DNA from: Fragilaria crotonensis | Lineage: Eukaryota > Bacillariophyta > Fragilariophyceae > Fragilariales > Fragilariaceae | Assembly: GCA_022925895.1 (NCBI GenBank) | Contig: JAKSYS010000622.1 | Location: forward strand, 1 to 37,118 | Length of the DNA: 37,118 nt | Reading direction: 5' to 3' | In this document: positions 1-37,118 of the stretch, in pieces | Numbering within the stretch: position 1 is the stretch's first letter | How the letters are laid out: each line of letters opens with the position of its first letter | The notes under the pieces: model-generated | Told to the model about the DNA's origin: nothing | The model's input: the letters and a program-made list of their open reading frames with translations, nothing else | The model's database searches: none | Position numbers and translations under genes: made by a program

Positions 1-192
1 TCGGTTGCACTGAATGTTACCTGTTACTTCCTCAGCCTCGTTGGGACAGTACTATCTTCTACTTTGAAGGGATGTGTCTGTGTCCTCACATGTGTGCACT
101 CACCACTACCGCATCATTTTCACTCGCTGGAGCATCATCGCCGAGAAGGTCGAGTTTAGATCAAGCAATACATTCACATTTACATTTCCAAC
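1..192. other. Upstream region and 5' UTR of eL30
   Basis: This short stretch ends at the eL30 start codon. It must hold the promoter and 5' UTR of that gene. I see no convincing TATA box and no coding potential. It contains a single GTAC, unlike the GTAC-rich spacers elsewhere in the window. Confidence 0.4.
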
Positions 193-767
193 ATGGCTGC
201 CAAGAAAGTTGTACGTAGATAACACCGGAGGGGGCATCTGAATTCCTGCTGCCCGCCCGAGATGGTTGTTATCGAAGAACTGCGTGACGAGGTGTTATCA
301 TCATCCTCGTGATGATAACGTCGTTGTCCAGTGCGCTATCTGACGTTCCAACCACCTCGAGCGTTCGGTACGGTCAAGGCAGTCACGATCGCAGCGGGTC
401 TGTCTTTTATCTTTTCTTCGTATCTCACATTCATGTCTTTCCTCCATGAGTACAGAAGAAGAGCGCTGACAACATGAACTCCAGACTTCAGCTGGTCATG
501 AAGTCCGGAAAGGCTATCCTCGGATACAAGGCCACCCTGAAGGCTCTCCGCAAGAGCAAGGCGAAGATGATCATCATCGCTTCCAACTGCCCTCACTTGA
601 GAAAATCAGAGATTGAATACCTTGCCATGCTTGCCAAGACACAGGTTCACCACTATTCCGGTGACACAAGCGCCTTGGGAACTGCATGCGGAAAATTCTT
701 CAAGTGCTCGGCCTTGACGATTCTTGATGCCGGTGACTCTGATATTCTTACTAGTGTCAAGGAGTAA
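193..767 (+). CDS. RPL30: 60S ribosomal protein eL30 (L30e), two exons
   Basis: Structural protein of the large cytosolic ribosomal subunit, L7Ae/L30e fold. Exons are 193-210 and 456-767, giving 109 residues, the usual eL30 length. Exon 1 encodes only MAAKKV; a 245-nt intron (donor GTACGT at 211, acceptor tacag ending 455) joins in phase 0 to [14 protein letters not shown]. The family signatures are clear: [43 protein letters not shown] and [10 protein letters not shown]. The start was chosen because the 6-codon first exon restores the conserved basic N-terminus; the ATG at 474 alone would cut off this part. An early intron after a few codons is common in ribosomal protein genes. The gene is convergent with the GYF-protein gene downstream. 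The only oddity is a strong hairpin inside the intron (294-319). Confidence 0.95.
294..319. repeat. Perfect 10-bp inverted repeat in the eL30 intron
   Basis: GTTATCATCA (294-303) and TGATGATAAC (310-319) are exact reverse complements separated by a 6-nt loop. Two G-T wobbles and one G-C pair could lengthen the stem outward. The hairpin lies centrally in the 245-nt intron of eL30. Its function is unknown. Confidence 0.7.
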
Positions 768-1039
768 ATAGAAAATCGCCTGTCAGACAAATTTCTTGTA
801 GTTGCATGTTCTTAATGTGAAGGAGCTCCGGCTGAACCATTTTTTTCACACCAACGTGGCGTTACGACAGCGGGCATGCATCTACGAACCCTCCATCCAG
901 AAGGTAACCAGCTCAGTCGACCAGAGATTCGCGATAGAGAAAAAGGTGCTCGCGCTTCGAAATGGATCTAAGAAAACAGGAAAAGTAGCATCCATTTCGC
1001 CTGGTCCAATCAGATTATATTCTATCTTTCTGCACAAGT
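768..1039. other. Convergent junction eL30 / GYF gene
   Basis: These 272 bp hold the 3' UTRs of two convergent genes. I see no open gene, RNA or repeat here and no GTAC word. Confidence 0.4.
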
Positions 1040-4000
1040 TTATTTGCCACCTTTCTTTCGAGTTTTCTTAGGCTTCATGTCTTCCCACTCTTCCTGCAGA
1101 GTCTTACCCAAGCCCCGCTTGTTGATGAACTCCGAAGCGAAGTTGTTTACCTGAGTCGACGACCCCAAGTAGGCGGTAAGGTACTGTCTAATCTCGGAAG
1201 GGTCCGTCAACGTCATGCAGAACGACACAAGAGTAAGATCATCACTTCCATTGATCTTAGTCATTTGAGCCTTGCACCAACTTTCCAATGCTGGAGACAT
1301 GGAGGCCCCAAAATCGTCCGCGTGCTGGTCCTCCTGAGATGACCGGCGCTGTTGCTGCTGCATTGCCGATGGGGCAGATACTTGTCGCGGTGCTGGCGAA
1401 GGCTTATTACCGCCATGTGGACGTAACGAGTGCGCACTGTTGGGAGCAGGAACAGCTGGAACGGGAGGTGCCAGCGCAGCCCCACCTTGCCACCCAGCAC
1501 TTCCTCCCCGGGATGCTGCAACGTTCGCCCAGCCACCACTAGACGACCTACCTGCAGCCTTTCGTTCCATAGCCTGTAACGCAACTTGACGGGCTTCCTC
1601 TTGCTGGATCTCTGACATGCTCTTTTTCGGCATCTGCCCTTGAGCACTTCCCCAAGCAGGTTTGGGAGCAGGTGACGGCGACGATGAAGCAACGGGCACG
1701 GGGACAGCTTGACTGCGTTGCTTCTGAGCTTTGGCAACAGGAAGGAGCGTCATCTGCGGTTCCTGGGTTTCGCCTTCTTGCCAGCCGACGCCCAAGCCAA
1801 GCATCATCTTCAATTGCACAGATGAATTATTTTGTTCCTGGGCTCTAGCGGCCGCTGCTTTCTGTGCTTCTGCAGCCTTTCTAGCCTCTGCAAGTTCAGC
1901 TGCAGCTCTCTCTTCGGCTTCTCTGCGTATAGCTTCTCTGTGATCTGCTTCCCTTCGTTCAGCCTCTTCCATAGCACGCTGATGCAACACAGCCTCCCTT
2001 GTCGCGGCTTGCTCCGCCTCTGCGTCAACAGACTGACCAGGAACGCGAAATGCGCTCGATACGTCTTGGAATAATGTCGACAAAGGATGGAATGGACCGC
2101 CAGGCTGCTGGCTAATTGGCAAATCACCCTTGAAGTAACCTGCTTCAAGCCACTGACGCATTTCTTCCCCGCGGAACGGACCCTGCACAATTTGTCAGTA
2201 CCAAGCACCACAAACAAATTTTCGAAGGGTAAGAAAGAACACTTACTTGGATATTTTTCTGGGGATCTGAATAGAACCAAGGCGCATTCGCAACAATCTG
2301 CGGCAATCCGCTTCTGCTTCCATTCTGTGCACTCTGCGAAGCTTGCATACGTAGCTGCTGCTCACGCCTTTGCATCTGCTCCTGCTGTGCGCGCGCCTGA
2401 GCTTCTTGTTGTTGCTGTTGCTGGAATTGAGCATTAGTCATGAGCAGAACCGCCATTTCAGCTCCAAAGGCGGGGTCTTGTCGAACCGCGATACGGCGCG
2501 GATGGCGAGCAATGAGGGCCCTCAACGCCTCCACGTTTCCTAGCAGGGCAGCGATTCGCGAATCTTCGGTGCGCAGTGCCGTAAGAATTGACATCAAATC
2601 CGAGCGACCCCACGAATTCTCAAGGACTATAGAGATTCTTTCGATCAGGACCAACTCAATCTCTGAGTGAACCACACCCTGTTGAGCAGCCTGTTGGCGA
2701 GCTCGTACTTCCATTGCTTGACGTCGTGCTTCGTCTTCTTGTCGTCGACGCATCTCCGCATCTTGGAGAGATTGACGCCGAAGCAGCTCCTCGCGTGCTT
2801 GCTGCTCTAGCTGCAGTCTCGCGGCAAGATCAAATCCATCTATCTGCTGCTGACTTTGGGCATTTGGTACTAAAATTGAATCACCCCAAGGGTTGGAAGG
2901 GATATTGGCACTGCCAGTACCAGCCGAATCGTCAGCTTGTTTCGAAGCATTTTCACCTGCAGCCCAGGGATTCAAGCTCGCGCCAGCTTTCGCGGGTTCC
3001 TCAAGTGACGCTGGATTAGGCGCAGAGGTCTCCTCCTGATTCACACCGATCATCTTCATGAGACGCGAACTGGCGCTTGGGTCCTCGTCGGCAGCCTTGA
3101 CGGCTGCAGCTGGTGCAGGGCTATCATCAAAATCTTCAAAGACGTTGACATTATCGCCAGATCCCGAACGAATGGTGGTACCAACGGTAGCGAGCGGACG
3201 ATGGGGGTTTACGACCACGGTGTGAAGACGTGGATCACCATTCTCATCACCTTCCGTATCCGCATCGGTGTCGCTCCTGTCACCCCGCAGCTCCTCCTCG
3301 AATGCTTGAGTTGCCTCGGTCATCTTATCAAAGTCAAACGCCTCCCCAACATTCTTTGGATCATCTGGAATCTCACCGAAAGCACTGAAGTCAAGAGCTG
3401 CATCAGTGGCAGCCAATGGATCATCCCACAAGTCATTTGGATTGTCCGAGTCTGGTCGACTTCCTCTCCGATGACTGTTCTCATCTGGAGGAGGCAGTGC
3501 CACTCCACGTTGCCATTTGCCGCCACCGCCTCCAAGAGGGCCTGACGACCTACGCAAGAGACCAGCCGCTGAGGTATCGGAAGGTTCCTCCAATCCTTTC
3601 AAGTTTGGTCCGTTCGTCTTAGTGGCCAGCATACCTGATGTACGAGTCGAACGTTCGCGAGCAGCAACTGCCCAAATCTCATCGGCGTCAAACGTATCCC
3701 AACAAACTTGAAAGTAAGGAAGCAAGGAGTGTGAGCAGCGGTCTAACTATGAAGAGGGGATCGGAACAATCCAGTGACTCACCAGGATCCAAAGGTTGTT
3801 GAGAAAGGATTGGGTTATCCTCCAAGTGTTTCAAGTTCGGAGGCGGGCCTATCAAGTTTGGATCAGGACGAGGTCTCAAAGCCAAGAGCTTTTCTCTTGT
3901 GAAACGAATGACGTTGGACGACTCTGACATGGAATCAGACCTGGTAGCAGCGCTTCGATAGCCCGTCGAGTGCGTTCTTCCTACTGAAGCAGGTTCTGGT

Positions 4001-4320
4001 ACGGTCGACGCAAGATCCGCTAATGAACGCCCCTTTGGATTGGATGGACTTTTTGGCTGACCAAATGACGGTGCCGACCGAAAAGGAGGTGAGCGTCCCA
4101 AAGGTAGGTCATCCTCATCATCGTCCAATGCAGCAAATTTGTTAGTTGCTGTCGACTTGGGAGGATCGTTGCTTCCGGAGGAGCCTTGGGATCCAGACCT
4201 TGTCCGTCTCTCGGTTGGAACGGGAGGCGGTGGCTGGAGCCCTCGTCCCCCAGTTCCTGAGCTTCGTGACCATGTTGGCCGAAGCGAGCCGGATCCGTTT
4301 GCCGTAGACGACGAACTCAT
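1040..4320 (-). CDS. GYF-domain protein (GIGYF/PERQ-like), three exons
   Basis: Likely an adaptor in translational repression or mRNA decay; GYF domains bind proline-rich peptides such as PPGL-type motifs. Exons on the minus strand are 4320-3783, 3706-2247 and 2182-1040, giving 1046 residues. Introns are 76 and 64 nt (donors GTGAGT and GTAAGT; acceptors caag and gcag). The GYF domain spans about residues 654-705: WFYSDPQKNIQ at the end of exon 2 continues directly as GPFRGEEMRQWLEAGYF in exon 3, which fixes the splice. The N-terminal part is disordered and rich in Ser, Pro and Asp; residues 140-146 (FTREKLL) resemble the eIF4E-binding pattern YxxxxL(phi). Before the GYF domain lie two Gln/Arg/Glu-rich coiled-coil blocks, and after it a Glu/Ala-rich one. 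The last ~75 residues (DDLTLVSFCMTLTDPSEIRQ onward) resemble the conserved C-terminal segment of GIGYF-type proteins. Start ATG is 4320; the codon upstream at 4329 is GTG. Confidence 0.88.
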
Positions 4321-5039
4321 GCCTTTCACTTTATGCTTTATGAGATATTCTCAGCGCAACTTACACCTTGTAAATTGTGACTTGAAACTGGTGCACCCCG
4401 GTGGTAATGCTAGCTATGAACAGCTGAAACAGGAGAGGGACAATGGATAAGCAAGGAGGGGAACGAATTAGGACTCTTCTCCGCACGGTGGTAAAGCGCC
4501 AACAAGTGCTTCTCAAACGGACTCTGTATGCATATGGTTGTAACGATGCTGACCTAGATGTGATGCACGGCTGTGTGTGCCCGAGGGTCCAGGACAAACG
4601 GTGGCTACTGGATACTGTACAGTTGTGATTTAGTCATGGAGAGGTGGATACGGAACGGGCAGGATTCCGTCCACAGTAAGTTGATGAAAGGGTTTTGTAC
4701 GGAATGTTGGAACTCCGCAAGTCAGAGCCAGAAAGGTGTCTCGTTGTCCCGTCAACATGTATAGTCACCCAGTTCTGCTTCCGAAATCAACTCCTCTGTC
4801 GCAACAAATGACTCTCGCATCATCACAACATAACAGTAGAATATGAAACACGAGAGAAACCACCTCTTGCGGCTTACGAAACTACAAAACGATCCGACGC
4901 GACACCATGGTGAATTCACGCACCTTGAATGAGGGTTCTGAGGTGATTAGACTCCACTGACACGCTTTTAACGTAATCAGAATTCCTTCGATTGGATTCC
5001 ATATTTTCTGGCATTCTTTGCGTCCATGATTGACTTTGG
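4321..5039. other. Spacer upstream of the GYF gene
   Basis: This is the proximal part of a 2-kb divergent spacer between the GYF gene (-) and the first acyl-CoA synthetase (+). Short open frames here (for example 4443-4628) show no recognisable family and no supporting gene structure. I see nothing else definable. Confidence 0.35.
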
Positions 5040-5770
5040 GTGTCATCGAGCACTCCGAGTACCAGTTCCATTATACTGTACGGCGTATGATACTTCGGCG
5101 TGGTACTACCAGCCAACATTGGGAATCTGGACCTCGCATACGAACTCCCCTATGCAAAACAGGTATCCGTTTTTCCGTGGCATGCCCACTCTGTGTATTA
5201 GGGGTACCTGGTACCTGGTACTTTTATTTCATACATACCTCCTCCGGAGTACGAGTACTGTACTACTACTGGTACCTATCATATAGACCTACCGGTAGTC
5301 TTGTTCTTTTGACTTCGGAGTTCGGAGTACACTTCGTACTGTATGTATGATGTATGCTGATACCTGGTATCATACTGTGTACTGTGTACGTCATACAAAA
5401 TGTATTCCAAGTACTCGAGTACTACAGTGCCCAAGTACTTGTAGCCAAGTATTAAAGGCCAGGGAGGTCCGGTAAAATGACGTTTCTTCTCGTAGCTTCT
5501 ACATGCAACTAATACCAAGCAGAGGTGCGTGGCCGGACCTTCCACATTCCACAGTGTCAGAGTACTGGCACTATACCTGGTACCAGGTACTGTACTGACT
5601 GTTTCATAAATAGTCAAGTAGCAAAGTGGTAGTAAACAGTGCTACCAGTACTTGTACCGTAGTAAGATCTTTGTGCTGGCTGGTCCAAGATTTCACGCCC
5701 TTATCGTGTACGAAGTATGGTACGACGTACACGTACGTTACTACTGGTACAAGCTCTTGGAGTAGACCTG
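5040..5770. repeat. GTAC-rich cluster in a divergent spacer
   Basis: By eye there are about 28 GTAC tetranucleotides in about 730 bp, roughly ten times the number expected by chance. They occur inside recurring words: GTACTTGTAC (5648-5657), TACCTGGTAC (5205-5214, 5212-5221, 5574-5583) and its reverse complement (5580-5589). Many are extended palindromes such as GGTACC. The cluster has no coding potential. It may be regulatory, or it may be a dispersed low-complexity repeat of this genome. Confidence 0.7.
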
Positions 5771-5818
5771 TGAACCGTGGAACGCCACGTGGAGACGAAT
5801 TCAGGATATTCTGGAGCG

Positions 5819-5991
5819 TCTGGAGTCTGGAGTCTGGAGGTCTGGAGGTCTGGAGGTCTGGAGGTCTGGAGGTCTGGAGGTCTGGAGGTCTGGAGGTCTG
5901 GAGGTCTGGAGGTCTGGAGGTCTGGAGGTCTGGAGGTCTGGAGGTCTGGAGGTCTGGAGGTCTGGAGGTCTGGAGGTCTGGAGGCTGGAGG
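5819..5991. repeat. Octanucleotide minisatellite (TCTGGAGG)19
   Basis: Nineteen perfect head-to-tail copies of TCTGGAGG run from 5833 to 5984. They are preceded by two 7-nt versions (TCTGGAG, 5819-5832) and followed by one 7-nt version (CTGGAGG, 5985-5991). Because 8 is not a multiple of 3, every frame gives the same 8-residue peptide period and remains open, so the long frames across the array are artefacts. The lack of sequence variation suggests recent expansion or active homogenisation. Confidence 0.97.
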
Positions 5992-6059
5992 CTGATCGAA
6001 TGTCGGAGGCTGTTGGTAATCTCATGCTACAGTATCAGCATATGCGAATATGATAGTTC

Positions 6060-6145
6060 TACTGGTACCCCCCTGGTATTATAGTACGGCATTCAATTTA
6101 GGTTTATGGTAATGTACAAGTACCTGGTACTGGCACAGTATATAT
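6060..6145. repeat. Small GTAC cluster upstream of acyl-CoA synthetase A
   Basis: About five GTAC sites in 85 bp, including GTACAAGTAC (6114-6123) running directly into TACCTGGTAC (6121-6130). The cluster lies about 190 bp before the start codon of the first ACSBG copy, so it is in the promoter or 5' UTR. Function unknown. Confidence 0.6.
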
Positions 6146-6317
6146 CTCATTTCTCATGTGGATTTTTTTCGTTTCGCGCGTTGATGAAGGTAGGATTTGT
6201 GTCGTGTCGAACGTCGAACACCTCAAGGGGCACGCGCTCACACAGCAGACAGGCATGCTCAATGCTCACATCATCCCAGTCGCATTAAAAAGTTCACAAC
6301 AGATTAGCAATTCTTCC

Positions 6318-8595
6318 ATGTCCAATCTCCCACTCTCAACGTCCGATGTGAGGCAAGAAGTCGCCATCCGCAAAGGCGATGGCGACTACTATAATCTTCC
6401 CGCCATGACTGTGATGGAATGTTTCGATGCCACGGTCAAGAAGTACGGCGACAAGCCAGCGCTTCACCAAAAGGTTCCGTCAAAGGTGCGTTGGATTGTG
6501 TGCATGTTTGTCCGGTCCTCACTTTGCATCAAGAGCGCTTCTGTTCGATATCATCAAGACTTCGAATTTATCGCCATGCTAATCCATCGCTCATTTCTGA
6601 TCTTAAATCCCCACAGGGCGCCAAGATGGAAGATACTCCGTTCACGACCTGGACGTGGAAGGAATATCGTGCTCAGGTAGACGCCTTTGCCAAGTCACTA
6701 ATCTCGCTCGGCTTCGAGCCCTTTGATATTATCAACATTATTGGCTTCAACAGTAGTGCATGGTTTATCGCAAACTTTGGAGCCATCGCCGCCGGAGGAA
6801 TAGCTGCTGGAATATACTCCACCAATCTCTCCGATGCTTGCAAATACATCACTCAGCATTCGGAGAGCAAGGTGGTTGTCTGCGAAGGATTGAAGCAGCT
6901 TGAGAAGTACTATTCAATCGCTGGTGACCTCCCGAACCTCAAGGCTTTGGTAAGTTTGATGTGGCACGAGGTCAAGAATTCCGTTGTTGACCCGGCTCAC
7001 CGAACATTTTTTCGCACTTGCTTTAGGTCGTCTACGATTGCGAGGAGATTCCTGCCGACATCAAGCAGAACCTTCCGAGTGTTGAAGTGTACACGTTTGC
7101 CGATTTCCTGACGTTAGGTGAACAGGTTACAGATGATGTCCTCATCACTCGAGCTAAAGGAATGAAACCTGGACACACGTGCACCTTGATTTATACGTCT
7201 GGAACTACTGGCCCTCCAAAGGCTGTAATGATCACTCATGATAACATTACATGGACCGTCCGTGCCATGCTCTCTTTCGTCCCCGGTGGGATGCTTGACA
7301 ACAACGACCACATCATCTCGTTCCTCCCGTTGTCCCATGTTGCTGCTCAAATGCTGGACATGCATATGCCCATGCAAACTGGTGCCCAGTGCCACTTCGC
7401 GCAGCCTGACGCTCTCAAGGGGTCGCTCGCAGCAACCCTCAAGGCGGTTCGTCCCACTGTCTTTTTCGGAGTGCCTCGCGTCTGGGAAAAGTTTTATGAT
7501 AAGCTCCAGGAAATCGGAAAATCGTCAACAGGAATCAAGAAGGTGCTCTCAACTTGGGCCAAGGCACAGGCGTTGAAGCATTGGGAATCCTTGGAATTTG
7601 GATCAAAATCTGGCGGCGCACTTCTTTATCCCCTTGCGAAAAAGCTTTTAAGCAAGGCACATCTTGCACTTGGTTTTGATCGATGCAAGGCTTTTTATGT
7701 TAGTGCAGCTCCGATTGAAGTTAAGATTCTCAAGTATTTTACTTCCATTGATATACCAATAATGGAATTGTTCGGTCAGTCAGAATGCACTGGGCCCCAT
7801 GCCAGCAACAGACTTCAAGCGTTCAAGATTGGTTCAGTCGGTCGTCCATTGCCGGGCACGGAAACGATGCTCGCTCCAGAAAACGGGGAACTTTGCTATC
7901 GCGGACGTCATATCTTTGCTGGATACATGAAAATGGAAGATAAGACCAAGGAGACAGTTGATACTGACGGTTGGATGCATTCTGGCGATGTTGTTAAGGT
8001 AAGTTCATGGTTTACGATGTATGGGGCTTTGATGGCATTCAACTCATGCAGGAATCTTTTCTGCTGCGTAAAGATTGACGATGATCACGATCCGAACATT
8101 CCGAAACCTTCTGGGTTCATCTACATCACTGGTCGAATCAAGGAAATAATCATTACCGCTGGTGGGGAGAATGTGCCTCCTGTCTTGATTGAGGATCAAT
8201 TCAAGCTTGCCATGCCTGCGTTGTCTAACTGCATGGTCATCGGAGATAAGCGCAAGTTCTTGACTATCCTTCTCTGTCTTCAAGTTGAAATCGACGAGAG
8301 TGGCGCGGCCTCAAACAAACTTACCGGGCGCGCTTTGGAGACGAGTAGGGAGATCGGTTCAACTGCCACGACGACTGATGAGGTGAGGAGTGATCCATTG
8401 TGGAAGGACTACCTGGATAAGGGAATGAAAGTTGCGAATAAAGCAGCCACCTCCAACGCGCAACGTGTTGGCAAGTGGGGTCTCTTGTCGACCGACTTTA
8501 CCGAGAAGGGAAGGGAGCTTACTCCTACGCTTAAGCTCAAGCGATCTGTTGCCGCGGAGATTCACGCTAAGACAATTGACGCTCTGTATGCTTGA
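6318..8595 (+). CDS. Long-chain acyl-CoA synthetase, ACSBG (bubblegum) type, copy A
   Basis: Activates long-chain fatty acids to acyl-CoA using ATP (via acyl-AMP), feeding lipid synthesis or beta-oxidation. Exons are 6318-6485, 6617-6949, 7027-7998 and 8074-8595, all joined in phase 0, giving 664 residues. AMP-binding motif 1 is LIYTSGTTGPPKAVMITHDN; further signatures are LFGQSECTGPHASN, GELCYRGRHIFAGYMKMEDK, DGWMHSGDV and GRIKEIIITAGGENVPP, the last typical of the bubblegum family. There is no signal peptide, so it is probably cytosolic or peripheral. The start was chosen because the encoded sequence MS(N/T)LP is where similarity to copy B begins; the upstream in-frame ATG at 6156 is not shared. 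Intron 3 (7999-8073) is 75 nt and contains no stop, so the frame stays open if it is retained; its acceptor is inferred from copy B. Copy B lies 6.3 kb downstream. Confidence 0.93.
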
Positions 8596-10094
8596 AGAAG
8601 CCACGAGACGAAGGCGTGCCCAAGGAAAGTGATGTCGCCACGGATGGAGCCGCTATTAGTGTTGACGTGTAGTATAAGTATTGCGTATTAGGAATTGTGT
8701 CACTACTCCGTGTCCTTCTTGCTCAACTTCATAGTGGTCGTACACACAGATTCGGTTTTTCATATTATCAGCGGAAGAATGGTTCTTATGAGAATCATCT
8801 CTACAGGCAGGATTCTCCCTGTTTCCCCCGGTGGTTCTGGTCTGCCTGTTTCTAAAAGAGTCCACCAGAACTTGTCATGTCCACTGTTGAATCCATCATC
8901 AAGGTTGTCGTAGAAATGCTTAACCTGGTGTCTACAATCGGCGATTCTGCCGCAATGTCCTCAGCATTTTACCGTACATAACGGTTGTGTTTGAGTGTGT
9001 TCGGTGTTTCATGACGGCACACTGTGACCGGGTGATACTCCGGAGCACTTCCGGTAGTACCCGTTTTGGATCCTTCAAAACGGCGTCAACATTTCAGTTC
9101 TCACAATCTTGGATAACAAATCAATCGGCGATCATCATTGTCTTGCTTCTACTAAAGCAACCAGGAGACCAAAGTCACATGCATCGGTAAGCGGGTCTCT
9201 AAATAATCTTATAGATTTATTACAATGATTATATTGGTTTAGCTTAAGTGTGCCTAGTACTCTAGTAGGGCGATATGCAGGCTCGTATCGCTGATCATCT
9301 ATGGGTTTGAGTAGCTCAATGAAATTGTCAATGTTGCCATATGCCACAGTGAGCAACCTCTTTGAAAAAAGTCCAATCTTCATGACAACAATAGCAAGAT
9401 CGCAGTCGGAGCACCTTGTTCACTGTCTGTTTATGTAGCTATTCCTCAATGGTGGGTCTCTTCTTGTTGTTGCTATGATTGCCTCGGGCTTCTATCACTT
9501 GGTGGTATTCATGAGAAACCAAGCGGTATCCTTCGGATTCCCCATCCAAATGACCCAGAATGACATTCACACGATGACCACAGATCATTCCAAGCATGAA
9601 CTTAGCCGAACCTCTCATAAATACTTAGTTCATCAATTTCCATCACTGCATATCCTGACATACAAGTGAGTTAATCAATAGAACTAAAAAGCATGGTAAG
9701 GCAAACTCATTGTCACCTGATGAGTGAAGGAATACTCGCTGTAGAGCCCACGCTGAATGCGACTCAATCAACACGACAACTTTCCGGCGGCCCTAGTATC
9801 TGTCCAGCATTGAGACCACGGCAGTCCAATGCAAGCTAAATGTCAATACAATCTCCAACCACTCCTATGAATAAGAAGGACTGAACAGTCCACCAAACCC
9901 TACTGCATGTACATGAACAATGTCAATACAGCATGTTTTCGCCAAATGATTGCAAAACTCCTGCCAAATCCTATCAATCTCGGCACTCAATGAAGATTGA
10001 CAGGCCAGCAGCTCCTCTTAAGTAACTTTCCAGCATTCATGGGAAAGGATTGGATGGCTACCCTGCTACTTAGAAACCCTATTGATTCACTTTG
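8596..10094. other. Spacer after acyl-CoA synthetase A, no intact gene
   Basis: About 1.5 kb without a credible gene. It holds the 3' UTR of the preceding gene, then AT-richer DNA that probably belongs to the decayed elements further right, though I could not assign any family here. A small hairpin is present (CCGTTTTG 9061-9068 with CAAAACGG 9076-9083). GTAC frequency is ordinary. Confidence 0.4.
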
Positions 10095-10182
10095 AATGCT
10101 CTGAGTCCTGGAAAACAATGCTCTGAGTCCTGGAAAACAATGCTCTGAGTCCTGGAAAACAATGCTCTGAGTCCTGGAAAAC
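10095..10182. repeat. Tandem repeat, four copies of a 22-bp unit
   Basis: Four identical 22-bp units start at 10095, 10117, 10139 and 10161; each begins AATGCTCTGAGTCC. The array directly abuts the 5' edge of recognisable copia reverse transcriptase (first readable motif from about 10193). The open frames across it on the minus strand are repeat artefacts. Confidence 0.95.
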
Positions 10183-10192
10183 AATTGACAGA

Positions 10193-11870
10193 GGGCATAA
10201 ACTGATCTGCCAAAAGGGTCAACATATTCAACAAGTGCAGTGTCAATGATAGTAAAGTGATTTCCTTTGCACTGGCAGCACTCAATTACTTGAATGTCCT
10301 CTCTGCCAATGTGCAACAGGCATACCTGGCCAATCTTGTGAATGAATAGGTTTCCACAATCGCAGGGTTGGAATTTGGAGCGGACAATGTTGGTTGTTCA
10401 GTACTCCTTGTTTGAGCACTCTCCGATCTTACTAAGTCAAGCGGATCTTGATGGCGAGACCACATGGCATCCACGCCGTGCGAAGACGGTTTCATCAAGT
10501 GCAAGGGAAACTGCCCAGATGTGGCTGTGAATGAGACCAAAGGTGAAGCAAAATGGCGGCAAGTACTGAGGGTACATCCTTTGCTACACAGATGACATTC
10601 TTTGAACCTCACGTGAGTCACAAGTTGTGATGGACAACTATCCTGCTTCCAAATAAAGTTTGAAGAAAGGAGGAAGTGTGAAGGAAGCTGATGCTTGTTG
10701 GGCGCTGACGAAGTGAAGAAAATGACAATTGATGGGTGGAGAGGATCCATGCAAGGTAGGGTGTGCACCAATGGCTGTCTGATCTTTATGTGAAACAGGA
10801 GGCTGTCACCAAAGTTGAATGCAAACTTGAGGAGATTGGTGAACAACCAAGCATGAACTTGTCAACACCAACCACAAGTCAAGGTTATATACTGCCTGAT
10901 ATTGATACTACTCCAGCAGATTTGGATCAATATGCATAGCGTACCAAGTGCTTCCAGGATTAAATTGGAGTACTAAAGCATTGGATATGTGAAGTTGTTG
11001 GTCAGATTGATATCTTGTTGATTTTGCAACGTTGTTGCATGTCCAAGCATCTCCAAGGCGGGGACATTTTGATCAACCTTTGTTCCACATGATTGCATAC
11101 TGAAACAAGCGGTCAAGCGCGGTCTTCAAGGTTACAGAACCTGTGTTTGATGAGAGTTGCATTCAAAAATGTGATTGGTGCAAATATAACCCCGGTGCGG
11201 CGTGTGAAGCCATACGGCCAGATGCGCCCAAAGTGCAGGGATAATTGGTATCTATGGGTTGCTTTGTTGAGGCTAAGCCAGCAGGAGTTGCTGGCTGCAT
11301 CACAAGCCACTCTCTTACTGGAGTCATTGTTTTTGTAAATCATTGAGCTTAAAACCTTTGGTATTTGAAGCAAAAGACCATTCTTGAGGCTTCTACCTCT
11401 GGTTCTGAATTCATTGCTGCAAAGAATGTAGTGCAATGGTTGAAGGTTTGCTTTGTGCATGATGGGTGTCAAAGTGGATAGAGCAAAGAATGTCTTCCGT
11501 GACAATGAATTGGTCCTGAAGAACTCCACCAAGCAAAATTGACATGGAACAGGAAATGTTATGCTATTGCTTACCATTGAGTGCACAATGGTCAAGAAGC
11601 TGCTGCTGGCAAGTGAAAGGGAGATGCAGAAACCTAGTACTTCAAGTAAGAGATTTTGTGTTCTCATGCACTTTGAGGAGATGTCAAAAATGGACAAAAT
11701 ACACCAGACCAATTCATGCGAGGATGGTTGTTCAAACTACATGAGCGAGCAAGGTTTCATTGTCTCCTCAATTCGGTGGTTAGCATTGAAGCCCGCCCAG
11801 CATTTCACTAAAAAGCAGAAAGAGCAAAGGATCTTACAGTAAGAAGATTAATGTTTTCCAACAAAGGTAT
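10193..11870 (+). pseudogene. Decayed Ty1/copia pol (reverse transcriptase - RNase H)
   Basis: Three-frame reading recovers a copia-type polyprotein broken by many stops and frameshifts. In order: TDLPKGSTYSTSAVSMI (10201-10251) matching the start of the RT palm region; LAALNYLNVLSANVQQAYLA (10272 on), matching the copia VQNAYL region; the RT active-site box read as YILCYTDD (10573-10596; copia elements usually have YVDD); a linker with YLVDFATLL then PRRGHFDQPLFHMIAY (about 11015-11097); FDESCIQKCDW (from about 11149); and RNase H segments SHSLTGVIVFVN (about 11302-11337), EASTSGSEFIAAK (11386-11424) and MMGVKVDRAKNVFRDNELVL (11459-11518). The element is dead. No LTRs were found, so its true ends are unknown. 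It lies in the spacer between the two acyl-CoA synthetase copies, on the same strand. Confidence 0.85.
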
Positions 11871-11984
11871 ACTTCAAGCTTTGACTTATGAATGTCTAAG
11901 ACCTCCCCAAATCCTGCGCCAGGAGGGAGGCATGGCATTTCGTTGTCTTGATTTGTCCAAAGGTAAATGCGCCCAACCGCAATA

Positions 11985-12600
11985 AAAGCTTCATTATGAA
12001 CAGGACCAGTCAGACACCAATTTCTTCTTTGTCACATCGGTCACACATTGTTGTTATCAACAACCTTAAGAGTCACTGTTACCATTACTCTCACATTGTC
12101 AGGTGAGATGATGATGAACTAAATCATCTTCAAAGGTTAGCCAGCAGGTAGTTACATTGAGATCAGAGAGTTCCCAAGAACATTCCCAGACCAGCCAGTA
12201 CTTGTATGTTTGTCAGTATAGGCGGGCGTGGATGGATTAGCGTGCATGTGATATGCGTTTCTTGGGTTTGTTTGGTATTGAATCCTCACAATGAACAGGG
12301 GCACCCGCCAAGGCGGTGATACCAATCATTCTGTAGGATTTCTACTATTGGTGCCACATGATGGCAAGAAGCATCAATGACATTCAAATTCCCAGGGGAG
12401 ATTGAGAAGATCCCAGGTGGATGTTCTGAGTTGTGTCAGCCAGTTGCGGTCATCATTGATGGCAAGGAGCCTCTCAAAGCAAGGGCACAACAGTTGTGGG
12501 ATGAAATGGATTCTAAACAAGGGCCTACAAGGCAATGCAATTTCATCTTCAAGATTTCTCCAGTTGACATGGTGGATCACAGACTCAGCAGAGCAGATCT
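11985..12600 (+). pseudogene. Decayed pogo/Tigger-like DDE transposase
   Basis: Fragments in shifting frames fit the C-terminal half of a CENP-B/pogo-type DDE transposase as seen in stramenopiles: TPISSLSHRSH (12014 on); IFKG-stop-PAGSYIEIREFP (12126-12173); QYRRAWMD (near 12215); FYYWCHMMARSIN (near 12340-12378), corresponding to the catalytic D-x-x-x-C-H-M-M block; and IPGGCSELCQPVAVIIDGKE (from about 12410) followed by LKARAQQLWDEM, the conserved QPxDVxxNKPFK region. Stops and frameshifts show that it is inactive. No terminal repeats were recognised. The identification rests on motif order from family knowledge, not on a search. Confidence 0.65.
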
Positions 12601-14440
12601 GACAGTCTCTGACCATCATGAACAATACCTCCTGGCATCATGCAGAGAACTCATACCTTCCCTCAGAAATGCTGCAATGCAATGACAACACCAGAGCCAC
12701 CATCCAGTGTGCTGAAGATGAACAAGGTCAAGCAGATGCTGACGGTCGTGGATAACAAGAAGACATACATGCCAGTAATTAGTAGTCCAAAAATTGTCAT
12801 CTGCATCTGAATCTCCTGATCAGGATGATGATGTGCCATCAGCAAGACTTCTAGAGCCCCTGGTGATTCCACTACAATCCCCACTTCATTGTAATCCTCC
12901 TCCACAACCACGACCACCGGTGGTTTGAAAAGACCCTGCTGGTTGTGATGCTACACATGACTCTATGAGCCATCATCGTCTGCATCTGATGGTGATTGAT
13001 GACGACGCATTATAGACTCCATTTGTTTTGTTGGTTACTAGTAAGCACTCCTGTAATGGCTTTCATTACGATCCTGCTGCATGGTAGTAGTTTCACGAGT
13101 ATGACTAATCTTTTATCATCTTGCTTCCTTAGGACCTGAACATCATCAATGTACTCATAGACATTGCAATAGCCCTCTGCATCACTTCCCACACCACAAA
13201 CTGCTAGGATTGATGATGCAAGATCATGTAATGATGTAGTGCATACTCATTCATTCATTCATTTATTCCATGCTGAGACAATTTTGGTTTCTTTTGTGTC
13301 TACAATGCATGCATACCCGGCACCCCTATTGAAGTACGATTCCTTCTTTCTGAAGTGACTTTGGACTGTGCCAACATGATGGCAACAACCTGAACAAGAT
13401 AGCCACCATCAACATGTGCTTGACAAACATGGTGTCACGGCAAGAAGAAGAATCCCTGTCAACAATGATCAAGCAATACAATACCATATATCACCCATTG
13501 CACAGGAACAGTTATTTCTTTGCACTGCTGTTGATCTAAGGGGAAAATCATTAAGTGGCTTTGCTGAGTAGAAATTGCACAGCTTCTATTACATGTTGTA
13601 ACATACCATTCAATTCATGCTGCACTTCTTGGTTTGTGAAGATGTGAACCAGTGTCAAGGGCTATTGCTTTGCCACAACAACAAGCAGCTATGCTGTTCA
13701 CAAGAGCATTCTTGATTGCACTCTTCATTGATGACTATTTTACCTTGTACACCGGTTCAGTGGAAATGATCCTCTGGACAAGCTGAATATGAGTGTGCAT
13801 GCAGATTTACTACATCTGGAAACATATGTATAGGAGAGCTAAACACAATTGTACTTGATTTTTACCAGAGAGTACAGAAATGTAAGGGATGCAGATACTA
13901 TCTGAGAAATGTAGTACTTGTCTGTGATGCCTAGCCCAAGGGGACTGAATGAATTTTATCATGAGTTTGGGTTATTCCAAAGCCCTGATAAGACAGATGA
14001 TTTTTTCCTGACTTGTAGGATGACCCCCCTGGTGGAGTCTGAAATACTAGCTAATTGATCAAGTTGCAAGCTGTTGCTACTGGTGATTGGTTCTAACTGT
14101 CAGAGTCAATCTTCTTCAAGGTGGCAGAATGTGCCACACGCGCAATGGTTTATTCACAAGTTACATCAAAATGGGGTCCGCCATTTTCAGTCATTCGTCC
14201 GTAATGTACATCTACAGTAGACAGGAGAATGAGGTACACCACTACTGCTACAGCGAGATACCCCCAGCTAACAGTCAGTGCACGAACTGCTGTATGAGTC
14301 GGGTTACTATGCATTATGCATACGCCAGTAGTCGTACGCGAGAAGGGATGACTGAAGCACAAAATGGGAACGCTCGTGTCAATGTTGGATGAGACAGGTC
14401 GACAGGTGACCGGTGACAACTTGGTGCCATTTACGGGCTT
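12601..14440. other. Unassigned decayed DNA between the tandem duplicates
   Basis: About 1.8 kb with no intact gene. All frames are broken. A (CATT)4 microsatellite occurs near 13245-13262. An Asp-rich reading near 12800-12850 (DQDDDVPSAR-like) and a diffuse stretch at 13560-14070 look like further transposon debris, but I could not name a family. Confidence 0.35.
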
Positions 14441-14640
14441 CTACTCCGGACTCCGGACTCCGTAGTACGAAAAACAACGAAATACCTACCTCTACTAGAG
14501 TACTAGAGTAGGAGTCCAACGAATAGAAGTAAGGCGGAACCAGCATTCTCATCGAAGTGCCTTGCAATATAATGCGATAGCTCGTACCCAAGTGTCGTAC
14601 ACACCAGGTACAAGTACCCCTCTCTAGTTCACGAGGGCTT
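14441..14640. repeat. GTAC cluster upstream of acyl-CoA synthetase B
   Basis: About six GTAC sites in 200 bp, including the full word GTACAAGTAC (14608-14617), plus a short ACTCCGG repeat (14444-14460) and ACTAGAGT repeats (14495-14510). It marks the return of host-like spacer DNA after the transposon-rich tract and lies about 300 bp before the start codon of copy B. Confidence 0.6.
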
Positions 14641-14913
14641 CGAGGTTGAAGTGGCACGACGACGGCACGACCCCAAAACAGAACATGACAACATGTCGAT
14701 TTTATTATACACTCATACAGTACTAAGAAATTCGGAGGGACAAAACCAGAACGCTTAATTCAGAGCTTGACACCAAGCTTGGATTCCAACGATACCAAAA
14801 GTAGGTTTTTCCTCGTCACACAGAACATGTCACAGATACGAATCATAGTTAAACGCTCACAAGCAGTTTTAGTCAAACATCACACTCACATTAAAGCTTG
14901 CTTCAAAACCTCC

Positions 14914-17199
14914 ATGTCCACTCTCCCAATCTCAACGTCCAATGTGAAACAAGAAGTCGCCATCCGCAAAGGTGATGGCCACTACTATAATCTTCCCGCC
15001 ATGACCGTAATGGAATGCTTCGATGCCGCGGTCAAGAAGTACGGCGACAAGCCGGCGCTTCACCAAAAGGTTCCGTCAAAGGTGCGTTGGAGTGCGTGTA
15101 TGTTTTCCGGCCCTCACTTTACAGCGATAACCTTTTCTGTTTGATGTCATAACTGCGCATTATTTATCACTTTGCTAATCCATGGCTCGATTCTGATCTC
15201 AATCCCCACAGGGCATCACGTTGGAAGATACTCCATTCACGACCTGGACGTGGAAAGAATATCGTGCTCAGGTAGACGCCTTTGCCAAGTCACTCATCTC
15301 GCTCGGCTTTGAGCCCTTCGACATTATCAACATTATTGGTTTCAACAGTAGTGCATGGTTCATCGCAAACTTTGGAGCCATCGCTGCCGGAGGTGTAGCC
15401 GCAGGAATATACGCCACCAATCTCTCCGATGCTTGTAAATATATCAGCGGGCATTCGGAGAGCAAGGTAGTTGTCTGTGAAGGATTGAAGCAGCTTGAGA
15501 AGTACTATTCAATTGCAAGCGACCTCCCAAACCTCAAGGCTTTGGTAAGTTTGACGTCGTAAGACTGCAAGCAATCCGTTACCGACCCGGCTCACCGAAC
15601 AATGTCTCGCTCTCGCTGCAGGTCGTCTACCATTGCGAGGAGATTCCTGACGACATCAAGCAGAATCTTCCGAATGTTGCGGTGTACACCTTCGCTGAAT
15701 TCCTGACGTTGGGAGAACAGGTTGGTGACGAAGTGCTCGTCTCTCGAGCTAAAGCAATGAAACCTGGACAAACCTGCACCTTGATTTACACGTCGGGAAC
15801 TACCGGACCACCAAAGGCTGTAATGGTCACTCATGATAACATTACATGGACTGTTCGTCTGATGCTCACATATCTCCCAGGAGGAAAACTCGACAACAAC
15901 GACCACATTGTCTCGTTCCTCCCAGTATCTCACATTGCTGCTCAAATGCTAGACCTGCACATTCCGATGCAAACTGGTGCCCAGTGCCACTTCGCGCAGC
16001 CTGACGCTCTCAAGGGGTCGCTCGTAACAACGCTCAAGGCGGTTCGTCCCACCATTTTCTTCGCAGTCCCTCGTGTCTGGGAAAAGTTTTACGATAAGCT
16101 CCAGGAAATCGGAAAATCGTCATCAGGAATCAAGAAGGTGCTCTCAACGTGGGCCAAGGCACAGGCGTTGAAACATTGGGAATCCTTGGAATATGGATCT
16201 ACAACTGGCGGCGCACTTCTTTATCCCCTTGCGAAAAAACTGTTGAGAAAGGTTCATGTTGCCCTTGGTCTCGATAGGTGCAACTCCTTTTTCGTAAGTG
16301 CAGCTCCGATTGAAGTCAAGATTCTCAAGTATTTTCTTTCCATTGATATTCCTGTCATGGAAATCTTCGGTCAGTCGGAATGTACTGGACCCCATTCTAG
16401 CAACCGTCGTGAAGCATTCAAGCTAGGTTCCGTGGGTCGTCCAATGCCAGGCACAGAAACAATGATTGCTCCTGAAAACGGGGAACTTTGCTATCGTGGA
16501 CGTCACATCTTTGCTGGATACATGAACATGGACGAGAAGACCAAGGAAACAGTTGACGCTGATGGGTGGATGCGTTCTGGCGATGTCGCCAAGGTACGTG
16601 CGAGTGGTAGTGATAATATCGATCCTGTGATGGTACCCCAAGTTATGCTGCGAAATCCCTCACTCGGCTGCTTGTAGATTGATGATGATCACGATCCAAG
16701 CATTCCAAAGCCATCTGGGTTCATCTCCATCACAGGTCGACTCAAGGAACTGATTATTACTGGTGGAGGGGAGAATGTAGCGCCTGTCCTGATTGAGGAT
16801 CAATTCAAACTTGCCATTCCTGCGTTATCGAACTGCATGTTGGTTGGAGATAAGCGCAAATTCTTGACCATTCTTTTCTGTCTCCGAGTTGAAATCGATG
16901 AGGATGGCACGGCCACAAACAAACTGACAGGACGCGCTTTGGAGACGAGCAAGGAGATTGGTTCAACAGCGACAACAACTGATGAGGTGAGGAGTGATCC
17001 ATTGTGGAAGGAATATCTGGATAAGGGAATGGAAACAGCGAATCAAGCTGCCACCTCCAGCGCGCAAATTGTTGGCAAGTGGAGTCTTCTGTCGACCGAC
17101 TTTACCGAGAAGGGAGGGGAGTTGACTCCTACCCTCAAGCTCAAGCGATTTGCTGCGGCAGACATTCACAAAGAGGCAATTGAGGCAATGTACGTGTGA
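14914..17199 (+). CDS. Long-chain acyl-CoA synthetase, ACSBG type, copy B
   Basis: Tandem paralogue of copy A with the same predicted reaction (fatty acid + ATP + CoA to acyl-CoA). Exons are 14914-15081, 15212-15544, 15622-16593 and 16678-17199; exon lengths (168, 333, 972, 522 nt), intron positions and protein length (664) are identical to copy A. AMP-binding motif 1 is LIYTSGTTGPPKAVMVTHDN. Unlike copy A, intron 3 (84 nt) ends with an in-frame TAG, so splicing is required; this gives the acceptor used for both copies. Two changes hit a usually strict signature: ITAGGENVPP in A is ITGGGENVAP in B, which could affect activity or specificity. Long identical nucleotide stretches (for example 52 nt at 15973-16024) suggest recent duplication or gene conversion. 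No signal peptide. Confidence 0.93.
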
Positions 17200-18090
17200 A
17201 TCTTGAACTGACCACACTTTCTGCTTGTCGATACATCTTCATATTCTTAGATCAGCACATCAAACAACACCATGTGACGAACAGTGAGTCCTGTTGCATT
17301 TTCTTTCCTCCTTGGCCATGAAGCACAGCACACAGTACTTGTACAAGTAGTCCGGCGAGTAGAGAATAACAGTACTTGTACTCCAGTACCTGGTAAACGG
17401 TAAACCTAATAACGGCACGATACTGTAGTGCAGTACAGTACTTCAAGTATCGCGCCGAAACGCATCTTCCGAAAGTATTCGTTTATGATTATAATATATA
17501 TTCGTTGTTCATTTTCGACGTTCGAAATATATTTCGTGTCTTTGAACTTTGAACAGTTTTCCTTTCGAAGCTCTTGTCGTCCTTTCATATCTCTTTACAT
17601 GGGTACAAGTACCAGGTACAACGTACAAGTATGCATACTGTATGCATAGTGCTGTACAGCTGTACATCTACCGTAGCTGTACATACTGCGGTAGGGGTAC
17701 TGTATGGGAATTATTTTCACATTCGTTCCCGTTCGTTTTCGCTTCCGAATCCGAAATGAGACATGACGACATGACAGATGGCACTGCTCAACTCTGCCTG
17801 GTAATGACCGCAACGTGGAAGCTACACTGTAAACGACGGCGGACGGAGTTTGCTGAGATGTCCCAGTCAGTTCGTAAAATGCCGATTCAAGTGAGTGATG
17901 TTGTTCGCTGTTCTTGAGAGCCGGCTTCCACAGAAAAAACGAACCTATTCTATACAGGTGCACCACTTCTTACTGTGTTGCACTGATACTGCGCACTGAT
18001 CATTGTCGTTCATCATCGCAACTTGCAACATCGATACGCATTACTGGTAGAGGATTGGTACTCCGTACTAATACTCGATTACGAGCAACC
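17200..18090. other. Spacer upstream of bestrophin with GTAC cluster and a palindrome
   Basis: This 0.9-kb spacer has about 16-18 GTAC sites between 17325 and 17710, including GTACTTGTAC at 17335-17344 and 17372-17381, GTACAAGTAC at 17603-17612, and the word GTACCAGGTA at 17609-17618. A perfect 14-bp palindrome, CGAAATATATTTCG, sits at 17523-17536. No gene is seen; the open frame from 17914 starts at a TTG and only extends the bestrophin frame upstream. Confidence 0.6.
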
Positions 18091-19419
18091 ATGAGGACTT
18101 CACCATCAGTGTTTCTGCTTTTGAAGCGGCGCAGTTGCAGAATCTTGCTCGGCTTGGCATTGTTATCTCTTTCTCTCCGATCGAGCAACGCCCCACAAGG
18201 GGTTGAAGCCTTCGCGACGCCGAACCTGTTACGACTGTCGCAACTGCAACATAAGCAACTTCAATTGCCCAGAAAAGGGCAATTGAACTTCGGGCCGTCT
18301 GATGAAGATCAGATTCCGTATGCGGAGCAGAGTCGTCGGTACAGACGAACGCTCTTTAATCATGACGACTGGATGAAGCAGCGACACGCTGACAGGCTTC
18401 TCAAAAACTTACGCACCACTTTCAAGTCAGGCGTCGTACGCCAGTTGGCAAACGAGCTTCTTCTCGTCACAATTGTTGCAGTCACGTTGTGTTTATGGAA
18501 CTCGCTTCTTGTCGTTGGGTACCAAGACTTTCTTGGGCACATGCACCCGCCCTTGATTAACAGTTTACCGCTCTTATCGTTGCCTTTGGAACCCTTTTCA
18601 CTCTCTAGTCCTGCCTTGGGTCTCTTACTGGTCTTTCGTACCAACGCATGCTATGGGCGTTGGACTGAAGCACGAAAAGCATGGGGCGCTGTCGTCAACA
18701 ATTGTCGTAATTTGCTTCGGTTGGGGGCCAGTTGGATCAAGGACGATGATAGTGGCACTTCCAGAAAACATCTGGAACAACTTGCAAATGCCACATGGGC
18801 TTTTGCTAGATGTCTACAGCGACACTTGCTGGGAGAACGCGAGGATGAAGAATCCTTTCTTATCGATATACACCAACATTTGTCACCAGCGACAGTGCAG
18901 AATCTCATTGACGCACGTCATAAACCAGCTCGTGCCTTGTACGACCTATCCAATGTCATCAATGCACTGCCTCTACCCTACCTCCGTCGCCTCGAACTGG
19001 ACAAATCGGTCGTGGCCCTGTGCGACGCCCTAGGAGTCTGCGATCGCATCTTTTCCTCGCCTGTACCCCTGGTCTACACCCGCCATACGGCACGATTTTT
19101 GGGGTTCTGGACGTTGGCTCTGCCTCTGGGACTGTGGAATGCCTTTTCAACATCCTGGAATCACATTGCCATGCTGCCGGCATGCTTACTGATATCGTTC
19201 TTTCTATTTGGAATAGAAGAGCTGGCAACTCAGTTGGAAGAGCCGTTTTCGATTCTTCCTATTGATAAATTGGTGCACGGAGTGCGACTGGGTTCCGACG
19301 AGACTGTCGAATGGCATTTTGACTCGGAATCGACGAATCTGCGTCAAGCCGTCAAACACGATATGACTGTCGAATTGTTGGAGCATCTTTTGAAGAGCAG
19401 TAGTAGTGATCTATTGTAG
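18091..19419 (+). CDS. Bestrophin-like anion channel, plastid-targeted
   Basis: Member of the bestrophin / UPF0187 family, membrane channels for chloride or bicarbonate; algal plastid members are linked to bicarbonate delivery. 442 residues, no intron. Residues 1-40 form a bipartite plastid presequence: a hydrophobic signal peptide (LLGLALLSLSL) and an ASAFAP-like site VEA|FATP at residues 38-44, implying import through the four plastid membranes. Family signatures follow: LLVFRTNACYGRWTEARKAW at about 179-198, then VNNCRNLLR; PLVYTRHTARFLGFWTLALP in the later membrane region; and FGIEELATQLEEPFSILPID near the C-terminus. ATG 18091 is the first ATG in the frame that gives a clean presequence; the frame upstream lacks a better start. 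It converges with the cyclophilin gene. The ion specificity is inference. Confidence 0.88.
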   Translation: MRTSPSVFLLLKRRSCRILLGLALLSLSLRSSNAPQGVEAFATPNLLRLSQLQHKQLQLPRKGQLNFGPSDEDQIPYAEQSRRYRRTLFNHDDWMKQRHADRLLKNLRTTFKSGVVRQLANELLLVTIVAVTLCLWNSLLVVGYQDFLGHMHPPLINSLPLLSLPLEPFSLSSPALGLLLVFRTNACYGRWTEARKAWGAVVNNCRNLLRLGASWIKDDDSGTSRKHLEQLANATWAFARCLQRHLLGEREDEESFLIDIHQHLSPATVQNLIDARHKPARALYDLSNVINALPLPYLRRLELDKSVVALCDALGVCDRIFSSPVPLVYTRHTARFLGFWTLALPLGLWNAFSTSWNHIAMLPACLLISFFLFGIEELATQLEEPFSILPIDKLVHGVRLGSDETVEWHFDSESTNLRQAVKHDMTVELLEHLLKSSSSDLL

Positions 19420-19628
19420 CCACATTCCGACCGATGACTAATCGTACACTTGTACTAACTGATAGTGGAGAAGTTGGAGATAGGATGCACAAGTGGCCGA
19501 GCGATTTCTCACGTAGACTACAAGAGCTTCATGCTCCAATGTTGTTGATTCAAAGCTACGTAGGTCGAAGAGTTTCTATGTTACTTCGTTCTTCAGATAC
19601 TACGGATAAGTATCACTCTTACTTGCGT
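19420..19628. other. Convergent junction bestrophin / cyclophilin
   Basis: A 209-bp spacer carrying the two 3' UTRs. Only two GTAC sites occur (19444, 19452). Nothing else is visible. Confidence 0.4.
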
Positions 19629-20388
19629 TTAGAGCTCGCCAGAGTCCACAATCGTAACCTTGCTCTTGGGAGTACCGCTGTTGGTTCCTTGCGCCTCGAT
19701 TTTCTTGACATACTCTTCTCCTTCAATAACTTTTCCAAAGACAACATGACGACCATCAAGCCAAGGTGTCTGGACAGTAGTGATAAAGAATTGAGAACCG
19801 TTGGTGTTGGGTCCAGAGTTGGCCATGGACAGGTACATGGGTCCTTCATGCTTGAGCTTGAAATTCTCATCGTCAAACTTGTTTCCGTAGATAGATTCAC
19901 CTCCACGTCCATTAAAGTCAGTAAAATCACCTCCTTGAATCATGAAATTGGGAATGATTCTATGGAAGATGGATCCCTTGAAATGAAGTGGCTTTCCCGA
20001 TTTTCCAACACCCTTCTCACCGGTGCACAGGGCACGAAAGTTCTCGGCAGTCTTGGGGACGTCCTTACCGAACAATCCCAAAACGATGCGTCCCTTCTCT
20101 CCACCTTCAATTTCAACATCGAAAAAGACTTTGCTGGTGATTTCGATCTCACTGCATTATGCGCATTATTGCGTATTTTGTGTGTGTGTGGGTTGGGTTT
20201 GTGGTGTTTTTTAAAAAAGACCGAGGCATTAGATTTTTGAATGTCAATGGTTGAAGCAGGAGCCGTTGTGGATGACGAATTCGACAACGCAAGACACGCA
20301 CGATAAGAGGAATCACAAGAAGAACTCACGCTGTCACGCTGAGGACAAGGTAGGAGAGAGCAAGGAAGACGGCAGAGAGGACCTTCAT
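19629..20388 (-). CDS. Secretory cyclophilin-type peptidyl-prolyl cis-trans isomerase
   Basis: Catalyses cis-trans isomerisation of Xaa-Pro bonds during folding; the N-terminus directs it to the ER or secretory path (cyclophilin B-like). Minus-strand exons are 20388-20330 and 20151-19629, giving 193 residues; the 178-nt intron has donor GTGAGT and acceptor gcag and splits an Ala codon. Exon 1 is almost entirely the signal peptide [20 protein letters not shown]. The catalytic core is intact: [16 protein letters not shown] (active-site Arg), GSQFFIT and [14 protein letters not shown] (the cyclosporin-binding Trp). The C-terminus VTIVDSGEL is the usual cyclophilin ending, with no KDEL-type retention signal. 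It is divergent from the kinase gene across a GTAC-rich spacer. Confidence 0.93.
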
Positions 20389-21101
20389 GATGGCTGGTAC
20401 TTTTCGGATCTTGGTTTTTAATGTCTCTGCGATCTTCCACGTTTGGGGAATGATAACTGGAATCTGGAATCTGGAGTAGTATATCTGGTACACTGGTACT
20501 CTAGTAGTAGCAACCGTAGAGTACGTGCTACTACAGACTACAGTACTTGTACTCAGGATCCCGAGGACTGGAGTTGTACAGTACTCGTACGACATTGTGT
20601 ACTGTACATGTACATGCTGTATCCTGTATGCTCGTACCTGGTACCAGGTACGATACCATACTCCGTATAGCATAATTATTAGTGGATTCTACTGGTAGGA
20701 ACAACAGTAGTTTTTGCACTGGATTTTTTTGTGTACTGCGGATGCAGGAATTTAAGTAGCCAACTCTGCGTACATGGGCAAGCTGCTCCCGGCAGCGCTG
20801 CAATTCCAAAGACGGCAGCAGTGCAGACAAAACAAACGTGACCGATAGTACTTGTACTTGTAATGTAGGGACATCATCATCAGTATTACATCCTATGATA
20901 CTCCCCGAGTACATCGAGTTGATGACCCCTTTCATTTGTCGCGTCGCCTTGAATCCGAAAATTCATGCTCGCTTGTGTACTTTGTCGTAAAGACCCCACG
21001 ATTTCTTGCTTTTTGCGTCCGACGTTTCGGACTTGGGTCACAAAAGGATTATAATTGCACGACCACTGGAGATCATTGATTGTTAATCATCACTGATTGC
21101 C
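20389..21101. repeat. Divergent spacer cyclophilin / kinase with GTAC cluster
   Basis: About 700 bp between two divergent genes. GTAC sites are dense at 20490-20665 and again near 20845-20910. Full words are GTACTTGTAC at 20543-20552 and 20848-20857, and TACCTGGTAC with its overlapping complement at 20635-20650. No gene or RNA is visible. Confidence 0.6.
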
Positions 21102-22632
21102 ATGACGAGCAAGAATGCCAGCATCAAGATCGGTGGTTATAGCGAAGGCCATCTCTTGATACAGGCGAAGAAGGTGGTGGACAAGAAGGCAGCTGAAACT
21201 CCCATATTCAGTCAGGAGGCGGAGGATCGGATCCCCAAGTTTGACACCGATGAATTGTTTCTTGGAAAATTGCTGGGTAAAGGTGGCTTTTGTGCCGTTA
21301 GCGAAGTTATCAAGGTTGCTCTCAAGGAAGGCGTTGCTGCCGAAAAGTCGGCGCTCGTCCATAGTAATAATTTTCATGAACATCAAGCAAACGACATTTT
21401 GCAAGATCGAGACTTTATGCAAACACATTTCTTGCGAAAAGGAAAGGAATATCGTTATGCTATCAAAAAGTTAAGAGATGATGCTATCGATGACGTCCAA
21501 TCCTTCATTAATGGAATTGTGGATCTGGCTCTTGAGGCTCGCTTTCTCGCTGTCATTCGCCATCCCAAGTAAGTGGATTTTGGTTCGAATTCATCCATTG
21601 GGTTGTGTGGTGTGTGTGCGCTACTTGCTATGTTGCAATCACATCACCCATATCATATCTCACTCACATTGCTCCGCACTTTGATAGTATCATTAAAATG
21701 AGAGCCATCTCATCCGGAACTCCCTATTCTCGTGATTTCTTTGTCGTTCTAGATCGACTGTACGATATCTTGACACGAACCCTGGTTTCGTGGAAAAAGA
21801 GAAGGGGAGGTGGCCTTCAGAAAGTGATGGACCGTGGAGGAAAAAAGGCGAGTGCCTTTTGGGCCGAGCGCATGATTGTCGCACATGATTTGGCGTGTGC
21901 GCTCCGGTATTTGCACAGCCACAAGTGAGTACTACGAGAGTATGGAGTAGCATCTTGGAATCCATTTATCCAATAAGCACAAATGGGGCTCGTGTTGTTT
22001 TGCAACGAACTGATATTGTCGGGTGATGCTTCTTTCTCTGTCTCATGCAAACACACTCACGCTCTAATACATCTTTTTTCTTCTCTTTCCACAGCATCAT
22101 TTATCGCGATTTGAAACCTGATAATATTGGATTTGATGTTCGTGGCGATGTAAAAATCTTTGATTTTGGTCTATCTCGTCAGCTCCCCAACTGTGCCGAT
22201 GGGAATGCCAGTCCCGGCGCCACGTATAAAATGACGGGCGACACGGGCAGTCCTCGCTACATGGCACCCGAAATCGCATTGGAACTCCCGTACAATGAAG
22301 GATGTGATGTGTACTCATTTGGTATCCTCTTGCATCAAATGTGTTCTCTGGAAATTCCCTTTGAGGGATACTCCATGAACCAGTTTGAAAAAAAGGTGGT
22401 CCGTGGCGGATTCCGACCCAAGATGGACCTGAAATGGCCGGAACGGATTCAAAAACTGATTGGCAGGTGCTGGAGCGAGACCTTGTCCGATCGTCCTGGC
22501 ATGAACGAGATTGTGGACCTACTCCATGCCGAAGTTGCGGAACACTCGGATCAGTCCACTTTCGAAATGTTGGACGCCTCCGGCAAGACACAACACAGTA
22601 TACACGCGTATCAGCGCAGCAAGGGAAAGTGA
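21102..22632 (+). CDS. Protein kinase (Ser/Thr, TKL-like), three exons
   Basis: Soluble protein kinase of 413 residues; substrate and pathway unknown. Exons are 21102-21568, 21688-21924 and 22095-22632; both introns split an Asn codon after its second base (HP-N and HSH-N). Catalytic elements: glycine loop GKLLGKGGFCAVSEV (about 55-69), ATP-anchoring Lys in YAIKK (122), helix-C Glu in ALEARFL (145), catalytic loop YRDLKPDN (238-245, Tyr in place of His of HRD), DFG (258-260), then TGSPRYMAPEIAL and DVYSFGILLHQM. The Ser/Thr assignment follows the Lys in RDLKPDN. About 45 extra residues separate the glycine loop from the anchoring Lys. No membrane segment or signal peptide. Start is the first ATG in the frame. 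The gene is convergent with the NnrU gene, with only 92 bp between stops. Confidence 0.9.
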
Positions 22633-22724
22633 ACGGAGAAAGAAAATGGCAAAAAAGCGAGGTTGGAAAAATGTATATGTCAGAGAGATACACTATTCGT
22701 GATACGAAGTATAGTTTTAAAAAT

Positions 22725-23633
22725 TCATTTGGTAAGCGACGTTACTGTCTGTTTTACCACGGCTGGAACGGGACCAGCACCTCGTCGAAACGCCCACACA
22801 GCAGCGACTCCCGCGGCCAAGAGCGCATTGAGCGGTTTAATTTCCGCAACGAGTCTTTGCCACTCATCCAGTCCAGCACCATCCCAAAAACTATGTGTCA
22901 CCATGGCAGCAAATGGAACATTGCTTGTTTTTGCGTCATACTCGGCATCCAAGGTCCCACCCATGCCCCGTCGATAACGACTGTCCGTGTGCGACCCTCC
23001 CACCCATGCCACAAGTGTGGGCATGCACAGCCAGATGCGCTGAGGTAGGGATGGGACCAAACATGCGTGTCCTAATCCGACCAAGGCCATGGACCAGAGA
23101 CCAGGATGGCGTGAAATGCGTTCCAATCCGTACAGGTCAGGAGTAGTACCATTGCTGAGCTTTTGCTTTTTGGCATCTGCAAAATCAAATGGACACCGGA
23201 CTTGGAACGACGATTTCTTGTTAGGTGCCTCCTGCGAAATGGCTGGGGCGTCCTCGTCGTGAACCGGTTCTGCTGTTGTTGTAGGTACGTACGCTAGTGG
23301 CATTTGGAATTTGGGAAGTGTTTGCGATGCCATACCAAGGCCCACGGACAGCAGCATCCATGATGCAATGCGTGACGGTAAAGGAGCAGTGGCGACAGTC
23401 CATAGCAATGGCGGGACGTTGCGAGCCTTGTTCACGTAAGCATACACAATAGATCCCACTGCCGCAGTGGAGATGAGGCCGTAGACATTGTGATAACCAT
23501 CGTCGCCCAAATTTTCAATGAGGAAGGTTCGATTTTCCGATAGAATAACATTCTCCGCAATAAAGAAAGCCCATCCACCAGCAGCCCAACGAACGGACGA
23601 GGATTTGAGGAACGCTGTCGACAGATGGGACAT
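22725..23633 (-). CDS. NnrU-family integral membrane protein
   Basis: 302-residue polytopic membrane protein, no intron. The C-terminal half carries the NnrU signature: LYGLERISRHPGLWSMALVG (RHP at 175-177), then WVGGSHTDSRYRRGMG, with hydrophobic segments around 54-68, 88-103, 178-215 and 266-282. NnrU relatives include the plastid 15-cis-zeta-carotene isomerase (Z-ISO), whose conserved His residues bind haem. Overall resemblance to Z-ISO is weak and there is no plastid presequence, so I do not assign that activity. A hydrophilic loop (about 117-166) interrupts the domain. ATG 23633 is the first in-frame ATG; the frame upstream begins only at a TTG. It is divergent from the NIPA-like gene. 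Confidence 0.72.
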   Translation of the reverse strand: MSHLSTAFLKSSSVRWAAGGWAFFIAENVILSENRTFLIENLGDDGYHNVYGLISTAAVGSIVYAYVNKARNVPPLLWTVATAPLPSRIASWMLLSVGLGMASQTLPKFQMPLAYVPTTTAEPVHDEDAPAISQEAPNKKSSFQVRCPFDFADAKKQKLSNGTTPDLYGLERISRHPGLWSMALVGLGHACLVPSLPQRIWLCMPTLVAWVGGSHTDSRYRRGMGGTLDAEYDAKTSNVPFAAMVTHSFWDGAGLDEWQRLVAEIKPLNALLAAGVAAVWAFRRGAGPVPAVVKQTVTSLTK

Positions 23634-24523
23634 TGTGGATTGAGTATGACACGAGCAAAGATTGGGGCTCCGTTTTGTGTTTGTGATCTTGATACCAGTA
23701 TTGGCTTGAGCAACAATTTCGATCAACAACACCCCTGCTCCCTGTGACAACAACTCTAGAGCAATACTCAAGTCCTACTCCGAGCAAGATTCAGCTGGAA
23801 CGAAGGCTAATGTGATCGCAATACGTTGTAGTCTTCAGAAATGTTGATTGTCGCAGATTCGACGAAGGGTTGTGAGTTGTGAGGTGGCTGTTACTCCAGT
23901 ATTGTACTGGAGTACATTGGTACTGGAGTACTGCTGTTATAGCCGTCCGAGTTACCGGCACTGTTTTTTCATACTACGTGCTCAGTACGCTGGATGCAGT
24001 CTTAGACAGTAACATGAAGCCCAACAGTAAAACATACTACTACTGGAGTACGATAACAAACCGCACTGTCATACCGATACGCATGAAAAACTGAATACTG
24101 AGTACCACGAGTACTGTACATTCATCCATCATCCTCATTGTACTGTAATCATCGGAATAAATGACACCGTTTTTGCCCATACCCGCGCACGACTGCCGAT
24201 TGATGATGATAAGAAAGGCGGTCTCAACCTAACGCAATCCTACCCATTCTTTCAGTGTTGCATTGTACTCTCGACTCTCGCTGCACGTTTGTACTTCAAA
24301 CGAGTCAGATGAATGAGCTGAACGCTACTTTATGAAGGAATCTTACGGAAACCCAACACTGTACTCGGTGAATCTGATTTATAGAAGGTGATGCCAACCA
24401 ACGACAATCCAAGGACAGCCTATCTGAACTGTGCAACGCCAGTCATCTCTTGATCTCAACCACTATCACAACGATTGAATCTACACCAGAACTACTTCTA
24501 CTCCCCTACCGGTGGACGCACAA
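23634..24523. repeat. Divergent spacer NnrU / NIPA with GTAC cluster
   Basis: An 890-bp spacer. About 10 GTAC sites lie between 23890 and 24145, several in the words TACTGGAGTAC and AGTACTG. The flanks contain no recognisable gene. It presumably holds the promoters of both genes. Confidence 0.55.
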
Positions 24524-25846
24524 ATGGCATTACAAGGAACAACAGGAACAACCATGTTGGCAAGCAATGGTTGGGCCATGGGGATCACCCTATCCGTGTT
24601 GGCTTCCATCATTGGAGCTGCATCCAAGCTAGCTATTCGAAAATCATTTCTGATGGACGAGCGTGGACTTGTGGAAATGATTAAAAACAGACAGCGTGGT
24701 CGGCACGAACAAATGGCAACAACGTCAACAACAACAGCAACAGCAGCATGGTTGCGACTGTCTGGCATGGTGGGAATGGCCGTCCTCAATCCAGCATGTG
24801 GAGTGTTGGCCATGAATTACGCATCACCATCTCTGGTGGCACCATTCTCAGGACTGGATTTGGTATGGGTCATTATGCTGTCACACGCGTTGGTGGGAGA
24901 AGATCCAACGTCGCCACAAATCGTTGCAGCATCCCTTGTGGTTGCCGGGGAGGCACTCACTGCCGTATTTGGAGATCATACCAACAGCAATGACACTTCA
25001 TCTCCCGCCTATCCGGAGACACTGGTGGTGCTGCAAGAGTTGCTTCAATCCTATCGAGATCCCGCCTTTTTGGCCTACCTCATTGGGTTCGCTGTCTGGA
25101 TGGTGCTTGTCATTCATTGGATGAATCTTCCTCCCAATCGATCTCCCATGCTCCAACGCTTTGCATGGGGTGTTTCGGGTGGATCCGTGACGGGATTACA
25201 ACATTTTGTCAAGGATTGGTTGACTCTTGTCCAGGCCATGATGCATGACAATCATACAAACAAGACGTCCTTGTTGTCATCATCAAATCTCGCCCTTGAT
25301 TGCGACCATGGTCTTTGGTGTCATCCTTGGCTAGTGCTCTGGATCCTAGCGCTTCTTTCCATGATGACTGCCATTGGCGGTCTGCTATTACTCACAGCAT
25401 GCATGCAACGCTACAATGCCACATTTTCATCCGCCATGTTTGTGGGATCGTTTGTACTGAATTCCAGTATCATGAGTGCCGTACATTATCATACCTTTTC
25501 TCATCTAACATCCATACTCAGCTGGGTTCTCTATCCTGTCGGATTGTTGATTCTTCTGGCTGGTGTTTTGGGCGTGTTGGTGTCGACGCCGTCGATGAAT
25601 GGTCATGGAGAGTCGCACGTAGCCGTGGACGAATCGGATGTCTTGTTGGAAAGTCACGCTCTGACGATGAAGAAAACTGTGGACCTTGATACAGCAGAAG
25701 ATGGTCGTGGATGCTGTCCTTGGCTTTCTCTGTTGATACAAGAAACTCGCAGTGGGCATGTCGTCATGACATGCAAGTGCGAAACGGGTGATGCGCAAGT
25801 TCCAGAGGGATGTGTATCCAAGTACGGTTCATGCGGCACGACTTGA
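24524..25846 (+). CDS. NIPA-like (DUF803) membrane transporter
   Basis: 440-residue polytopic protein of the NIPA / DUF803 family within the drug-metabolite-transporter clan; animal members transport magnesium, but the substrate here is unknown. The signature is near residues 82-118: GMVGMAVLNPACGVLAMNYA then SPSLVAPFSGLDLVWVIMLS. Other hydrophobic segments fit about 9 transmembrane helices, with a short loop rich in Thr (66-75). Unusually, the last ~50 residues form a hydrophilic cysteine-rich tail (CCPW, CKC, GCVSKYGSC). Start ATG 24524 was chosen because the codon upstream at 24512 is GTG. Single exon. Convergent with APC10, 114 bp between stops. Confidence 0.8.
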   Translation: MALQGTTGTTMLASNGWAMGITLSVLASIIGAASKLAIRKSFLMDERGLVEMIKNRQRGRHEQMATTSTTTATAAWLRLSGMVGMAVLNPACGVLAMNYASPSLVAPFSGLDLVWVIMLSHALVGEDPTSPQIVAASLVVAGEALTAVFGDHTNSNDTSSPAYPETLVVLQELLQSYRDPAFLAYLIGFAVWMVLVIHWMNLPPNRSPMLQRFAWGVSGGSVTGLQHFVKDWLTLVQAMMHDNHTNKTSLLSSSNLALDCDHGLWCHPWLVLWILALLSMMTAIGGLLLLTACMQRYNATFSSAMFVGSFVLNSSIMSAVHYHTFSHLTSILSWVLYPVGLLILLAGVLGVLVSTPSMNGHGESHVAVDESDVLLESHALTMKKTVDLDTAEDGRGCCPWLSLLIQETRSGHVVMTCKCETGDAQVPEGCVSKYGSCGTT

Positions 25847-25960
25847 CCGACATGATATTATAGCTAGAAATACAATTGAAAAGTAGACAAGCTATGACAC
25901 TGCTACAGTTGTACCATGGTTGTATGTTCGCGCTAGTTTACTGGTAGAGCTAGCACACAT
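25847..25960. other. Convergent junction NIPA / APC10
   Basis: A short 3'-to-3' spacer with one GTAC site. Nothing else is visible. Confidence 0.35.
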
Positions 25961-26635
25961 TCATCGAATGGTGGAAAATTGAGAGAGCTCCACCGTTGAA
26001 AAGTTAGGTTGCCGTCGTGTATCACCATTGGACTTTGCGGCTGCTTTCGGACCAAAGACTTTTAATTGTCGAACGTGTGTATCACGTCCATTCTGATGCA
26101 TGGTAAGGATTGTGATTTGAATCAAATGGGTCCGAATGGGCAATGGCACTCGTGAGCTGTTTTCGTCATCATCGTCAAGGGGATCCGGGGGTGCTTCCAA
26201 TGGCAAGATGCACCATCCGACGGGTTCCGAGAGATCCACAACGAGCACCGTTTGCAATTCTTGCAATGTCATGCCAGCTTCGATGCACACTTTCTTGGGA
26301 GTATAGGATTCGTCTAGATTGTAATCAAGATATAGACAGACATGCGACACCGCCACCCTCCGCGAAAATACAATTTGAATGCAATGAGGTTGGGAACCAT
26401 CCGATTGCCAATAGGTCTCAACAGAAGAATCTCTAATTTGATCAACGCCATTTCCAGGTTTTGCGGAGGATAGAGTCCAACACGCTGCATCACGGCCGAG
26501 ATCGCGGTGTCCAAAGAGACTATCCAAGGTCGGAACGGCACGAATGATACTTTTTGCCGCAGCTAGTGCGGCTGTTGCCGTAATGCCGTCTTGTTTTTGT
26601 TGTTGTTGATTTTGGTTTTTGAAAGTGTGAGCCAT
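25961..26635 (-). CDS. APC10: Anaphase-promoting complex subunit 10 (APC10/DOC1)
   Basis: DOC-domain subunit of the APC/C ubiquitin ligase; with the coactivator it forms the D-box receptor and so drives cyclin and securin destruction. 224 residues. The DOC domain covers about 50-200: CWTLSSAKPGNGVDQIRDSS, then ETYWQSDGSQPH (73-84), LDYNLDESYTPKK (103-115), EPVGWCILPL and HQNGRDTHVRQLKVFGP (180-196), all hallmark APC10 sequence. The C-terminus ends in STIR, keeping the Ile-Arg tail that docks into the TPR groove of APC3/CDC27. A Gln-rich N-terminal extension and an acidic insert (DPLDDDDENS, 151-160) are local additions. ATG 26635 has a good context (AAAAAATGG), but an upstream acidic exon at 26750-26873 can be spliced in frame. 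Divergent from RPT2. Confidence 0.93.
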   Translation of the reverse strand: MAHTFKNQNQQQQKQDGITATAALAAAKSIIRAVPTLDSLFGHRDLGRDAACWTLSSAKPGNGVDQIRDSSVETYWQSDGSQPHCIQIVFSRRVAVSHVCLYLDYNLDESYTPKKVCIEAGMTLQELQTVLVVDLSEPVGWCILPLEAPPDPLDDDDENSSRVPLPIRTHLIQITILTMHQNGRDTHVRQLKVFGPKAAAKSNGDTRRQPNFSTVELSQFSTIR

Positions 26636-26749
26636 TTTTTCTCTTTAAAGGTTGACTCTGCTATCCGATCACAATAGTATGCATACAACAATCCAGATAA
26701 CAAGCAAAATCGTCGTCCATGAATGATCGAACGGATTTGGGATTCGTAC

Positions 26750-26873
26750 CTTCATCTTCTTCGTCCTCCTCCTCTTCCGGTTCCTCATCGTCTTCCTCGT
26801 CATCATCATCATCAGGAGGAGGCACCGGCGTTTCTGGCAAATTAAGATTGGGCGGTGAGTCTGGGCCGTCCAT
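26750..26873 (-). CDS. Possible upstream acidic exon of APC10
   Basis: An open segment from ATG 26873 (good context, CACGATGG) encodes about 41 residues, MDGPDSPPNLNLPETPVPPP followed by an almost pure Asp/Glu run. A donor (GAAG|GTACGA, intron from 26749) and an acceptor (AAAGAG, ending at 26641) would remove 109 nt and join in frame to Glu-Lys-Met at the APC10 start. Alternatively it is a stand-alone 70-residue frame ending at 26661, or just a (TCN)n-like low-complexity tract. Splicing is inference. Confidence 0.35.
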
Positions 26874-27633
26874 CGTGACTGATGCTCACACAAAGCGTAA
26901 CAAGGAAACGATGTTGTTGGTCAATGTGTTGTGAGATATGATGTTATGATACTGTTGTTTTATATCTCACCATGTGAGATGTGGGAGTCGCCATTTTTGA
27001 ATTCCTTCATCGGCGATTGCAGTGGAGTTCAACTACTGGCCTACAAGTGTACTGTACTACCGGTAGTGACATTAGCAGGCATTGGGCATTTGACTTTTCG
27101 AGGGTTCGTATTGGTACCGGTACCTGGTACGTAAGTTGCAATAGTAGCTGATAAATCATAAAAACAAGTACAAGGACTGGACGTACTACCGGTAGTACGA
27201 GTACTGGCGCACTGCATGTGTTACGGTATCACCCAGTTTGACGACGAACGCCTTGTCCACAGTCCACAGTCCACACCATAGACCGTAGACAGACAAACGT
27301 TCACTCAAGACACAACGTAACTTTTCGAGATCCTTCGTTTCGGTTCTTCACACGGCTTTCCTATGCTGAATGACCGTGATGCTGGTATGTCAGTAATCAG
27401 TAGTAGTAGCTCGTTTCATGACAGTGCGAGCGTTAACAGAATGCATCGAGCACGCGATAGCTACCGGTACATAGTGCGAGCGTAGACACACAAAAACAAC
27501 AGCACCACTTGTCGATTGCGTCGTTGAGTTCCAACTTCCATCCCTCCAACTACAAGTAGTCGACTTTGACCACAGTAGTAGTCGTTCCAGCCTCTTATCG
27601 CCCGCACGTCCCACATTCCACCTATTGCTCCGA
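26874..27633. repeat. Divergent spacer APC10 / RPT2 with GTAC cluster
   Basis: About 750 bp. GTAC sites are dense at 27045-27205 (about nine), including TACCTGGTAC at 27121-27130 and several ACCGGT palindromes (TACCGGTA). The RPT2-proximal part has a TATA box (separate entry). No gene is seen. Confidence 0.55.
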
Positions 27634-27640
27634 TATAAAA
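27634..27640 (+). promoter_or_regulatory. TATA box of RPT2
   Basis: TATAAAA lies 46 bp before the RPT2 start codon. A start site 25-30 bp downstream would leave a 5' UTR of about 20 nt. It is the clearest TATA-like element in the window. Confidence 0.5.
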
Positions 27641-27685
27641 GCACACACTCAGAACTCAACAACAACATAGTTTAATTCATCAACC

Positions 27686-29042
27686 ATGGGTAACGTACCT
27701 GGCGGTTTGGGCGAAGGTGGTGCACCGAATGGCAACAACGGTGGCACTGACAAACAGAAGGAAGATGCTGAGAAGAAGAAAAAAGAAGCGTTTTGAACCC
27801 AGACCGGCCCAAACTCGTCAAGGCCGTCGTCGTCGTCGTAAGGGACCGTCTGGTCTCAGCAAGACTCCCACCATTGTTCCATCGTCCAAGTGCAAACTCA
27901 GGCTCCTCAAGCTAGATAGAGTCAAGGATTTTTTGCTCATGGAAGAGGAGTTCATTCGCAATCATGAAGTCTTCAAGCCGCACGAAGAGCGCGATCAAGA
28001 GGAACGAGAAAAGTTGGAAGAACTTCGAGGATCGCCCCTAGGTGTTGGTAGTTTGGAGGAATTGATTGATGACAATCATGCCATTGTGTCGTCCTCCGTT
28101 GGACCCGAGTACTATGTCAATATATTGTCTTCGGTCAATCAAGATTTGCTCGATCCAGGATGTGCCGTCTTGTTGCACAACAAGACCATGAGTATCGTAG
28201 GAATCTTACAGGACGATGAAGATCCGATGGTGTCCGTCATGAAGGTAGACAAAGCACCTCTGGAGTCATACGCAGATATCGGTGGATTGGAAGAGCAAAT
28301 TCAAGAAATCAAAGAGGCGGTCGAGTTGCCTCTGGCTCATCCCGAACTGTATGAAGATATCGGCATCAAACCGCCCAAGGGAGTCATCTTGTATGGAGAA
28401 CCCGGAACTGGAAAAACCTTGCTCGCCAAGGCAGTTGCCAATCAAACATCGGCGACATTCTTGCGCGTCGTTGGGTCGGAGTTGATTCAAAAGTATTTGG
28501 GAGATGGTCCCAAACTGGTCCGCGAACTCTTTCGCGTCGCCGATGACTTGAGTCCCACCATCGTCTTTATCGATGAAATTGATGCCGTGGGTACCAAGCG
28601 ATATGACTCCTCCTCTGGAGGTACTCGTGAAATTCAACGTACCATGTTGGAGCTTCTCAACCAGTTGGACGGTTTTGACGAACGTGGCGATGTCAAAGTC
28701 ATCATGGCAACCAACAAGATTGAGTCCCTGGATCCGGCTCTCATTCGACCAGGTCGTATTGATCGCAAGATTGAGTTCCCGCTTCCTGATATTAAGACCA
28801 AGCGACACATTTTCAATATTCACACTTCCAAAATGACGCTTAATGACGATGTAGATTTGGAAAAATTTGTCATGTCCAAGGATGAATTGTCCGGCGCCGA
28901 CATCAAGGCGGTGTGCACCGAGGCCGGTATGTTGGCCTTGCGAGAGCGTCGAATGAAGGTTTGTCAGGAAGACTTCGTCAAGGCCAAAGAAAAGGCACTC
29001 TACAGAAAGAAGGGAAATGTTCCAGAGGGCCTTTACTTGTAG
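27686..29042 (+). CDS. RPT2: 26S proteasome regulatory ATPase RPT2 (subunit 4), frameshifted near the N-terminus
   Basis: AAA ATPase of the 19S base that unfolds substrates and opens the 20S gate. The body (27782-29042) is highly conserved: [40 protein letters not shown] (Walker A), [16 protein letters not shown] (Walker B), [20 protein letters not shown] (second region of homology), and the gate-opening C-terminus LYL (HbYX). The true N-terminus begins at ATG 27686, MGNVPGG..., with the myristoylation-type MG start of RPT2, but this frame stops at 27794 after [10 protein letters not shown]. The body frame is +1. Counting the A6 run at 27779-27784 as A5 would restore [12 protein letters not shown] and a 451-residue protein, close to the normal length. 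A sequencing error in the homopolymer is likeliest. Walker A has Glu where GPPGTGKT is nearly universal. No introns. Confidence 0.9.
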
Positions 29043-29225
29043 TTCCGGTAACCTTATGTTTATCCTATAGGCTTAGATATCAAATGACGGAACTCAACCC
29101 TTGGAAGGTCGTGCTTGCAGTATTTTAGTGTTTCTGTATATACTATTCGCCCGAGCATTCCAAACTGAACCCTTAACCGCCAATGCTGAACGACAAACCC
29201 ATTACCATGAATCCCATCACAATTC
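29043..29225. other. Convergent junction RPT2 / carbonic-anhydrase-like gene
   Basis: A 183-bp spacer with both 3' UTRs. No GTAC site, repeat or gene is seen. Confidence 0.35.
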
Positions 29226-30404
29226 TTATGCCTTACTTGGTTCATACATCCAGAACGTGAAGTTCTTCGCCGTGCAATGAACCACTTCTTGCTTTGCCAT
29301 GTTCAATTCCTGCAATGGTCTCACGTTCTCACCGGTCTCGGACGTCATCGTCGCCTTGGCGCATGTCTTAGGGTCACGATAGTCGGCCAGGAGACGGGCC
29401 ATGACAGAAAGTTGACGTCTCGATATAACGAGCGGCTCGTCCATAACGCGCCATGCCACAATCTCGTTGCACGGTGGAGCGGTTATCATGCCCTTGTACC
29501 GGTAAAAGTAAATCGTAGGCCAAATATTGTACGGAAACATCTTCTTGCGTGGAACCTTGGCCTCCTTAAGGTGGCGCGAATGTTGTTCACCAGCCATTGA
29601 TGGCGGGAAGGTCGTCGTCGTCGACGACGTCGGGGTGGATTCAACGTCATCCGTATACAAGTGCGAAATGTCATCCTCAAGGAAAAACTCATCACGCCCC
29701 ACAGGGCCATGAGTCTGGACGTCCTTGGTCTGGCGACGGAGCTTGCGACTGCCATTTCTCTCGCCGCAGAGTTCGTTCGTCGCCTCTGCAGCAGCCTCCC
29801 ACTTATCAATATACTCCTGGAGACGCGCATTGTCATGGAAACCAGACGCGTCAAACAGAACACTGACAGCCGCAAGCTCACGTTTCTGATCGGCCTGACC
29901 CAAATGGAACATCTGCATCTCACCATCGTAGCGACGACCGTCCAAAACATGTTCTGCTCTCAAATGAACTTCAATGTGATGAGCCAGCCAAGGGGTGGGG
30001 TAACCGTTGGGAATATCAATCGTAGGGCGTTGGCAAAAAGTATCGTTCAACGGAAAGTCAGCACGAAGCGTGTGCGGTGTCACCGAAAAGCTCAAAGACT
30101 CCATCTTGCAGTCCGTATCCTTAATCCTGCGTGTGAGAATTTCGTGCGTATCCATGCACACAGCGTTGGCGACCAAGTTAATAGGGGATGGGCGACGATT
30201 CGATTTACATTCGTTCACGACCACGTCAAGATCAATGAGTTCCTGACCAACATATGCTTCCCACTCATTTCCAGTAATATTGACAGACGGCCAAAAGGAA
30301 ACACCTTTGCTAGAGGATTGCTTGTAGTTGAAGTCGAGCGGAAGCGAGCTGACGTGATAATGGGTGCTCAGTGTGGCAAACAAGGCCAATTGCAAGACCT
30401 TCAT
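29226..30404 (-). CDS. Alpha-carbonic-anhydrase-like secreted protein lacking two zinc ligands
   Basis: 392 residues, single exon. An N-terminal signal peptide, MKVLQLALFATLSTHYHVSS, implies secretion or an endomembrane location. The alpha-CA fold is supported by SPINLVANAVC (73-83), EVHLRAEHVLDGRRYDGEMQ (145-164), FHLG (166-169) and GMITAPPCNEIVAWRVMDEP (the Thr199 region). However, aligning to the canonical QFHFH...ELHLVH motifs, the first zinc ligand is Glu145, the second is His147, and the third is Gln164. With two of three ligands replaced, hydration of CO2 is doubtful; it may be a CA-related binding protein. An insert rich in Ser/Thr/Asp lies between the two halves. An alternative start at 30446 adds 14 residues before the signal peptide. 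The gene follows the PPR gene on the same strand, 220 bp downstream of its stop. Confidence 0.78.
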   Translation of the reverse strand: MKVLQLALFATLSTHYHVSSLPLDFNYKQSSSKGVSFWPSVNITGNEWEAYVGQELIDLDVVVNECKSNRRPSPINLVANAVCMDTHEILTRRIKDTDCKMESLSFSVTPHTLRADFPLNDTFCQRPTIDIPNGYPTPWLAHHIEVHLRAEHVLDGRRYDGEMQMFHLGQADQKRELAAVSVLFDASGFHDNARLQEYIDKWEAAAEATNELCGERNGSRKLRRQTKDVQTHGPVGRDEFFLEDDISHLYTDDVESTPTSSTTTTFPPSMAGEQHSRHLKEAKVPRKKMFPYNIWPTIYFYRYKGMITAPPCNEIVAWRVMDEPLVISRRQLSVMARLLADYRDPKTCAKATMTSETGENVRPLQELNMAKQEVVHCTAKNFTFWMYEPSKA

Positions 30405-30624
30405 GGTGAGAAGAAATTTACAATTGTGGTCAATATAACGGAGCATCACTTCGTCTGTTGGACGATTAAAAAGGCAGTCGTGTCCATTCAGGGTGAATTA
30501 ACGTTCAGCCTAATTCGTAAGTTGAGAAAAAAATCACTATTGCCGTAACAGCAAAAAAGCGAACCGATTCAGTCGGAGACAAACTCGACTGTCACATGAG
30601 CTCAACGGCATTTGTACGATCGTT
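30405..30624. other. Head-to-tail spacer PPR-SMR / CA-like gene
   Basis: Contains the PPR 3' UTR and the CA-like promoter. It has one GTAC site and no cluster. I found no TGACGT-type CO2-response element of the kind described for diatom carbonic anhydrase promoters. Confidence 0.35.
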
Positions 30625-33600
30625 TCAGTCTTGCTTGCCTTGTTTTCTGTTGAGTGAGAGGTTCAAACTTCTCCGTAGGAGGCCAGATGATAGATTCTTG
30701 AGCGCATCCGCCACTGCCAACATTTTCACACCCCTCTGCTGACGCTGGTGTTCTGCCCAGGCTTGGATATCCCCAGCCGGCACCCGAAGCGCTCCCATGT
30801 TGCCTGGCATGGAAAATGTCGACAAGGGAAGATAAAATTCCTCTGTAAGCATGCGCTGGATTTCAGGACGAAGAATGGGTCGCATTTGATAGAAGGAGTT
30901 GACACCTCGACCAGTAACAATCAACAGGTCGCCGCCTGCCTGCGATTGAAGAACATCTTGTTGAAAGGCTATGCGAACGGCAGAGTTGGCGATGGCTACA
31001 TTCATACCGTGCAGATCGAGATGCTGGTGTCCGTCACTTCCCGCTGTGGCCACGGAGAAAGGCAAATACTGATTGGTGATGGCTTGCAAATAGAGCTCAT
31101 CCGCATCTTCGTAGAGTCCATTGTTATGTAGATGTGTAATAGCACCAATGTAGAGGATCTCCTCGTATGTATGCTGAGCATCTTCTCTCCTGTCAGATGC
31201 CGAGGCTTTGACGCGCAGAACTTGTTGAATCAGACTAGTGACCTCCGTGCCACGAGCTTGAGACGCAAGGATGCGAATAGATGCAAGGATTGCTTCCTTC
31301 GGCGGACGCCGACCACTCCATTCAATCCAGTCATCGACCGCACGGATAGCCCATGCAGAATGCCTTTGTTCCTCGAAGCACAATACCGACGCAGTCAGTG
31401 CCCGAGCAAGCTTTCGGTACTTTCTTGAGACAACATCCGCATTTTTTGATGTAGCCCTGGATGGATGGTATGCTTCCAAAAATGGCCTCAAGAATTGGAG
31501 GGTGTTGATACACAGCTTCCAGTCGCCGGCTTTCGATGCCGAGATCAGCAATAGCTTCCAGTCTTCACCTCGCATTCCAGTCAAACGGGCTGTGTCCGTG
31601 TGGGTCCTATTGAACCGAAGCAGATTTGCATCTCTAAAATCAGCTGGATCTGAAAAGTCAGGAACCAACGGCGCATCTGCCAGGCACATTTCACGGCTAC
31701 TGCTCGAAAGATTGTTGGCAAAGTTCTGAATGTCTTCCACGAACCAGTAAGCTGCTTGGGCATTTCCTGGTCCGGCACATATCTTCAGAAGCGATCGATG
31801 CAAGCGAGGGAGTACCTGTAAGATTTCTTGCTCTCCTCGTGACAGCAGCTTCGAGTTGCTTTGCTCCTCTAGAGCAGACTCGTGAAGACTCTGCAGTATC
31901 GTTCTCGCTTGTTCGAATGATCCAGTAGCGGCATAAGCACTAGCTACAGATGACAAAAGTTGTGGCGAAGGATCACTCAGTTCTCGAATAATGGCTCCAG
32001 CCCGTTGGGCGTGTGATGCGCCAGACATTCCCGTATCGATGTCAAGGTCGTTAGAAATACCGTACTTTGCTTCTTTCCTCCTGCGTGTTGACTGATGACT
32101 AGCTGCTTCAACCGCTAGCCTGGTGTACGCAAAAGCAATATCCTTCATTGTTGATTGCGACGGTGACAGACCATTCTCCTTCATTAAATTGAGAACTGAC
32201 GTTGCGCTCTCTATGTCGTTTGCCACCAGGCAGGATGAAATCGAGACAGCATAAAGTTGTTCGAGATCCCTTGGATTGCCTTCCATGACAATTGAAAGGT
32301 CGAATCCGAATTGTTCTCGGAGGACCTTGGAAGCCGCTTGGTTGCCTCTCAGAGTTTCAAGTAATGCCATGATATTTCTGGAGTTTCGGCTTCGTCCCAG
32401 TGCGACCACGAGCTGGATGACGGATTCGCGAGTCGCTGTAATGTTTTGGACTCTCATCATGTTCAAGGCGCGAACCATAAGATCCATGTCGCCTCTGTTG
32501 GCGAAGGTCGCCAGCGCAGCATTAAAGACAAAGCCAAGGCCACGACCAGCGCGTCCTGTCAAGGTCGAGTGGCTCTCATCTTGACACCCCAAATCAAGGG
32601 TCGCCTGCTCCAGCAGCTCAAAGATGACTCGACTATTGGATTTGGAGGCCTTAATGGCATTGTGGTAGGTCAAGGCATCGCGAGGGATACCTTTGGAGCG
32701 CATTTCTTCCAGCATTTCGGAAATGAGATTTTCACTGGGGACCCACGCTTCTGGTTCCGATGTGCTATACTCACATACTCTTCGTCCCTTCTCATCACGC
32801 AAGACCATACCCATGCCATCCATGACAGCTAATGCCGTATTGTATGTGACGGTGTCTGGAGCCGTGGAGAGATTCCCTTCCTCGCTGTCGCGTTGCATGT
32901 CATCCAACAGTGAGAGTGCCATCTGAATGCGATCATTTCGATTGCGCTTCGACGAAGGCGACACACAAGCCGAGATGGCAGCATTGTACACCCATGTATT
33001 CGGTTTGGCCGAACTACCGGGTCGTTTCATGCGGTCCAGCAATCGAATAGCCTCGTCGTACTGATCGCAACGGGCGCAGGCCGAAATGGCTGCCGAATAT
33101 GCATACTCATTGGGGGCTGGCAACTGCCAGCTATCGACCTTGGCATCTCCCTTTTCCATGGAAGTGAGCATGACTACAGCAGCCTTCCATTCTTGATGCT
33201 TGTCAAAGGCAGATAAAACGTGTGTGCAAGTGACCAAATCTGGTGCAATGTTTCTTTCTTTCATGGTTCCCAAAAGGTGCAGAGCTGCCTTGGCTCCATT
33301 GTGACGACGACCTGGTCGACAAAACACTTCAGATGCGCGGTCGTTGAGTTTGAGGGCAGCACTGAATACAAAGTTGTTCAAGTCTTCTGCATTCTCAAGT
33401 ATACGCATGCCTTGCTCATATTGCCAGCATGGTGACTCATCCCCAGCAGTCCAGCCACTCGCCACGTCCTGATCGTCACTGATGGACGAAGTAAGAAGAT
33501 TTAAAACTGTACTGAGGGTAAATGCATCTCCCACGATATCCGTCGATCGGTACAGTTCCAGCGCCGCTTGTACCTTTTTCTTCTTCTCACCAAGTGTCTT

Positions 33601-34365
33601 AAGCATGATATTAAGTTGATACGCCCCAATCGGTTCCACAAACGCATCGGCATAATCATCAACGGCCCATCGATATACTTGTTTGAGTTTCGACACGCTC
33701 GCGTCAGTTTTTCCGATTGCCTCCAGGGCCTCTCCAATGACACGAGCCGACAACAAGAGTGTCCTACTACGTTTTTGTGGCACGTCATCATGCTGACGAC
33801 ACATTTTGATGGCTGATTGCAAGAGGGACATAATCATGCGATAATCTCCAGCCTCGCCACAAGTGCGAAAGGCTTGTATCAGAGTGCTGCTCAAAATTTC
33901 ACCAATTTCATTATCGGTCGATGAAGAAGCAGATAGTTGCTGTTGTTCCTGTTGCGCAACAGCAGCTGTCATGGAGTCAAGATATCGTTTGAGTGACCGA
34001 ATGGGCTTCATTGCCAATGAAATGTCGTCGTTGCTCGCTTTCTGAATGCTACTCGCGTATCGACGCAGCTGGTCTGTCAATTCAAAGGATGCGCCAAACC
34101 GCAATTCCTCTGACGAGTTCGATTCAATATCTTTCAATATTGTTGTTGTACTGTAGCGTCCGAATGATTTCGAGGAACGATTGCTCCGTTGGTGCCACCC
34201 AATTAGTATTGATTTCCTTGATTTTGTTGTTTCTCGACATGATTGTTGTGTTGATTTACAATTCAGAGTCACGAATGGCGTTACAAAGCCCGCACTCGAG
34301 CGAATCACCAGCAGCAGAAACAGCATGAGCTTATTAAATCTATAAATGTTCTTCATAATACTCAT
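30625..34365 (-). CDS. Plastid-targeted PPR-SMR protein
   Basis: 1246-residue, intronless pentatricopeptide-repeat protein with a C-terminal SMR domain; such proteins bind organelle RNAs and act in processing, translation or plastid gene expression. The N-terminus is a signal peptide (LMLFLLLVIRSSAG) with an ASAFAP-like site, SAG|FVTPF, implying plastid import. Degenerate PPRs run through the body, for example GAKAALHLLGTMKERNIAPD, EYAYSAAISACARCDQYDEA and NTWVYNAAISACVSP. The SMR domain starts near residue 1116 with LDLHGMNVAIANSAV and includes IVTGRGVNS, so both the LDxH and TGxG-type motifs are present. The start is ATG 34365; a second ATG at 34356 would keep the same presequence. The gene is divergent from the hydrolase gene, across a GTAC cluster and a MITE. 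Confidence 0.88.
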   Translation of the reverse strand: MSIMKNIYRFNKLMLFLLLVIRSSAGFVTPFVTLNCKSTQQSCRETTKSRKSILIGWHQRSNRSSKSFGRYSTTTILKDIESNSSEELRFGASFELTDQLRRYASSIQKASNDDISLAMKPIRSLKRYLDSMTAAVAQQEQQQLSASSSTDNEIGEILSSTLIQAFRTCGEAGDYRMIMSLLQSAIKMCRQHDDVPQKRSRTLLLSARVIGEALEAIGKTDASVSKLKQVYRWAVDDYADAFVEPIGAYQLNIMLKTLGEKKKKVQAALELYRSTDIVGDAFTLSTVLNLLTSSISDDQDVASGWTAGDESPCWQYEQGMRILENAEDLNNFVFSAALKLNDRASEVFCRPGRRHNGAKAALHLLGTMKERNIAPDLVTCTHVLSAFDKHQEWKAAVVMLTSMEKGDAKVDSWQLPAPNEYAYSAAISACARCDQYDEAIRLLDRMKRPGSSAKPNTWVYNAAISACVSPSSKRNRNDRIQMALSLLDDMQRDSEEGNLSTAPDTVTYNTALAVMDGMGMVLRDEKGRRVCEYSTSEPEAWVPSENLISEMLEEMRSKGIPRDALTYHNAIKASKSNSRVIFELLEQATLDLGCQDESHSTLTGRAGRGLGFVFNAALATFANRGDMDLMVRALNMMRVQNITATRESVIQLVVALGRSRNSRNIMALLETLRGNQAASKVLREQFGFDLSIVMEGNPRDLEQLYAVSISSCLVANDIESATSVLNLMKENGLSPSQSTMKDIAFAYTRLAVEAASHQSTRRRKEAKYGISNDLDIDTGMSGASHAQRAGAIIRELSDPSPQLLSSVASAYAATGSFEQARTILQSLHESALEEQSNSKLLSRGEQEILQVLPRLHRSLLKICAGPGNAQAAYWFVEDIQNFANNLSSSSREMCLADAPLVPDFSDPADFRDANLLRFNRTHTDTARLTGMRGEDWKLLLISASKAGDWKLCINTLQFLRPFLEAYHPSRATSKNADVVSRKYRKLARALTASVLCFEEQRHSAWAIRAVDDWIEWSGRRPPKEAILASIRILASQARGTEVTSLIQQVLRVKASASDRREDAQHTYEEILYIGAITHLHNNGLYEDADELYLQAITNQYLPFSVATAGSDGHQHLDLHGMNVAIANSAVRIAFQQDVLQSQAGGDLLIVTGRGVNSFYQMRPILRPEIQRMLTEEFYLPLSTFSMPGNMGALRVPAGDIQAWAEHQRQQRGVKMLAVADALKNLSSGLLRRSLNLSLNRKQGKQD

Positions 34366-34974
34366 CAATTTCTTTTTCGATCAGCCGTTTGACTGGTCTC
34401 TCCACTTCTTTCCTTGTGGCGTTTGCGTTGGTTGCTAGCACACTCGTCGTTCGTGAACGGGAACAAATTCGTGGTAAAGTCAGCCAGTGATTAATTCGCA
34501 AGGGTTTCGTTGAGCCTTGTTCTTCTCGACTGTGAGCACCACTTGCTGTCAGCACAAGATCGTTTTGTCGTTTGCTTGATGGTCTTCGATCGGCGAAGCA
34601 CCCTGGCAGACACATCGCGGCAATTTCAACAATTTTCATACAGGTTTTTTTTACTTGGCGGCGGTCCAATCACCGTCCATCAATCGTCCGCCAACTCCGT
34701 TGACACGGGACGCTGGGTTCGTGACAGGAGCTACTGTCGTGTGCCCAACGAGTACAAGTACCTGGTACCGGTACTCGAATAGCTATATCATAGAGATCAT
34801 AGTATGTCATCGTACATAAACATGCCTAATTCGGTTTGTACAATGTACTCCAGCACGCTAGTACAGTACCATTACTGGGCTCAGGAGTATTGTGCGAATA
34901 GGCCAATTTAGTACCCCAAGAACGCGTATTTTGAACACAGGGTACTCCAGTATTCCGGTAGTGTACTTTGCATG
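34366..34974. repeat. PPR promoter region with GTAC cluster
   Basis: The first ~370 bp look ordinary; the frame 34340-34669 on the minus strand has no family support. From 34745 to 34974 about nine GTAC sites occur, including GTACAAGTAC (34752-34761) running into TACCTGGTAC (34759-34768). No gene is seen. Confidence 0.5.
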
Positions 34975-35311
34975 GTGTACAGCAGAGACGGGAATTTCAA
35001 ACCCAGCCCACCCAAACCCACGGCCCACCCAAACCCATTGGGTTAAGGGTGGGTTTTGGGTGAGCTCAGGATTTCATGGGTGGGTCTGGGTGGGCCGGCA
35101 AATCATAGCAAAAAATGACAGTAGATGTTTGCTACCGGTAGTAGTAGAACCATGTACTCCAGTACTGGCTACTGGGTTTGGGTGGGTTTGGGTAGGTCTT
35201 GGTTGATCGTATGGGTTCTGGGTGGGTTTGGGCTGGTACTTCCGTGAGCGTAGCTTTACGTGGGTACCCATGGGTTTGATGTTTTCAGAAATTCCCGTCT
35301 CTGGTGTACAG
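34975..35311. mobile_element. hAT-like MITE with intact 8-bp target-site duplication
   Basis: A 321-bp non-coding element (34983-35303) has perfect 16-bp terminal inverted repeats, CAGAGACGGGAATTTC at 34983-34998 and its complement at 35288-35303. It is flanked by an exact 8-bp direct repeat, GTGTACAG (34975-34982 and 35304-35311). An 8-bp duplication with CAGAG-starting ends is the hallmark of the hAT superfamily. Subterminal copies of CCCACCCAAACCCA occur at 35007-35020 and 35024-35037, with an inverted copy at 35173-35186; similar GGGTTTGGGTGGG words fill the right end. Such subterminal repeats are typical transposase-binding arrays. There is no transposase, so it depends on an autonomous partner elsewhere. 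It inserted into the divergent PPR/hydrolase spacer. Confidence 0.9.
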
Positions 35312-35564
35312 TACTGCATGGCATTTTCGGAATTTCGGACTCATCAGCAATTTGTTTCCGTGTCCCGCGTCAGCGTGTGTTCGAGGCGTGAGAGAAACCA
35401 CGCTGGAATCTGGATCTGGCACAGAGACATCATTCCATCATCGATTGACTCCTCATTGCGTCATCGCGTTGAGATGACTTGAATATTGAAACTTGCATTT
35501 AGTTGCACAATTTTGTGTGACTCAGTGTGGTGATCAGGGATACTACTAGGTCTCGGCATCAACC
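35312..35564. other. Promoter and 5' UTR of the dephytylase-like hydrolase
   Basis: About 250 bp between the MITE and the hydrolase start. No TATA box or repeat is evident. Confidence 0.35.
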
Positions 35565-36710
35565 ATGAAGACGATGGGCAACAGTAGCCGGAGGATGTTT
35601 TCTCTCTGGTGGACATTGACCCTCCTATCCTTGATAACAACGACAAATTCTTATACTGCCACCATCCCTCCCAAAATATCTCCTGCGACTGGTCTCCCGA
35701 ATGAAATCTACAAATGGCGTGCCGATCAACAAATCCGATACCAAGTCGAAGGTCCAATAGACGGAGAGCCAGTTGTTCTGGTCCATGGTCTCTTTGTCAA
35801 TGCCGATCATTGGCGCCACACCATTCACGGACTGGCATCAAAGGGATATCGTGCGTATGCCATTGATTTGTGGGGATGTGGGTATTCGAGCAAACCTCCT
35901 CGGGATTCTCATGTCGCACAGTCTCTCAATGGTGAAGTTGGACGGTTCAGTCAAGACTATCCCAACGTTGCAGTGGGAGCGGAATTGGGAACCGCGAGTG
36001 GGAAAGAGACGCGGGTTGTGAATGTGGAGCTGTCGCATCCATTGAACAGTCCTTATAACTTCTACACGTGGGCGAACCAGATTACGGACTTTTGTAATGA
36101 TGTTGTAAAACCAAAGACCATGGTGACGTTGGTTGCCAACTCGATCGGGGTCATTTCCGCCCTCCAAGCCGTCATTGACAAACCAGATCTGTATAGGGGT
36201 GTCTTTGCTGTGAGCCCCAACTTTCGCGAGTTGCACAGTGCCGAAGTGGCCTTTCCAGAAGTGTCCATGCCCATCATTCGGAGTGTTCAAAAACTATTGC
36301 GAGAGCGAGGACAGCCTCTGTTCGATGCCCTGGCGAAACCCAGTACGGTGAAACAAATTCTAAAGGAACCCTATGCCGTTGCAAGTGCCGTGGATGACGT
36401 TTTGGTAGATGTCTTGCTCACTCCCCTCTTGACCGAGGGCGCCAGTCAAGTTGTCTTTGATTTGCTGTCTTACTCGGCAGGACCACTTCCAGAATTGCAG
36501 TTGTCACAAATTTCAAAACCTGTTTGGATTTGTTATGGCACATCTGATCCGTGGACGCCGGCAGGTCGCGTCGAAGCCTTGTTGAAGAAACCGACCGTGG
36601 AACGCGTCGTGGCTTTAAAGGGTGTCGGCCACTGTCCTCACGACGAAGCACCAGAACTGGTGGAGCCGCTCTTGTTGGAGTACCTGAATCGAGTACTCGC
36701 TTCGCAATGA
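35565..36710 (+). CDS. Alpha/beta hydrolase, chlorophyll-dephytylase (CLD1) / pheophytinase-like, plastid
   Basis: 381-residue serine hydrolase resembling plant CLD1 and pheophytinase, which remove phytol from chlorophyll pigments during turnover; the substrate here is inferred. Residues 1-29 are a signal peptide (LWWTLTLLSLITTTNS) with Tyr just after it (NS|YTAT), compatible with the diatom plastid presequence. Oxyanion HG is in LVHGLFVNADHW (72-83). The nucleophile is Ser193 in VANSIG, the acid Asp328 in GTSDPWTP, and the base His356 in LKGVGHCPHDEAPE. NVELSHPLNSPYNFYTWANQ (153-172) is a cap-region signature shared with the plastid dephytylase group. The elbow has Ala where GNSxG is usual. 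Start is ATG 35565 (ACCATGA); no introns. Confidence 0.82.
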   Translation: MKTMGNSSRRMFSLWWTLTLLSLITTTNSYTATIPPKISPATGLPNEIYKWRADQQIRYQVEGPIDGEPVVLVHGLFVNADHWRHTIHGLASKGYRAYAIDLWGCGYSSKPPRDSHVAQSLNGEVGRFSQDYPNVAVGAELGTASGKETRVVNVELSHPLNSPYNFYTWANQITDFCNDVVKPKTMVTLVANSIGVISALQAVIDKPDLYRGVFAVSPNFRELHSAEVAFPEVSMPIIRSVQKLLRERGQPLFDALAKPSTVKQILKEPYAVASAVDDVLVDVLLTPLLTEGASQVVFDLLSYSAGPLPELQLSQISKPVWICYGTSDPWTPAGRVEALLKKPTVERVVALKGVGHCPHDEAPELVEPLLLEYLNRVLASQ

Positions 36711-36773
36711 AGCGCTGCGCTATGCTCAAGCGAGGGAAGGATACAACCTAGAATAGACATTACATTGAGCATA
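36711..36773. other. Convergent junction hydrolase / EEP gene
   Basis: Only 63 bp separate the two stop codons. Nothing else is visible. Confidence 0.3.
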
Positions 36774-37118
36774 TTATGGATTTGTTGTCTTTGTTCCGTC
36801 CCATGTCGCATTCAAGACGAGCAGTGACGCGCAATGATCCGATCCGCAAAAGAGGCCCTCACGTTGGGCTCCATATCCCATGATTTCGCACCTTTCGATG
36901 GCTTCTCTGGAGTATGGCGATAGGAGAAAGTAATCAAGACGCTGCCCCCTACCTTCATACTTGCTCTTATTGCCATTCTTACCCAAGTGACCTCGCCACG
37001 TCCAATCCGGTCGATCCCATTTCGCCAAGTCGTTGTTGCGATGGGTACTGCCATTCGGATGCAAGTCTCGCCAAACATCAACCAGATTACCAGTTTGCAA
37101 GAGTGTTTCAAATCGGCG
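36774..37118 (-). CDS. Endonuclease/exonuclease/phosphatase family protein, C-terminal part
   Basis: Partial: the frame stays open to the window edge, so the N-terminal part lies beyond it. About 114 residues are visible. The C-terminal EEP (exonuclease III / AP endonuclease-like) signatures are present: LVDVWRDLHP, a Trp-rich DRPDWTW stretch, GQRLDYFLLS (the family RIDYxLxS strand) and CGSDHCASLLVL, containing the catalytic Asp-His pair of the SDH(C/R)P motif. The enzyme could be an apurinic endonuclease, a phosphodiesterase or an RNA nuclease; the visible part does not decide. It is convergent with the hydrolase gene. Confidence 0.75.
   Translation of the reverse strand, partial: RRFETLLQTGNLVDVWRDLHPNGSTHRNNDLAKWDRPDWTWRGHLGKNGNKSKYEGRGQRLDYFLLSPYSREAIERCEIMGYGAQREGLFCGSDHCASLLVLNATWDGTKTTNP

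Follow-up and report, generated by a model that had tools for sequence, protein, structure and literature searches.

GTAC-containing TAC palindromes clustered in non-coding DNA with a 5'-side bias in the diatom Fragilaria crotonensis

Only a small number of diatom promoter elements have, to our knowledge, been described. In cyanobacteria, HIP1 is one palindromic word iterated over the genome, also in coding DNA, and in Drosophila a great many promoters carry the DRE, a short palindrome that the BED finger of DREF reads. SBP elements have the consensus TNCGTACAA, with a C before GTAC. The SBP/SPL copper-response elements known from green algae and plants (CRR1, SPL7) resemble the sequences described here in having a GTAC core in promoters, as do the apicomplexan AP2-G sites (GTACNC; PMC7083873). 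The subterminal repeats of hAT transposons likewise form clusters of short, quasi-palindromic words, including one centered on GTAC: Tol2 is reported to carry AAGTACTT adjoining its TIR, and AAGT is the word bound by the BED domain of Hermes, with cooperative binding where it forms a quasi-palindrome (PMC10368747).

The word family analyzed here, in a 37,118-nt stretch of F. crotonensis DNA (the window) and in the rest of the genome, differs from each of these systems. Compared with SBP/SPL, no SBP domain was found, the flank preference is another, and many sites per spacer stand before unrelated genes; compared with AP2-G, the genome is without an AP2 domain match. The word differs from the DRE, the sites form dense islands, and the binder is putative. 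The islands and the two resident MITE families compared with them differ in vocabulary, and, unlike HIP1, the 10-mer did not occur in the 120 kb called as coding. In an open-licence literature search, no title or abstract opening named the element.

The 10-mer and GTAC islands in the window

The 10-mer GTACTTGTAC was found at exactly the nine window positions listed in a first-pass annotation, whose chance expectation of 0.07 was close to the mean of 0.05 from 100 dinucleotide shuffles (maximum one copy per shuffle). All nine copies lie in upstream-side spacers, as that annotation had it. The copy at 5648–5657 (plus strand) occupies the divergent spacer between a minus-strand frame (3688–4350) and ACSBG-A, and the copy at 6114–6123 (minus strand; the plus strand reads GTACAAGTAC) lies upstream of ACSBG-A. 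One copy precedes ACSBG-B (14608–14617, minus), three lie in the spacer between ACSBG-B and bestrophin (17335–17344 and 17372–17381, plus; 17603–17612, minus), two in the divergent cyclophilin/kinase spacer (20543–20552 and 20848–20857, plus) and one in the divergent PPR/alpha-beta hydrolase spacer (34752–34761, minus). The copies at 17335 and 17372 are also ~180 bp or less past the ACSBG-B stop, and so stand on the 3' side of that gene as well.

The window contains 210 GTACs, compared with 84 ± 9 expected. Islands were located at 5059–5750 (28 GTACs), 6065–6130 (5), 14206–14723 (10, upstream of ACSBG-B), 17190–17700 (16, upstream of bestrophin, the first GTAC being at the ACSBG-B 3' end), 20397–20980 (21, divergent cyclophilin/kinase), 23904–24364 (13, divergent NnrU-like/NIPA-EamA-like transporter), 27049–27470 (10, divergent APC10/proteasomal ATPase) and 34752–35314 (19, divergent PPR/hydrolase, partly an inserted MITE). 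Our counts reproduced the reported contrast between junction types: all five divergent spacers carry clusters (35, 20, 13, 10 and 19 GTACs), as do the stretches upstream of the tandem genes ACSBG-B (10) and bestrophin (17), and the four convergent junctions, credited with 0–2 GTACs each, have 2, 0, 1 and 0, with 0 and 2 in two more gaps called by our gene-finding HMM. An island is not present at every promoter: carbonic anhydrase, a third same-strand gene absent from the annotation's list, has one GTAC in its 130-bp upstream gap, and two silicon-transporter upstream stretches, of 1,801 and 759 bp, have 3 and 6, respectively. The paralogues ACSBG-A and ACSBG-B are 84.8% identical from just before their shared ATG onward and their upstream parts do not align, yet islands lie upstream of both.

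The four tandem arrays in the window include none based on GTAC, and the pattern is not a head-to-tail array; a simple microsatellite, a possibility allowed for in the annotation, thus does not fit here. Short 6-bp runs do exist outside the window, for example at C2:58313–58340 and L042:9961–9988.

Half-site spacing and position relative to genes

In the whole genome, the 10-mer has 5,106 copies versus 352 of its reversed control, GTACN1-5GTAC has 46,783 versus 13,824, and CTACCGGTAG has 2,305 versus 51. The 10-mer is a member of a word family, in which TAC half-sites face GTA over 1–5 bp, together with overlapping GTAC, in dense islands. Start-to-start spacings of 5, 6, 7, 8 and 9 bp accounted for 25, 56, 47, 38 and 24 GTAC pairs, respectively, compared with means of 15.4 at 12–60 bp and 9.5 at 10–11 bp. 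Inverted TAC–GTA pairs in non-coding DNA occurred at 2.0–3.6 times expectation at gaps of 1–5 bp, at 0.89 at gap 6 and, reflecting clustering, at 1.5–2.2 at gaps of 7–12; in coding DNA, gaps of 1–5 gave 0.5–1.2. The gap fillings are gap-specific (A/T; TT/AA/CG; CTG/CAG; TACA/TGGA), which argues for recognition, and the variable gaps match one rigid dimer poorly. Among all 64 trinucleotides, TAC had the highest inverted pairing (2.42; median 1.05). Direct TAC–TAC pairs were also raised (2.07 versus a median of 1.40; 2.95 at gap 3 alone), partly as a by-product of the GTAC pairs.

Apart from self-overlap and short matches, most flanks of 54 10-mer sites were unrelated to each other, with exceptions at L006/L012 (MITE D) and L042/window (MITE A). 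Most of these sites are therefore not copies of one repeat, and a dispersed-repeat origin was rejected. Position relative to genes was determined in 21 pieces, namely 20 unselected 10-kb stretches and the window; of their 1,143 GTACs, 48 lay in repeats common to these pieces, as did none of their 24 10-mers, a low estimate in view of the counts by element ends given below.

Genes were called with a home-made HMM that misses exons (a missed second kinase exon created a false convergent gap at 21570–22755) and placed 4061–4324 on the wrong strand, so that the ACSBG-A island was not counted as divergent. With these calls, GTAC densities were 9.05/kb in divergent, 6.91/kb in tandem and 4.88/kb in convergent spacers and 2.23/kb in coding DNA; when the window was left out, the three spacer classes gave 8.21, 7.31 and 5.01/kb. 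The difference between divergent and convergent spacers was significant by permutation with (p = 0.002) and without (p = 0.009) the window. Median density was 9.0/kb in 5' gene flanks (n = 69) and 5.0/kb in 3' flanks (n = 48; one-sided p = 3e-5), where neighboring flanks can share a spacer. The promoter-side bias claimed for the window hence extends to the wider genome, but the claimed confinement of the pattern to promoter-side spacers does not: observed/expected GTAC was 1.63 in convergent segments, with or without the window, individual unselected convergent spacers held 0–11 GTACs, tandem spacers (n = 13) had no polarity (3' halves, 86 GTACs; 5' halves, 79), and hAT MITEs, as located by their ends, contain 3 of the 54 10-mer sites (L006, L023, L045). 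Intron-like segments reached 2.30 (1.81 without the window).

Based on the variance/mean ratio per 300 bp, GTAC was more clustered (2.71) than 13 other 4-mers (1.09–2.12). A first island definition (5 in 300 bp) had failed to separate GTAC (52 islands) from CATG (68); the dispersion measure did separate it, and stricter islands, counted for GTAC only, were used afterwards. The 26 strong islands comprised 14 in divergent spacers, 6 at 5' edges, 5 in same-strand spacers, 1 at a 3' edge and none in convergent spacers. One run of a second-order Markov simulation reproduced 775 of 869 GTACs, so that clustering is the part left unexplained.

Mutation could also have produced such islands, as cryptically simple sequence with no function that grows, wherever non-coding DNA tolerates it, through slippage and through the copying of TAC words via hairpins or template switches. 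We regard this as possible but somewhat unlikely. The GTAC excess in all non-coding classes, convergent and intron-like included, and the tandem spacers without polarity are in its favor, as is the higher recurrence of non-TAC words within islands: relative to a Markov model, direct recurrence of non-TAC 6-mers was 4.6 inside versus 1.7 outside, and inverted recurrence 2.3 versus 1.15. This recurrence hints at local duplication; 216 of the 438 direct pairs came from two windows. In addition, the ±1 flanks of TAC–GTA pairs were complementary in 276 of 586 cases versus 206.8 from the product of marginals. With this ratio of 1.33, TAC ranked fifth among the 64 half-sites; pooling the others gave 1.09. 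However, this complementarity fades past 1–2 bases, and inverted pairing is not a general property but peaks at TAC and its TA-containing overlaps. The difference between 5' and 3' flanks, the lack of a TAC-type tandem array in the window, and the 5.4 kb of non-coding DNA at 8600–14000 with 18 GTACs (only 3.3/kb) also speak against a mutational origin. An 18-base island word occurred in one viral stretch and at least 117 prokaryotic stretches of other collections; none of the 118 viral and prokaryotic loci listed contained an island set as judged by word counts, and hence no relative was found among them.

Association with hAT elements

The spacer at 34381–35549 has 19 GTACs, of which 4 are inside a hAT-type MITE and 2 in its target duplications. 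This 321-bp family-A element (34983–35303), inserted in the island, has a CAG-type TIR beginning CAGAGACGGGAATTTC, with matches at 14 of 14 compared bases, and the 8-bp target duplication GTGTACAG on both sides (34975–34982 and 35304–35311). A TIR scan gave 12 matches, from which the three weakest (10/14 bases, CAA-type ends) were dropped as chance; GTAC was within the target duplication of 3 of the nine elements kept. Target sites of 40 family-A copies follow nTnnnnAn (T2 in 33, A7 in 32). Family A is inserted in GTAC-rich DNA, with 46 GTACs in its flanks (40 × 72 bp) versus 19.8 ± 5.9 in random non-coding DNA, and 19 flanks with at least one GTAC versus 12.5 (p = 0.02).

Such landing sites favor a hAT connection that we consider unlikely, in which the islands either are bound by the BED zinc fingers of hAT transposases, or of a protein domesticated from one, or descend by decay from the subterminal arrays of old hAT elements. 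This connection is consistent with the Tol2 and Hermes precedents introduced above, with the GTAC (TAGTAC) arrays in the terminal fifths of MITE families B and C, and with the 8 10-mer sites that lie within 300 bp of a MITE in addition to the three inside one. The genome also has 31 hAT dimerization-domain and 5 BED profile matches. One pair, on C251, is in a 717-aa open frame (BED at 51154, hAT dimerization domain at 52834) ~400 bp from a family-A TIR at 50731, which makes this a candidate for the autonomous partner of family A, the far TIR not being seen. Against the connection, landing in islands may reflect open chromatin alone, and the vocabularies differ: 700 bp of B and C ends (one copy each) contain 27 GTACs and 17 TAGTAC/GTACTA, but no TACCWGGTA, TACCGGTA, TACWGTA or AGTACT, compared with 11, 5, 15 and 15, respectively, in window islands totaling 2,585 bp. 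A single word, GTACAAGTAC, was common to both. It is rather improbable that a single TAC palindrome code with flexible gaps, its reader being a hAT-transposase-derived protein, underlies much of the promoter architecture of a diatom lineage, with promoters and hAT transposons sharing vocabulary and transposons homing to promoters.

Excision of hAT elements could leave GTAC-N-GTAC pairs as duplicated 8-bp targets. The pair distance of 5–9 bp brackets 8, hAT elements lie near islands, and pairs 7 bp apart had equal bases before GTAC in 39 of 78 cases versus 22.9 expected, largely from the CTG/CAG fillings. This pair set includes 21 loci chosen for carrying the 10-mer, which inflates AA/TT fillings in it; the half-site gap analysis is free of this effect. 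Pairs 8 bp apart were without a clear flank repeat (27/61 versus 23.7 and 25/61 versus 21.8), and GTAC was present in 3 of 40 family-A targets versus 3.3 expected from flanks, this being the one family sampled widely. With target-site GTAC at expectation and no clear 8-bp flank repeat, the excision-scar reading was not supported and is very improbable.

Candidate binders and a proposed cis-element system

The copper lead put forward, with doubts, in the first-pass annotation, namely that the islands are SBP-type copper-response elements, did not hold up and has hardly any probability left. The GTAC core matches (PMC4158090). However, a PF03110 (SBP) profile search of the genome, which could miss an intron-split domain, gave no match at E ≤ 1, three control genomes ringing below the cut-off. 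The sites stand ahead of unrelated genes, and the preceding C of SBP elements is not preferred: on both strands of non-coding DNA, CGTAC was the rarest (253 of 1,735), followed by GGTAC (361), TGTAC (485) and AGTAC (636), and after division by NG dinucleotide counts C was about equal to T, both below G and A. AP2 was rejected as the binder, as PF00847 gave no match in the genome at E ≤ 0.01, one control genome ringing over the cut-off. CP2/Grainyhead, looked for because of TACCGGTA and TACCWGGTA, also gave no match, a result that is uninformative since the control genomes were equally silent. HSF, the positive control of the search, gave 77 matches, and this huge family could hold the binder.

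The annotation's alternative to SBP, another and so far putative binder, is the leading idea. Our best explanation, to which we give about an even chance, is that the 10-mer is the tip of a promoter-associated cis-element system whose islands may be homotypic clusters for one putative DNA-binding protein or family. In this araphid diatom, a sequence-specific DNA-binding protein, or a paralogue family, would recognize the half-site TAC and sit as dimers or neighboring copies on inverted half-sites (TAC N1-5 GTA and overlapping GTAC). Islands of ~10–30 sites would then act as homotypic clusters that keep promoter DNA open and/or recruit transcription. The clustered short sites, the spacing rule and the promoter enrichment are those of homotypic transcription-factor clusters, the lack of tandem-spacer polarity being the counter-point. 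From such sequence patterns we infer protein binding, an open-chromatin role and a single binder or binder family.

Diatom promoters such as these have received little study. If proteins bind the islands, this would offer a handle on how numerous genes are controlled at their promoters in a freshwater alga of wide distribution, and point to a candidate regulator acting there. If the islands are mutational, intergenic DNA would have become rich in palindromes by an unusual route that is specific to sequence.

GTAC and the 10-mer in the window and the genome

The 10-mer GTACTTGTAC/GTACAAGTAC was found nine times in the window against 0.05 expected by chance, and all nine positions assigned to it in the first-pass annotation were exact. 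The 4-mer GTAC was counted 210 times, where 84 ± 9 were expected. GTAC clusters had been described in all five divergent spacers and upstream of ACSBG-B and bestrophin, with few sites at convergent junctions. The counts bear this out: the divergent spacers held 35, 20, 13, 10 and 19 GTAC, the regions preceding ACSBG-B and bestrophin 10 and 17, and each convergent junction of the window 0–2. One GTAC lay in the 130 bp that precede carbonic anhydrase. The underlying gene map agreed with Pfam domain matches to two AMP-binding enzymes (ACSBG-A and ACSBG-B in that map; Pfam does not name the subfamily), bestrophin, cyclophilin, kinase, NnrU-like, NIPA/EamA-like, APC10, proteasomal ATPase, carbonic anhydrase, PPR, alpha/beta hydrolase and GYF.

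The two AMP-binding genes are tandem duplicates (6315–8596 and 14911–17200; 84.8% identical), and their homology ends within about 20 bp upstream of the ATG common to both. The ACSBG-A upstream spacer contains a minisatellite with 23 copies of TCTGGAGG (5810–5991). A second array (10095–10185; 22-bp unit, 4.1 perfect copies) lies in a GTAC-poor 5.4-kb non-coding stretch with two long frames lacking a Pfam match.

Genome-wide counts were made on the window's assembly (62,107,879 bases, 881 contigs); Fragilaria crotonensis SAG 28.96 is reported at 61.85 Mb in 879 nuclear contigs with a GC content of 47.4% (PMC9476933). The 10-mer had 2,535 + 2,571 copies vs 183 + 169 of the reversed word; the corresponding counts were 46,783 vs 13,824 for GTACN1-5GTAC and 2,305 vs 51 for CTACCGGTAG. 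The pattern described for the window was confirmed and is found genome-wide. Silicon transporters had 19 matches in the same assembly; contig C97 (29749–33762) carries three successive ones within a single open frame of 1,456 aa.

The repeated unit and its position relative to genes

We sampled 20 stretches of 10 kb (bases 10001–20000 of every fourth contig from C4 to C80), chosen blind to the motif, and called coding segments by an HMM with three-base periodicity, for which long frames were the training set. Relative to dinucleotides, GTAC was the most over-represented 4-mer in these stretches (1.94), and GTAC–GTAC spacings of 5–9 bp were far commoner than other distances. TAC facing GTA reached 2.0–3.6 times expectation at gaps of 1–5 bp and 0.89 at gap 6, with no comparable excess at gaps of 1–5 bp in coding DNA; every gap length had its own favourite fillings. 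Inverted pairing, a trinucleotide facing its reverse complement, was stronger for TAC than for any other of the 64 trinucleotides (2.42, median 1.05), and direct TAC pairs were also raised (2.07, median 1.40). This gap-dependent pairing makes GTACTTGTAC one member of a word set that includes TACCWGGTA, CTACCGGTAG, TACTGTA, TACTACAGTA and TACTGGAGTA.

Including the window, GTAC density per kb (observed/expected) was 9.05 (2.46) in 22 divergent spacers, 6.91 (2.39) in 21 tandem spacers, 6.87 (2.30) in 40 intron-like segments, 4.88 (1.63) in 27 convergent spacers and 2.23 (1.36) in coding DNA. Without the window, the values were 8.21 (2.32), 7.31 (2.41), 4.79 (1.81) and 5.01 (1.63) for divergent, tandem, intron-like and convergent DNA. 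The divergent–convergent difference had a permutation p of 0.002, or 0.009 without the window. Median density was 9.0/kb in 5' flanks (n = 69) and 5.0/kb in 3' flanks (n = 48; one-sided p = 3e-5, the flanks being partly non-independent). Strong islands, i.e., 8 GTAC in 400 bp, numbered 14 in divergent spacers, 6 at 5' edges, 5 in same-strand spacers, 1 at a 3' edge and 0 in convergent spacers. The 24 10-mers of the sample and window comprised 5 divergent, 5 tandem, 11 in edge regions and 3 intron-like, two of the latter being the ACSBG-A pair of the window, put in the wrong class by the HMM; none was convergent or coding.

The words had been said to be confined to promoter-side spacers. The bias towards divergent spacers and 5' sides stands, but confinement does not: convergent spacers were still above expectation, and 13 tandem spacers had 86 GTAC in their 3'-side halves and 79 in their 5'-side halves, which also counts against a promoter bias. 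'Confined' therefore becomes 'biased'. The main rival to the promoter reading, and a less likely one, is that sequence-biased mutation made the islands.

Duplication and hAT-type elements

The window had no tandem array of the 10-mer, as a microsatellite would show, and the flanks of 10-mer sites were mostly unrelated to one another. Within islands non-TAC words, too, recurred more than outside, but two stretches accounted for half of the direct non-TAC pairs inside islands; local duplication therefore probably contributes to the islands to some degree. GTACCWGGTACCWGGTAC occurred in at least 117 prokaryotic stretches (L094–L210), several per MAG (Acidimicrobiia, Chitinophaga), with word counts unlike those of diatom islands.

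A scan of the examined stretches gave nine hAT-type elements from six MITE families. MITE A (window 34983–35303; 321 bp, matching TIRs, 8-bp duplication GTGTACAG) lies between the PPR and hydrolase genes and has arms rich in GGGTTTGGGT-like repeats. At least 39 other copies of most of the element, 95–100% identical, were found, and 214 exact TIR ends genome-wide correspond to about 107 copies. Its target sites (n = 40) fit the hAT rule nTnnnnAn (PMC10368747), with T2 in 33, A7 in 32 and G at position 3 in 22. At C251:50731–53028 (search coordinates), a MITE A TIR precedes a 717-aa open frame with a BED and a hAT dimerisation domain, a possible autonomous partner of MITE A; C257 and C297 gave equal or nearly equal scores.

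The GTAC in the MITE A duplication and the close pairs 5–9 bp apart led us to test whether islands are hAT excision scars. This was not supported: GTAC was present in 3 of 40 MITE A targets, where flanks predict 3.3, and in pairs 8 bp apart the flanking bases did not clearly repeat. At a distance of 7 bp, 39 of 78 pairs shared the base before GTAC (expected 22.9), a match that their CTG/CAG fillings would produce. The surroundings of MITE A (40 × 72 bp) contained 46 GTAC, vs 19.8 ± 5.9 in random non-coding DNA (0 of 2,000 draws) and 23.1 ± 6.4 in random divergent DNA (p = 0.0015); 19 flanks had at least one GTAC (expected 12.5, p = 0.02). If islands are open chromatin, MITE A would be expected in GTAC-rich DNA.

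MITE B (L037:1415–2042) and MITE C (L023:1474–2541) carry TAGTAC arrays in the terminal fifth at either end, resembling the subterminal repeats of hAT elements. A TAC/GTA-rich patch lies towards the middle of MITE A, B, E and F, and off-centre in D, families that are apparently unrelated; the patch-bearing elements are MITE A, MITE B, L040:3310–3748, L011:1035–1493, L045:1263–1902 and L012:739–1308. MITE F (L045:1263–1902) consists of many copies of CAATATATTG/TTGCAATA, a second highly iterated palindrome.

Candidate binders

In domain searches run exon by exon, from which intron-split domains can escape, neither SBP, raised with reservations in the first-pass annotation, nor AP2 had a match in the genome. 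The CP2 search was uninformative, with no match in this or the control genomes. In the same exon-wise searches HSF gave 77 matches, BED 5 and the hAT dimer domain 31. HSF scores were equal or near-equal on contig pairs C58/C416, C256/C560, C261/C340 and C147/C478, which points to residual haplotigs or recently duplicated segments that could serve for an allele comparison of islands.

AAGT is bound by the BED fingers of Hermes, and the end of Tol2 carries AAGTACTT (PMC10368747); together with the MITE B and C arrays, this makes it conceivable that a hAT-derived protein reads the islands. Against this, island words mostly differ from the vocabulary of MITE B and C ends. For the islands as a whole, the best reading, at about even odds, is that they are homotypic clusters of a TAC-palindrome element at promoters, recognised by a putative binder.
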